Shown here piece by piece: positions 1 to 64,000 of a stretch of 64,000 bases of DNA. The stretch's first letter is position 1. Each line of letters begins with the position of its first letter. This stretch comes from Xestospongia muta (taxonomy: Eukaryota > Porifera > Demospongiae > Haplosclerida > Petrosiidae). A program made the translations under genes and the position numbers. The DNA is taken from contig OY848922.1 in the NCBI GenBank assembly GCA_963693285.1, positions 6,312,923-6,376,922 on the forward strand, given 5' to 3'. The notes under the pieces are model-generated. The model was not told where the DNA came from. It did not search any database and saw only the letters and a program-made list of their open reading frames with translations.

Positions 1-83
1 ACACTATCACTATCATCAAATTCATCATCACTAAAATCCTCTCCCAATATATGTATTACTTCTTCTGCTCTAAACCTTGCCAT
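1..83 (-). CDS. piggyBac-1 transposase N-terminus (partial at window edge)
   Basis: On the minus strand an ATG at 83-81 opens a frame that begins MARFRAEEVIHILGEDF and continues into an acidic stretch (DDEFDDSDS) up to the window edge. An acidic N-terminus of this kind is usual for piggyBac (DDE_Tnp_1_7) transposases. The paralogous copy at 45828 carries the same acidic stretch but has lost the start through a deletion of about 135 bp, so this copy is the better preserved of the two at this end. Whether the catalytic part is intact cannot be seen here. Confidence 0.7.
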   Translation of the reverse strand, partial: MARFRAEEVIHILGEDFSDDEFDDSDS

Positions 84-279
84 TGATAATTACTTCTGCC
101 CACTGATAGTAAATATGCAATTGTTGGTACAGCTGGTTAATTTGCATATTTATATTATTTATTGCATGCTTATTATTCATTACATGTTGGGTGGGACCAT
201 AAATAACTAATAAACAAAGGAGGACTTTCTCGTTGATAAAAAAAACAAAGGTTAGTTGAAAAACAGTCTACTAATGTAA

Positions 280-398
280 TGTCACAAATTTGTGACAATT
301 GTCTCAATTAATAGTACACATGTGTCACAAATTTGTGTCAATTGTCTCCCTTAAATGTACTGATATGTCACAAATTTGTGACAATTGTCCTGTAAGGG
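280..398. repeat. Three 43-bp tandem repeats with an 18-bp palindrome, sub-terminal to piggyBac-1
   Basis: The perfect palindrome TGTCACAAATTTGTGACA occurs at 280-297, in a one-base variant at 323-340, and perfectly again at 366-383. The spacing is exactly 43 bp each time, and each copy is followed by ATTGTC. The array sits directly inside the TTAA-flanked end. Copy B repeats it at 45929, 45972 and 46015 with the same period. Position and symmetry suggest transposase binding sites (inference). Confidence 0.8.
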
Positions 399-751
399 TT
401 AAACAACAATCACCCTTCAAAAATTTACAAGCAGGGTTGTTTATGAATTTGAACCATAAATGTATGTACATATTAATATTTCTATATACTTAGCAATGAC
501 AGTTTCTATCTCTTTATAAGCTCAATATAACATGATGTTATTTCAACAAGTTTATAACACTACAAAGAAATGATAGGAGAAATAGATTTGAAATGAAACA
601 TCAAGAGTTACGAAAAGTCAAGAGTTATCATTTCATGACACTTTACAATTACATAATATGTACTAGACTCTTATTGTTTGTTTTATATACATTAAATAGA
701 ACAGAGTGTAAAATAGAAGCTTCATTAATATGCTTACATATATATACTGAC

Positions 752-850
752 CTTATCAGTATGGTGGATATTCACACCATGCTGAAGTAACAAAGTAACA
801 ACATCTTTGTGGCCATTTTGTGCTGCTTTCATCAGTGGAGTAGATCCACA
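752..850 (-). CDS. Ankyrin exon A4 (gene A)
   Basis: A 99-bp phase-0 exon between acceptor TTGTAG and donor AAG|GTCAGT. It encodes one full repeat with the usual core: GSTPL, then AAQNGHKDVV, LLLQHGVNI and a closing DK. Its partner at 46384-46479 differs at eight codons by replacement plus one lost codon, against a single silent change, although the flanking introns are nearly identical. Confidence 0.85.
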
Positions 851-3800
851 CTACAATTAATAAGAACAAAATGTAATTAGAGACATACATTAAGTATTAC
901 TTTTTAATTACATGTTATTATATTTAACATTATGTACATGTTCATGTACATAACATGTACTTGATATACTGGTCAATTAAGGACTGGGTATACTCACTTT
1001 TTAAAGATTTTAAATGATATATGCGATATGATAAAATTGGGAAAAAGAATGATCATTTCATAAAAACTAAGAAATTGTTAATTCTTAGTCTCAAAATTGA
1101 GTGACTATTGTGGACTTGTTATATTTTATTGCATATTACAAGCACTATCTTAATCAACTCTTAAAATATAATAGAAAAGCCTTTCCTGCATTCCTTAAAG
1201 TATATTAATATTTACACAATATTAATATCAGAGACAGTAAACAGTGTTATCTGTTAGCTCAGATTGAAGGAAAGGATTGGAGAAAGTATTTCCTGAATAT
1301 AGGTGAAATAGTACTTTTGACTGGTATATATCAATCACTCATAATGGCAACAGTAAATGACTTCAATTCCCTCCAATCAGGAATGAGTTACCAGGTTATA
1401 TCATATGTAATGAGATCAATAAACCTCATTGAAAACCTCCAAAAGAAATGCAGGTTTATACTTAAAATATGCACTATCAAAAAACAGCCATCGTATGAGT
1501 TCAAATTGTCACATGATCACTTTATGATGTCATAAAAGCTCTGATCATAATGTTACTATTTCATCATAATAAACTATATAGTATTCATCAACAATAGTAG
1601 TACAATTCAAATATTGTACATTAGTGGTTATCAGTATATACAATGTAACACTAATGACAAAGAAAAACAAAACCATATTTTATAAAACATTCTAAGACTC
1701 TTTTGAAGACACTATTGATGCTGTAAGGGACTGGATTATTAATGATTTAGAGTACTGCGATTTCTTGATTGCTATGTGCATCAGTGACTCAAAATACTCC
1801 ATTGATCTCAACACGTACATAATATTATAGTCAATTCAAAATAACATAATTACAATTTTTTTATTCAATTGCTCATGATTGTTGTAGCCATTGGTAATTT
1901 TTATTTTCTTATAGGTTTTTAGTAAATGTTACAATGTGATTATAGGAAACTATATATGATAGGTAGTACACAGTGGACTGATGTGTATAATATATACAGA
2001 TTTTATGAGATTTGAGATATCATATGAATAGATACTTATAGATGAAAGGTATATTTTAACTACAACCTACTCAAATGATCTCCAGTATATAAATCTGCAT
2101 CTGCAAACAACAATATGTCTATCGTGGCTAAGTGAATGCCCATGCTTGACACAAAATTATGTCTATCACATATAATCGGTTAGTACTATGATAATTATGT
2201 AGTTATTTAAAATAATCTGATTCTATTAATTTAAAAAAGGTAATATTGTAATGTTTACATTCATTGATGTCTCATATCATGTAAATATACTGTATAGGTT
2301 TTTTTTTCGAGGGGGGGGGGCAATATTTTCTTGGATGATGTCAAAAAATTTTGTTGGTTCATGGTAAAAATTTTGTTGTCGAGCGATCTAGTCTAAACCA
2401 CACCTTTATACACATGGTGTACAAATGGCAAACTTTGCCATTCAAGCCATGATATAAGACTACCACCAGTACAAACGAACCTGGGATGCTAAATTTGGGA
2501 AACAACTTGAGTGCCAGAGAGAAATGAGTTGGCAGCTGCAATCAAAGTTGATGGTACAGATTGTGCTAAAGAGCCATGAGGATAGGGTAGGTTGTTCTTT
2601 TCCCTCTTGAAGTATTGAAAGAAGGCCATACCGAATCTAAGACTCGTTGATCAACAACGTGATAACATGCATGCAACCACGTGTACGCATGAATGGGCAT
2701 GGCACATTGCATCTAATTAAGTTTTGTGGGTAAATATTTCATGTTTTGTTTCTCAACCACGAAAACCAAACAATACGTTTGATGTACAACAGGGGGTGTG
2801 GTCAGACAGTGTGTCTCAATATATAGCAGGTATATTATTATATCTATAGTACCACATAGTACACAGTCTACATAATTGTGTATTGAAAATATAGTGGTTA
2901 TGTATTGTGTATACATATCAATGTCTAATATGTAAGCAGTTACAAATTAGAAATAAAAAATTATAACAATAGTCGAAACAATACAAATCATATGTCACAT
3001 ATAGAAAGAATAGCTAGAGAGAAAATTAAATAAAGTAATAATTATTACTATCATATTATATTGATACTACTACTGTGAACCATGCTTAAATGACACTGTG
3101 AATTAACCCTTTCGTAACGAAGGTTGCATATTTCTAAGATTTAATGCATAGGCATTAACGAGGAAGGTTACAAATCTTCGACTAAAAATACCCTGGTATA
3201 TTTATTAAGAATGCTCGTCATAGTAATTAACATAGAAGAGGAGAACACTAATAAAATGTTTACACTATGGAAAGTGGATACTGTATCATTTGGATCATTC
3301 TACGTAGGTTAATGATTTTGATGAAGAAGATGACTTAGAATATGAAGTAATGGACACTTTTAACAATAAAACGTAAAGTATAAAATTATAAACACACAGA
3401 GTAGTTATAATAATACAGAAATGTTTCATGGGTGAGTTTAATACTTTTGCACAAAGAACAGCTTCGACACTTATAACCTCATGAAAATTTCACAAAACAA
3501 TTCACCTAACCAATGTAGTATTAGATGGCTTAAAACATTTTCGTTTGGAAACTGTTTTGTGACAACACACTAAATTAATTAATTATGATACAGTATATGG
3601 GCTTGTGCATTTTCATTGATAAATTGTTAAAGTAGACATTTTCATACTATGAACACAAGGTTGTATGGTGTCTGATATATAGAGTATTTACACTGTATAT
3701 CAATATGATAATACACTTACATTATCAGGTATATTAGGATCTGCATTTGATTCCAACAGATATTGAACAATATCTATGTATCCATGATATGATGCCCACC

Positions 3801-5839
3801 ATATACTAGTCCACTTGTTTTACATGTAATGATAATAGTAATAGTATAATTATTCATCAATATATCAATAGTACAATCATTATACACACACATACACTGA
3901 TACATATGTACTTACATGTATATGACTATAATGATAACTGATAATATTAATAATATGTATTATAATAATTGTGACCTAGCTTGGAAAAACCACACATGTT
4001 GTGCTAAACATTTGAACAAGCAGTTGTGTATAAACAGTTACTACATGGTCATTTCGTACATGATCATACCAATCATGGTATCAGGGAAGATCAGTCATTA
4101 AATATTTAGATTATAAAGTTGGTAAACATCCTGTACAAAATGGCTGCATAGCAAACGCATATATGCAATTGTTTAGTCAAATTTTTTTGGGTGTAACATT
4201 AAATGTTGCGCTAAAATGTCTTCCCAAATAATGTCACAATTATACATGTACATGTGAAATATGACGTCACAAATTGAATTTATATCTCATTAAGTAATGT
4301 TATCATATTATTAGCTAAATAATATGAAGTGACAACAAATAGACTATACACACAGTGAATAATAAATATATATGATATGGTCTAGGAACCAATAACTACA
4401 CAAAGAAGGAAGAATGCAACTACATAAAGCCAGTGTTACATGAACACACTTACTGTCAATGACCATATAATGATATGTGTAATTATATTCATAGCAAGTC
4501 AATCAGATTCATAATTTCACAAGTCTTGAAGCTTCCAAATATGGACATGACAAGAGTACTGTCATTTTTCTAATACGAGTTGGCTTTTTTCATGAGAATT
4601 ACACACTCCTTCCTCCTTTGTGAAGCTACAGGCTCTTACATACTGACTTCAAATGTTTATAAAGCTAGTTACTACTGTATTAACTAAAGTGTCATTGGAA
4701 AATATTCTTTGAAATTGTATTACAAAATCAGCTTGAAAAAAATGGCTCTAATACAATGTGAAGGGTCATTAATGAAAGAATTGACCACACCCAACAATTA
4801 AAAAACAATCCGTGAACACTTTAGCACATTTTGTACATCACATCTAAACATTACAACAAATCTACAAGTTGTACTTGATTATAAAATATTAATACAATCT
4901 AATACTATAATTCATTTTTATTTAAATGTAGTACTGTAATCCAGATGACCACAAGTATGCAGATAAAACAAAAGCAGCTAGGATATCAGATAAAATTGCC
5001 ATATTGACTTCAGTAATGACTTTATGAAAGTTAAACATTCAAGCCCCACCCCTTAGCAATAGAGTAAATTATTTTTAATATATGCTGTGTCCATTCATTC
5101 ATATATCTCAAATGTTATATATAAAATGTTTTAACTACATGATTAAACTTTGATAAAGACTTTGTAACACACACACATTAATTTATACTAGGTTGATTTA
5201 AAGGATATATTATGATTATTATTATAATAACTAGAACACTTGTATATCATATATGTAAATAATTATGATGATTTGATAATGACAAGAACTCTTATCATAA
5301 GACAATATCATCTCTGAATAGTACTATATTGTGACACACTTACATACCTCATGTTGAGCATTGACATTTGCTCCTTGTTGTAAAGTTGCTTTCACTTTAT
5401 CTAGTTGTCCACTTCTAGCAGATACAATCAGTGAGATATCCTAACCAAGATATCAAAGTTAATAAATGTAATATTACACATAAACAAGATCATATATAAC
5501 ATAGTTTATAATACAGTAGACATAATATTATAGAAGACATACTATAACAAGAGTACAGTAACTACTAATATAGTACATTGTACTAAGTATATGGACATGA
5601 CCTATATACAAACTATAGGGTCAAGTACATACGTTACTTATATTAGATCAGATAACCTAAAGTAATCCACCAGGTCATATTTAGTTTAGATAGAGGGAAT
5701 ATCTTGAATCTGATAGGATTACTGAGTGGACTGGACAAAGCTGACCAATCTTATTAAGTGTTACTGAATGAATTCTTTATTTTAGTATATTTAGTATACT
5801 TTATAAGTACTTACCAATATCCTTTGATCCATTGCAAAA
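752..5839 (-). CDS. Ankyrin-repeat gene A (5' part; continues left of window)
   Basis: A spliced minus-strand gene. Exon 1 (5815-5839) has ATG at 5832 and encodes MDQRIL before GTAAGT. Exon 2 (5348-5440, 31 codons) is a capping-type repeat ending in GANVNAQHE. Exon 3 (3721-3819) and exon 4 (752-850) are 33-codon ankyrin repeats. All are phase 0, so the frame is kept through each junction. The paralogous gene at 46384-52177 has the same exon order; there the ankyrin exons lead to a GTPase and a Death domain, so this gene may continue the same way beyond the edge (inference). Exon 3 has lost the canonical AG acceptor. The introns carry a HIRAN-type mobile element (2288-2780) and a possible piggyBac end (3113). 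Confidence 0.7.
2288..2780 (+). mobile_element. TIR element carrying a broken HIRAN-like domain, copy 1
   Basis: It starts TACTGTATAGG followed by a T-run, TTCGA and ten G residues at 2311-2320. The plus strand at about 2425-2590 encodes a degraded HIRAN-like segment: GVQMANFAIQAMI, an in-frame stop, then DYHQYKRTWDAKFGKQLE, followed by a frameshift. The relative at 34895-35514 has the same domain on the other strand and matching ends (TTTTCGTGG and TGAGAAACAAAA motifs). Within the duplicated segment the partner copy lies at 47935-48410. Confidence 0.6.
3113..3380 (+). mobile_element. Possible piggyBac-like end and acidic N-terminal remnant
   Basis: TTAA at 3113-3116 is followed directly by CCCTTTCGTAACGAAGG, which has the form of a piggyBac terminus. 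About 190 bp further in, the plus strand encodes an acidic run (NDFDEEDDLEYEVMD), as seen at transposase N-termini. No transposase body follows. A second TTAACCCTTA occurs at 6600. The same sequence recurs in the duplicate near 48737. This may be a solo end or a MITE. Confidence 0.3.
3721..3819 (-). CDS. Ankyrin exon A3 (gene A), acceptor mutated
   Basis: A 99-bp exon encoding a repeat with TSIWWAS, then GYIDIVQYLLESNADPNIP, and donor AAT|GTAAGTG. Its partner at 49352-49450 is preceded by ATGTAG; here the same place reads ATGTAA, so the AG acceptor is gone. The next AG lies six bases into the exon (AACAAG|TGG) and would keep the frame while dropping two residues. Nine codons differ from the partner and none of the differences is silent. 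Confidence 0.75.
5348..5440 (-). CDS. Ankyrin exon A2 (gene A), N-terminal repeat
   Basis: A 93-bp phase-0 exon between acceptor TTGGTTAG and donor GAG|GTATGTAAG. It encodes a capping-type first repeat: DISLIVSARSGQLDKVK, then LQQGANVNAQHE. The partner at 50979-51071 differs at eleven residues, with two further silent changes. Confidence 0.85.
5815..5839 (-). CDS. First coding exon of gene A
   Basis: Acceptor TTTATTTTGTTCCCAG precedes TTTTGCAATGG. ATG at 5832 starts MDQRIL and donor GTAAGTAC follows at 5814, in phase 0 with exon A2. The first exon of the paralog (52154-52221) encodes MDKSQQKL in the same position. Similarity between the paralogs ends about 190 bp downstream of this exon, near 5628, so the two genes have different starts and upstream regions. 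Two GGCGTGG boxes lie at 5877-5901 and could be promoter elements. Confidence 0.7.
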
Positions 5840-6325
5840 CTGGGAACAAAATAAAGGACAACACCCAAGTTATAGAGGCGTGGTTATGATGTATGGGCGT
5901 GGTGTTATGAATAGTATCTGCTGATCGTGTCGTAAGCGAATCTCTCAAGCTTCTGAACTATCTTCATTATTATACATACACTATTAACTGCTGTACTAGT
6001 ATCTTACTATCTATGATCTAAAGAAACTCTCAGTAATGTGTAAGCAATATGTTAATATCTGGTATTCACTGTGTAACATATTCCTTTACTCAGCGGATAA
6101 TTTCCTATACTTCATAATTCCTATTGCTGTGGTTGTATTGGGATTAAAGTGTTGTTTGTTGTGGTAGAGAATACATTATTATCAACAAGTATGATGTCAT
6201 TATAATGTTGTCGGTTAATTTATATAATCCTTACAGAGAAGACAAGCTCAACTTGCTAGTCGGACCAGATTCAACAAATAGCAATTTCAAGAACTCAAAA
6301 TGCTTGGTTAGTTCTATTGATATCA

Positions 6326-6590
6326 ATATGTGACCATAAATACGAAAATGGTACCTAACGCGCAAACGAATTTCGAAGAAACGCTTGTATAGAAACGGTT
6401 GCTATGCGGCCATCTTGAACAGAAAGTTATTAAAATTCAGTATGTGACAAGCACAATAATTGACCTATAGGAATACCAAATTATATTGATTTCCTGCTCA
6501 AGATGGCCGCGTAGCAACCATTTATACACAAGCGTTTCTTCGAAATTCGTTTGCGCGTTAGGTACCATTTTCGTATTTATGGTCACATAT
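6326..6590. mobile_element. Fold-back MITE with long inverted arms
   Basis: The left arm (6326 to about 6423) begins ATATGTGACCATAAATACG. The right arm (about 6494 to 6590) is its near-perfect inverted copy, with about 70 bp between them. The arms contain GCGC and TTCGAA motifs that are richer in GC than their surroundings. There is no convincing coding capacity; open frames on both strands are by-products of the palindrome. The flanks give no clear target-site duplication. Confidence 0.8.
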
Positions 6591-7408
6591 ATAGAATTAT
6601 TAACCCTTATGGTCATCCAAGTGGGTGAGGGTTTATTACTTATTTTATATCTCTGTCTCAATGTGTCTGTCTATTCTAAAAGCACATACAATGTGGTAGA
6701 GTTTATCACTCCTAAGAAATTACTATATTTATAATACACAATTATCGACATTTACAACATAGGATTTTTTAAAAAATGCTTTCTTCTCAAGTTTTTTGAA
6801 TTTTAGTTATCTTTTTCTGATAGGATCTTGTGGCCACACCCATTTTTATGAAGTATTGTAATTATAATTGTCACATGATCATTATATTATACACTAACAG
6901 TGATTATAATAATACATTGTATTACATGTTACTAGAGATACAGCTCAAGCAAGAACAGATTACTGAAATCTACCTTACAAGGATAGTTACAATAACATCT
7001 TATGATAGTCATCATATTATACCATCTCTTGTTTTTCCATCAGGTCAGATTGGACAGTTCATCTGACAATTCCATGTCATTCTATTGTTATAACTCCAAA
7101 TGATCATTTACAATGTGGATGGATGTGGTTATCAGTTAACATCCTATTATGTTACTATCTTATGATGAAGTTGTAAATGGTCAAGATAAGTCAAGTTACG
7201 AAAGTATCAAGATCTGATAAAGTAAGTGTCCCACATCCAGAATATTTTGCTGTTACTGCTCCTAAAGATGACAGTAATGATGATGACATCTTCATATGTT
7301 TCCATAGGAATATCAAAATAATAAATAAAATAGTAAGTGAAGTAGCTACTGAAACTCCACCCACTTCATGTCACTGACTACAACTCATCAATATTACATG
7401 TTACATAA

Positions 7409-7480
7409 TCTGTATACTATGAAACTGACTTTGTAAATGATAGTGATGACAATGTATCCTACATTACTGTTGATATATAA
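7409..7480 (+). CDS. Possible terminal exon fragment with ITIM-like motif, copy 1
   Basis: An open stretch reads YYETDFVNDSDDNVSYITVDI and then TAA at 7478-7480. The same tail with the same stop occurs at 14753-14864, and the sequence match continues into the 3' flank. Conservation of the frame and stop between diverged copies suggests it was coding. VSYITV fits the (S/I/V/L)xYxx(I/V/L) inhibitory motif of receptor tails. A stop lies just upstream at 7406-7408 and no acceptor is evident, so this copy may be broken. Confidence 0.25.
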   Translation, partial: SVYYETDFVNDSDDNVSYITVDI

Positions 7481-7990
7481 GACTAACTGATCTGTCATTT
7501 AATAGTATGTAGAGTACATAGTCAACACTTCATTTATTCATTCAGAAAAGATAAGGTTTCTTTATTAGCTTTAACTACCTTATACTAAACTCCTCTGTTT
7601 ATAATATGTAGTGTTATATTCCTATTAATAATATAAATTATGTCTCATGTACATGTCTATGTACCTTTGATATGTAAGTTTTGTTCAACATGATCATGAT
7701 ATAAACAATTCACTTATCATTGTAGTAATACATAGGGTCAGATCTATACATGTTTTAGAAAGGAGGCTTCATTTTCTACACATATAATAATATCACTAAA
7801 CAGTACATAGTGTGATCAGAATACATACATACATTAGTCTGTTTGATAAAACTACTGCAGTGATCACTGTCTAATTGTTAAAGTAGCATGTGTTGCTAGG
7901 ATAACCTCATAACATGACAACCATTATATTGAATTAGACATGCTTTAGGTTTCATGATCACTTCATTGTCATTTCACTACAAAGAGAAAT
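7413..7990 (+). repeat. Diverged duplicate of 14798-15310
   Basis: The two segments share long runs, for example TTTGTAAATGAT, then GTATCCTACATTACTG and AAGACTAACTGATCTG, down to the ACAAAGAGA motif near 7980 and 15300. Indels are frequent, indicating an older duplication than the 1-5628 segment. It contains the possible receptor-tail exon at its start. Confidence 0.7.
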
Positions 7991-8045
7991 AAAATTAACT
8001 TACAACTGACTCTGTATGTAATGAGGAGGATATAGTCAAGGTCAT

Positions 8046-11000
8046 AACACCAGTCTAGTTTGAGTACATGTGCATATATTATATCAGTATGGTTCTTATA
8101 GTGTGTACAGTTGATATAATAAATTAACCACAAACACTCTAATGATTATCCTTATAAGGACAAAATTAATAAGTAATATTCTTAACTATAAAAACTATGT
8201 CAATGCACTACTGCAATATGATATCTGAAAAATATCTTAATACTATCATAATTTTTAGTACATATCTGTAATACATTGGAAGTAATTGCACTTTAATCTC
8301 CATGACACATACAATGTTTGCAAATGTCTAAAGAGAATCTGATAAAAAATGAAAAAAATATCTGAATAGATTTCAAATATCTAAAGTTCATTGAAAATTG
8401 ATTACCAATAAAGGCTATCCTACCTGTCCATTGAACCATAAACCTTAAACTGATAGTAATCCTAGTCATACATATCATAGTTCATTTTAACTTTCCTGGT
8501 ATTAACAAACATTTCTTTCAAGTAATCTTACGACAAAGTCTTGATGACACAGATAGTCACACATTATTAGATTTTAAATTCCACAAATCATTAGTCAAAG
8601 AACACAGTACAGACATTACAAAGTACTTCAGAGGAAATAGTCCATAGATATGACCAGAACACTAGTACTCATCAATTAAAAACCACTGACTACAAACAGA
8701 ATTTGTCCTCATAAATCAGTAAACTATTGTGCACATTCAAATACCCTATTTCATACATTTCCTTATTTAATGCTGTACTTCACCTCTCATTTATTTGTCC
8801 ATCACTACATCTATACTTAAGTTACATAGTTGTCACAATCATATCACAATCATACAAGGTATGACAAGCTTGAGACAACCTAGGTTCAGATTTGTGATTA
8901 AGTAGTCACTCACAGTCTACCTTGTCATAAAGTTGTAGTGAATGTTTACTTTATTGTGAACAACCTTGTACAGTGATTGTTAATAGTGCTAGCTAGGCCC
9001 CTATATATAGCATATCAAATTGTAATCCTAAATCTTCTAATTGACTTAGCTTCGTTTATTGTGAATGTTATTAAATAATTATCACAAGTCAATACACAAT
9101 ATATATTGTGTAGTATATATCTATTCTGTTGATTTTTCAGACCTTGTTTATCTGTATATCATAATCAATATGATGAGAGTGTCTTGATCCACATGGTGGG
9201 CTCTTACTTTATTTATGACATTGCATACTCAAAGCATCTTCAGTCACTTCTATTGATGATCCAGTACTATGTGTTTGGACTAGAACACTCACAAAATGAT
9301 AGACCTATAGTTATAGAGATATGATGACTCTAAGGAAGATGGACAGTAGTTTGTAATTATAAAGTAACTCAGAGTTATTATACATGTACAGTTACTTATA
9401 TATGTATATGTGTTATCACATCACTAAATATTTTGTTTACTTCTTTAAAGTTCTAAACTTAGTTTATGTGTATGTAGCTTTTCTTAAATTAAAAAAAATT
9501 GATCATTTATACTTACAAGAACTGTAATACACAGTTATAAGGCGTAAATGTCAGTCTTACAATTACATCCTAAGGATAGAGTTTTTAAATGTATTGTATG
9601 CAAATATTTCAGTATAACTTTACACCAATATTCAACAGTGTATAAAGGTAATTATAACCAGTATCACTGTAATAATTTGTTAGAAGGTATCCTGTAACTT
9701 ACTGTTAAAGTGATCATCAGCTGATCTAATGAATTACACAGTCAATATTGATGATAGTGTTGAACAAGTACATCACACAGTTATAACTGACTTTAATAAG
9801 TCTTTATGTCAAAACCAATGTGATATACAAGATCACTACATTACATCATCAAGTTTAAAAATAATTCAGTTCCCAGGTAGCTTATTTATCTACCTTGATA
9901 TGGAAAGAGGTCTCTTCAGTGTAAGGAGTACTGAAATGAATTGTTGTAGCAAAGATTGACAAGTCATCTGAATCCTAGAGATATTACATGGCTATTATTG
10001 TTATTAATAAAATTATAAATATTAAGTATGTTAAAGGTAAATCTACATAATATTGTTGCACATGTTATTAGCTTATCCTTTATACTTTGCTTAAAACTTC
10101 TTTTCATATGAAGTACACTGCATGGTCTCACTAGCCATACCCATTCACTCTTATGAAGTGGAAAGGGTTTGTTAGACTGTAAATATGTATTTGTTCAGAA
10201 AACAACTGAAAGTTGGTAGACAATAAGGAGCATTGTATAAGTCATTGACAAATTAAAAGACAAGAAGTAAAAGGCTAACCATACTTTAAAAGTCAGAAGC
10301 TTAAACACTGAGAGGTTATAATTAGTCCAGTATCACCTCCTGAATGATTCCCATACTTAAGTTGATAATTTATCCATGATAATAGACAACACTACCTAAA
10401 GTTAATGTTACCTTCACAAACTGTATCAGCCTCTTAGGACAGCTTTTAGGGATCAATAATTTGGATAGTAATTGAAAAATACAAGACTATTAGCATGTCA
10501 TTACCAATCACTAGAATTAATAATAAAATACCTTCATTGAAAAGTTCTTAGTCTTTCTTGTCATCAAGAGTGAAGAGAAGCTGTTTCAGTTTAGGCCTAT
10601 ACTTAAGTTCCAATCAAGAATACACAATTGTTTTTTTTTCTAAGTCAGCCAATTTTATAATTAGCAAATGGATAGTAGTCTCTTCATCTAACATGATAAT
10701 AGTTTAGATTTTCATCCTAAACAAGAATAAAGAGCCAATTAACATAAGTATATAACTACAGTGTTAAAAGTCTTATTAATAACTCACTACTTTCCAAATA
10801 TTCAAAGATTTGTATTGCTCAAGGATTTCCATAACTAGAGGTTAAATATCTCTTATCCATTTCCATCTACTAGAAAATGTACTGCTATCAAAGACTGTAG
10901 TGTAGCAAGACAACAGTTTCATCTTTCTTTTATAACACTCCTGTTGTAACATAGCCACATTTGTTGTTAACATAATTATCTATATCATCAATGTGGCACT

Positions 11001-11315
11001 TGTGTCATCATTCCAACATGTTTTGAGGTCTTCCATTATTTTGGAGATGGTTCAATAGTAACAGTAAATGTTTTAGAAGTAGATGGAAGATGAAGAAACT
11101 ATCAGACACATAAATTAGCTTTCCAATTACCTTGAGAAATGAACAACTTCATAGAAAATACAAAATGAAAATTTGTCACACTTACATAAATTTTCTGCAT
11201 AGGTTTTAATCTCTTTACAAACATACAGTGTTGTACTGATCTCTTGAAGGGTTTCTTGTATGCACCATTATTAATGTAGAGAGATCTTGAATAATCTTTG
11301 TTCTAATAATCTTAC
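8046..11315. other. AT-rich intergenic stretch
   Basis: About 3.3 kb with no coding region I can support. Open frames are short, low in conserved motifs and lack splice context. A candidate start exon at 8004-8045 is listed among the rejected items. Confidence 0.5.
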
Positions 11316-11652
11316 CTGTGGCTAAGACTTCATCTGTCTGGAAAGAGAAAGCAGAGAGTATCACAAATGTGTAATGTTAATTTGACATGTAGTACTAAAA
11401 GTCAAAAAACAAGGATTGTCAAATGTAGATATTTGATGTACAAACTTCAGTATAGCTCACTGGTGATCCAGGCAATTGATGGCAAGACTATTGTTTTCCT
11501 AATAATGATAATATAATGATAATTATCATAACAAAAACAACAACAGATCAACTTATTGACCTTCTCAGCAGATATTGCAATGTCTATAATCTTTTCTGGC
11601 TTGACTCTTTCTCCTAGTATTTTCCCAGCAACTTCTTTGAGCTGTCCATCAC
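11316..11652 (-). CDS. Two candidate exons of an unrecognised minus-strand gene
   Basis: Exon 11561-11652 (acceptor CAATAG, donor AAG|GTCAAT) encodes DGQLKEVAGKILGER followed by KPEKIIDIAISAEK. Exon 11316-11337 (acceptor TTTCCAG, donor ACAG|GTAAGATT) continues in phase with TDEVLAT. The two junctions agree in phase and the residues look protein-like (charged helices), but I recognise no family and cannot find the start or end. The first donor, GTCAAT, is weak. No further exon could be joined with confidence. Confidence 0.3.
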
Positions 11653-12650
11653 CTATTGAAAGAAACGTTTAGCCATTGATCGAAAGATTTAGAAGTTGTT
11701 CAAAACTGTATGGAGGATTCCTTCGGATGATAGAAATGCAAGTAGTCTATCAGCTAATAAATATCCAAGACAACACTGGTCAACATTGAACAAAGATAGT
11801 GCAGTTGTTGTGATAACGCAGGTTCAAAGTTCCTATTGCGCATGCTCGTATTTTTTTCGAGGACATTATTTAGAATTTAGAACCTACCGGTATGCTGAAT
11901 CTGTAGTGCTGTTGTCTTTCTTGTACAAGTAGCCTGTAGATTTTGTGAACGTTAAAGTCTATCCGCTGACTCCGCTCTGGTCACTCCTACTACCAAGTAT
12001 CATATAATTTTTTAGACATATCTGAGAGGTCCATGCACACAGACTCAGCTTCTGTATCACCTGTTGTCTGAGTGGTTCTCAAAAACAATTGAAAACGTTC
12101 ACAATTTTTAGAAACGACGTGTATGATATCCACACGGAATCCGAATCTGTTCTTCAATCTACTATGGCTTGTTCCTTTCAAGACAGAAATCCAGGTGATC
12201 CTGATCACTGATTGAATCATGAAACTGACTCATTCCATAACATAATGTCACTGTACTTTTAAATTAGTCTCAGCCTTTTTCAGAACTTGTCTAAAATAAT
12301 AGAATTGTTTCTGTACAGCCTCCAAATGACCCTTTGCTGTTTGCAAGATCTACGATAGAGATCAAAAGCAATTCAAGTACCATACTCCTAATTATCCTAA
12401 GTACTCATACTGTACTTTAGTACAGTGTTCTACCATACAACATATGTATACTTTGAATGTATGTAATACTTTGTATCTCTGTTATAACAGAGTGGGAGCT
12501 TACCAGAAACTAATTATTTAGTGGAATATTCATACTTCTTGCAACTGTCGTACTGTTTCTCTGACACTGTCAACATAATATGACATTGACTTATTAATAA
12601 ATACATAAGGTAAGTATTGATTCCAAACACTGTAAAATATGTTCTTAGAA

Positions 12651-13097
12651 TACTGTATTTGCTAGTTGTTAGGTGCATATGGTTATTAAGTACATACTGT
12701 TTGTTAAGTGCACACATTTATCTTGGTCAGAACACTTTTTTATTAAATGATTAATGAATTATTAATAAGCAATATGCATAACCGACAATGAATCCATCCT
12801 TCATCACAGATACAGCAAAATGGTTGTGTTCATTTGCTTCCTCTTTCACTAATAGAAGAACTTCTCCAAATGAAGGCGTCCATGCTTTTTTGTAAATGTG
12901 ACAACCTCGAATTACACTGTTAAACGAGAACTCAGTAGAAACACCAGCCATATCCTCCACATGCTCAAGTGAGAAACACACTCAGAAAAGTTACATCATC
13001 CGCAAAGGCTATTTGTTAAGCACGTACCCTTATTAAGTGTATATTTTTCTCCTGTGGAGATACAGGTGCATGTGCTTAATAACCAGCAAATACGGTA
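12651..13097. mobile_element. TIR element carrying a HIRAN-like domain, copy 2
   Basis: The left end (TACTGTATTTGCTAGTTGTT from 12651) is an imperfect inverted copy of the right end (ACCAGCAAATACGGTA up to 13097). Repeated (C)TTAATAA motifs occur near both ends. Inside, minus strand 12751-12981 encodes a HIRAN-like domain. A piece of the same element, inverted, cuts into the piggyBac-1 transposase at 44575-44690. Confidence 0.65.
12751..12981 (-). CDS. HIRAN-like domain fragment
   Basis: The frame encodes EFSFNSVIRGCHIYKKAWTP, then a GE motif, EANEHNHFAVSVMKDG and FIVGYAY, where it loses similarity. The pattern (RGxHxYxxxWxPxxGE, then ExxNxxDxxAVxVxK and xIVG) is shared with four other sites here: 2425, 26330, 34970 and 37430. 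It resembles the HIRAN fold found in DNA-binding proteins of mobile elements and SNF2-type helicases. It lies inside a TIR element and is probably not a host gene. Only about the first 70 residues of the domain remain. Confidence 0.5.
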   Translation of the reverse strand: MCFSLEHVEDMAGVSTEFSFNSVIRGCHIYKKAWTPSFGEVLLLVKEEANEHNHFAVSVMKDGFIVGYAYCLLIIH

Positions 13098-13689
13098 AAG
13101 TCTGTAATTTGTTGTCTCAGTAGATCATACAGTGTTCACAATATACAGCTTACTTCATGTACTTGAGAGTAAAAGTTGAAAATCCATACAATTGTATAGA
13201 GATATTCTGCCTACAAAAGATATGAGTAATCCCTAAATCCCGTAGCATAATAATTGAATACAAGAGACAGACTTTGATACCTCTTCATGACTAGTACTAA
13301 ATGCATTAACAGCATCAATAATAATAACACAGCAATTGTCTCATGTTTGTTAATAAACCTTGTTTCTATTCCATCCTGTATGTAGTTGTCTCTAATAGTG
13401 TCCAGGAGATAAATACCTTCTAACCCATGAACAAAAAGAAACAAGTTTTGGCAAATCTAGTAAGACAAAGACTTTATTGATTCTGTTTTGATTGTTTCAC
13501 TGTACCATTATTTCATTATGACTGAAAGTACTTGGTACCTTATTTTGTTCCCTAGGAACATACCTCATACCTGTTGTCACTTCTTCAATGTTAATATTGG
13601 GCAATAGTTGTCACATGACTATGAGGTCAAATTCATCTTTACATAATTCAGTCATGTCATCTCTAACATTATTGAGGTATTTTTGTTCA

Positions 13690-14170
13690 AGTTATATTTC
13701 AATGTTTTCTGGGGCCAATAGGACACAATATATCGAAAATGTGGAAAGATTTAGCGGTAAAAGGTTCTGTGTGGATATAGATCCATACCAGATCAAAGAC
13801 TGGATAGATGAATAGAGTTGTAGCCACCAGTTGAATTTGGAACAATATACTCGTATTTGATTGACACAGACGTGACTTATATCAAAGAGAAAATGCAAGC
13901 GTACAAAAGTCTCAAAGCATACAACTACTATAGCAGATAAGTGCCTTCCCTATTGCATACCTTCAGTTTGCTTGTTTTTCATAGTGGATGAGTATAGACT
14001 GTTTATTTGCACATTATGGAGTCAACTGGTATGTATTTGTTGAAAGCAATTGTGACTCCTTCCCAGAGGTTCAATGACCAGACACATGTAGCTTGGGTTG
14101 CTGTAGAGAACAACAATCATTGTAGTATTACTACCAGTCACTGTACTGGTATGGCAGTGTATGTGCATGT
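13690..14170 (+). pseudogene. Remnant of a YqaJ-type / SWIM protein, N-terminal region
   Basis: Three plus-strand pieces in different frames read, in order, RFSGKRFCVDIDPYQIKDWI, then YIKEKMQAYKSLKAYNYY, then LKAIVTPSQRFNDQTHVAWV ending near ITTSHCTGMA. From memory of the family, this order (a DNA-binding-like segment, the EKMQAYKSL..YNY motif, then a SWIM-like CxC..CxH finger) is typical of the YqaJ-nuclease proteins common in cnidarians and sponges, which are often mobile. Stops and frameshifts separate the pieces, and the SWIM cysteine pair is degraded to CTG. No nuclease domain follows. Confidence 0.45.
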
Positions 14171-14228
14171 GCATTGTATAGTGATTTTACTACTTGTTAA
14201 GGGACCATGTCCCTCATCACCTGCTTCC

Positions 14229-14471
14229 TCATGAAAAGTCTAGTTCAGCAAGACAACACAGGTATGCTTCTTCATCATCAGTGATGGCATCATGACAAAT
14301 GATACCTTCCATACCTGGTGCTTCAACAACTTGATTAGCTTCATTGTGACCGCTATCTTTAACTGAATCATTTTGACCACTATCTTCAACATGAGTGTCA
14401 TAACTATGACCACTTCCACCACAGTCCATATTTCCAGAATTGGTATCTGGATCATCTGTGTGCCTTCCCAC
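14229..14471 (-). CDS. Acidic C-terminal exon next to the THAP remnant
   Basis: An open frame of 80 codons rich in D, S, G, N and H, with an internal near-repeat (EDSGQNDS / KDSGHNEA). It ends EEAYLCCLAELDFS and a stop. It lies 42 bp downstream of a THAP exon that ends at a good donor (GTAAGTC), so it could be the next exon of that gene. The join cannot be phased cleanly, and the THAP exon is frameshifted. I assign no function to this part. Confidence 0.35.
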   Translation of the reverse strand: MGRHTDDPDTNSGNMDCGGSGHSYDTHVEDSGQNDSVKDSGHNEANQVVEAPGMEGIICHDAITDDEEAYLCCLAELDFS

Positions 14472-14512
14472 AATATTTTATTAACACTATTTTTAAATAC
14501 ATGCTGACTTAC

Positions 14513-14682
14513 CTCTCACAAAGTGATCACTACACGCATGAGAATGTTCAGAAGGCTATAATTATCTGTCTGAGTGCATCTTTCCATTTAGTTTTTTTCT
14601 CTATATCTTTATGAAACCGATAAAATGATACCATGGCTTTTTCTTGAAGGTTATTACAGCAAATAGTGCAACAATAAGGCAT
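14513..14682 (-). pseudogene. THAP-type zinc finger exon, frameshifted
   Basis: From ATG at 14682 the minus strand reads MPYCCTICCNNLQEKAMVSF then YRFHKDIEKKTKWKDALRQ. After a one-base shift it continues SEHSHACSDHFVRG to donor GTAAGT at 14512. The C-x2-C, the FYRFxKD motif, the central W and the CSDHF box are the THAP (C2CH) signature. THAP domains bind DNA and are common in transposases and host regulators. The frameshift before SEHS argues for a dead copy. A DDE_Tnp_4 transposase remnant of the kind that often carries THAP lies at 43430-43985. Confidence 0.6.
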
Positions 14683-14752
14683 TGGTTTATTGTGAAAGGA
14701 CCTTCAATCCAAAATGGTGGATTAAAATTTTATTAAATTTTTTTCTCATTAG

Positions 14753-14864
14753 ATACAAAACGGTAACGTATGAATATATTTACCACTCAAGATATCTATA
14801 CTATGTAAGTGACTTTGTAAATGATTGTGATGACAATGTATCCTACATTACTGTTGATATATAA
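14753..14864 (+). CDS. Possible receptor-tail terminal exon with tyrosine motifs
   Basis: A pyrimidine-rich acceptor (TTTTTTTCTCATTAG) is followed by an open frame of 36 codons ending in TAA at 14862-14864. It starts YKTVTYEYIYHSRYLYYV and ends NVSYITVDI. Two stretches fit the inhibitory motif (S/I/V/L)xYxx(I/V/L): VTYEYI and VSYITV. The tail and stop are conserved at 7409-7480. I cannot find the upstream exons, and the identity as a membrane receptor is inference only. Confidence 0.35.
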
Positions 14865-15310
14865 GACTAACTGATCTGTCATTCAATAGTATGTAGTGTA
14901 CACAGTCAACACTTCATTTATTCATTTAGAAAAGATGAGATGTCTTCATTAGCTGTTAACTACCTTATACTAAGCTACTCTGTTCATAATATGCAGTTTC
15001 TTTATTCCTGTTAAAAATATAAAATATATCATTGCAATAGATATGTACCTTTGATCTGTAAGCTTTGTTCAACATGATCATGATATAAACAAATTGTTTA
15101 TCATTATAATAATTCTTATGACCAGGCTTATACATGTTTTAGAAGTACACTTCTTTTTCTACGCATATAATCAGATCTATTATATAACAATTACTAGAGG
15201 ATCACTGTCCTAGATAATAAAATAATGTATGTTGCCATGACTACCATTGCATTCGATTTGACTGCCTCGCTTTCATTATCAGTTTATCGTCATTTTATTA
15301 CAAAGAGAGA
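14798..15310 (+). repeat. Diverged duplicate of 7413-7990
   Basis: The partner of the repeat at 7413. Shared blocks include CATGATCATGATATAAACAA and the flank ATTACAAAGAGAGATAAA. It has several internal deletions relative to the first copy. Confidence 0.7.
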
Positions 15311-15399
15311 TAAACTTAAACTATTGTAATAACTAGACATCACAACAACTAATACAACACAATATTTGTACATAGTAAAGTCATAAACTACCAAGTCTG

Positions 15400-16000
15400 A
15401 AACTGTCATTTAGTGATATGGTTATGTACATCTTGGCATAAAAGGAAGCTGTACGTACTACAAGTACTGTTTCTAATTATTAAAAAAGACAAATTCATGT
15501 TATGTCTATTCGTATTAGCTCAATTATATTGTCAACCACATCCTTCCTAACTATATGTCAGTTTATATAGCAGTAGTGTGATATGAATGAACAGACTAAT
15601 AAACAATACTAGTAGTAGTGAGTATACATGTAACATTAAAATATAAGGCGTGTGTGAAATATACATACATATAGTTTAAGTTTCAGTGTCAAGAGAATAT
15701 GTCTGTTTATATTAGTAGAATGCAAGTTTATTTATTTAATGGCTGGTCTTGAATATAAGTTTCGAGATGAAATACTATTGTTAAAAATTAAATACACAGG
15801 AAATTATTAGGCAATGGGAAACAAATTCCAACCATTAACCAAATATAGTAATATTGTTTCAATCAATCTTCTAGTTTTATACTTATCCATTCATCAATTT
15901 ATAAATTCATCATACATGATCATATCTACATTCATATGTATATGCCTATATCCATTTATACTCAGCATAAAGAGACTACCTTTATACTTATCAATTATAA
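15400..16000 (+). repeat. Dispersed repeat, related to 60850-61460 and 61760-61920
   Basis: Shared runs include GTCAACCACATCCTTCC, then AGTAGTGTGATAT, and AATATTGTTTCAATCAATCTTCTA. Divergence is moderate with many indels. The three sites share orientation. I see no terminal repeats or coding content. Confidence 0.6.
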
Positions 16001-16699
16001 TAATTATAGGATAATGTACACTGTCACTACTAAAACATCACAATAACTGAACCTAAATTTAGCACGTTTAATACCACAATTTTCAAGTGAGCAGATAACA
16101 TTGCTGCATATCTCATGTAAAGACGAATGATTAGAGAGTGTAATTCATTTTCAAATATGTTGATGATGTATCATTTGTACGTGTAAAAGTTTTTAACACA
16201 CTTTGGTAACCATGGAGGCCAATCTATCTCTTTGTTAACTATGTCACGTGATTAAACCACAAGGCCTTCTATCTACAGAGAGAATGAGGCTCTCTTGGAC
16301 TCGTTACTAAGGCAAAGATGATTTAGTTACGTCAGATTGGTGAGTAAAATATTTAATTGAATAAGTACACTATTCCATCTTTATCAGATAGGTGGCACAT
16401 GACAGTAACAAGATCTATCATTGATAAATTTAAACAGCTTATTAGTTAAAGGTTAGAGTTTACTAAATAAAATATATTGACTTTAAATGACAGTACTAAT
16501 AAACAGAAATCAATGATCTACAATAAATTATTCATTATTACTGTTGTGCTCTTATTATCCCTTTAACTTTGCCTATAATTTATGAGATTCAGATAAATTG
16601 GTAGCCTGACTAATAGCAACTGAGTTACTCCAACATACACATCAGACATCTGATCTCAAGTTGATAATGATATGGGGAGCAGACCTTTTCAAAATTCCG

Positions 16700-17407
16700 A
16701 GCAAGCCACGTACCTAGCTATTTGTCTTGTTAATGGTTCATTGGTACTAATAAAATTCAATACATTCTGTTCTTTTGTTATGTGAGTGGGTAGTTGTACA
16801 TCCATTCTTTTGTAGCCAGGAATTCTCCTTGGTAGTATTATGCCATGAGTCTCATCATAGTTCTTATGAAGGTGACAGTATGGATTAACTCTTCAGTTAT
16901 ATATGTGTTATGAGGATGCTGACAACATTACCATCAATTCTTGTACTTAATTCAAATTGACGTAGCTTATCCTAATACCATCCAACCTCTTTCTACTAAT
17001 TAAGGGAGCCCAGGGTGGACTTCATTTTCCACCTTAAAATTTCCTTTGCATATTTAGAAATTCTAATGATTGAACCTGTTTATGATTTCTTTTTCATTAT
17101 TCCATTTTTGGCACATGGACCATTTCTAGGCTTTTCCTGTTACTTAATAAAACACCATTGAAAGTGAGTACCAGGAGCCATCTCTTACAATCAAGAATCA
17201 GTGAGGTGTTTCCAGTTAAGTGACCTGGATTGTGTTCCTGATTTTGGTTGTATATTATAGGTATGTTATTTTAATTCTGTATAATCCCCTTTTGTTGAAA
17301 AATATGAAATAGGAATTGGAATGTCTACCTTCACTTCTGTACTCATCAACTGGTTCGCTAAATGGAATTTTTAAATCCGTGAAGAAGAGGAAAGCAGTCC
17401 GACAAAT
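16700..17407 (-). pseudogene. Unassigned coding-like stretch
   Basis: Three minus-strand pieces look protein-coding. At 17255-17407: TDLKIPFSEPVDEYRSEG, then HSNSYFIFFNKRGLYRIKI, then stop. At about 17105-17250, in another frame: NQNQEHNPGHLTGNTSLIL then DCKRWLLVLTFNGVLLSNRK. At about 16690-16890: NPYCHLHKNYDETHGIILPR then IPGYKRMDVQLPTHITKEQN, ending in ARYVACSEF and a stop. I do not recognise the family. Frame breaks without clear splice sites suggest an eroded gene or element. Confidence 0.3.
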
Positions 17408-18180
17408 CTATTATATATATTTTATTAGTGGTCTGTTAAAATCAATGCATACATTACCTTAATACATTCATGTATTAAATGTGTATTTTTTCTCCGTCCT
17501 TCAGCTAATAAATATCCTCTGTATTGATTCATTACAGACAAAGATGTTGGCCAAAGCATTCAATATCCAATATTTGACATTGACTCTAAGTAGACTCATA
17601 ATGGTTTAATGAGAATGGATGGCTACATAAACCACTTCTATAGGAACCACACCCATATTCAGTCTCAAAGAAGTAAGTAAGTTTTTCTTCTTTAGTTCTG
17701 TTTACTGATTTATAAAGTAGTATAACCTTTAATGAAAAATGACAATTGAATAAATGGCCTACAATAGTAGTAGATTGACTAATTTTTTGTACTACTGTGT
17801 CAACATATTTATAAATTAAACAACAAGTAATATAATTATAGTATGACTGAATATTTAATTTCATTGTGCTCACTTTCAGCATTCTCTAATTACTCTCTTA
17901 GACTAATAGCTCTCACTGTATGACAATCTTCACAATCATAGTCAGTATATTTGTTACTTACAAAAATAGTTGTTGGTGGGTTAACATTCAAGTTATTACA
18001 CAAGGTTAACACAATCAATAATCATTGTATGAAAACATTATGAGTAAAGACATTGAAACAATTATGTAGAACAAAGTGTAAACATTCTTGTATTAAATCA
18101 AAAAACTACATTTCAAAAACTACTATGAAAATAAAATAATCAGCAACTAGTTTATGCACAATGACAAGTTGTAATATAAC

Positions 18181-18461
18181 TCATTCACTAGTCTTGGAAA
18201 GACACATATCCAGAACAGATTTTGCTATAGATGGCTCAAGAACTGGAGGTAAATCAACTGCTGTTATTATAGTAGACCAAGTAACTTCAGTAGGTCGTTT
18301 GTCTAGCCAAACCTGGATGACATCTGCAAGTCTGTCAGCATTACGATTCCTTTGGTCCAGTATATTCTCCAGATCTCCATGGCTAATTTTCAAGGCATGT
18401 CCTATCTGTCTCCATTTATATTCAATGGGTGATAGTAAACGAATAAGATCCAATTTGTTTT
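18181..18461 (-). CDS. Death-domain terminal exon
   Basis: Acceptor TTGTGCTTATAG is followed by 92 codons and TGA. The sequence KWRQIGHALKISHGDLENI, then NADRLADVIQVWLDK and TWSTIITAV, has the Death-fold pattern: W..IG..L in helix 1, DL..I in helix 2, a leucine-rich helix leading to WL, then TW..I. Death domains assemble with other Death domains in apoptotic and innate immune complexes. It is preceded by a very compact set of small exons. Confidence 0.88.
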
Positions 18462-21400
18462 CTATAAGCACAATGAAATGAATGAAAATGTTGCATAATA
18501 AATAAGTATATGAAGACAGACATGCAGGGTAGTGGTGTATGCATTTGTTCTCAATACAAAGACTTACCAATGTTAATAGGAATAGACACATTTTTCTCAT
18601 GTTTAACAAGTATACCACTATCAGTAATGTCTGTGATAAACAAATAGTCAAGATGATGTAAGTATCATTACAGCCACATAATATAAATACCTAAATTCGT
18701 TCGTTTTTGTCTATCCTCTAAATGATCTTTATTCATCAGCTCTTTGATAGTTAAAAAAATTGACATTTAAAAACAGTCATTAATCAAAAAAAAATGAAAT
18801 ATATGCAATAAATAAATGTTAATAATAAGTATAATGAACATATCTTAAAGGACTTTAAATCTTACCAATAGTTATGGAAATGTCAGCTGTACTTTCATGT
18901 TCAGTATTTAGAGGAGCAACACAAGCATCTACAAAGAAATATAGGTAGTAATGTAATAATACACTAGGACCTTAATCTTGTACATCATTATTTGTAAAAT
19001 GTAGGGACAGTATTTCTTACCTAATTTGGCTTGGTTTTCATGAGTACCTGAATGTGAATTGTCTCTGTTTATTGTCTCATAGTCTATTAAAAACAATTTT
19101 TACTAACTATATTAAATTAGCATATGATCACTAACCTACTCCTTCCATCCAGACTTTACATCTGTCATTTAGCTCAACTGGTGGTAAATCTTGTATTGTA
19201 CAAGATACTTTAGCTATATTCTTCTTGTTAATAGTAACAGCAGCCAGATGAACAGAAGGTATATCTTGCTGTTTCTGATGCTTTTGATCACAGAGAAAGG
19301 CAAAGTTACATTTTAAAGCTGATTGATGATAAGCAAGAGGTACAGCACAAGAGGTAATGGCTGTAGTAACAACAGATCTCAAAGCCGAGCACTCTTCACG
19401 ATCACCTGTCCAATAGATCTCCATCCATTTCATTGTATCAACAAGAAGTAATGAACCACAGGGCTCATTGGACTGTAACTTAATAGCATATCGTAACTGA
19501 CAAGGAAACTGTGCTGTGAGACAATCAAGGGTAAAATATGGTGGCTTCTTTCTGTTTAGTAAGGCTACCACAGCTGCAGGAAACAAACCCTACAAGTGTA
19601 CAATTTCGAAATAAACATAAGATTTTTCTAAATTTAAATGATTTACATACCTGAGGTACAACTCCTTGGTCAAATGATAATACCAATGGCTCACAAGATA
19701 TCGCAATTTTTTTCTTTTCTTCATGTGTGAGTTGCCTAGGAGACAAAGCACTAGGAATGAAGTAATATAGCTTATCATTGTGTTGAACTTCAGCAATGAT
19801 ACAAAGATCACACAGCAAATGTAATAGATCGGACTTTTCAAAGAGACCTTGAGCAAATTGAATAGATACAAGATCTAAAAAATCTTCAGTAAAAAGCCCT
19901 TCGTCTCGTAATCTTTGGTGAACATTTGGTGGCAACACTTTTCCTTTTTGCAAGACTTTTTCAGGAAAATCGACAAACGATACACGTATAATAGAAGAGA
20001 GTGCATCTAGAAAATATTGTGGGTTAGTAAACACAAGATGAGAATAACTCTCAAAGTGTAGAAACACAGAGAAGGACTTGAAGAATTGAATAGCTCTAGA
20101 AATTTGTGCCCTGGTCATCCCTAGCTTTACTCCTATCTCTTCACAGTGAGCTCGAGACACAATACCATGACTCACTTGATTGCTTTCATCCTTGATGTTT
20201 GACTCCAGAACATACCAGCGAATTGGCGTTTTTCTCTTAACGATTGCTTTCTCGTGGCCAGTTACATATGTCCTAATAAGGGATGACAGCTTCTCACGGT
20301 TCCAATATTTCATGTTATCAACGGGAATAATAAGTTGCTGCTTAGCTTGATTATAAAAGATCAACTGATCTTTATATGGTTTTAAAGCTGATATGAGCTG
20401 AGCATTTTTTTCTTCAATTGACTCCTGAAATAGCCAGCGCAGACCTCCCATCTTATCATTATAGGTACCAATTATAAGAAAAGTAGGAGTACATTCATTA
20501 CCATCAACCAGCTTAGCTGATGAAATGGAACGAACAAATGTTGTGATAAGCTCAAGATTACTCATCCTGAGCTCCTTTGGTTGTGTGAGTGCCTCTCCTT
20601 CAATAGAATATTGAAAGACAGGCTTACTTGCCAGACGATCTGTCAATTTGTGCACAATCACATTGATAGTATTGCCTCGAACAAATGCTCTAGATACATC
20701 AGCAAACTGTGGCTGACCACCACTATCAAGCACATATATCCAGGTTGACTTAGATAATTGTTGCTGAGAAGCTTTACCCATTTTGGTGAGAATACTCTGA
20801 GAAAGCTGTATAATGCTAGCACTTTCTTTACTATTGGTATCAGATCCATTGAGAATTAAAGGCCTGTCAAGAGAGGAACCTTCATATTTTGTTTCAGCAC
20901 GTTGAGGTTCATGCTTGTAAGGAACTTGTTTAGATTCCTTATGTTCATTACCACTTACATGTGCATACCATTTAGTTTTCTTTAGCTGGTCACTTGCATC
21001 TAAAGGTGACAGGGGCTCTGGAGAGGATTTGGCAGGATAACTTGGACTCTTACTGCTCTCCAACAATTTGTGTTTGGTATGAAGAGTGACAGATTGAGAT
21101 TCCATCTCATTAGCAGACACTTCATATTTTGTTTCAGCACATTGAGGTTCATGTTTGTGAGGAACCTGTTTAGATTCCTTATGTTCATTACCACTTACAT
21201 TTACATGCCCTTTAGTTTTCTTTAGTTGGCCACTTGCATCTAATGTTGACAGGGGCTCTGGACAGGATTTGGCAGGAGAACTAGGACTTTTACTGCTCTC
21301 TAACACTTTGTCTTCACTATAAAAGGTGACAGATTGAGCTTCCATCTCATTAGCAGACACTTCAATTGATTTCTCGATATCCAGTGATAAATCTGACATA

Positions 21401-22348
21401 TCTGTCTCTGGATCCATGTAAATTGCATGAGTGTGGATATCTTCTGCAAGCATTTGCATTAAATCTTCAGTTGTGATTAGTTCCCAGCTTTTATCTCCAT
21501 CAACAGTAGCTATTCTTTCAACAGCTCTAATTGGCCGATCAGCAATGGCTGTGCTGTGATGATGACGAGGAGGCTTCCAATTAAAGAGGAGATGCTTAAA
21601 CGAGGTCTTTCCAACAGCAGGAGGACCAATTAACAATAGTTTTATAATTGACAAAATGACATAGCCTTCATTGAGAGCTTGTAATAAAATGGCTTTATCT
21701 AATAAAATCAACTAAATGGTGATAATACATTCAAATCTTACTTACCATTTTTGTCGATATAATCAGTTAGGTTTTTGTGAAAATTCATTGCTTTTTTCTT
21801 AGCTAAAGACAAAGCAGTGTCACCATTCTATAAAAATATAAAGACTCCATCATTGATGTTAACTATCAGCATTAAGTACAAAATAAAATTAGTATATCAT
21901 TAACTTTAATTGTTTTAGGAATCATACATGCAAGGAACACTTTGCAATGAGAAAATTTTTTTAAGTACTTCTAGTAATAATGGATGTCAAATCTAATGTA
22001 ATTCAAATACAACAACATATTACAATAAAATCAAAGAATTTCAATGTATCAACTTTACAGTTTGAAGATCTTTACTATTATATATACGTTTAATATACTT
22101 TTGTTGCTTAATAACTACATTAGTAAGAATAGTAAACTTTTGAGAGTTCAATATTCAATAGTTATTTCAATAAATAGTCCAATAATGATTATTTTGAAGC
22201 ATTTCAACTGTAACTAATTTTAATTTCATATTTTAATATATCAACTCACTTTATTAATTATAAATCTGTCTGCTCCATTGTCAATCAGAAGCACTGCACT
22301 TTCAAGGTTTCCCCTCATGCATGCTAACATCAAAGAAGAGTTACCATC
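18181..22348 (-). CDS. ROCO-like GTPase with Death domain: 3' core of the ankyrin gene
   Basis: Nine minus-strand exons in matching phases: 22250-22348 (ankyrin), 21746-21827 (truncated last repeat, GDTALSLAKKK), 19651-21698 (GTPase), 19136-19589, 19021-19083, 18866-18928, 18691-18741, 18568-18630 and 18181-18461 (Death domain, stop TGA at 18183-18181). The architecture (ankyrin, P-loop GTPase, COR-like region, Death domain) matches ROCO-type scaffold proteins of basal animals. In that group the GTPase is thought to act as a switch and the Death domain to recruit signalling partners (family knowledge; role here inferred). All splice sites are GT-AG. Phase arithmetic closes exactly. No frameshift or internal stop was found. 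Confidence 0.88.
18568..19083 (-). CDS. Four small phase-1 linker exons
   Basis: Exons 19021-19083, 18866-18928 and 18568-18630 are each exactly 63 bp; 18691-18741 is 51 bp. All begin with two codon bases and end with one, so any of them can be skipped or repeated without breaking the frame. Two end alike (HESTADISITIE and HEKNVSIPINIE), which suggests exon duplication. They encode a charged linker between the COR-like region and the Death domain. Confidence 0.75.
19136..19589 (-). CDS. C-terminal COR-associated exon
   Basis: Acceptor ACTTGTAG leads to GLFPAAVVALLNRKKPPYF. This joins VLSFDQGVVPQ of the previous exon into the VPxGLFP.LVV.LL segment seen in ROCO-like proteins after COR. It is cysteine-rich towards its end and has hydrophobic strands (CGSLLLVDTMKWMEIYW). 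It ends one base into a codon at donor GTTAGT, which is a less common donor. Confidence 0.8.
19651..21698 (-). CDS. P-loop GTPase / COR-like exon
   Basis: A 2048-bp exon. The G1 P-loop GPPAVGKTS lies at 21627-21602, the G3 box LDSGGQPQF at about 20730-20702, and GTYNDK in the G4 position at about 20469-20452. After that come a helical winged-helix-like COR region (LGMTRAQISRAIQFFKS) and a hydrophobic tail. Between G1 and G3 lies an unusual ~160-residue charged insertion made of two 80-residue tandem copies. I chose the acceptor TTTTATTAG (exon start 21698) because it alone keeps the phase from the preceding exon. The family is ROCO-like, not a small Ras protein. Confidence 0.88.
20881..21360 (-). 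repeat. Two tandem 240-bp coding repeats inside the GTPase exon
   Basis: Units 21121-21360 and 20881-21120 each encode 80 residues starting VSANEME and ending AETKYE. They share SGNEHKESKQVP and KHEPQ and differ at roughly a fifth of positions (hand estimate). The period is exactly 240 bp, so the frame is preserved. The insertion sits in the switch region between G1 and G3, is rich in S, K, E and P, and is probably disordered. Confidence 0.9.
22250..22348 (-). CDS. Ankyrin exon of the main gene (last full repeat)
   Basis: A 99-bp phase-0 exon between acceptor TTTTCTCTAG and donor AAA|GTGAGT. It encodes DGNSSLMLACMRGNLESAV, then LLIDNGADRFIINK. It is the least typical of the repeats (C and M in the helices), as expected next to a domain boundary. 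Confidence 0.88.
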
Positions 22349-22789
22349 CTAGAGAAAATACATCAGTAGTTATAACTTTAATTACTATATTAATTTAATA
22401 AAAGTAATATTGATGCCATTAAATAGTGCATACTTCCTTTCCACTATAACAAATGTCCTTTGTAATAATTTGTACAATTAAATGTAAAGTATCACTAAAC
22501 AATAGGGAGAAATTAGAATTTATAATAGAATAAATTTAAACATTGTTAATTTTCAAAATTAATGCTTAAATGGAGACACATTCTTTTTTCAATTGTATAA
22601 ATATTCATAATACAATGAACATATTCAAAGGGGAACAAGTGAATGACCTAACTTATTTTGATCGGTAACAAATTAGGGTGGAAATAGAACAACTAGCATG
22701 TGTGGAAGTGACATGGAAACACATATTCTTAACAGAAATTTAACTACATAAGGAAGTACATAACTAAGTAAAAACGATCTAGATGATTT

Positions 22790-24240
22790 GTCACTTTATT
22801 TGCTATGCAAACATCTTGTCTGTTGGGTTAGTTATAATGGTACACAGACATGACTATTAAGATTAAATTAGGTTAATAAAACTACATTGACTAACAAATA
22901 AGTATTTCATAGGAAAATGTTGGTAACGAATGCTTTTAGTTCAAATTGTTCATGATCAGGATAAATATATTCATATAATTGGTCATTATGTTGGCAGTAA
23001 CTTATGTAAGTTTATTTGTTGCTCTTAGAAGCTTAAGTCACACAAAACAACAAACAAAATACTATGAAATGGATATCCCCTTATATGCATACATATAAAC
23101 AAAAGGTGCCACTGCAAAATTGAAAAATCTGCCAAGCCGATGGTTTCAATGATTCTAACACAATATAACTTTATTATCTAACTGAAAAACTAGATGTGTT
23201 TGTTATATAATGTAGCTGTAACATGAACATATAATGTGAAAAATGATACTTGAGCACTCTTTTCTAAAGATCATGTCAAACTATACTTATACAGAGTTGT
23301 AACATTATCAAAACATAATTAGGTTAATTTGATACAACCAAACATTCCAAGTACATGAGTAAAGTGATTATGCCAGTCTTCACATTGGCAAACAATAACA
23401 AAATAAATAGTACAAAAGATTATTTTCACTGATTTATAATAATATTTAATATCATACTTAACATACTATTCATAACTTTTGACTACTTAATGTAATCATA
23501 CAATGATTTTTCATACCTTATTAACAACAGTAATATAATGTCAGCAGAGAGATAAAGTACACAATTACTGATGACTTCTCATCAGTAAATGTGTAGTTTA
23601 TCTGCCTGTTGTTAATGTACTTGTAATTGTGAATAAAACCATGACAAAATCAAACATTTTATTTTATTATTTCTATACTATGGTCAAAGTTCTGATTGAG
23701 TATATAAAATTGTGTATTTCATTTTATTGTACACATGTACTGAATGATGTAAAAATGAGAAAGTAATTCTATCAGTGTATGCAGAAAAGGCATACAATAA
23801 ATTTATGTTGCCACAAAAGCTACAAGAGTTTGTCAAATTAGGATAGATATCACTTAATTGTATTGCATATTTCATTTATACATGAACTAACTTATAAAAC
23901 AGTGTATTGGCTTAAAAAAAACATTGTAAAATTTTTTATAGCCATGTAAAAAGTCAGATATGGCACTATGTTATATTATTTCTTATTAATTGTGTTCTTA
24001 GTGATGTATGATAAGAGGAGGATGTCACAATTTTGGAGAGGTGGTGTCACTAATGGTAGTGTGTGCACAAGTGCTAAGTTCAAGAAGTTACTAGTTCTCA
24101 GTGTCATCTGCTCTCAAATGGACTTATCAAAAAAGCTGTACAGAGCTTAAACAGTGTGTGATGAAGCTGCAGTATAAGAGCTATGTAGAACAACATCAAC
24201 AAACTAAAAAGAATCCTCGTGATCGACATAGTTAACGAAA
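22790..24240. repeat. Third, decayed copy of the ankyrin-exon block
   Basis: Positions 22790-23517 match 29690-30480, with shared runs such as CATGATCAGGATAAATATAT and TCTTAGAAGCTTAAGTCAC. Positions 23560-24240 match 42240-42845 (CATGACAAAATCAAACATTT, AGCTATGTAGAACAACAT). Between them the exon is cut to about 28 bp, and the gypsy sequence found in the other two blocks is missing, which suggests a deletion. Confidence 0.65.
23518..23545 (-). pseudogene. Truncated ankyrin exon remnant
   Basis: The donor side (TGTTAATAAG|GTATGAAAA) and the last codons match exon 30484-30582, but the sequence stops matching after GACATTA and no repeat core remains. It is a decayed third member of the exon family. 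Confidence 0.55.
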
Positions 24241-24649
24241 TAATTGCGTGTGCAGGATCACGCGATGACACAATTAAATTTTCCCTCAAGGCGTAAGTTC
24301 ACTGTCAATTAAAGATGATTTAGAAATAATTTAACGTGTTCAAATAAAGCTATAACGAGTTTCTAACTCTCATTTTAAACTGTAAGGATGTCAGTACAGT
24401 GGAGTAACAACGAACGCTGTCTTATACGTGGCTACACGTAAGTTGACCCACATTTGTCTACTATTTCTCTTTTTTTTTATGTTGAGTTGATTTCTTGCCT
24501 GAATAAGTAGTAGGAAGAATAAAGTACAATATAGGTTGTCTATATAATGTAATATACAAGTGATTTTATATGTAATTCATTTGGTTATATAACTGTTGAT
24601 TAATAGCATGTATCTAAAGATATTTAGTGTGATAGAGTAAGAAACAGTC

Positions 24650-25230
24650 ATTGCTCTTCCCATTGTGGTAGAGGTGTACATTACAATCTTGACAATACCA
24701 CTGAGTATATTTCCTTATCTTCTTATAGATGTAGCAGTAGTGACATCGGTAACATTGTCATTCGGTTTTTATGAGAAGTGACTCTGGCCAGAATAATTTC
24801 TGGTAATATAGAAGGATGAACAGTACGTTTTTGACTATTGTACAAGCTAATGAGTTTAGTTGCAAGATTGAGATGAAAGTATTTCATGTTGTGAAATGAT
24901 AGTTCACAAAGAAGACAGTGAAAAATGTAAGCATTTGTGATAGCTAGATCAATGCTAAAGTAGGCAATGTATAGATTGCATTTCTGCCCACAAGCTCTAA
25001 TACTGTAGTACTGTCTTAGTTGATCATTTCGATCAACACTCATATTTTCATTGTACTTAGATATAAGCCCTGGACATTGAAGAAACTATCTCTCACCATT
25101 TTTCGCTTTCTTTTTACACGAAATATTTGATTTGGTTGAGAATTTGTTGAAATAGCTGTAAAAATGTTTGTGTCTTGCCACAGTGTATTTACTAAGTTTC
25201 CACTTTGTAATACCTTGACGAATTCAACAA
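24650..25230 (-). pseudogene. piggyBac-3 transposase C-terminal fragment
   Basis: The minus strand encodes a segment with VDRNDQLRQYYSIRA and DLAITNAYI, the conserved block near the third catalytic region of DDE_Tnp_1_7. In another frame follows a cysteine-rich finger, RCHYCYIYKKIRKYTQWYC then QDCNVHLYH, the usual piggyBac C-terminal CRD. Upstream, broken frames carry LWQDTNIFTAISTNSQP and VKRKRKM. It is a different subfamily from piggyBac-1 and piggyBac-2. Frameshifts make it inactive. Confidence 0.65.
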
Positions 25231-25957
25231 AGAATCTGTTAAATGTTACCTATTGTATCTTTCAATTATGTGCTTTACATCATCATTTTTATTTTAACTT
25301 GTAGTCCATATTACTATTTCAATCCAATGATAATATTGCTCATTAATGGTGTGGCAGTTCATAATTGTACTTGATCTGTCTGCTTATAACATGCTTAAAA
25401 TCAAGGATAAGACCATGACAACACAAAATATTTTTTTTAAAATTGTGAATGAACTTATAAAATCATGTATTACATGCAAAACTAATTATATCTGTGTGTT
25501 TAGGAATGACAAACAAGAAATTTATGTTCACACAAGTTACAAGTGTTTGTCAAAACATACAATGTCCCTTCAGATGTCTTATCGTTGTGTGTATATTTCA
25601 ATTTACATTTACTCATTTACAATAAAATGTATTTATATGACAAGTTATTGCAGGTATTGTTACATAGTCATAACAATAGTCAGATATGATACTATGTTAG
25701 ATAATTTCTTATTAACTGTCTTCCAAGTCATGTAGGATGTGATTGGGAGTGGCAATTATTATAACCTATCTTTGCAAGGGTCAATTTGCGAAAAGGAAGA
25801 TGTTTTTTTGACTGTATGCATACTTAAAAACTTGGGACAGCAAGCAAACATTTATGAGTTACTATGTTTATAGATAAATGCAGCTAAACCATTTCTAATT
25901 AATAGGTACAGCTAAGGATATCATAACATATATATCATATATCAATTGGTATTTTAT

Positions 25958-26190
25958 CTGTCATATCTTCTGTTCCTTCAGATTCTCTAACAAACTCTGA
26001 GATATCACATGCTGCATTACGCAGAGAGATATGTTTTGTTGCACTGATTTCAATTTCATCGCCATACACTATTTCCATACCATCTACAATTTCAGTTTCC
26101 ACATCAAAATCATTGTTATCATAGTATTCACATCAATTTCAGTCATTCTATTACATATGCGCGCCGCTTTTAAATAGCGTGGGCGTTACG
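25958..26190 (-). mobile_element. piggyBac-2 N-terminal/terminal fragment
   Basis: It matches 29090-29330 (for example TTTGTTGCACTGATTTCAAT and ACACTATTTCCATACCATCT) and then jumps to the sub-terminal GCGCGCCGC and AGCGTGGGCG motifs seen at 29610-29635. It is a deleted third copy of the piggyBac-2 end, directly abutting a HIRAN-carrying element. Confidence 0.6.
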
Positions 26191-26198
26191 CATATAAT

Positions 26199-26698
26199 CA
26201 AGCGCCCACGTATGAATAATTAATTAATTACCATCAGCGGTAGCTGAGTTAAATTTGTCACACCACAGAGTATTTCACATTCTGAATCATCTCACCAAGA
26301 AGCTGCAGGTATGACTGATCTCTAATTTGTAACAGAATCATCTATAGGAGGCTATCATGTTTACAAGTCAATATGGAGTCCAGATATAGGGGAGACACTT
26401 TCAACAAAGAAGGAACACAACAATCCTCATGATAGATTCACTGTTGCTGTGATGAAGGGCAAATTGATATGTCCAAAAGAAACTTCAAAGATATGTTGGT
26501 TGTTTCTTCACAAAGGAGGAACGATACCCTGTACAGTCAAGGACAAAAGGAGAAGATCCTCCATTGAGCAAGGCAGTTTAGAAGTGCAAGTGAAATGGGA
26601 GTGGGCGCTTATATGGGGAATTGAGATGTTTCTTTAAAGACATAATATAACAGTGGGCATTAACATAGAGGTGGGCGCTTGCTTGGGGAACGACGGTA
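26199..26698 (+). mobile_element. TIR element carrying a HIRAN-like domain, copy 3
   Basis: The right end reads GGGGAACGACGGTA (to 26698). The left end is cut, beginning AAGCGCCCACGTATGAATAA. The plus strand at 26330-26637 encodes SPDIGETLSTKKEHNNPHD then FTVAVMKGKL, and later FLHKGGTIPCTVKDKRRRSS and EVQVKWEW, with a frameshift between. The full-length relative is 37178-37834. Confidence 0.6.
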
Positions 26699-27728
26699 CA
26701 TATATTAATATATATATATATTGTACATGTATAATTATAGGTATACTTATTATTACAAAATATATGACATTATGATATGTTTGTATAGTTTAAGAAATGT
26801 CACAAGTATCTTGTTGGATCTACATAAATATGATATAATTCAAAGCATGACACAACATATAATGCTATTTTACATTGTTTACAATGGTATTTGTGGTCTT
26901 TCTACCATTTTGCTCTTTATAACTACAGACAATACATTCATGTTGTGATGGCTCTCCACTTGAACGAGGTGGTATTTTGCCAAACAAATGACGCTCATGA
27001 AGGCGTGCATCTGGAGGGAGTTGTGGATAAGTTTCAAACGAAGTTAGATCAATACCAGCTTTGGTGAGGATTTGTGTTGCTAGCTTTATTCGAAACTGGA
27101 CATGGCTCATATCCTTTCTATTTGAGTAGACATTTGATACAGGATGTAGGCATTCACAATAGCTAAGTCTATAAAGTGGAAGATTGCTCATTTGTACCAT
27201 TTCACTGTCCTGTGGTTTAAGCCATAGTAAGAAAGTTGATCACTTTTATCTACTCCACACATAAAGGTATTGTACCTATCAACCATTACTGGCTTCTCTA
27301 CATTTTTTCTTCCTGTAGATGACAATCGTGTTCTGCAAGTCTTCGTTACCATGCTGCTATCGTGGACTGTGCTAAGAATGGTTATGAGCCGTTTATCTTT
27401 CCATTGCAAGGCAAGTACGCCATTCTCTTAAGTTTTCTGTTCTTACTATTCCTTTCTTTAATCCCTTTCTTATCTGTCCAGTTTGTCCTTTACCTTTTGC
27501 TTTGGATTTCCATTCTAGAAGCATACCTTTTCTATCTACACAGTCTGTACCACACACTCCCAAACCTTTCAGTTTCATATCTACAAACAGTGACGGGCTT
27601 GTATAATAATTGTCCATGTATATATGGTATCCTGCTTTCTTTAGTGACCCAAGTAGACTCATTACAATACATGTGTAACAATTTTGTTCTCTCCAACATC
27701 TAACATATCATCCTTTCCAACAAATTAA

Positions 27729-28477
27729 TACTGCGTTTACACTGATCCCCACCTCAAATATACTTGGCCCTTCCTGTGCCAACACAGGTTGTAGCTCGCC
27801 TTTACATTACGAACATTCAAACTCAAAAGTAATAATTATTATTATTAACTTATGACCACACCTCTAAGTTCTAAAATGGCTGCTTTGATAAGGAAATCTT
27901 TATTGACCTATATAATGATTAACAGATTAAAGACTGAAAAAAAGATGCTATAGAGAGAGACAAGCAAGAAATAAATGAAGATTAAACACCTTTGTCATAC
28001 TATTCCTTGCTATATGAGTGTTTCCTATTATTCGTGGAGAAAAACGACTGTGGTGTTTACCAAGGTAAGTAATAAATATTTAGGGTATATTCGTCTTTCT
28101 TAATGATAGATCTGACTACTGGTAGGCTTACATTGTACAGCAGACCTTTACAGAAGCTGATTGGATGGCAAATTTAGGTTAAGTAGATCAACATTCAGCC
28201 ACCTATGCCATCTACTATTACCAGTCACACCAAAGCAAAATACCAATATGTGTACATCATTGTCAGTGGAGAAACATGTTGCTGTAACACTGTGGTTTCT
28301 GGCAACACCAGGAGAATACAGGACTGCAGGATTGAGTCGTGCTGAGTTGAGCTGACATGGTAGAGTTTATTGGGCTGGCGTGGTTTGATATGGTCCAGTT
28401 TGGTATGCGTTTATATGTTGTTCCAACACAGATTGAACTGAGTCGACCCCGGTTAGACCACTCTGGTAAATGCAGTA
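27729..28477 (+). mobile_element. Non-autonomous PIF/Harbinger-type element with TAA target duplication
   Basis: It starts TACTGCGTTTAC and ends GTAAATGCAGTA, an inverted pair, and is flanked by TAA at 27726-27728 and 28478-28480. The second piggyBac-2 copy shows the empty site with a single TAA at the corresponding position (near 38850), which fixes the borders. Inside, 28161-28355 encodes the N-terminus of a HARBI1-like nuclease. Confidence 0.85.
28161..28355 (+). pseudogene. HARBI1-like nuclease N-terminal fragment
   Basis: It encodes FRLSRSTFSHLCHLLLP then LSVEKHVAVTLWFLATPGEY, the conserved N-terminal helix-turn-helix region of Harbinger nucleases. After ATPGEYRTAG the similarity stops and the DDE domain is missing. 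The host element must have depended on a transposase from elsewhere. Confidence 0.7.
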
Positions 28478-30483
28478 TAAGTAAGTATTATATATGTAGA
28501 ACAGTCAACCCAATATTACTTGTCAATATGTACCTGCATACAGAGTCCAATTGTAAGTATAACCTGTTTTTGAGTCAGCTAAAGAAAATTCTTTTAGCCT
28601 CCATTTGTTTGGGTTTTTAGGAATGTACTGAAGAAACCAAATTCTGCCTTTGAGCTAACAATGGCCTCATCTATGGAGAGTTCACCTCCAGGGTTATAAC
28701 TAGCTTGAAAGTTATTAATCAGTGATGTAATAAGGGGATGTATCTTATATAATGGATCATATCCTGGTTCACCTCTTTGGTTTTGCCCTTTCTTGTCATT
28801 TATGTATAGAAACTTCAAAATTAGGCTGAAACAATCTAATGACATTACACAAGAGAAGGTGACTGTATTAAATGGCCAGTACTGAGCCCGGTAATCTTCT
28901 AACTTGCGGTAGTGGATTGTTGCCATTATTATTACCAGAGCAAAAAATTGTAGCTTTTCTGTTGATGTATGCATCTTCTTTTTCCCAATAGTTTAGCAAG
29001 GTCGGTGTGAAACCTCTGGGTGCTCTTGAAAGTGTTGCTGGGAATACAAATTTGTTTTGTCAACCATTTCTTCTATTATCTCTGGTGTAACAAGTTTGTC
29101 AAAAAACTCAATTGGTGTTTTATCTGTCATATCTTCTGTTTCCTTCATATTCTCCAACAAACTCTTGGATATCATATGCTACACTACTCAGAGAGATATG
29201 TTTTGTTGCACTGATTTCAATTTCATCACCATACACTATTTCCATACCATCTACTATTTCAGTTTCCACATCAAAATCATTGCTATCATAGTATTCATCA
29301 TTAACTTCAGTCATTTCCATTACATCATTGTCATTGATTACCACATCATCACCATCACTATTGCATTCATCATCATCAGCTCTGTTACACAATCCCATTA
29401 CTTATATGACTTCATCATCACTGATATAGCCATCAAAGTCATCATCACTATCATCTCCTGAGGCATTTCCTCCACTTGTAATCATGTCTATCACTTGGTC
29501 AGCATTGTATCTAGTCATTGTTCTCACACTTCAGTTATAAATATAAAAAAGATGTTGCTGTATTCGAATGGTTTACCAAGCAGCAGCCTCTAGAGCATAT
29601 AAATATGCGCGCCGCATTTAATTAGCGTGGGCGCAGAGCATATAATTATGATCATCGCGGTCAAAGGGTTAACTGCAGTCATGAAAATGAAAGATTGATA
29701 AAACAGGCTTATTATAATCTTTCTATACTTAATGAATCAAATGAGGCTAAAAAGAATCTACACTATGACTAACAATCAACTATTTCATGGAAAAAATGTT
29801 GGTAGTTTATTATAATAATTGTAGTAGTATAGTTTTAGAAGTTTGTTCAAACTGTTCATGATCAGGATAAATATATTCATATAATTAGTAATTATGTTGA
29901 CAGTAACTTATGTAAGTTCATTTGTTGATCTTAGAAGCTTAAGTCACAGAAAGCATTAAAATATAATGATACAATATGGACATGTAGTATATACATATAA
30001 GCAAAAGGATATGAAAAATGTCAAGCAATTGGTTTCATGGAAATAATGGGTATACAATATTTTGTATCAATTTTTCTATTAAAAACTTGTAATGTTGTAA
30101 TTTTTGATAACAAATTTAAGATGATTCTAACACAATATAGCTGCACTTTGTAGCTAAAAACTGGAGATGTTGTTATACAAAATAGCTGTAAACACAGAAC
30201 AGGTAATGTGATAAATGATACTTGTGCATTTCATTTCTACAGATCATGTGAAACTATATATATACAGAGTTATAACATGATCAGACATTCTAAGGTTGAT
30301 TTGCTACACTTAACATTCCAAGTACAAGAGTGAAGTGATTATGTCAGTCTTCAAATTAAACAAACAATAACAAATAGCATAAAGAGTATTTTCACTGATC
30401 TGTAATAACATTTTAATATCATACTTAGCGTGATATTTGTAACTTATGACTACTTGATGCAATCATACAATGATCTTTCATAC

Positions 30484-30582
30484 CTTATCAACAACAGTAA
30501 TGTCAGCACCATTACTAATTAATATTTTGATGATCTCTGGATGATTTAAGCGAGCTGCATAATGTAATGCAGTCAAGCCATC
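30484..30582 (-). CDS. Ankyrin exon of the main gene (block A)
   Basis: A 99-bp phase-0 exon between acceptor ATTGTTACAG and donor AAG|GTATGAAAG. It encodes DGLTALHYAARLNHPEIIK then ILISNGADITVVDK, a textbook ankyrin repeat. Its partner 39699-39797 differs by 12 replacement and 1 silent nucleotide changes (hand count). The replaced residues are D1, L3, Y8, A10, R11, L12 and D32 of the exon. Confidence 0.85.
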
Positions 30583-30976
30583 CTGTAACAATAAAACAAA
30601 GAAGTAATACATACACAATGTACAGATCAATTTCAACTCAATGTACCAGTAGTAACACAATATATTCATAATGTTAATGATGTAATGTAAACATCCACTA
30701 TGTGATGTTGTCAATAATTATGGTATAATTATTATATAGTTATATTTATGTATATATACCTACTAGATAATTCTAATAATGTGTTTATTATGTATATGTT
30801 ATGAATATAATTATCTATTCGTGTCCCACCATAACTTCATTTTGTGTATACTATATAAGTGTTATATGGGCTGTCCTAAAGGATGTTCTATATCTCTACC
30901 ACTCAATCTCAAGTCATCACTTAATGGTGATGAAACTATATCTTTCAGTAAGTCACTACTAGGGAGACGAGACAAG

Positions 30977-33900
30977 ATGGCTGTCCGTGGGAACAAAGGT
31001 AAATTTTACCTCCAAAATTATTGTAGGGCTAGTGATGTTGTTGATAACAAGACATTGGCAGTTTTATGTTATAGTTTGTGGTCTGTTGATGCATATACTA
31101 ATAAAGAATTTACTAACACCTAGAAGTCCATCTGATTATGTTTTGACTCGGTTGTAGACTTGGTAAAGGAGTATTATAGCCCAAAACCATCAGTAGTTAG
31201 TTGTCCAGTGTTTTAAATTTAATTCAAAGCTACAACAGCCAGGAGAGACAGTGGCAACCTTTATAGCTGAGCTGAGACAACTATCCAAGTTCTGTGAATG
31301 TGGGGAGATGTTAGATGACGTGCTATGTGAACATTTAGTGGGTGGTATTCGACAGCTGAATATTCAATAATGACAGTTGGCTGAACCCACCCTAACTCTG
31401 AAAGGTGTTCTTGAACTGGTACTTGCAATGTAGTCGGCAGAGAAAAATACAAGAGATTTTCAGTGCTAAAAAGCCTACTTGTTACCGTTGCTGAGAAAAC
31501 CACTTGGCACCAATTTGCTGATTTAAAGACTCTGTTTGTCATGACTGCAACAAGAAGGGGCACCTGATTAGATGTTGTAGAAATGCCCAAAGAGCCCAAA
31601 CAAGTCAAGTACGAACATTAACAAAGTGGTAGAAGACCCCATAACTCAATTGTATACGTTACCCTTAAGTAAGATGAAACCGTTAAAGACAGTGGTTAAT
31701 ATTGATGGCAAAGAGGTTGAGATGGAGAATGACACAGGAGCGTTATTGTCAGTGATGACACACACGGAGTACAAGAAGCTATGTAGTCCAAAGAGTAGAC
31801 TCCCATTACATGCAGCAAGAATAAATTGGAGGACATATACCGGATAGACGATTAAAATCTATGGAACTTGTGAAATGATGGTGAACCATTAAGGGAATGA
31901 AGAGAGATTACCATTAGTTATTGTAGAGTCCGAAGGACCTAATCTACTCAGAAGAGACTGGTTGATGAATCAGGTCCAAATGAAGGAAGAGTTAACAACA
32001 CTCATTTCAAGATACTCTGACATTTTTCAGAATGAACTAGGTATCTGATATCAAAGACGTATCTTGCAGGATCGTAGAAGAAAAGAGAGTCACTAAGATT
32101 GTTGTCCACAACCGGTACCATTTGCACTCTGTTCAAAGGTAGATAAGGAACTAGAGAGACTAGAGTCAATGGGAGTACTGGGTAAAGTGGAAATTGGAGA
32201 CTGGGCGGCACGAATCTCTCCAGTATTTAAGGATGACAGAAATATTAGAATTTGTGGTGATTATAACATGACCATTAATAAAGCATCAAAAGTGGACCTG
32301 TATCCACTCCCAAGAGTGTATGACCTTTTTTCAGCGATGTCCAGTGGAGTGTATTTTCAAAGTTAGACTTATCACATGCATACCTCCAACTCTAATTAGA
32401 GGAGTCGTCAAGGCAATTTGTCACAATAAACACACACAGAGGATTCTATAGATACAAAAGGTTACCATTTGGGGTGTCGTCAGCACCAGGCATTTTTCAA
32501 GAAGCCATGGATAACCTCCTGTAAAGGGATGCCACACGCTGTGACATACATCGATGACATATTGATCTCTGGTAGGTCAGAACAAGAACATCTTGATAAC
32601 CTAGAACGTGTACTTAAGAGATTGTCAGAAGCGGGAATGCATCTAAAGAGGAAGAAGTGTCTGTTCATTGTGACAGAAGTGGATTATCCAGGACATTGAA
32701 TCACAAAAGAAGGTATCAATGGGGAAAAAGGTCAGCACAATCACACATGCACATAGAACCAACAATGTATTTGAGTTGAGATCATATTTGGGCATCATCA
32801 ATTTTTATAGTTAATTCTTACCAAACATTTCTTCTGTTTAGAGTCCCTTATACCAGTTCATCCATAATCAAGGAGATGGCAGTGGAGAGATCAAGAAGCC
32901 AAGTTGTTAATAGTCAACCTGCCTATTAACTCAATATGACTAGAGTAAACACCTCACCCTTGCATGTGATGCTTCACCATATGGGGTAGGAGTGGTACTG
33001 TCACAATAACGATGGCAATGAAAAAGCCATAGCATACGCTTAACAAAACAGAATCAAAGTATGCTCAGATTGACAAGGAGTCGCTCGCCATTATTTTGGT
33101 ATAACAAAATTTCATAAGCTCCTTGTGGGCTGTAAATTCACTATTTATATGGATCATAAGCCTTTAACATATCTTTTTGAAGAGATTAAAGGCATTTCTA
33201 TGACAGCATCTGCCAGAGTAACCAGATGGGCTTTGCTGTTAAGTGGGTATGAGTATTTTGTTCAGTACAAACCTGGGAAGGAGTTAGCGAATGCAGATGG
33301 AATCAGATGCTGCCTACCATTGTCAGACGTGGGTCAAGAGGATACCATACCAACTGTGCTAATTAATCTGATTGAGTATTTGAACTCCACACTAATATCA
33401 GTGTCTGAAATCAGTCCCTATCAAAAGTGAGGCAGTTGGCCAGACAATATTGATGAAGATGTAGAATTGAGCTATATGTTAGGCATAAATTAGAGCTAAG
33501 TTTATTGGACAACTGCATCAGTGTCTGAAATCAGTAAATAGACAAACAGAGATAAAACCCTATCAAGAGTGAGGCAGTTGGCCAGGACAATATTGATGTA
33601 GATGTAGAGTTGAGCCATATGTTAGGCATAAATTGGAGGTAAGTCTATTGGACAACTGGATCCTGTTTGGATCTCAAGTGGTGTTCACCACATTGCAGGA
33701 AGATAGTCTTAGATGAACTTCATCAATGTCACACGGGAGTATCAAGAATGAAGGCATTGGCAAGGTCATATGTTTGGTAGCCAAGAATAGATGCAGATAT
33801 TGAAAGGAAGGTGAGAGAGTGTCATGTATGTCAATCTAATAGGAATGTTCCAGTACCAGCATCGCAAGATCCGTTTCACAAGTAGAGCATTTAAAGAATT

Positions 33901-34646
33901 TGCCACTGCTAATGGGATCAAGCATATAACAACTACATTTTATCATCCCAGTTCTAATGGAATAGCTGAGGGAGCAGTTAGAACACTTAAGGAATATTTG
34001 AGAAAACCATCAACTTTACCTTTACACATATGAATATCAAAGTTCTTGTTAACATACAAACTTACACCACATACTGTCACAGGAGAGGAGCCTTGTAAAT
34101 TGATGCTTGCTAAAATAATTCATAGCAGTTTAGATTTGGTATGACCAAATTTAAGAGATAATAGAGTCAATAATCAGGTTAAGCAAAAAGAGTATCATGA
34201 TCTCTATAGAAAGTCTTGAGAAATACCAGAGGAAGGAGACTGGATTAAGCAATTTGTTGGAAACCAAAAGTGTATTTCAGGGAAAGTTATGCAAGAGTTA
34301 ACTTCAACTATGGATATTGTAAGAGATGAACAAGGACAAATGCGTAGACGTCATTAAGATAATCTTAGACCAAATGCTGCAAGACACAGCTCTAATGAAA
34401 CCAGTGTTATTAATAGCGAAGATGATTATGGACATCAAACAGTACTTCATCCCTCAAATGAAACATCTTCAGGAGAAAACAGGAGAGACTGACAGAAAGA
34501 AGAGAAGTCCTTCCAACAGACAAACAACAAATGCTGAAACATCACTAAATGAGACAAATACTGATTCTACAGTCAGAACACTACCAAGAAGGTCCAAAAG
34601 ACAAAGAAAACCACTAGACAAATACGCCATTAGCATATCTCGCTAA
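30977..34646 (+). pseudogene. Ty3/gypsy-type retrotransposon polyprotein, copy A
   Basis: Gag opens at 30977 (MAVRGNKGKFYLQNYCRAS). Next comes PGETVATFIAELRQLSKF and two CCHC-like knuckles at about 31480-31580, the first interrupted by a stop. The protease at 31626-31847 has NDTGA, and RT shows YIDDIL near 32550. RNase H/connection lies at 33125-33430 (YMDHKPLTYLFE), then an HHCC-type zinc region (LHQCHTGVSRMKALA...CHVC). The integrase core is missing its first half: the sequence jumps from the zinc region to [15 protein letters not shown] and [12 protein letters not shown]. The C-terminus is basic (RRSKRQRK). Many stops and frameshifts are present. Confidence 0.8.
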
Positions 34647-34657
34647 GAGGAGAGAGA

Positions 34658-34800
34658 TGTAGTGACTGCTTATGAATATTATTATTAGTTTATTATTTGG
34701 AACTCACAAGAGATTGTAGTATATCACCTAAATCATGTATTATTTTGTAATACAATAAATCTCTACTATTAAAGACATTGTTACGATAGTCTATTGCACA
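34658..34800 (+). repeat. Putative 3' LTR / 3' end of gypsy copy A
   Basis: A purine tract (AAGAGGAGAGAGA) directly follows the polyprotein stop at 34646 and leads to TGTAGTGACTGC, the expected layout of a polypurine tract and LTR start. AATAAATCTC at about 34755 could be its poly(A) signal. I cannot find a matching 5' LTR before 30977, so the right border is uncertain. Confidence 0.4.
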
Positions 34801-34894
34801 ATCATCCTATAGCCTTATGGTCTATTGTCAAATTGTCCTATAGTCAAACATTATTAAAGAAATAGCGTCTCTTATCACTATTATCTCTCATAGC

Positions 34895-35514
34895 TACTGT
34901 ATAGCCGTTTTTTCGGGGTGCAAAATTTTCGTGGTTTTCATGCTTGAGAAACAAAATAAGTAATATTTATCCACTAAAGTTAATTAGATGCAATATGCCA
35001 CGCCCATTCTTGCGTACACGTGGTTGGACGCACGTTATCATGCTGTTGACCAGTTTCTTTGTTTTATCTAGTAAACATATTAGCTTCTCACTGTCAATTT
35101 CAAACTTCAAAATACATCGAATTTCAAGCCCCCATTGTAGATCAGCTAAGTAGCATTTTGCACCAGTCACTGTACAGTGAATTGCTCCTCCAGGTTGCAG
35201 AAACAAAGAACAGATGGAGATTTTCTTTGAAATGTGACCTACTACACAGTACCTGATTTCAGGACTATAACTGCAGAAATATCATGGGTGTTGCCAGTTT
35301 CACTCTGGGACTCAAGTTGTTCCCCAAATTTAGCATTCCAGATCACTTTGTACTGGTGGTAGCAACGTATCATGGCTTGAATTTCAAAGTATGCCATTTG
35401 TACGCCACGTGTATAAAGGGCGTGGTTTAAACTAAATCGCTCAGCCACAATATGTTTAGCAGAAATTTTTGACATTCATGAAAATTTTGACATTCAAAAA
35501 AACGCTAGTCGGTA
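34895..35514 (-). mobile_element. TIR element carrying a HIRAN-like domain, copy 4
   Basis: The left end (TACTGTATAGCCGTTTTTTC) and right end (CGCTAGTCGGTA) are imperfect inverted copies, each followed inward by AAAATTTTC. The minus strand carries the best domain copy of this subfamily: AMIRCYHQYKVIWNAKFGEQ then SETGNTHDISAVIVLKSG (35242-35475). In another frame follow FLQPGGAIHCTVTGAKCY and WGLEIRC (34967-35206). It is inserted between two gypsy fragments. Confidence 0.65.
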
Positions 35515-35539
35515 ATTAAAAAATTAATAATAACTAAAT

Positions 35540-36565
35540 ATCCATCTGATTATCTTTTGATTCAATTGTAGACTTGGTGAAGGAGCATTATAGTCCAAAA
35601 CCATCATTAGTTGTCTAGTGTTTTAAATTTATTTTGAGGCTACCACAGCCAGGAGAGACAGTGGCAACCTTTATAGCTGAGCTGAGACAACTATTCAAAT
35701 TTTGCTAATATGGGGAGATGTTAGATGACATGGTACATGATTTGTTTAATGGGTGGTATTTCGACAGCTGAGTATTCAACGATGACTGCTGGCTGAACCC
35801 ACCCTGACTCTGAAACATGCTCTTGAACTGGTACTTGCAATGTAGTCGGCAAAGAAAGATACAGGAGATATTCAGTGTTAAAAAGTCTACTTGTTACTAT
35901 TGTGAAGGAAACCAGTTAGCACCAAGTTGCAGATTTAAAGACTCTGTTTGTCATGTTTGCAACAAGATAGGCCACATAATCAGATGCTGTAGAAATGCCC
36001 AAATGAGGCCAAACAAAGTATAAATTAATATTAATGAGGTGGAGGAAGACCCTATTTCCCAATAGTATATGTTACCCTCAAGTAAGACAAAACCATTAAA
36101 GACAGTGGTAAATATTGATGGCAAAGAGGTTGAGATGGAGATTGACACAGGAGAGTCAGTGCCAGTGGTGACACACACAGAATACAAGAGGCTATGCAGC
36201 CCAAAGAGTAGGCCACCATTACATGGGGAAAGAATAAAATTGAAGACATATACCGGAGAGATGATTAAAATCTATGGACCTTTTGAAGTGGTGGTAAACC
36301 ATCAAGGAGAAGAAGAGAGATTACTATTAGTTATTGTAGATTCTAAAGGACCTAATCTACTCAGAAAAGACTGGTTGAGCACATGATAAATCAGGTCTGA
36401 GTGAAGGAAGAGTTAATAACACTCATTTGGAAATACTCTGATTTATTTCAAAATGAACTAGGCACCATCAAAGCTGTAACTGCCAGCATTGTAGTAAAAG
36501 AGAGAGCAACACCAAGATTTTGTCGTCCATGACTGGTACCATTTGCACTCCGTTCAAAGGTAGAT
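35540..36565 (+). pseudogene. Ty3/gypsy fragment, copy C (gag to protease)
   Basis: It matches 31140-32130 of copy A. The zinc knuckle region (CYYCEGNQLAPSCRFKDSVC then HVCNKIGHIIRCC) is better preserved here. The protease at 36069-36386 keeps the EIDTG catalytic motif and runs to GPNLLRKDWL. It ends abruptly at AAAGGTAGATAAG at 36569, before RT. Confidence 0.7.
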
Positions 36566-36636
36566 AAGCTTGCTGTTTTAAAAATTATTATAATTTTTGT
36601 CTCTAATATTATACATTGCATATGTCTTAAGCTACC

Positions 36637-37042
36637 TTCGAATGTATTAGTGTAAAAGAGTTCATAGGATTGTATTATGTCGATGATATCAAGATGGACA
36701 CAATTGTTGCTGTATTAAAAGACATGATTCTTTGATTAAATCTGAACCTATCAATCTGTAGGATCCAGTGTTATGACAGTGCACCCAATATGAAGAAAGC
36801 TGCTGCAAAATTTAAGGCTACTGAGCCCAAAGCCCTTTACCTACACTGCTATGGCAATAGTTTGAACTTGGCTGTGTCAGATACTATTAAAATCATCTGG
36901 CCAATGTCTGATGCACTTGATCATGCTTTAGAAATTTGTAAGCTTGTCAAATATTCTACAAGAATATGAAAATGAAAGAAGAGTTGACTCGACATCTTCC
37001 TGGCCTCTGCACATTTTGTCCAACTCGCTGGGCTGTAAGAGG
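36637..37042 (+). pseudogene. hAT-type (ZMYM1-like) transposase fragment
   Basis: The plus strand encodes QCYDSAPNMKKAAAKFKATE followed by PKALYLHCYGNSLNLAVSD and PMSDALDHALEICKLVKYS. This corresponds to the hAT/DUF4371 core (CYDGAxNM ... HCYGHSLNLAVxD). An earlier stop and a later frameshift break it. It abuts the end of the gypsy fragment. Confidence 0.65.
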
Positions 37043-37177
37043 TAACTCATTTTAAAGTATTCATTGAAATTATCTTTCACTTTCTGCCACATGGGAGGAA
37101 TTAGTGACTATTGTTCAACATTCTGAAGTAAAAGCTCAAATTAATGGTGTAACCTAGGTTGTGTATTTGAGAGCATA

Positions 37178-37834
37178 TACCGTAGTTCCACGAGTAAGTA
37201 CCCATGGGGGCTTGGAGTTCATTTGGAATTTGAAAGTTGTGGGTGCTTACTAGGGAATTTAAAAAGGTTTCTAATAAGTGCCCACGTATGAATAACTAAT
37301 TAATTACAATCAGGCATATAAATTTGTCACACCACAGAGTATTTGACATTCTGAATCATCTCACAAAGAATCTGCAGGTATGACTGATCTCTAATTTGTA
37401 ACAGAATCATCTACACGAGACTATCATGTTAACAAGCCAATATTGAGTCCAGATATAGGGGAGACACTTTCAACAAAGAAGGAACACAACAATCCTCATA
37501 ATAGATTCACTGTTGCTGTGATGAAGGGCAAATTGATAGTTGGTCAAATCACAAAAGAAATTTCAAAGATAGTTTGGTTCTTTCTTCACAAAGGAGGAAT
37601 GATACCCAGTACAGTCAAGGACAAAAGGAGAAGATCCTCCATTGAGCAAGGCAGTTTAGAAGTGCCTTGTGAGCTGACCTTTTCAATTCCAAACGGAACA
37701 AAATACAACAAAACTTTAATGTCTGAAATTTGAAAATTGATAGCCTAACTTTTTCTCATTGCTCAATATGTGGGACAAAAATATGATGGTGAGCGCATGC
37801 ATAGAGGTGGGCACTTGTTCTGGGAACAACGGTA
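37178..37834 (+). mobile_element. TIR element carrying a HIRAN-like domain, copy 5 (complete)
   Basis: It runs from TACCGTAGTTCCACGAGTAA to GGGAACAACGGTA, an imperfect inverted pair flanked by TA. The plus strand at 37443-37733 has a long open HIRAN-like frame: SPDIGETLSTKKEHNNPHN, FTVAVMKGKLIVGQITKEIS, FFLHKGGMIPSTVKDKRRR, then LEVPCELTFSIP. The corresponding element beside piggyBac-2 copy A is 26199-26698. Confidence 0.7.
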
Positions 37835-37859
37835 TATATGTGTGACCTGATTTGTGAAA

Positions 37860-39565
37860 AGGGACCACTTCTTTCAAACCATTATAAACCATTTACTATT
37901 ATATATATATGTGTGTGTGTGTGTGTGTATGTATATATAGTATGATATAACTCAAAGCATGGCATGACACATAACACTACTTTACTTTTTTTACAATGGT
38001 ATGTTGTGGTCTTTCTATAATTTTGTTTCTTATGAGTACAGACAATACATTCATGTGGTGATGGTTTCCACTTGAACGAGATGGTATTTTTCCAAGGAAA
38101 TGACACTAATGGAGGCATGTATCTGGAGGGAGTCTTGGAGAAGATGCAGATGAAGTAAGATCAATACTGGCTCTGGTGAGTATTTGTGTTTGTGTTGCTA
38201 GCTTTATTCAAAACTGGACATGGCTTATATGCCTTTCTGTTTGAGTAGACATTTGATACAGGATGTAGACATTCACAATAGCTTAGTCTATCAAGTGGAA
38301 GGTTGCTCATTTGTACCATTTCACTGTCCTGTGGTTTAAGCCATAATATGAAAGAAGTTGATCACTTTTATCTACTCCACCCATAAAGGTATTGTACCTA
38401 TCAACCATTAGTGGCTTCTCTACATTTTCTCTTCTTGTAGATGACAATCATGTTCTATGAGTCTTCATTACTATACTTCTATCATGGACTGTGCTAAGAA
38501 TGGTTATGAGCCGTTTATCTTTCCATTGCAAGGCAAGTACGCCATTCTATAAGTTTACTGTTCTTATTTTTCCTTTCTTCGATCCCTTTCATATCTGTCC
38601 AGTTTGTCCTTTACCTTTTGCTTTTGATTTCCATTCTAGAGGCATACCTTTTCTATCTACAAGGGCTGTACTACACACTCCCAAACCTTTCAGCTTCACA
38701 TCTACAAACAGTGATGGGCTGGTATAATAATTGTCCATGTATATATGGTGTCCTGCTTTCTTTAGTGACCCAAGTAGTCTCATTACAATAACATGTGTAA
38801 CAGTTTTGTTCTCTCCAACATCTAACATATCATCATTTTCTACAAAATAAGTAAGCATTATACATGTACAATAGTCAATCCAATATTACTTGATACATAC
38901 CTGTATACAGAGTCCAATTGTAAGTATAACCTGTTTTTGAGTCAGCTAAAGAAAATTTTTAGCCCCCATTTGTTTGCTTTTAGACATGTATTGAAGAAAC
39001 CAAATTCTGCCCTTGAAGCTACCAATGACCTCATTTATGGAGAGTTCACGTCAAGAATTATATACTAACTTGAAAGTTACTAATAAGTGATGTAATAAGG
39101 GGATGTCTCTTATATAATGGATCATATCCTGGTACACCTTTTTGTTTTTTTGGCTTTCTTGTCATTTATGTATAGAAACTTCAAAATTAGGCTGAAATGA
39201 TCCCTTGACATTACACGAGAGAAGGTGACTGTACTAAAGGCTAGTACTGAGCCCAGTAATCTTCTAATTTGGGGTAGTGGATTGTTCCAATTATTATTAC
39301 CAGATTAAAAAATTGTAGCTTTTCTGTTGATGGATGCATCTTTTTTGCAATAGTTTAGGCAAGGTCAGTGTGAAACTTCTGTTTTGTCTGTTATATCTTC
39401 TGTTCCTTCAGATTCTCCAACAAACTCTGGGATATCATATGCTACATTACTCAGAGAGATATGTTTTGTTGCACTGATTTCAATTTCATCACCATACACT
39501 ATTTCCATACCATCTACTATTTCGGTTTCCACATCAAAATCATTGCTATCATAGTATTCATCATC
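37860..39565 (-). pseudogene. piggyBac-2 transposase, copy B
   Basis: It is parallel to 26770-29330 of copy A but without the Harbinger insertion. Pieces include HIYMDNYYTSPSLFVDVKLK (38589-38858) and, at the C-terminus, HECIVCTHKKQNYRKTTTYH then KKSKVVLCVMPCFELYHT, so its zinc finger is better preserved. The N-terminal part ends at 39565 in an ATTATTA-rich junction. It contains multiple frameshifts. Confidence 0.7.
37899..37941. repeat. (TA)n(TG)n microsatellite
   Basis: Alternating ATATATAT followed by about ten GT units and then TATATATAG. It lies within the 3' flank of piggyBac-2 copy B and is absent from copy A in this form. Confidence 0.85.
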
Positions 39566-39698
39566 TATTATTATTAATGATTATTAATAATTTATTATTA
39601 TAGTATTCACTGATCTGTAATAACATTTTAATATCATACTTAGTGTGATATTTATAACCTATGACTACTTGATACAATCATACAATGATCTTTCATAC

Positions 39699-39797
39699 CT
39701 TTGTGACAACAGTAATGTCAGCACCATTACTAATTAATATTTTGATGATCTCTGGATGATTATTGATAGTTGCACAATGTAATGCAGTCCAGCCATT
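39699..39797 (-). CDS. Ankyrin exon of the main gene (block B)
   Basis: A 99-bp phase-0 exon between acceptor GTTGTTACAG and donor AAG|GTATGAAAG. It encodes NGWTALHCATINNHPEIIK then ILISNGADITVVTK. Its two flanks are about 4% different from those of exon 30484-30582, while the exon is about 13% different. Confidence 0.85.
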
Positions 39798-40137
39798 CTG
39801 TAACAACAAAACAAAGAAGCAATACATACACAATGTACACTATACAGATCAATTTCAACTCAATGTACTAGTAGTAACACAATACATTCATAATGTTAAT
39901 GATGTAATGTAAACATCTACTATGTGATGTCAATAATTATGGTATAATTATTATATAGTTATATTTATACATATATAATTACTATATAATTCTAATTATG
40001 TGTTTATTATGTACATGTTATGAACATAATTATCTATTCCTGTCCCACCATAACTTGCTTTTGTGTATACTATATAAGTGTCATATGGGTTGTATTAATG
40101 AATGTTCTATATCTATTTGACTCGACTTCAAGATATG

Positions 40138-41524
40138 ATGGCTGTCCATGGGAGCATCGGAGAATTCTGCCTCCAACATTATTGTAGGGCTAATGATGTC
40201 TTTGATGATAAAACATTGGCAGTTTTATGTAGTGTTTGTGGTCTTTTCATGCACAAATTAATCAAGTATTTACTAATGCCTAGAAGACTGTCTGATTATC
40301 TTTTGATTCAATTGTAGACTTGATGAAGGAGCATTATAGTCCAAAATCATCAGTAGGTTGTCCAGTGTTTACAATTTAATTTAAGGCTACAACAACCAGG
40401 AGAGAGAGTGTCTGTTTATAGCTGAGCTGAGACAACTATCCAAATTTTGTGAATATTAGGAGATATGTTAGATTTCGTGCTATGTGATCGTTTAGTGGGT
40501 GATATTAGACAGCTGAGTATTCAATGATGACTGCTGGCTGAACCCATCCTAACTCTGAAATGTGCTCTTGAACTGGTACTTGCAATGTAGTCTGAAGGAT
40601 ACAAGAGATACTTAGTGCTAAAAGGCCTACTTGTTACCGTTGTGGAGGAAACATCTTAGCACCAATTTGCAGATTTAAAAAATATGTTTGTCATGGCTGC
40701 AAAAAGAAGGGGCACCTAATCAGATGTTGGAGAAATGCCCCTAAAAAAAAGGCCAAACAAGTCAAGTACAAACATTAACAAGGTGGTAGAAGACCCCATT
40801 TCTCAATTGTATATGTTTCCCTCAAGTAAGACAAAACCGTTAAAGACAGTGGTTAATATAGATAGCAAAGAGGTTGAGATGGAGAAAAACACAGGAGCGT
40901 TAGTGTCATTGATGACACACACAGAGTACAAGAGGCTATGTAATCAAAAGAGTAGACTCCCATTACATGCAGCAAGAATAAACTGGAAGACATATACCGG
41001 AGAGATGATTAAAGTGATGGTGAACCATCAAGGAGATGAAGAGAGATTACCATTAGTTATTGTAGAGTCCAAAGGACCTAATCTACTCAGAAGAGACTGT
41101 TTGATGAAGTTGAAACAGGACTTGCACATGATAAATCAGGTCCAAATGAAGGAAGAGTTAATAACACTCATTTCAAGATACTCTTATATTTTTCAGAATG
41201 AACTAGGTATCTGATATCAAAGCTGTATCTGCCAGGATCATAGCAGAAGAGAGAGCCACTCATAGATTGTTGTCCACAACTGGTACCATTTGCACTCCGT
41301 TCAAAGGTAGATAAGGAACTAGAGAGACTAGAGTCGATGGGAGTACTGAAAAAAGTGGAATTTGCAGACTGGGCGGCACCCATCATTTCAGTATTGAAGG
41401 ATGACTGAAATGTTAGAATTTGTGATGATTATAACATGACCATTAATAAAAAGCATCAAAAGTGGACCTGTATCCATTCCCGAGAGTGGATGACCTTTTT
41501 ACAGCAATGACCAGTGGAGTGTAT
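40138..41524 (+). pseudogene. Ty3/gypsy fragment, copy B (gag to RT start)
   Basis: Gag opens MAVHGSIGEFCLQHYCRAND. The zinc knuckle and protease follow (40735-41214), with PLKTVVNIDSKEVEMEKNTG. The catalytic DTG of copies A and C is NTG here. The match continues to the start of RT and stops at GGAGTGTATTTT near 41524. Upstream it is joined to the same ankyrin-exon intron as copy A, so the insertion predates the block duplication. Confidence 0.7.
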
Positions 41525-41529
41525 TTTGT

Positions 41530-42240
41530 ATATAATGTATTGTGCTAGAGAATTTCTGCTAGTTTTAGGAATAGAAAGAGTACATTAGATATAAGGACAC
41601 AGGTTATGAAAACTGTAGCTACACCAGTCACTGTTTATTTGCAAGACTATAATTCAAGCTAAATGCTTGAACTAAATAATTTAAGCAATCCTTTTATAAA
41701 AAAATTAAAATAAAATCATCTCCTGAGTAATACTAAGTGATGTTGAGTCTTAAAGAAATTCCTTTGCTAGAGACAACATTAATACTGGTAAAGTAACTTA
41801 ATACTAAAACCATCATTAAATAAAACTTGCTTTGTAATGACATCAAGAGTAAATTTGGTTTCTCAAGTAGATTATTAAATTGGACTTTTGTTTTATTAAA
41901 GGATGCATTAAATGTTATGGATGGATAGGTGCTTGAGTGGTTATATTAGGCAAGTAATGTAATCAATGTTATAGACAAAAATTGATCAGATCTTCTATTT
42001 CACTTTGATTCCTTTAATTGTTCATCATGTTTCGTGTAGTGTGTTTATGTAATAAATTTTCAACAATTTTCACCAACTTCAATAAAGTCTTAGTTTAATG
42101 TTATCGATTATATATTTGAACTACATATCTGACATCATCATGTAATACAGTTTCTTTTAACTCATATTCTATGCTCCAATTTCAAAGCAATAATAGTAAT
42201 GTTTATAAAAAATGTGGCATTTTGCTTGATTGTATTCATT
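41530..42240. other. AT-rich intronic stretch
   Basis: About 700 bp between the gypsy fragment and the repeated block at 42240. I see no coding content, terminal repeats or tandem array. Confidence 0.5.
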
Positions 42241-42989
42241 GTGTTCATTTCTCATTAGTAAATGTGTAGTTTAACTGTCTGCTGTTAATGTACTTGTGAT
42301 TGTGGATAAGACTATGACAAAATCAAACATTTTATTTTTATTATTGCTATACTAAGGTCAAAGTTCTGATTGAGCATAAAAAATTGTGTATTACATTTTA
42401 TTATACGTGTGTACTGAATGATGTAAAATGAGAGAACAATTTTATCAGTGTATGCTGGAAAGGCACATAATAAATTTATGTTGTTACACAAGCTGCAAGA
42501 GTCTGTCAAATTATATTATATGTCACTTAATCTTTTAAGCATATTTCAATTATACATGTACTAATTTATAAAACAGTGTATTGGGTTAGAAAAAAAGTGA
42601 GTTCAAGGTAATACTAGAGGCACACAGAGTTTAAATCAGTGTGTGAGAAAGTTGCAGTATGGTTCCTGGAGAACAAAATGTCCAAATTTTTGTTTACATA
42701 CTGTTCTACAACATCTCAATGTCCTCATTGGTTATTACTTAAATATTGTCCTTGATCAAAATTAGATGTTTTGTTTCCTAACATTGAAAGCTATGTAGAA
42801 CAACATGAACAAACTCAAAAGAATGCTCGCGATCGACATAGTAAACATTATAGAGCTTATGTACTGACGTCACGAAACGTAATAAAAAATAGCAACTGTT
42901 GCTAGGGCGCCATCTTGAGTGGCAAAAGCACGTTCATACACAAGAGTGGCAGCATCTGAAGTCACATTAGCCAGGTACTATGCAACACG

Positions 42990-43300
42990 AGACACCAATG
43001 TTTATAAAGCTTGGTCTTCTTCCAGAGCTATTGGGCAAGTGGTACTCTAGGGAGCCAGTAGCATCAATCTCATCAACAGGAAACGAACAAGTTGAAGAAT
43101 GTGCATGTGGAGATGTTATGTTGCTACTGCAGGAAAGAGGAATATGGGGAATTAATGATCTATTGTGACAATAACGATTGTTGTATACAATGGTTTCACA
43201 TAACATGCCTTCAGATTACCACAATTCCAAAGGTTAAATGTTTTTGTCCTGATTGTCAGAGAAAACCAAATAAAGGCACTAGGATGTTGTTTTAATAATT
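42990..43300 (+). pseudogene. PHD-type zinc finger protein C-terminus, frameshifted
   Basis: One frame gives GLLPELLGKWYSREPVASIS. After a frameshift near 43100 the next gives CYCRKEEYGELMIYCDNN, then CCIQWFHITCLQI and CFCPDCQRK. The C4HC3 spacing (CxC, C..C, WFHxxC, CPxC) is a PHD finger. From memory, the GLLPELLGKWY + PHD ending is shared with the YqaJ-type proteins of basal animals, whose N-terminal part has a remnant at 13690. It is mobile-element derived rather than a host chromatin gene (inference). Confidence 0.55.
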
Positions 43301-43429
43301 ATTATTATTTTTAAGATTACTGTTGTTTGATAACATGCATTAATTTAATTAAATAAAACAACTGATTCACAGGAATTGCACAATACACAACAAACAACAA
43401 CTACTTTATTTACAGTGCTAGTGTCTTCC

Positions 43430-43985
43430 TCCTCATTACACATAATGAAGTGTTCACTTTAAGATAGTATTTTGCCTGACTAGGCCAATTACTCTTTCGA
43501 CATCAATACAGACATGAGATAGTTGAGAAGAGATATCCACATCAGCTTTGCTCAGCTGTTCTTTTCCTCGAGTAAAGGAGGTAGTTTCACTACAGCAGAG
43601 TAAAGGCCAGCACTATCATGTATATTAAAACCCCTATCTGCCAAAACTATATCACCTAGTAGTAGGTTCTCTAAAATGCCTGTTTTCTGTCAGATGTATA
43701 TCTGAAATCCTACCTCCCCATCCTTTAGATATAAATGGACCACACCTTATAAGAGTAGTCCATAAATGGACTACTCTTATAAGGAATTTGGCAGTGTTGT
43801 AGTGCTTGTAATTAGACCAAGTTTGAGCTCTGGCTTTCAAGTTAGTGGGTCTTTCCATGAAAACTTCAAAACAGTCTATAATCACAACACATTTTCCAAA
43901 GCTCTTTCTGAATTCCATAGGCTGAGTCCGTACCAGTTCTCCTCTATCTGTCCATTTAACAAGAGGACCCAATCGAATATACAAT
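43430..43985 (-). pseudogene. DDE_Tnp_4 (THAP/IS5-like) transposase fragment
   Basis: Reading from 43984: [20 protein letters not shown] then [39 protein letters not shown] and [18 protein letters not shown]. The VVIIDCFE aspartate and the KGWGGRxSD segment carry the first two catalytic positions. Downstream, broken frames keep HDSAGLYSAVVKLPP and a trace of the ERVIGLVRQ motif. A 40-bp perfect palindrome replaces the segment between KFLI and FISKGW without breaking the frame. Confidence 0.7.
43745..43784. repeat. 40-bp perfect hairpin inside the DDE_Tnp_4 remnant
   Basis: CCTTATAAGAGTAGTCCA, a TAAA loop, then its exact inverted copy. The surrounding transposase frame reads through it, and it stands where related proteins have about nine other residues (family pattern from memory). 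Confidence 0.9.
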
Positions 43986-44034
43986 ATATCAATATATACA
44001 ATATATACAATATATCAATATACATGATAGTGCT
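43976..44034. repeat. ATATACAATATATCA microsatellite
   Basis: Irregular tandem copies of AATATATCAATATATAC and ATATACAAT between the two transposon pieces. It has no coding role. Confidence 0.8.
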
Positions 44035-44039
44035 TAATA

Positions 44040-44195
44040 TAGAACAACTATGTTCTCAGAGCCTTCCTCGAGGTCAGATTCCACACACAAAGCAGGGTCA
44101 CTGCTTTCGATCATATCGAAGGAAGAAGAAGAGTAGAAGAGGCTTGATATGCTGGAATACCGACTAGATATATCGCTTTGAGAGTCTTCAGCCAT
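44040..44195 (-). pseudogene. Serine-rich N-terminus of a mobile-element protein
   Basis: ATG at 44195 starts MAEDSQSDISSRYSSISSLF, then SSSSFDMIESSD and an acidic EGSENI. A Ser-rich start of this kind is found on transposon proteins of basal animals. A TGACGTCAC motif lies just upstream at about 44232, and a related TGACGTCAC lies at about 42864, at the far end of the composite. The frame is lost after ENI in the microsatellite. Confidence 0.35.
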
Positions 44196-44574
44196 TACTT
44201 TGCACCTAGCAATGCTAGCATTCGTTCCCCTTGTGACGTCACAAGTGAGCCCCACCCTACTAGGAAGAACATTGCAATCTCAGAAGAAGCCTTTAAAGAG
44301 CTTCGAAAAGAAGCTTGCTTTTAACAGTGATAACAATTTTTAAAAATTATTATAATATTTTTAGGGTGAATTGCATATGTCAAAGATAACATTTATGCAA
44401 AAAAAAATATTTTTGAATTTTGGCATGTCCCCCCCTTTAAAGATCCTGTTTCTTTTAAAAGGATCCCTGATGCCTCAGATATACTAAATTTCACAGACAT
44501 TTCTATTACACTCGTTTTTTCACACTCATTTTTTCACGTGGCATTAATATAACATTAATTATTAATAAATCATT

Positions 44575-44690
44575 AATAATTATCATTAATAATTATTAAT
44601 TTATTACCGTAGCGCTTAATAAAAAAGAGTTCTGACCAAGATAAATGTGTGCGCTTAACAAACAGTATGCGCTTAATAACCATATGCTGT
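44575..44690. mobile_element. Fragment of the 12651-13097 TIR element, inverted
   Basis: TACCGTAGCGCTTAATAAAA followed by GTTCTGACCAAGATAAATGT is the inverted counterpart of 12660-12760. It truncates the piggyBac-1 transposase frame after GMVEAFCCGD. Confidence 0.7.
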
Positions 44691-46047
44691 CTCCACAGCA
44701 AAAGGCTTCCACCATACCTCGAGGCCTCTTTTGGTTCAGGGCAGAAGGAAGTCCTTTGCGATTGCTCTGGACCATGCCTGGATATAATCAACAATAAGTA
44801 CAAGGTACAGGATGTAGACATAGAAATACCTGTTACAGTAATTCCCTTCCTCTTTAGCTCAGTTGCTATGAGAGGGCTATTATAAAATCTATCTAGGTAT
44901 ACATCATACCCCTTATCCTCAAGTCCATCCACCAGTGTAAGGACAACTCTGGCTGTGTGGGGTAGCTCAGGTCCTACAGGCTCTGTTGCCCGTCCATAGC
45001 ATATGGGTACCTTATAAAGGTAGCCAGACACACTGTCAGCAAGTACAAATGCCTTTATACCCCAAGGAGTTAGTTTACCTTTGAGGTACTGTCGAAAAGT
45101 AACCCTGCCTTTGAAGGCAATTGCTGACTCATCAATAGCTACATGTTGTGAAAGAGTGTAGGATGATTGAAATGCTGGAACTAGATGGTCAAGTAATGGC
45201 TCATATCAATATCACAGCTACAAAACCCTTCATTTCATCTATTGTCACTAGACGCCAGCTTCTGTACAATGAGCCACGCTTTATCTATAAGCAAGAGGTA
45301 TGTTAGAGTAACTAATTGTTTATTACTACTTACCTGCATACAACCAATCTTCTTAGCAGCATACTTATTGGTATTATACACAAGAAATTGCCACAAAGCA
45401 TCAAGAAGAATAGAGAAAAACAATCTTCTGGTGACTGAACAGATGGATATATGTTACTACCAGACGACTGAGTAAATAAGATATAGCTAGGCTCTGTGTC
45501 ATCTATATTTGGAATGAAAAACTACTTAGCTACTACACAACTTATCAGCTCCTACTACTATCCAATGATAATCAGTTACTGTGACACCAATACCTCTGCC
45601 TCTCCCAATACCTCTTCCTCTACCTCTTCCTCTGACAGCACTTCTTCCTCTCACAACACCTCTTCTTATCCCAGGACCTATTCCTATTCTAGTACCTCCC
45701 ACTTCTGCAGTATGATTTGTCTCACCATTTACATTCTCTTCATCTTGCTCATCCTCAAAGCTTTCACTCTCTTCACTATCAACACTATCACTATCATCAA
45801 ATTCACTATCACAAAAATCCTCTCCCAATACATGTTGGGCGGGACCATAAATAACTAATAAACAAAGGAGGAATTTCTCGTTGATAAAAAAACAAAGGTT
45901 AGTTGAAAAAAACAGTCTACTAATGTAATGTCACAAATTTGTGACAATTGTCTCAATTAATAGTACATGCGTGTCATGGATTTGTGTCAATTGTCTCCCT
46001 TAAATGTACTGATATGTCTCAAATTTGTGACAATTGTCCCATAAGGG
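44690..46047 (-). mobile_element. piggyBac-1 element, copy B
   Basis: The right end is at 46047, followed by TTAA at 46048-46051. The 43-bp repeats lie at 45929, 45972 and 46015. A 135-bp deletion relative to copy A removes the transposase start. The left end is cut by another element. It occupies the same insertion site as copy A. Confidence 0.75.
44695..45828 (-). pseudogene. piggyBac-1 transposase, copy B, with a small intron
   Basis: The N-terminus (45526-45828) is acidic (FDDSDSVDSEESESFEDEQD), then arginine/glycine-rich (GRGRGRGIGRGRG). The catalytic region has AIDESAIAFKGRVTFRQYLK, GIKAFVLADSVSGYLYKVP and DKGYDVYLDRFYNSPLIATE. At 44778-44829 a 52-bp GT-AG intron interrupts it; removing it joins KGITVTG to MVQSNRKGLPSAL, the conserved continuation. 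The start is deleted, there is a disrupted stretch at 45230-45500, and the C-terminus is cut at 44690, so it is inactive. Confidence 0.75.
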
Positions 46048-46383
46048 TTAAACAACAATCACACTTGAGAAATTTACAAGCAGGCTTGTTTATGAATTTG
46101 AACCGTAAATATATGTACATATTAATATTTCTATTTACTTAGCAATGACAGTTTCTATCTCTTTATAAGCTCAATATAACATGATGTTATTTCAACAAGT
46201 TTATAACACTACAAAGAAATAATAGGAGAAATGGATTTCAAAAGAAAAGTTAAGAGTGATCATTTCATGACACTTTACATTTACATAATATGTACTAGAC
46301 TTTTATTGTTTGTTTTATATACATTAAATAGAACAGAGCGTAAAATAGAAGCTTCATTAATATGCTTACATATATATACCGAC

Positions 46384-46479
46384 CTTAGTAGTATGGTGGA
46401 TGTTCACACCATGCTGAAGTAACAAAGTAACAACATCTGTTTTGCCATTTGCTGCTGCTATCAGTGGACTCCATCCATC
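46384..46479 (-). CDS. Ankyrin exon B4 (main gene)
   Basis: A 96-bp phase-0 exon between acceptor TTGTAG and donor AAG|GTCGGT. It encodes DGWSPLIAAANGKTDVVTL then LLQHGVNIHHTTK, one residue shorter than its partner because of an in-frame 3-bp deletion. Confidence 0.85.
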
Positions 46480-47934
46480 CTACAATTAATAAGAACAAAA
46501 TGTAATTAGAGACATACATTAAGTATTAATTTTTAATTATATGTTATTATATTTAACATTATGTACATGTTCATGTACATAACATGTACTTGATATACTG
46601 GTCAATTAAGGACTGGGTATACTCACTTTTTAAAGATTTTAAATGATATATGCAATATGATAAAATTGGGAAAAAGAATGATCATTTCATAAAAACTAAG
46701 AAATTGTTAATTCTTAGTCTCAAAGTTGAGTGACTATTGTGGACTTGTTATATTTTATTGCATATTACAAGCACTATCTTAATCAACTCCTAAAATGTAA
46801 TAGAAAAGCCTTTCCTGCATTCCTTAAAGTATACTAATATTTACACAATATTAATATCAGAGACAGTAAACATCGTTATCTGTTAGCTTAGATTGAAGGA
46901 AAGGATTAGAGAAAGTATTTCCTGAATATAGGTGAAATAGTACTTTTGCCAGGTTTACATCAATCACTCATAATGGCAACAGTAAATGACTTCAATTCCC
47001 TCCAATCAGGAATGAGTTACCAGGTTATATCATATGTAATGAGATCAATAAACCTCATTGAAAACCTCCAAAAGAAATGCAGGTTTATACTTAAAATATG
47101 CACTATCAAAAAACAGCCATCGTATGAGTTCAAATTGTCACATGATCACTTTATGATGTCATAAAAGCTCTGATCATAATGTTACTATTTCATCATAATA
47201 AACTATATAGTATTCATCAACAATAGTAGTACAATTCAAATATTGTACATTAGTGGTTATCAGTATATACAATGTAACACTAATGACAAAGAAAAACAAA
47301 ACCATATTTTATAAAACATTCTAAGACTCTTTTGAAGACACTATTGATGCTGTAAGGGACTGGATTATTAATGATTTAGAGTACTGTGATTTCTTGATTG
47401 CTATGTGCATCAGTGACTCAAAATACTCCATTGATCTCAACACGTACATAATATTATTGTCAATTCAAAATAACATAATTACAATTTTTTTATTCAATTC
47501 CTCATGATTGTTGTAGCCATTGGTAATTTTTATTTTCTTATTGTAGGTTTTTAGTAAATGTTACAATGTGATTATAGGAAACTATATATGATAGGTAGTA
47601 CACAGTGGACTGATGTGTATAATATATACAGATTTTATGAGATATGAGATATCATATGAATAGATACTTATAGATAAAAGGTATATTTTAACTACAACAT
47701 ACTCAAATGATCTCCAGTATCAAATCTGCATCTGCAAACAACAATATGTCTATCGTGGCTAAGTAAATGCCCATGCTTGACACAAAATTATGTCTATCAC
47801 ATATAATTTATTAGTACTGTGATAATTATGTAGTTATTTAAAATAATCTGCTTCTATTGATTAAAAAAAAGGTAATATTGTAATGTTTACATTCATTGAT
47901 GTCTCATATCATGTAAATATACTGTATAGGTTTT

Positions 47935-48410
47935 TTTTTCGAGGGGGGGGGGCAAAATTGTCTTGGATGACGTCAAAAAATTTTGTTGGTTCGTGGTAAA
48001 AATTTCGTTGTCGAGCGATCTAGTCTAAACCACACCCTTATACACATGGTGTACAAATGGCATACTTTGCCATTCAAGCCATGATATGAGACTACCACCA
48101 GTACAAACGGACCTGGGATGCTAAATTTGGGAAACAACTTGAGTGCCAGAGAGAAACGAGTTGGCAGCTGCAATTAAGTTGATGGTACAGATTATGCTAA
48201 TAAGCCATGAGGATAGGGTAGGTTGTTCTTTTCCCTCTTGAAGTATTGAAAGAAGGCCATACTGAATCTAAGACTCGTTGATCAACAACGTGATAACATG
48301 CATGCAACCACGTGTATGTATGAATGGGCATGGCACATTGCATCTAATTAAGTTTTGTGGGTAAATATTTCATGTTTTGTTTCTCAACCACAAAAACCAA
48401 ACAATACATT
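47935..48410 (+). mobile_element. Duplicate of the HIRAN-carrying element at 2288-2780
   Basis: It has the same T-run, TTCGA and G-run, the same broken domain (ATGATATGAGACTACCACCA) and the same right flank. It was copied with the segmental duplication. Confidence 0.6.
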
Positions 48411-49351
48411 TGCTGTACAACAGGGGGTGTGGTCAGACAGTGTGTCTCAATATATAGCAGGTATATTATTATATCTATAGTACCACATAGTACACAGTCT
48501 ACATAATTGTGTATTGAAAATATAGTAGTTATGTATTGTGTATACATATCAATGTCTAATATGTAAGCAGTTACAAATTAGTAATAAAAAATTATAACGA
48601 TAGTCAAAACAATACAAATCATATGTCACATATAGAAAGAATAGCTAGAGAGAAAACTAAATAAAGTAATAATTATTACTATCATATTATATTGATACTA
48701 CTACTGTGAACCATGCTTAAAGGACACTGTGAATTAACCCTTTAGTAACGAAGGTTGCATATTTCTAAGATTTAATGCATAGGCATTAACGAGGAAGGTT
48801 ACAAATCTTTGACTAAAAATACCCTGGTATATTTATTAAGAATGCTCGTCATAGTAATTAACATAGAAGAGGAGAACACTAATAAAATGTTTACATTATG
48901 GAAAGTGGATACTGTATCATTTGGATCGTTCTAAGTAGGTTAATGATTTTGATGAAGAAGATGACTTAGAATATGAAGTAATGGACACTTTTAACAATAA
49001 AAGGTAAAGTATAAAATTATAAACACACAGAGTAGTTATAATAATACAGAAATGTTTCATGGGTGAGTTTTAAACTTTTGCGAAAAGAACAGCTTCGACA
49101 CTGATAACCTCATGAAAATTTCACAAAACAATTCACCTAACCAATGTAGTATTAGAAGGCTTAAAACATTTTCGTTTGGAAACTGTTTTGTGACAACACA
49201 CTAAACTAATTAATTATGATACAGTATATGGGCTTGTGCAATTTCATTGATAAATTGTTAAAGTAGACACTTTCATACTATGAACACAAGGTTGTATGGT
49301 GTCTGATATATAGAGTATTTACACTGTATATCAATATAATAATACACTTAC

Positions 49352-49450
49352 ATCATCAGGTATATTAGGATCTGCTTTTGATTGCAACAGATATTGAACA
49401 ATATCTGTGTATCCATAACGTGATGCATACCATATACTAGTAGTCTCGTT
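49352..49450 (-). CDS. Ankyrin exon B3 (main gene)
   Basis: A 99-bp phase-0 exon with intact acceptor ACATGTAG and donor GAT|GTAAGTG. It encodes NETTSIWYASRYGYTDIVQ then YLLQSKADPNIPDD. Confidence 0.87.
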
Positions 49451-50978
49451 CTACATGTAATGATAATAGTAATAGTATAATTATTCATCAATATATCCAT
49501 AGTACAATTATTATACACACACATACACTGATACAAATGTACTTAGATGTATATGACTATAATAATAAGTGATAATATTAATAAAATGTATTATAATAAT
49601 TGTGACCAAGCTTGGAAAAACCACACATGTTGTGCTAAACATTTGAAGAAGCAGTTGCGTATAAACAGTTGCTACATGGTCAGTTTGTACATGATCATAC
49701 CAATCATGGTATCAGGGAAGATCAGTCATTAAATATTTAGATTATAAAGTTGGTAAACATCCTGTACAAAATGGCTGCATAGCAAACGCGTATATGCAAT
49801 TGTTTAGTCAAATTTTTTTGGGTGTAACATTAAATGTTGCACTAAAATGTCTTCACAAATAATGTCACAATTATACACGTACATGTGAAATATGACGTCA
49901 CATATTTAATTTATATCTCATGCAGTAATGTTATCATATTATTAGCTAAATAATATGAAGTGACAACAAATAGACTGTACACACAGTGAATAATAAATAT
50001 ATATGATATGGTCTAGGAACCAATAACTACACAAAGAAGGAAGAATGCAACTATGTAAAGCCAGTGTTACATGAACACACTTGCTGTCAATGACCATATA
50101 ATGATATGTGTAATTATATTCATAGCAAGTCAATCAGATTCATAATTTCACAAGTCTTGAAGCTTCCAAATATGGACATGACCAGAGTACTGTCATTTTT
50201 CTAATACGAGTTGGCTTTTTTCATGAGAATTACACACTCCTTCCTCCTTTGTGAAGCTATAGGCTCTTACATACTGACTTCAAATGTTTATAAAGCTAGT
50301 TACTACTGTATTAACTAAACTGTCATTGGAAAATATTCTTTGAAATTGTATTACAAAATCAGCTTGAAAAAAATGGCTCTAATACAATGTGAAGGGTCAT
50401 TAATGAAAAAATTGACCACACCCAACAATTAAAAAACAATCCGTGAACACTTTAGCACATTTTGTACATCACATCTAAACATTACAACAAATCTACAAGT
50501 TGTACTTGATTATAAAATATTAATACAATCTAATACTATAATTCATTTTTATTTAAATGTAGTACTGTAATCCAGATGACCATAAGTATGCAGATAAAAC
50601 AAAAGTAGCTAGGATATCAGATAAAATTGCCATATTGACTTCAGTAATGACTTTGTGAAAGTTAAACATTCAAGCCCCACCCCTTAGCAATAGAGTAAAT
50701 TATTTATAATATATGCTGTGTCCATTCATTCATATATCTTAAATGTTATATATAAAATGTTTTAACTACATGATTAAACTTTGATAAAGACTTTGTAACA
50801 CACACACATTAATTTATACTAGGTTGATTTAAAGGATATATTGTGATTATTATTATAATAACTATAACACTTGTATATCATATATGTAATTAATTATGAT
50901 GATTTGATAATGACAGGAACTCCTATCATAAGACAATATCATCTCTGAATAGTACTATATTGTGACACACTTACATAC

Positions 50979-51071
50979 CTCATCTTGTGCATTGACATTT
51001 GCTCCTTTTTGTATAGCATGTTTCACTTTATCTAGTCGCCCATTTAAAGCAGAGTCAATCAGTTCATTATC
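50979..51071 (-). CDS. Ankyrin exon B2 (main gene), N-terminal repeat
   Basis: A 93-bp phase-0 exon between acceptor CTTTGTTAG and donor GAG|GTATGTAAG. It encodes DNELIDSALNGRLDKVK then AIQKGANVNAQDE, a typical first repeat. Confidence 0.87.
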
Positions 51072-52153
51072 CTAACAAAGATATCAAAGTTAATAAATGT
51101 AATATTACACATAAACAAGATCATATACAACATAGTTTATAATACAGTAGACATAATATTATAGAAGACATACTATAACAAGAGTACAGTAACTACTAAT
51201 ATAGTACATTGTACTAAGTATATGGACATGACCTATATACAAACTGTAGGGTCAAAGTATATACAACTAACAGATTCAATACATTATAAATGCTAAACAA
51301 ATATAGTCTATAGTTCTATGGATAGTTTGACTAAGTTTATTTAATATTCTGTCTAATATGTTGTCTCTGATTGCATACATTTTGTCTAAGTTTATAATTA
51401 TTGAATTATTTAGAATGAAGGGATCGGATATACATAATTTTATAACAGTGATATCATTATAACTTCCTTTGTATATCATAGTACTAATACTCAAAAAATA
51501 CTTCCACTATCAATTATGTACTAAACCTCTATGAAGCTTAGAGAAACATAACTAGAGCAAATTGTCTACTATAATTTTAAAAAGAAAGACCCTGATACTA
51601 TTGTACAGGTAATCTTATTGCTCTAAATTTATATATCACTGTTAAAATACTTTGGTTGTTTTAACCGCTATAGTCACTAGTCTTAAATGTGTTCTTACTA
51701 GATATATACATTGGTAATATCAACAACACATACTCGATTACTAATTATTATGGAATTGCACAGTTTAAGAACATGTGTAGTGTGTACGGATTTACTGTTA
51801 AACTCCATATTGGCAACCTTACATGCAATGACACAACAAAGCTACCACAGAATACATAGACTGACACCCATATAATTATATATTATACACAACAAAGCTA
51901 CCTCATATTACATAGTGGAAAAAGCATTTACATCTAACCAAAGATATAACTGTAATTTCTCTGTCAATTAACTCCATGACTGTTATGAACTTAAATAGTA
52001 ATGACAGTAGTAAGATATTTGCAATTTTGTAGAATGTTATCCTATATTATATGTAACTTAAATTATCATGGATCGTTAGATAACTCAATCAGTTTTACAT
52101 ATAGTGTAGAATTTATTGTTAATACACAAAATGTTTGTTAAAAGCTAACTTAC

Positions 52154-52221
52154 CAATTTTTGTTGAGATTTATCCATTATTCAAGTTATTTAGAACACTC
52201 CACTCTCCTTCTTAGACAAAT
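52154..52221 (-). CDS. First coding exon of the main gene
   Basis: Acceptor CCTTTATGTTAG at 52222-52233 opens an exon with 44 bases of 5' UTR. ATG at 52177 then encodes MDKSQQKL up to donor GTAAGTTAG. It is phase 0 with exon 50979-51071. The upstream intron would reach an inferred leader exon at 53641. Confidence 0.7.
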
Positions 52222-53640
52222 CTAACATAAAGGATTAACTGTTGACTCAATTTACTAAGCTATATACTGCTCTATTGCACTCTTAATGATGTCACCTACT
52301 AATATAGAAAATACAATAAACACAATAATCTATTACAATAAAAGGACGTACAGATGTGTACAATATATACTATGTATGTTCGAGTTGAGAAGACCCACAC
52401 AGAGATATAAATAACTTTGCTGTTTTACGTGCCATTTACATGGCACTTGCACCAATCGATTCTGCGTGCAATTCCGCATTTTATATATAATTTGGCTCTC
52501 TAGTGCTACGAGAAAGTAGCAAACTATAAAACTCCATACATTTTCAATGGCATACCTTCGTCATACTTCAAATACAACACCTTCAAGGATTTTAATAAAT
52601 AATAATTCTCTCCTTGAAAAATCAGCTTTCTTTTACATGGCAATTTAAATTACAGTTCTAATTATATGATCAGATGTTCTATTACAACAATTATTATTAT
52701 TTAAATAATAATCAGGTTTTGTCTTTTGCGATTTAAGGCAGCTATAAAGCCACTGTGGTTCAAAAAACACTTTTAACAAATATTTCATCAAGTTAAACAA
52801 CTGGCCTATTCTCTTGAAGGTTCTTTATTATTTGATGAAGGTAAGTATGCCTCTATTCAATAATGTGAGGTTGTTCCTAGTAGTGTTATCTGTCATCCAC
52901 TCTCTTATGTCTATACCTGTACTACAATAGTCATAGACATTTGCAACAACCTCCTTTGTTTGTGACCTAAGTCTCTTTCACTTTGGTATCTTCATGAACA
53001 TGAGGGAAAACTTGTTGTGTTCACATTACATGCATGTGAACAAATAATGAATAAAAGTAAAATTTACTTCAGCGGTAATTGCATATAATAGGTGAGGAAA
53101 TACCCCACCTTACATTCCATGCATAAAACACTTTTTTTTTAATAAGGGGCTCTTCTCAACTTGGACATATTATAAGTATTAAAGAATGAGTAATATCTTG
53201 ATACTTGAGTTGATACTAATGACAATTTTAATTAACATCACGATAGATGACTTAATAAACATGTATAAATAGAAAGCAAGTTAAACAAAGACAATTATGT
53301 TTTGCTATTGTCATCAACAGGACTTGATCTTTATTAATATTTCAATGGTATCTATCATAATATAGTATTTATACTGTGTATCATATCAGTGAGGTATGTA
53401 AATTACACATAGGTACATTTTCAATATGTATATTAAAGACATTTCCTTACTCACTGTAGTCATTGATAAACAGTCACTTTAGTTATAGTTAATATAACGA
53501 CCAAAACATTCAAAGATACAATATTTAAGTCATACTAGAGGTTTTAGATAAAATGTAAAATTTAAACAATATACTGTACTGATTTCAGTCACCTCTTAAT
53601 CCTCTGTCATAAGTCTATACAAGTTATTAGTAATACTTAC

Positions 53641-53710
53641 CTATTTGCTCTGTTATAACAAGAAAAAAGAGAGTCTTTAAAGCGAAAGAGCTGAGCCACT
53701 CTCAGAAAGA
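53641..53710 (-). other. Inferred 5' UTR exon of the main gene
   Basis: The minus strand reads through CTTTAAAGACTCTCTTTTTTC and AACAGAGCAAATAG to a strong donor GTAAGTATT at 53640-53632. It has no ATG and would splice to the acceptor at 52222. The transcription start is not visible; the upper bound is a guess. Confidence 0.35.
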
Positions 53711-53747
53711 TTTAATTAACAGCCTATTTGAATGTTTTAAATTATTA

Positions 53748-53755
53748 TGACGTCA
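53748..53755. promoter_or_regulatory. CRE/ATF palindrome TGACGTCA
   Basis: A perfect 8-bp CRE about 40 bp upstream of the inferred leader exon. CREB/ATF factors bind this site in animals. Its position fits a proximal promoter element, but one site can occur by chance. Confidence 0.3.
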
Positions 53756-54099
53756 TTAATCATGTTAATTAAGTGTAATAAAACTGTAATAACATTTTTT
53801 GAGACTCGTAGATAAGAAAATTAAATAACAACAAATATTACGTTGTTTAGAAATTTAGTTATAAGTTTTTAGTTTCTGGTTACTTCTCCACAGTCTTTTA
53901 TCTCACCTACATGTAAAATAGTGAAATGATAGACTTAATATAATAACTTCTTACCATATCTTGGTATAATAATACTATCATTGATGATATATTTAAAAGT
54001 TATTATACATGATGTATGTCACCATAATTATAGATCATATGATCTCAGTACTTTGATTACATCATATAATGTGTTACTAAATGAATGAATAATTATATA

Positions 54100-54690
54100 T
54101 TACAAAATAGATAAGAGGTAAATACATGATTCTTATATAAATATAAAAAGTGAATTAATGGATGAATAGTGTACATTAAGAAATGGATGAATGGTTGGAG
54201 TAGGATGGATGAATTAAAAGTAATTAATGACTTTGATATTGTCAGCTTAAAACAAAACTTGAAGAATTGAGTATTATAAATAAGTATTAGACAATGTTAA
54301 CATAACATACTGTGCCATATACCGTATATTATGATGATAATAGGTAGGGTACAAGTGTTGCCAGTTAACAAACTACACGTCATATGTCACATCTAATATT
54401 CTTATTAACACCATAAGGTGCTGCTGTATAGAAGAATTACCTAGTATAATTGACATAATGACATCATTTATATTAAAGTATTCCTTATGTTAATAAAAAT
54501 TATAATATAACATACTGTATAATACAATATAATATAATGGAATTTATTCAGCAAGAGTACAATATTTAAAGTATGGATGTAAACCTCATTTTATAGTTAC
54601 TTACAATATTAAATTATTACTTAACATAGAGACGGCTTGATATAGATATCAGTACCTTAGTACATTGACTGGTTAAGGATAAATTAATAA
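54100..54690. other. AT-rich intergenic stretch
   Basis: There are no coding, splice or terminal-repeat signals I can support. Short ATGGATGAAT repeats occur near 54155-54215. Confidence 0.5.
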
Positions 54691-55079
54691 TAATAGTTAT
54701 TATTGTGTTATGACATTATATCTTTCCATTACATTCTAAGGAAATGGATAATTTTGACATAAAATGTTGTTATGTATTCTCTTAAAATTATTTTGTCTGT
54801 AGCATATTATATAACATTGTTATATTTATCATTTAATTCTAGGTAAAGGTCAATGAGTGTATTTGTTAGATTCCTATAGATGTAGGTTCATATTATTAAC
54901 TCATTACAATTTGTTTATACTTTCACAATATCCTATCAATTTAAAAGAAAAGGTTTATGGACATATGTACATATCAATGTGTGGACTAGTTCTCTCAACT
55001 AGATTCATCTCAATAACTTACTATATTAACAATGTTTATATTTTTGAACTTTATTATATGCATCATTTAGTAAAAATGG

Positions 55080-55430
55080 TTAAATGCAGGCAATAGTTCT
55101 CTTAAGTATGTCCTTTGATATTCACAGCTATAACAAGATATCAGTACTACACACAATAATGAATGTTTGGGTAATAGATGTAATGTGCTTTGATTGACGC
55201 AACATAATATAACCCATTTGTCATTTTTAAATTATATTTAAATGACAACTGGATCATTTGAAAGGATTTAGTTTTGTCATTTGACAGGTTAAACCAGTTT
55301 AGTATGTCAATCGACAGTATATACATAAATACTTGTTTCCTTGTGTTTACTTGGATTGACTAAGTTTTGGATCATTAATAAAGAATGCAATTAGCAATTA
55401 TAATTAAATATTCAAAAGACTCCCTCAAGA
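55080..55430 (+). repeat. Older copy of the ~660-bp repeat
   Basis: It shares blocks with 56530-56820, including TTTTGTCATTTGACAG, ATACTTGTTTCCT and TTTTGGATCATTAATAA. More diverged than the two later copies. Confidence 0.6.
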
Positions 55431-56529
55431 GTATAGAATTGTTTACACTAGAGTATTCTATTATACTATTATGACCACATATACTAATATCTATATTATA
55501 TAACTTTGTATTGTATGAGTGAAAATTAACTTAGAGCTATATACAAAACAGGACATGTTTCCTGATAACATAGTCCAATTTAAAAGGATCATTATGTTTT
55601 TGTGAAGATTACTGCTTATATAAAAATGTAAAGATGTTGTAAATTAAATCAGTAAAAATGCCCTATACTGAGGTAACTATAAAATGAATAATATTTTTCT
55701 AATATCTTTAATATCATGGAGACAGATTGGTGAGATGTCAGACCAAATACAAATGGTAATCATTTGAAATTTCACAAGTCTTTATCCAACTTCGTTAGAG
55801 TATTAGTGAAGAATTTAATTTTGTTATTGACAGCTTGATTTACCATCCATGTCAGTAGTTATATGTTACATTAATTAGAAAGGACACATTTGACAATACC
55901 TACGCACATATATATCACTCCAAACATTGTGCAATAGGTACATGTATATACTTAGTACTGATATGAAGTATGGCATGACATTTATACTACATGCAAGTAG
56001 CTAAGCAACTATATCTCAGTGGCTTTATTCAATCTTTAAGACTTTAATATATTAACATAATACTAACAGAGCCAGTACTAAAAGACAGTAAGAGTACAGA
56101 CTTAAATTAAACCTTTTATTTTGCTATAATAAAGTATATAGTTACATTGTATAGTGCCAGTTTGGTACACATATCACTAAAGAAGTTCAATGACTCCATA
56201 AAGCTAAAAATAATATTAAAATTATTCATTGTGTCAATGTTCTATCATTAAGTTGGTTGGAAAGAGAGGATAGAGATGTCATTGTTTTAAAGTAGTTTAA
56301 ACTGTATCATCTTTATACAACAATCTTGTATTTATGATTAGTACTACCTATAATTAAGTCAATAAGTGTATTAAATAGATCTCAAAATATGTGGACATTA
56401 TTAACTATTATGGTATACTTATTATTTCACAATATCCTATATAATTAAATAATTCATGAAATATATGTCACTAACTTGTTATAATAATTATGCTTCTGTC
56501 TCTACAGTATACTATTAAGGTCATTCACT

Positions 56530-57260
56530 AGATGGGTTAATGCAGACTCTAGTTCTCTCAAGTATGCTCTTTGATATCCACAGTTATAAGAAAACATCAG
56601 CACTATAAATGATGTTTTAATAGATGTAACATATTGTGATACATCTGTCACACTATAATTACATTTAACTGATCACTGGATGTTGACAAGAATTTAATTT
56701 TGTCATTTGACAGTATAAACCATTCTCTGGTCAATTAGTTACAATATATACATCAGTACTTGTTTCCTCATTTTATTTAGAATAGGGAGGTTTTGGATCA
56801 TTAATAAGGAATGCAGTAATTAAATTTCCAATCTACAAAATATTCCTATGATTATGTACAGCTGTTAATACAATATTCTAACATACTAACAAGATATGAG
56901 TATATATACTAACATCAATAATACACAAATATAAAAGGTGAACATTATAATAAACAACAGCACAAGTTTCCTCATTAAACTCCACTAATTAATGAGACTG
57001 TTTTGTTCTTTGAGGACTAGTCCTTACTGAAATATTGATATTCTGTGAAGTCATTAGAAAGGAAAGCACAATATAATATTATGATCTAACATTCAAGAGC
57101 TGATCAATATATCATCATCACTCAATATATTCATGTACACGTATGTGAACTTTACAAGTGTGTATGTGTGTGCTGCATGTACTAAAGCAGCTCTTGTAAC
57201 TCATAGTCTACACTTACATTTAATAAAGCAACACAACATAATAATCAAAAATTTACAAAT
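56530..57260 (+). repeat. Repeat unit 1 of a tandem pair (period about 658 bp)
   Basis: GATGTTTTAATAGATGTAAC occurs at 56611 and again at 57269. Units share long near-identical runs through GGTTTTGGATCATTAA and CAACAGCACAAGTTTCCTC, and both end with TAGTCTACACTTACATTTAA. No open frame is conserved. Confidence 0.85.
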
Positions 57261-57261
57261 T

Positions 57262-58080
57262 TACAAATGATGTTTTAATAGATGTAACATATTGTGATAC
57301 ATCTGTCACTTTATAATTACATTTAACTGATCACTGGATCGTTAACAAGAGTTTCATTATGTCATTTGACAGTATAAACCATTCTCTGGTCAATTAGTTA
57401 CAATATATACATCAGTACTTGTTTCCTCATTTTATTTAGAATAGGGAGGTTTTGGATCATTAACAAGGAATGCAGTAATTAAATTCCACACTACAAAATA
57501 TTCCCTTGATTATGTACAGCTGTTAATACAGTATTCTATCATACTAGGAAGACATAAGTACATGTACTAACATTAATAATATACAAATATAAAAGGTGAA
57601 CATTATAATAAACAACAGCACAAGTTTCCTCATTACAATCAAATATATAATGAGACTATTATGTTCTTTGAGGTCTAGTCCTTACAGAAATATTGATATT
57701 CTGTGAAGTCATTAGAAAGGAAAGTAGTTGAGGCAATCTATAATATTATGATCTAACATCCATGAGCTGATTAATATATCATGATCACTCAATGTATTCA
57801 TATACACTGAAAAAAACATTTTGTCATTTTAACTGAAGTATTCATTACCACAGTTTCATAAGTATAATGTAAATCTATTCTAAGTTGTTACAAAGCCAAA
57901 ATCAATGTAACTTAATATGTATGAAGTCAACTGCTGCATCTACAACCACGTTGCTTTTACACCCAGTTTGCTATAGTAATTGATCATGGCTTCAGTTGAA
58001 GCTATAAGCAGATACTATTTTGACTCATAGTCTACACTTACATTTAATAAAGCAACACAACATAATCAAAAATTTACTAC
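57262..58080 (+). repeat. Repeat unit 2 with a ~200-bp replacement
   Basis: It parallels unit 1, but 57808-58010 differs (starting ACTGAAAAAAACATTTTGTC), so its end lies 824 bp rather than 658 bp from that of unit 1. The replaced piece may be a small insertion; I see no clear inverted ends. Confidence 0.8.
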
Positions 58081-58089
58081 TTTGTACTG

Positions 58090-60840
58090 TACTTTTTGAT
58101 ACCTGAATTATCAACTTCTTCACATCAGTAATAGTCACTCACTCATCCTAGTAAACCAGATGTTACATTATCAGAGTACTATATCATCCTAAAGATAATA
58201 TATAACCTGTTAATTATCATTAATAACTGTACATATAATAATGTATATACTATGAACAACTTATATAGAATAATATTCTTTATTAACATAACACTTTAAT
58301 AGTCTCAATAATAGGGACCAATATAACAACAACAAAGCAGATACATGTACATGTACATGCACATCTCATTTAAAGGTGAATATCAGACTTCATACCATAC
58401 ACTTAACTAAACATATATGTACTCTATTATGATGTAACTCATAAAGTGGTCACCTTGTCTGACATTACTTTAGTCACTTTGGTATAGATAACAGAAGACA
58501 TGTTGACATGCAGCCAATATCTCATTGGTGTCTGGATACCAAAGACTACTTGGCTTATATTAGATCTAATCATTTCATGGAGTGAAAATGGTCAGCTAAA
58601 ATGTGTGCATGAGAGACAAACTTGACATGGAACACTTAGTCTCTTCTCTTGGGCTTGCTACACGGGAGACTGACATTAGTCACTTTTGTTACTATGTAAT
58701 AATATCACAAATAATTATAGAGTTTATGATCATAAGAAATAAACTCACCGTCAAGTACGTGCTCTTCATAATTACATCAATTATCATGGAGGTGTGGCTC
58801 AATTATAATAATGCCATAGGATAATGGCTATAAACAATAGTGCAAGAAAACACTCTGGTATCCCTCCTCGAATAAATGCCTTACATATCACTCAATTGAC
58901 AATGGAGTTTACTGCTTAGTACATAGTAACCTTTGTCCTAAACGTTGGTAGTTGAATTTTTTATCAACATGAAAGGTAGTTGTGAAATGCATTTTAAACA
59001 GTCAGGAAATAGCTATAGTATGGAGAACTCTTTCAACAGTTGAGTAGATGACTATTTAATAATTCACTAAGACAACATCTTGTTTCAATGTAAGCGCTAG
59101 TCTTTTTTCTTTTAATTAAACTATCATTTGCTAGCTAATTCACAGAGCTTCAAAATTTTATTCCATGGAATGGATCAAATTTATGTCTAATTCTAGTTGC
59201 CCCATTAACACATTTGATTAAGCATTGCCATTGAACCAGAAGAGAGAGATGAAAAGTCACATTGACATATGTTCACAGATCTAATTAGTAAATATGTAGC
59301 TATTTTATTTATGTGACATGTACATGTAAGTTGATGTAGTAGTGTCATAGAAAAAGCACTTTCTCAGTACATTTCTTCTAGAAAAAGATAAAGTTTGTTA
59401 CTCATTACTTACTCATGATGTAATCATTCAAGCTTATGAGTTGATATGATTCTTTTGATTAAATGTCAAATTGTAATTAAAAATTAAATTGAGATCTGAT
59501 GACAAAAGTGGTTCACAGACTATAACATGTGAGGTAATGTAATGTTGTTCACAGATTGATAAGTCAGCATATTTGATAAGAAAAGTATCAAAAGGCAAAA
59601 AGCTTCTGGCAGTAATTATATAAGTGTCAACTAGAGGCACAGGTTGAATTGAAGCTACCAACAGTCTACACAGTCTTGCAAAGAAGTTCCTATAATCATT
59701 TTATTTATTCACATCCACAAAAACAATTAAATGCCAGTGCAGGTGAATAACACCGAAAGTATGACAGTCCACATTGTTGTAAATTTAACAGTAAGAAATG
59801 ACATCACTAAATGTTCATTAACTGCAAACAGTTTGGAGCTAATGCAACACAAGCAACAAGTACAAACTACTTAACAAAAATTGACTTCTGTAATATTTCC
59901 ATATGATATCTTGAATCTTTGACAGGTATAACTAATTAGCTTTGATATTCAATTTCATTTAATGAAATTAATTTATTCTTCTTCTATAGATAACTGACGT
60001 GATTTGTCAAGTTTAGATGTTCACTTTTATGTCAAATGTTAAAGATGTATGTTGTGTTCACTAGCTAACAAGTAATATGTTCTAAGGAGAAATAAAACAT
60101 ATTTAGGAGAGTAAAAAGTAATAGACAAAGCTATCATATCCCACTCAGTTATGTAGGCAGCTACAAGTTACAATCAAGCCTCTTCTTTAGTGTTGATATA
60201 AAATTTACAGCAAAACCTGAAAAAAATTTGATAATTTACCTGTTTTCAAATAAATATAGCACATGTTATTCTATCCATTAAAATGCACAGAGTAACCAGA
60301 CATTAAAATGATCAAGTTCCAAGTTGGAGAGTTATTCATTGTCTAAATTGATTTAAACATGACTTATAGGAGGTCAGTCAAATTTTGATAGTTTGTGGTT
60401 CTTTAAGAATTTCAGTCTGTCAAGTTTAAAGAATTAACAAACGAGACTTTTTATAACATAATACCATAGGTTTGTATTAACGAGAGCAATTTATTGATAT
60501 GTGATCATACAACTAATGTAAATATAGTGATGACTGATGTGGATGATTCAATGCTATTAAAAAGTTGTACAAGATTTTAACAAAGAAAAGTTGTCTAACA
60601 AACAAGAAATACCAGTATCTGATTTACTATATCTATCATTACACCATCTGTTTTAATTTTTATAGAAGAATGTATCTACACTTAATTATTCTAACAAGAA
60701 TAGCATGAAACTAAACTATAAATACTAATCAATTATTTTATAGAAAAGGACTATTGGTAGCTCATTTTTGCGTTGAAGTATAATTAAAATTTAAGTTATA
60801 TTATATTGTGTCAACATGCTATAAAATCATAAAATTCTGC
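58090..60840. other. AT-rich intergenic stretch
   Basis: No coding region I can support. Open frames at 58603-58824 and 59434-59661 lack recognisable motifs or paralog support. Confidence 0.5.
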
Positions 60841-60849
60841 CTCTCAAAA

Positions 60850-61460
60850 TGTCATTTACTCTTAGAGTTATGTATGTCTTGGCATAAATAGAACCTCCAC
60901 AAACTGCATGTACTGTATCTGATTATTAGAACAGCTGAAAAGAAAAGACAACCAAAATATATCACGTTATGTTTATTCATACCAGCACAATTATAATGTC
61001 AACCACATCCTTCCCAACAATATTTTAGTCAATATAGTAGTAGTGTGATATTAATCATCAAAAGAATAGACACACTATGTAATAGTAGCTTGAAGTTAAC
61101 AATATTAGCAATACAAAATGTGTGAAATATACGTCATACCTATACGTTAAGTTTCAGGGTCTGTCTGTATTAGTAGAATATAAGTTTATTTCATTGTTTG
61201 ATCTTGAATTTGAGTTTCGATGTTAAATACTATTGTTAAACTTTTAATAAACATTACATTATTAGGTAATGGTAAACAATCCCACTTATTAATCAATGTA
61301 TAGTAATATTGTTGCAATCAGTATTCTAGTTTTATGTTTGTCTTTTCATCAATTAAAAAAATCATCATACATAAATACATTCATTAGTGTGACTACTTAT
61401 ATATCTAGTTATTCTCAGTACAAAGAGACCACCTATAGGATAATATAAGCTGTCACTATT
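60850..61460 (+). repeat. Dispersed repeat, partner of 15400-16000
   Basis: It shares TATGTCTTGGCATAAA-like, GTCAACCACATCCTTCC and AGTAGTAGTGTGATAT blocks with the first copy. A further partial copy lies at 61760-61920. Confidence 0.6.
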
Positions 61461-61929
61461 AAAAGATTAGAATGACTCAGTTTAGTTACATTTAGTGGTT
61501 CTAGTAAGAATATTAGTCAGTGTCAAAACTAACACAACGTTTAATTCCTCAAACTTAACATACACACATACAAGTGTAAGGGACTGTGGTAAGGTATAAC
61601 ATAGTAAATACAATGTATTTTATATTACAAACATGTACATTAATTTAATGATACATAGTATACCAATGAGAATGTACCATTTACAAATGGTGTCATTCTT
61701 GTGCATATATACGTGTATGATAGAATCATAGCTTCTCTAATTTATGATATCTTTACTATCTTCAGACAGATATATACTAATATTGTTTCAATCAATCTTC
61801 TACTTTTATGGTTGTCTTTTCATCAATTTATAAACTCATCATATATATTACATAGTACTAATTATATATTACTTATTAACAGACAGAACAGTGTTCTGAC
61901 ATTATCTACCTATATAATATAGGAATACT

Positions 61930-63770
61930 ATGTAGTTATACTTGTATCAGATAATAAATAAATTAAAATAGAGACTTCGATAGTTCTTCTTCATTTGTTT
62001 CTATATGAATGTTTCTATATATACCAATTTAATGATTAACTTACTAAGTCAATGAGAGCATACAATTTACATGCATAAAGATAGTATACATGTATCAAAT
62101 TCTTTGGAAAGGAGAATATGAAAATATTCTTATTATTATGATATGATGGTATCTTTATACAATAATTTTATTGCTTGTCGATCTAATTAGTCATTAATAG
62201 TCACCAAGTTTTATATTAGCTTGGAATATCCAATGTTTCTGCATTTCAATGTCATCCTTGTGAGATATTCCATAATTTTGGTACTAAGATATTTCGCCTC
62301 AACAAGATACTAACCTGTCAAGTGTAATATTATAACTATCTAAAACAAATACATAGGAAACAGCATCTATAATTATTATAGAATTGTACCAAGACAAAAC
62401 ATAGAAGATAATAGAATACATGATGATATAGCAGCCAATACTTGATTGAAATATCTGCATAGATGTTAAAAAGTTCATCTATTGGTTTAAGTTAAAATAA
62501 TTATTCTCATGGAATAAAATGGTCACCTATGACAGACTATTTTTACATACATTGGCCAACCTTTTGCAAGATTGACTGATAGTCTGCTAAAGTAAGTTGA
62601 TATCATACATAATTATAAAGATTGTATGCACAAGAATGTAAGTCATCTGATTTCTTGGTTCTTGTACTCACGATGTCCCTGCTTCATTTCAAATTTCATT
62701 TAGTATTCTATATTGTGAATATAACACATGTTGACTAATATTACATACTATGAGTAAACTCCTTTCATTAAAAAGAGTTAGTGGTATTAGTGATTGTCAC
62801 CATTCTATTAATTATGTTTGTGATAGCTCCAACATAAGTACTAGTATATAGGAACACTTAAAAGCTCTCTCAATCACCAGGACTAAGTGTGCTCAGTATG
62901 TTTGACAGATATGTTATTAACTTTAAACAAATCAATATATGTTCTTTAATGTGTGTACTGATAAAAACAATGCACACTTTGAGTAATTATATTGTTTACT
63001 GTGTCAAGGATATATCTATAAACTATTAGTTTTGTTGTCACCATGAGTGTTGTGAATCATACATTTTGTAGTTAACATTAAACATTTCTCTTTATACATA
63101 GCTTGATGCTATAAATTTAAAGTGAAGTAATTTATTGCTATTAACAACTGCTTTGGAACCAATAATGTATGGATTGTGACCTTACAGTTGATACAACTAC
63201 TCATCTATCTATAAAATAGTAAAATTTCTGCTATTTGTAGTGTTGACATAATTATATCTAATATCGTTGGCACAAACTATCTAAATGTATACTATTATAT
63301 CAGTCTCAGATACACAGGTACTTTTTGTCCACATGTTTGTGTTTCTCCTTTTAATTTACGTATCATTTTTCAATCTATAGTATGAAATTTTCTCTGACAT
63401 TGTATTGTCAATGACACTTAGTATAACCAAACTGTAACCTTAACATAGTCAACATGCGTTTTAAATTTTGTGTGATAAATGTTATATAGTTATATTGAAC
63501 ATCCATTATTTGCATTACAAGTGGCAAAGTGGATGACATTACATAATGTATTAGGTTACCTAGTGACTCAATAAATGTGTACACGATATACTCAATGTGA
63601 TGTTTGTTTTAGTTTATATAATACCACAGTATAAATGTAACATCATTAATTTTTATACTGATTTATTCCAAGATGACTTAAGACATATGCAATATATAAT
63701 ATTAAAGACAGTAATATTCATTGAAATGTAGAGCATTCAAGAATTATAATAATTAGTTTTTAAAAAAGAA
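61930..63770. other. AT-rich intergenic stretch
   Basis: I see no coding content, long repeats or structured elements. Confidence 0.5.
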
Positions 63771-63775
63771 AGCTT

Positions 63776-63885
63776 TCAGTAATTAATTTTGGTTCTATTT
63801 TCTATAGTTTCTTCATTCTCCTCAACAATAGCACTACCGAAGCCTCCATATGATTGATAATATTCTGAGAGATCTACTTTGTTAT
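63776..63885 (-). CDS. Terminal exon of an unrecognised gene (continues right)
   Basis: After acceptor AATATTTTTAAG the minus strand encodes (D)NKVDLSEYYQSYGGFGSA then IVEENEETIENRTKINY and TGA at 63778-63776. The composition is coding-like: no rare-codon runs, acidic, with a tyrosine-rich start. It stands out from the AT-rich flanks. The first codon is split two bases in. I recognise no family. Upstream exons must lie beyond 64000, or between 63900 and 64000 where I see none. Confidence 0.45.
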
Positions 63886-64000
63886 CTTAAAAATATTATG
63901 TTTGATTATGAAATTGCAATTGTTAGTAAAGTGAAAATAAAATCAAAATGATAAGAAACCAACAAACATATTAGAGTGTGTGTAATCCGTTATCTTCATT

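What the first reader, a model, noticed from the sequence alone, without database searches (positions are those of the whole stretch)
752..51071. Ankyrin exons diverge 5-10 times faster than their own introns, almost wholly by amino-acid changes
Four duplicated exon pairs were compared by hand. 752-850 vs 46384-46479: 8 replaced codons plus one deleted, 1 silent. 3721-3819 vs 49352-49450: 9 replaced, 0 silent. 5348-5440 vs 50979-51071: 11 replaced, 2 silent. 30484-30582 vs 39699-39797: 7 replaced, 1 silent. In total about 35 replacement against 4 silent codons, with exon divergence of 13-20% while flanking introns differ by 2-4%. Neutral drift or purifying selection predicts the opposite. This points to strong diversifying selection on, or sequence exchange targeted to, the ankyrin exons of a GTPase/Death-domain protein, as expected of a recognition receptor.
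Basis: partly seen in the sequence, partly recalled or inferred. Interest (0 to 1): 0.93.

Follow-up and report, generated by a model that had tools for sequence, protein, structure and literature searches.

The report
Hypervariable ankyrin exons of sponge receptors
A sponge carries a large one-chromosome cluster of related genes whose ankyrin repeats change fastest at the surface used to grip other molecules while the introns between them stay nearly identical, which looks like a home-grown repertoire of recognition receptors.

Summary
In detail: the four exon pairs hold 35 replaced and 4 silent codons; exons differ by 13-20%, adjoining introns mostly by 1.5-5%. Each exon is one phase-0 ankyrin repeat. 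One gene in the window reads ankyrin(N-cap, 5 repeats, C-cap)-Roc-COR-Death; a second gene's 5' end lies at the left. The family forms an array on one chromosome. With 22, 25, 23 and 40 copies, whole-exon dN/dS is 4.0, 2.2, 1.2 and 1.5. Change concentrates on the beta-hairpin and first-helix face, overlapping positions varied in designed ankyrin proteins (combined p = 2.6e-4); a tree-free event count agrees only for those positions. The Death exon is conserved (ratio 0.43). Correction: introns look slow partly because the 5' cassette is shuffled and homogenised among genes by kilobase-scale exchange. Diversifying selection thus acts on exons in a recombining pool; exchange is not exon-targeted. 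Chromosome lengths suggest the barrel sponge Xestospongia. Closest analogues: brown-algal LRR-ROCO genes, fungal ankyrin NLRs, DAPK1. A recognition-receptor role is inferred, not shown.

The parts
5815..5832 (-). gene A: first coding exon ATG GAT CAA AGG ATA TTG (MDQRIL), donor GTAAGT
   Evidence: an ATGGATCA exon found in 19 of 23 family loci inspected
5348..5440 (-). gene A: ankyrin exon X3 (N-terminal capping repeat, cap reading is inference)
   Evidence: 23 copies
3721..3819 (-). gene A: ankyrin exon X2; acceptor is AA here (an AG 6 nt further in would cost two residues in frame)
   Evidence: 25 copies
752..850 (-). gene A: ankyrin exon X1; gene continues beyond the left edge
   Evidence: 22 copies
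178..5632 (-). 5' ankyrin cassette of gene A (three exons plus introns), 96% identical to 45826-51264
   Evidence: 15 full-length and further partial copies on contig C6
45826..51264 (-). 5' ankyrin cassette of gene B
50979..51071 (-). gene B: ankyrin exon X3 (N-cap)
   Evidence: no ATGGATC exon found upstream of it in the window
49352..49450 (-). gene B: ankyrin exon X2
46384..46479 (-). gene B: ankyrin exon X1, one codon shorter
39699..39797 (-). gene B: ankyrin exon X4, first copy
30484..30582 (-). gene B: ankyrin exon X4, second copy
   Evidence: 40 copies on C6
22250..22348 (-). gene B: ankyrin exon X5
21746..21827 (-). gene B: exon for a half repeat, read here as the C-terminal ankyrin cap
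   Evidence: cap reading is inference
19651..21698 (-). gene B: Roc GTPase plus COR exon (P-loop GPPAVGKT)
   Evidence: Pfam Roc 22.2 and COR-A 23.6 bits, both below curated cut-off; Foldseek: the 3 matches with E <= 0.001 are Roco structures, best E 5e-5, but TM-scores are low
19136..19589 (-). gene B: exon between COR and Death domain, no Pfam match at E <= 1
18181..18461 (-). gene B: Death-domain exon and stop codon
   Evidence: Pfam Death 19.8 bits, cut-off 22.6; splice sites

Best explanation
The exons belong to a tandem family of ankyrin-Roc-COR-Death genes on one chromosome of a sponge (most likely Xestospongia). Shown by sequence: each repeat is one phase-0 exon; copies of the 5' cassette keep exchanging sequence over kilobase stretches (conversion or unequal exchange), which keeps introns similar and reassorts exon variants among genes; within that pool amino-acid variants on the beta-hairpin and helix-1 face of each repeat are kept diverse, while the framework and the Death domain are conserved. 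Inferred: the ankyrin stack is a recognition surface for variable microbial or nonself ligands; ligand binding switches the Roc GTPase and COR dimer, and the Death domain recruits a cell-death or immune signalling partner. The likely result is a germline repertoire of receptors with different specificities.
For: Exon pi 0.096-0.165 vs intron mean 0.030. pN/pS/flanking pI: X1 .109/.027/.025, X2 .133/.060/.057, X3 .178/.145/.028, X4 .098/.067/.038. M1a vs M2a (own implementation, tree of each exon) 2dl 37.8, 59.0, 49.7, 80.3 with omega2 5.9-9.6; 28 nulls with a fresh genealogy per codon, sized like X1, reach at most 26.9, omega2 at most 3.4. Sites: X1 1,3,8,11,12,15,32; X2 1,3,7,11,14,33; X4 1,3,8,11; X3 on the same scale 5,8,11,12,20,33; enrichment in the DARPin-varied set p = .023.011.023 and .069 (X1, X2, X4, X3), combined 2.6e-4. 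Face codons pN .27-.33, pS .06-.14; remaining codons pN/pS 0.43-1.34 (this face set was chosen partly after seeing the data). Death exon pN/pS 0.43 over 21 copies. No stop in 110 of 110 exon copies. Exchange: the nearest neighbour changes across 9 intron blocks in 13 of 15 copies (6-8 different neighbours in 11 of them), block distance matrices mostly weakly correlated; PHI-like test 0 of 1000 permutations as low; L009/L010 differ at 18 intron sites between 611 and 1759, around X1, and at 10 in the rest. Death pS 0.016-0.39 against cassette pI 0.006-0.038, rho -0.29 (p = 0.14), 28 pairs of 8 genes.
Against: A tree-free count of minimal mutation events over all codons is near neutral (194 replacement, 55 silent, expected fraction 0.743, p = 0.11); only the DARPin-position subset exceeds neutral (84:13, p = 0.025), the rest does not (110:42, p = 0.64). 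Silent variation is also raised in X3 and X4, and pooled over the three cassette exons pS is 0.067 against pI 0.028, so exon-specific age, exchange or mutation adds to the pattern. Recombination alone passes the usual M2a threshold in 13 of 28 nulls, so chi-square p-values are not to be taken literally. One-ratio (M0) fits gave omega 1.00, 1.94, 1.15 and 1.00; for X1, X3 and X4 the nested omega = 1 fit scored better, so those fits had not converged and say nothing either way. In X2 intron variants are no more often singletons than replacements (36% vs 40%). No expression, ligand or population data. Roc, COR and Death matches are below Pfam cut-offs. Cassettes and Death exons are paired by position only.
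Confidence: 0.75

Rival explanations
1. The contrast is mainly an intron effect: gene conversion homogenises the cassette introns, while exons keep older differences because conversion into them is selected against or hindered by mismatches; little recent positive selection is needed.
For: Death pS (mean 0.19) far exceeds cassette intron divergence (0.029) between the same genes; X3 silent divergence (0.145) is of the same order as Death pS; strong mosaicism; near-neutral event count over all codons.
Against: X1 and X2 silent divergence equals that of their introns (0.027 vs 0.025, 0.060 vs 0.057) while pN is 2-4 times higher; the replacement excess is concentrated on the binding face. Retaining old differences there still needs diversity-favouring selection.
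Confidence: 0.3
2. Exon-targeted mutation (a hypermutation process of the germline or soma) generates the diversity.
For: Diversity rises at the exons; silent variants per site in X3 and X4 are 2-4 times those of the flanks.
Against: In X1 and X2 silent variants per site are close to those of the introns (.22 vs .16.34 vs .41); framework codons of the same exons are much less variable. No mutator element was looked for.
Confidence: 0.07
3. Relaxed constraint or pseudogene decay of surplus copies.
For: Three of 21 Death exons carry a stop; three of 25 X2 copies have an AA acceptor.
Against: No stop in 110 of 110 ankyrin exon copies; indels seen there are in frame or seem compensated at the donor; pN exceeds intron divergence 2.3-6.5 times, which relaxation cannot give.
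Confidence: 0.03
4. Assembly or haplotype artefact.
For: Highly similar repeated blocks are hard to assemble.
Against: Fifteen nearly full-length cassettes at distinct places with different exon versions; the window's two copies lose similarity outside the block; changes follow protein structure; the published Xestospongia muta assembly, if this is it, has primary QV 56.3 (PMC12398682, passages read).
Confidence: 0.03

Closest known systems
Brown-algal LRR-ROCO genes (Teng et al. 2024, PMC11378527, abstract and passages read; Zambounis et al. 2012, known here only through that paper, not held)
   Same: Roc-COR protein, one recognition repeat per exon in constant phase, exon shuffling, M1/M2-type diversifying selection at four positions on the concave side, multi-gene, proposed immune receptors.
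   Different: Leucine-rich repeats in 72-bp phase-2 exons instead of ankyrin repeats in 99-bp phase-0 exons; domain structure LRR-ROC-COR only; not animals. The intron-exon rate contrast was not among the passages read.
Fungal NLR (STAND) proteins with highly conserved ANK/TPR/WD repeats, Podospora (Dyrka et al. 2014, PMC4986451, abstract and passages read)
   Same: Ankyrin repeats with positively selected positions, with one exception on the concave surface (inner helices and beta-hairpin); repeat-number polymorphism and concerted evolution suggested; nonself recognition.
   Different: NACHT/NB-ARC NTPase instead of Roc-COR; no one-repeat exons mentioned in the passages read; repeats exchange mainly within a locus; other effector domains.
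DAPK1, Roco group 3 (PMC6337361, passages read)
   Same: Roc-COR with a Death domain, metazoan, no LRR; ankyrin repeats before Roc in DAPK1 are recalled.
   Different: DAPK1 has an N-terminal kinase; gene A here starts with MDQRIL and goes straight to the ankyrin N-cap. That DAPK1 is not a hypervariable tandem family is recalled.
Designed ankyrin repeat proteins (DARPins)
   Same: Constant framework with varied hairpin-tip and helix-1 positions. The set used here (2, 3, 5, 13, 14, 26, 33) is recalled and agrees with the variation in the DARPin chains printed (two independent DARPins, D12 and R12).
   Different: Man-made; here position 10 (exon 8) also varies strongly, and positions 26 and 33 (exon 24 and 31) hardly vary in X1, X2 and X4.

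Membership tests
Roco (Roc-COR) proteins | Roc GTPase domain directly followed by COR | tested here: met
   Pfam Roc and COR-A at E 1.7e-4 and 5.2e-5 but below cut-offs; P-loop nearly invariant and DSGGQ invariant in 42 aligned relatives; the 3 Foldseek matches with E <= 0.001 are Roco structures, TM-scores low. Model mean pLDDT only 51.
DAPK1-type Roco (group 3) | C-terminal Death domain | tested here: met
   Death 19.8 bits, E 9e-4, cut-off 22.6; last exon of the gene model
DAPK1-type Roco (group 3) | N-terminal kinase domain | tested here: not met
   Gene A: an 18-nt ATG exon (5815-5832) is followed 374 nt downstream by the ankyrin N-cap exon, leaving no room for a kinase. Gene B's first exon was not found. 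Six of 15 long ORFs were scanned; no kinase. Not filed as DAPK1.
NLR / STAND receptors | NACHT or NB-ARC NTPase | tested here: not met
   Only Roc and COR-A matches at E <= 0.001 in the 728-aa ORF
Diversified one-repeat-per-exon receptors (brown-algal ROCO kind) | each recognition repeat is a separate exon of constant phase | tested here: met
   (splice sites only, no transcripts)
Diversified one-repeat-per-exon receptors (brown-algal ROCO kind) | diversifying selection at ligand-facing positions | tested here: met
   the event count agrees only for the DARPin positions
Diversified one-repeat-per-exon receptors (brown-algal ROCO kind) | exchange of repeat exons between genes | tested here: met
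   exchanged together with introns
Diversified one-repeat-per-exon receptors (brown-algal ROCO kind) | alternative splicing of repeat exons | not testable with these tools
   no transcripts available
Immune or allorecognition receptor | binds nonself ligand and triggers a response | not testable with these tools
   none

The most novel reading that the evidence does not exclude
An animal counterpart of a natural DARPin library: a 3-Mb sponge locus in which dozens of ankyrin-Roc-COR-Death genes form one recombining pool, where conversion spreads and reassorts single-repeat exons and selection keeps their binding faces diverse. At its boldest it is a major nonself- or allorecognition locus of a sponge, with haplotypes differing between individuals.
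Probability: 0.4. Interest if true: 0.9.

Novelty: new variant of a known kind. Interest (0 to 1): 0.78.

Why it matters
Which molecules give sponges individual-specific recognition of microbes and of each other is an old open question (recalled). This gives a concrete candidate with a testable map: a single chromosomal region, named variable positions, and a signalling end. It also extends the repeat-exon strategy described for brown algae (LRR) to an animal with ankyrin repeats on the same Roc-COR chassis, and shows how introns can look slower than exons: homogenisation and diversifying selection act in one pool. Ten searches of the held open-access library (the top listings, with passages read from seven papers) showed no description of this family; subscription papers and preprints were not covered.

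Tried and rejected
Extra peak of intron diversity at 2250-2400: alignment of a poly-C tract and one divergent copy, not an exon. Chi-square p-values of M2a: not relied on after the recombination nulls. One-ratio M0 fits: three of four not converged, not used. The Death control gave 2dl 7.25 (nominal p = 0.027) but with omega2 = 1.00, that is no positively selected class. Searching proteins with the spliced ankyrin part returned generic ankyrin proteins; no relative of this gene was recognisable among the 120 listed of 2296. Searching with the Roc-COR-Death part gave 40 unnamed relatives, 38 of them 632-708 aa, none listed with a Pfam ankyrin domain. Roc-COR relatives: 288 hits, the 120 listed all from one archive without names. 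Fold model: confident mainly for COR. Zambounis 2012 is not held. Petrosia ficiformis: the lengths 8.57, 13.57 and 5.53 do not occur in that paper. A structure of the spliced ankyrin domain was not requested.

Rows dropped before counts: exon types X1-X3 were taken from 30 loci (L009-L038), giving 22, 25 and 23 copies; X2-like exons on C6 number 40 at E below 3e-6 among 150 scored of 1572 candidates, so 25 of about 40 were used. X4: the 40 scored of 167 candidates, all used. Death exons: 20 places from the listing plus the window; two places at 3.96 Mb, alike in score to a fetched one, were not fetched; three copies with stops were left out of the M2a control and of the 18-copy estimate (ratio 0.45), not of the 21-copy estimate (0.43). 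Sites at 2230-2400 were left out of intron divergence, as were 8-10 bases next to each exon.
Full report
Observation. The codon counts are reproduced exactly: 35 replaced, 4 silent; exon differences 13.1-20.4%. Flanking introns within 200 bp differ by 1.5-5.0% in pairs 1-3; in pair 4 by 4.3% in the adjoining 93-94 aligned bp on each side and 8.8% over about 330 bp on one side.

What it is. Two genes lie in the window. Gene B (minus strand, 51071 to 18181) reads N-cap exon X3, X2, X1, X4, X4, X5, a half-repeat cap, a 2048-nt Roc-COR exon, a further exon and a Death-domain exon with the stop codon; all nine junctions are AG/GT and the joined frame is open. Its start-codon exon was not found. Gene A begins at 5832 with an 18-nt ATG exon and runs out of the window to the left. 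Ankyrin matches are strong; Roc, COR-A and Death are below Pfam cut-offs. In a model of mean pLDDT 51, confident mainly for COR, the three Foldseek matches with E <= 0.001 are Roco structures, best E 5e-5, with low TM-scores.

The family. All 76 scored matches to the 5.5-kb cassette lie on contig C6, between 3.75 and 6.77 Mb, in one orientation apart from inverted pieces of at most 189 bp; 15 are nearly full length (29 of 547 candidates scored). X2-like exons number 40 there at E below 3e-6, all on one strand; the X4 exon at least 40. Roc-COR relatives also form a group of at least 12 on C2 at 19.4-21.1 Mb. Lengths of C3, C6 and C14 (13.574, 8.574, 5.527 Mb) are within 0.1% of chromosomes 3, 6 and 14 (13.58, 8.58, 5.53 Mb) of Xestospongia muta, total 158.52 Mb against 158.03 here (PMC12398682, passages read); I infer that species or its sister.

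Rates. In the 15 full cassettes exon pi is 0.096, 0.109 and 0.165; 147 intron windows of 99 bp average 0.030. Pairwise pN, pS and flanking intron divergence are: X1 0.109, 0.027, 0.025 (22 copies); X2 0.133, 0.060, 0.057 (25); X3 0.178, 0.145, 0.028 (23); X4 0.098, 0.067, 0.038 (40). dN/dS is 4.0, 2.2, 1.2 and 1.5, with bootstrap intervals over copies 2.5-8.6, 1.6-3.4, 1.02-1.55 and 1.1-2.1. So in X1 and X2 silent sites behave like introns and only replacements are fast; in X3 and X4 silent sites are raised as well, and pooled over the three cassette exons of the 15 copies pS is 0.067 against pI 0.028. The Death exon, over 21 copies, gives pN 0.085, pS 0.198, ratio 0.43.

Where the changes are. 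M2a against M1a gives 2dl 37.8, 59.0, 49.7 and 80.3 with omega2 of 5.9-9.6 (own implementation). One-ratio fits did not converge for three of the four exons and are not used. Because the copies recombine I simulated 28 null data sets, sized like X1, with a separate genealogy for each codon: 13 pass the usual threshold, but none exceeds 26.9 and omega2 stays at or below 3.4. The sites recur between exons: hairpin (1, 3, 32, 33) and first helix (8, 11, 12, 14, 15). Entropy profiles of X1, X2 and X4 correlate with each other (rho 0.58-0.61) and X3 more weakly (0.28-0.51). DARPin-varied positions (recalled, and in agreement with the chains printed) hold 4 of 7, 4 of 6, 3 of 6 and 3 of 4 of the selected sites of X1, X2, X3 and X4, combined p = 2.6e-4. 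Nine face codons (eight in X3), chosen partly after the fact, have pN 0.27-0.33 and pS 0.06-0.14; the other codons have ratios of 0.43-1.34. Against this, a tree-free minimal event count over all codons is near neutral (194:55, p = 0.11), with excess only at the DARPin positions (84:13, p = 0.025; difference between the two classes p = 0.008). Replacement variants are singletons in 29-44%; intron variants in 67-80% for X1, X3 and X4, but in 36% for X2. In three of four exons this fits replacement variants being kept at intermediate frequency.

Exchange. Across nine intron blocks the closest relative of a cassette changes repeatedly: 11 of 15 copies have 6-8 different nearest neighbours, two have 2, and two (L020, L022) have one. 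Distance matrices of different blocks, and of X1, X2 and X3, are mostly weakly correlated (highest 0.56 among the intron blocks, 0.25 at most among the three exons); nearby sites are less incompatible than permuted ones, 0 of 1000 permutations as low. L009 (the window's gene A) and L010 are near-identical except for 18 intron and 8 exon differences between 611 and 1759, which looks like one conversion tract that swapped X1; outside it there are 10 intron differences and 3 in X3. For eight genes paired by position, Death-exon pS ranges from 0.016 to 0.39 while cassette introns differ by 0.006-0.038, without positive correlation (rho -0.29, p = 0.14). So the cassette seems to have a history of its own and has been homogenised or passed around. 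The slow introns are therefore partly a product of exchange.

Mechanism. Shown by sequence: exon-wise repeats, exchange, conserved framework, diversified face, conserved Death domain. Inferred: the face binds ligands that differ among copies; binding controls the Roc-COR switch; the Death domain signals. Three of 21 Death exons carry a stop, so some copies are probably dead or recent losses.

Comparison. The nearest published case found is the brown-algal LRR-ROCO family: same Roc-COR core, one repeat per exon, exon shuffling and selected concave positions, but LRR and no Death domain (PMC11378527). Fungal ankyrin NLRs show selected positions on the same surface with another NTPase (PMC4986451). 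DAPK1 shares Roc-COR-Death but has a kinase (PMC6337361). Hence a new variant of a known kind: an animal, ankyrin-based version on the Roco chassis.

Verdict. Observation confirmed; diversifying selection on the ankyrin face well supported, with the event count as the main dissent; exon-targeted exchange not supported; intron homogenisation must be added to the explanation; receptor role inferred.

Noticed in passing
window 3820-3821 (gene A exon X2 acceptor): Acceptor AA instead of AG in gene A, also in copies L010 and L030 (3 of 25); an AG six bases inside would keep the frame and drop two residues.
   Followed up: partly
window 20867-21346: 240-bp tandem duplication (87%) inside the Roc-COR exon, encoding a repeated stretch in the low-confidence insertion of the Roc domain.
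   Followed up: no
window 28594-28992 and 44573-45205: Fragments with DDE_Tnp_1_7 matches (piggyBac-type, name recalled), both lying between exons of gene B. 40720-41214 reads like a retroelement protease region (recalled), no Pfam match.
   Followed up: no
G000 C6:3959521-3974943: Three Roc/Death copies 6087 bp apart with identical match scores, and a fourth with the same identities at C6:6382647-6385895: recent tandem triplication or assembly effect.
   Followed up: no
G000 C2:19.41-21.09 Mb: At least 12 Roc-COR relatives (72-73% DNA identity) in the other orientation: a second array; whether it has hypervariable ankyrin exons is unknown.
   Followed up: no
G000 C1:18.96-19.01 Mb and C8:0.2-4.7 Mb: Many single-repeat ankyrin exon-like matches, in places spaced about 257 bp (e.g. 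C8:1328203, 1328460, 1328717): perhaps other one-repeat-per-exon ankyrin arrays.
   Followed up: no
L015, L033, L035 (3' end of exon X3): A 4-nt deletion at the donor appears to move the splice site to a GTAAGT three bases on, keeping the frame and changing the last residue (the splice reading is inference).
   Followed up: partly
L049, L056, L059, L060, L063, L064, L065, L069, L072 (5' end of exon X4): In 9 of 40 X4 copies the AG lies three bases further upstream, adding one codon at the variable start of the exon.
   Followed up: no
window 5450-5599: Intron just upstream of X3 is exceptionally uniform (pi 0.007-0.009) beside the most variable exon; unexplained.
   Followed up: no
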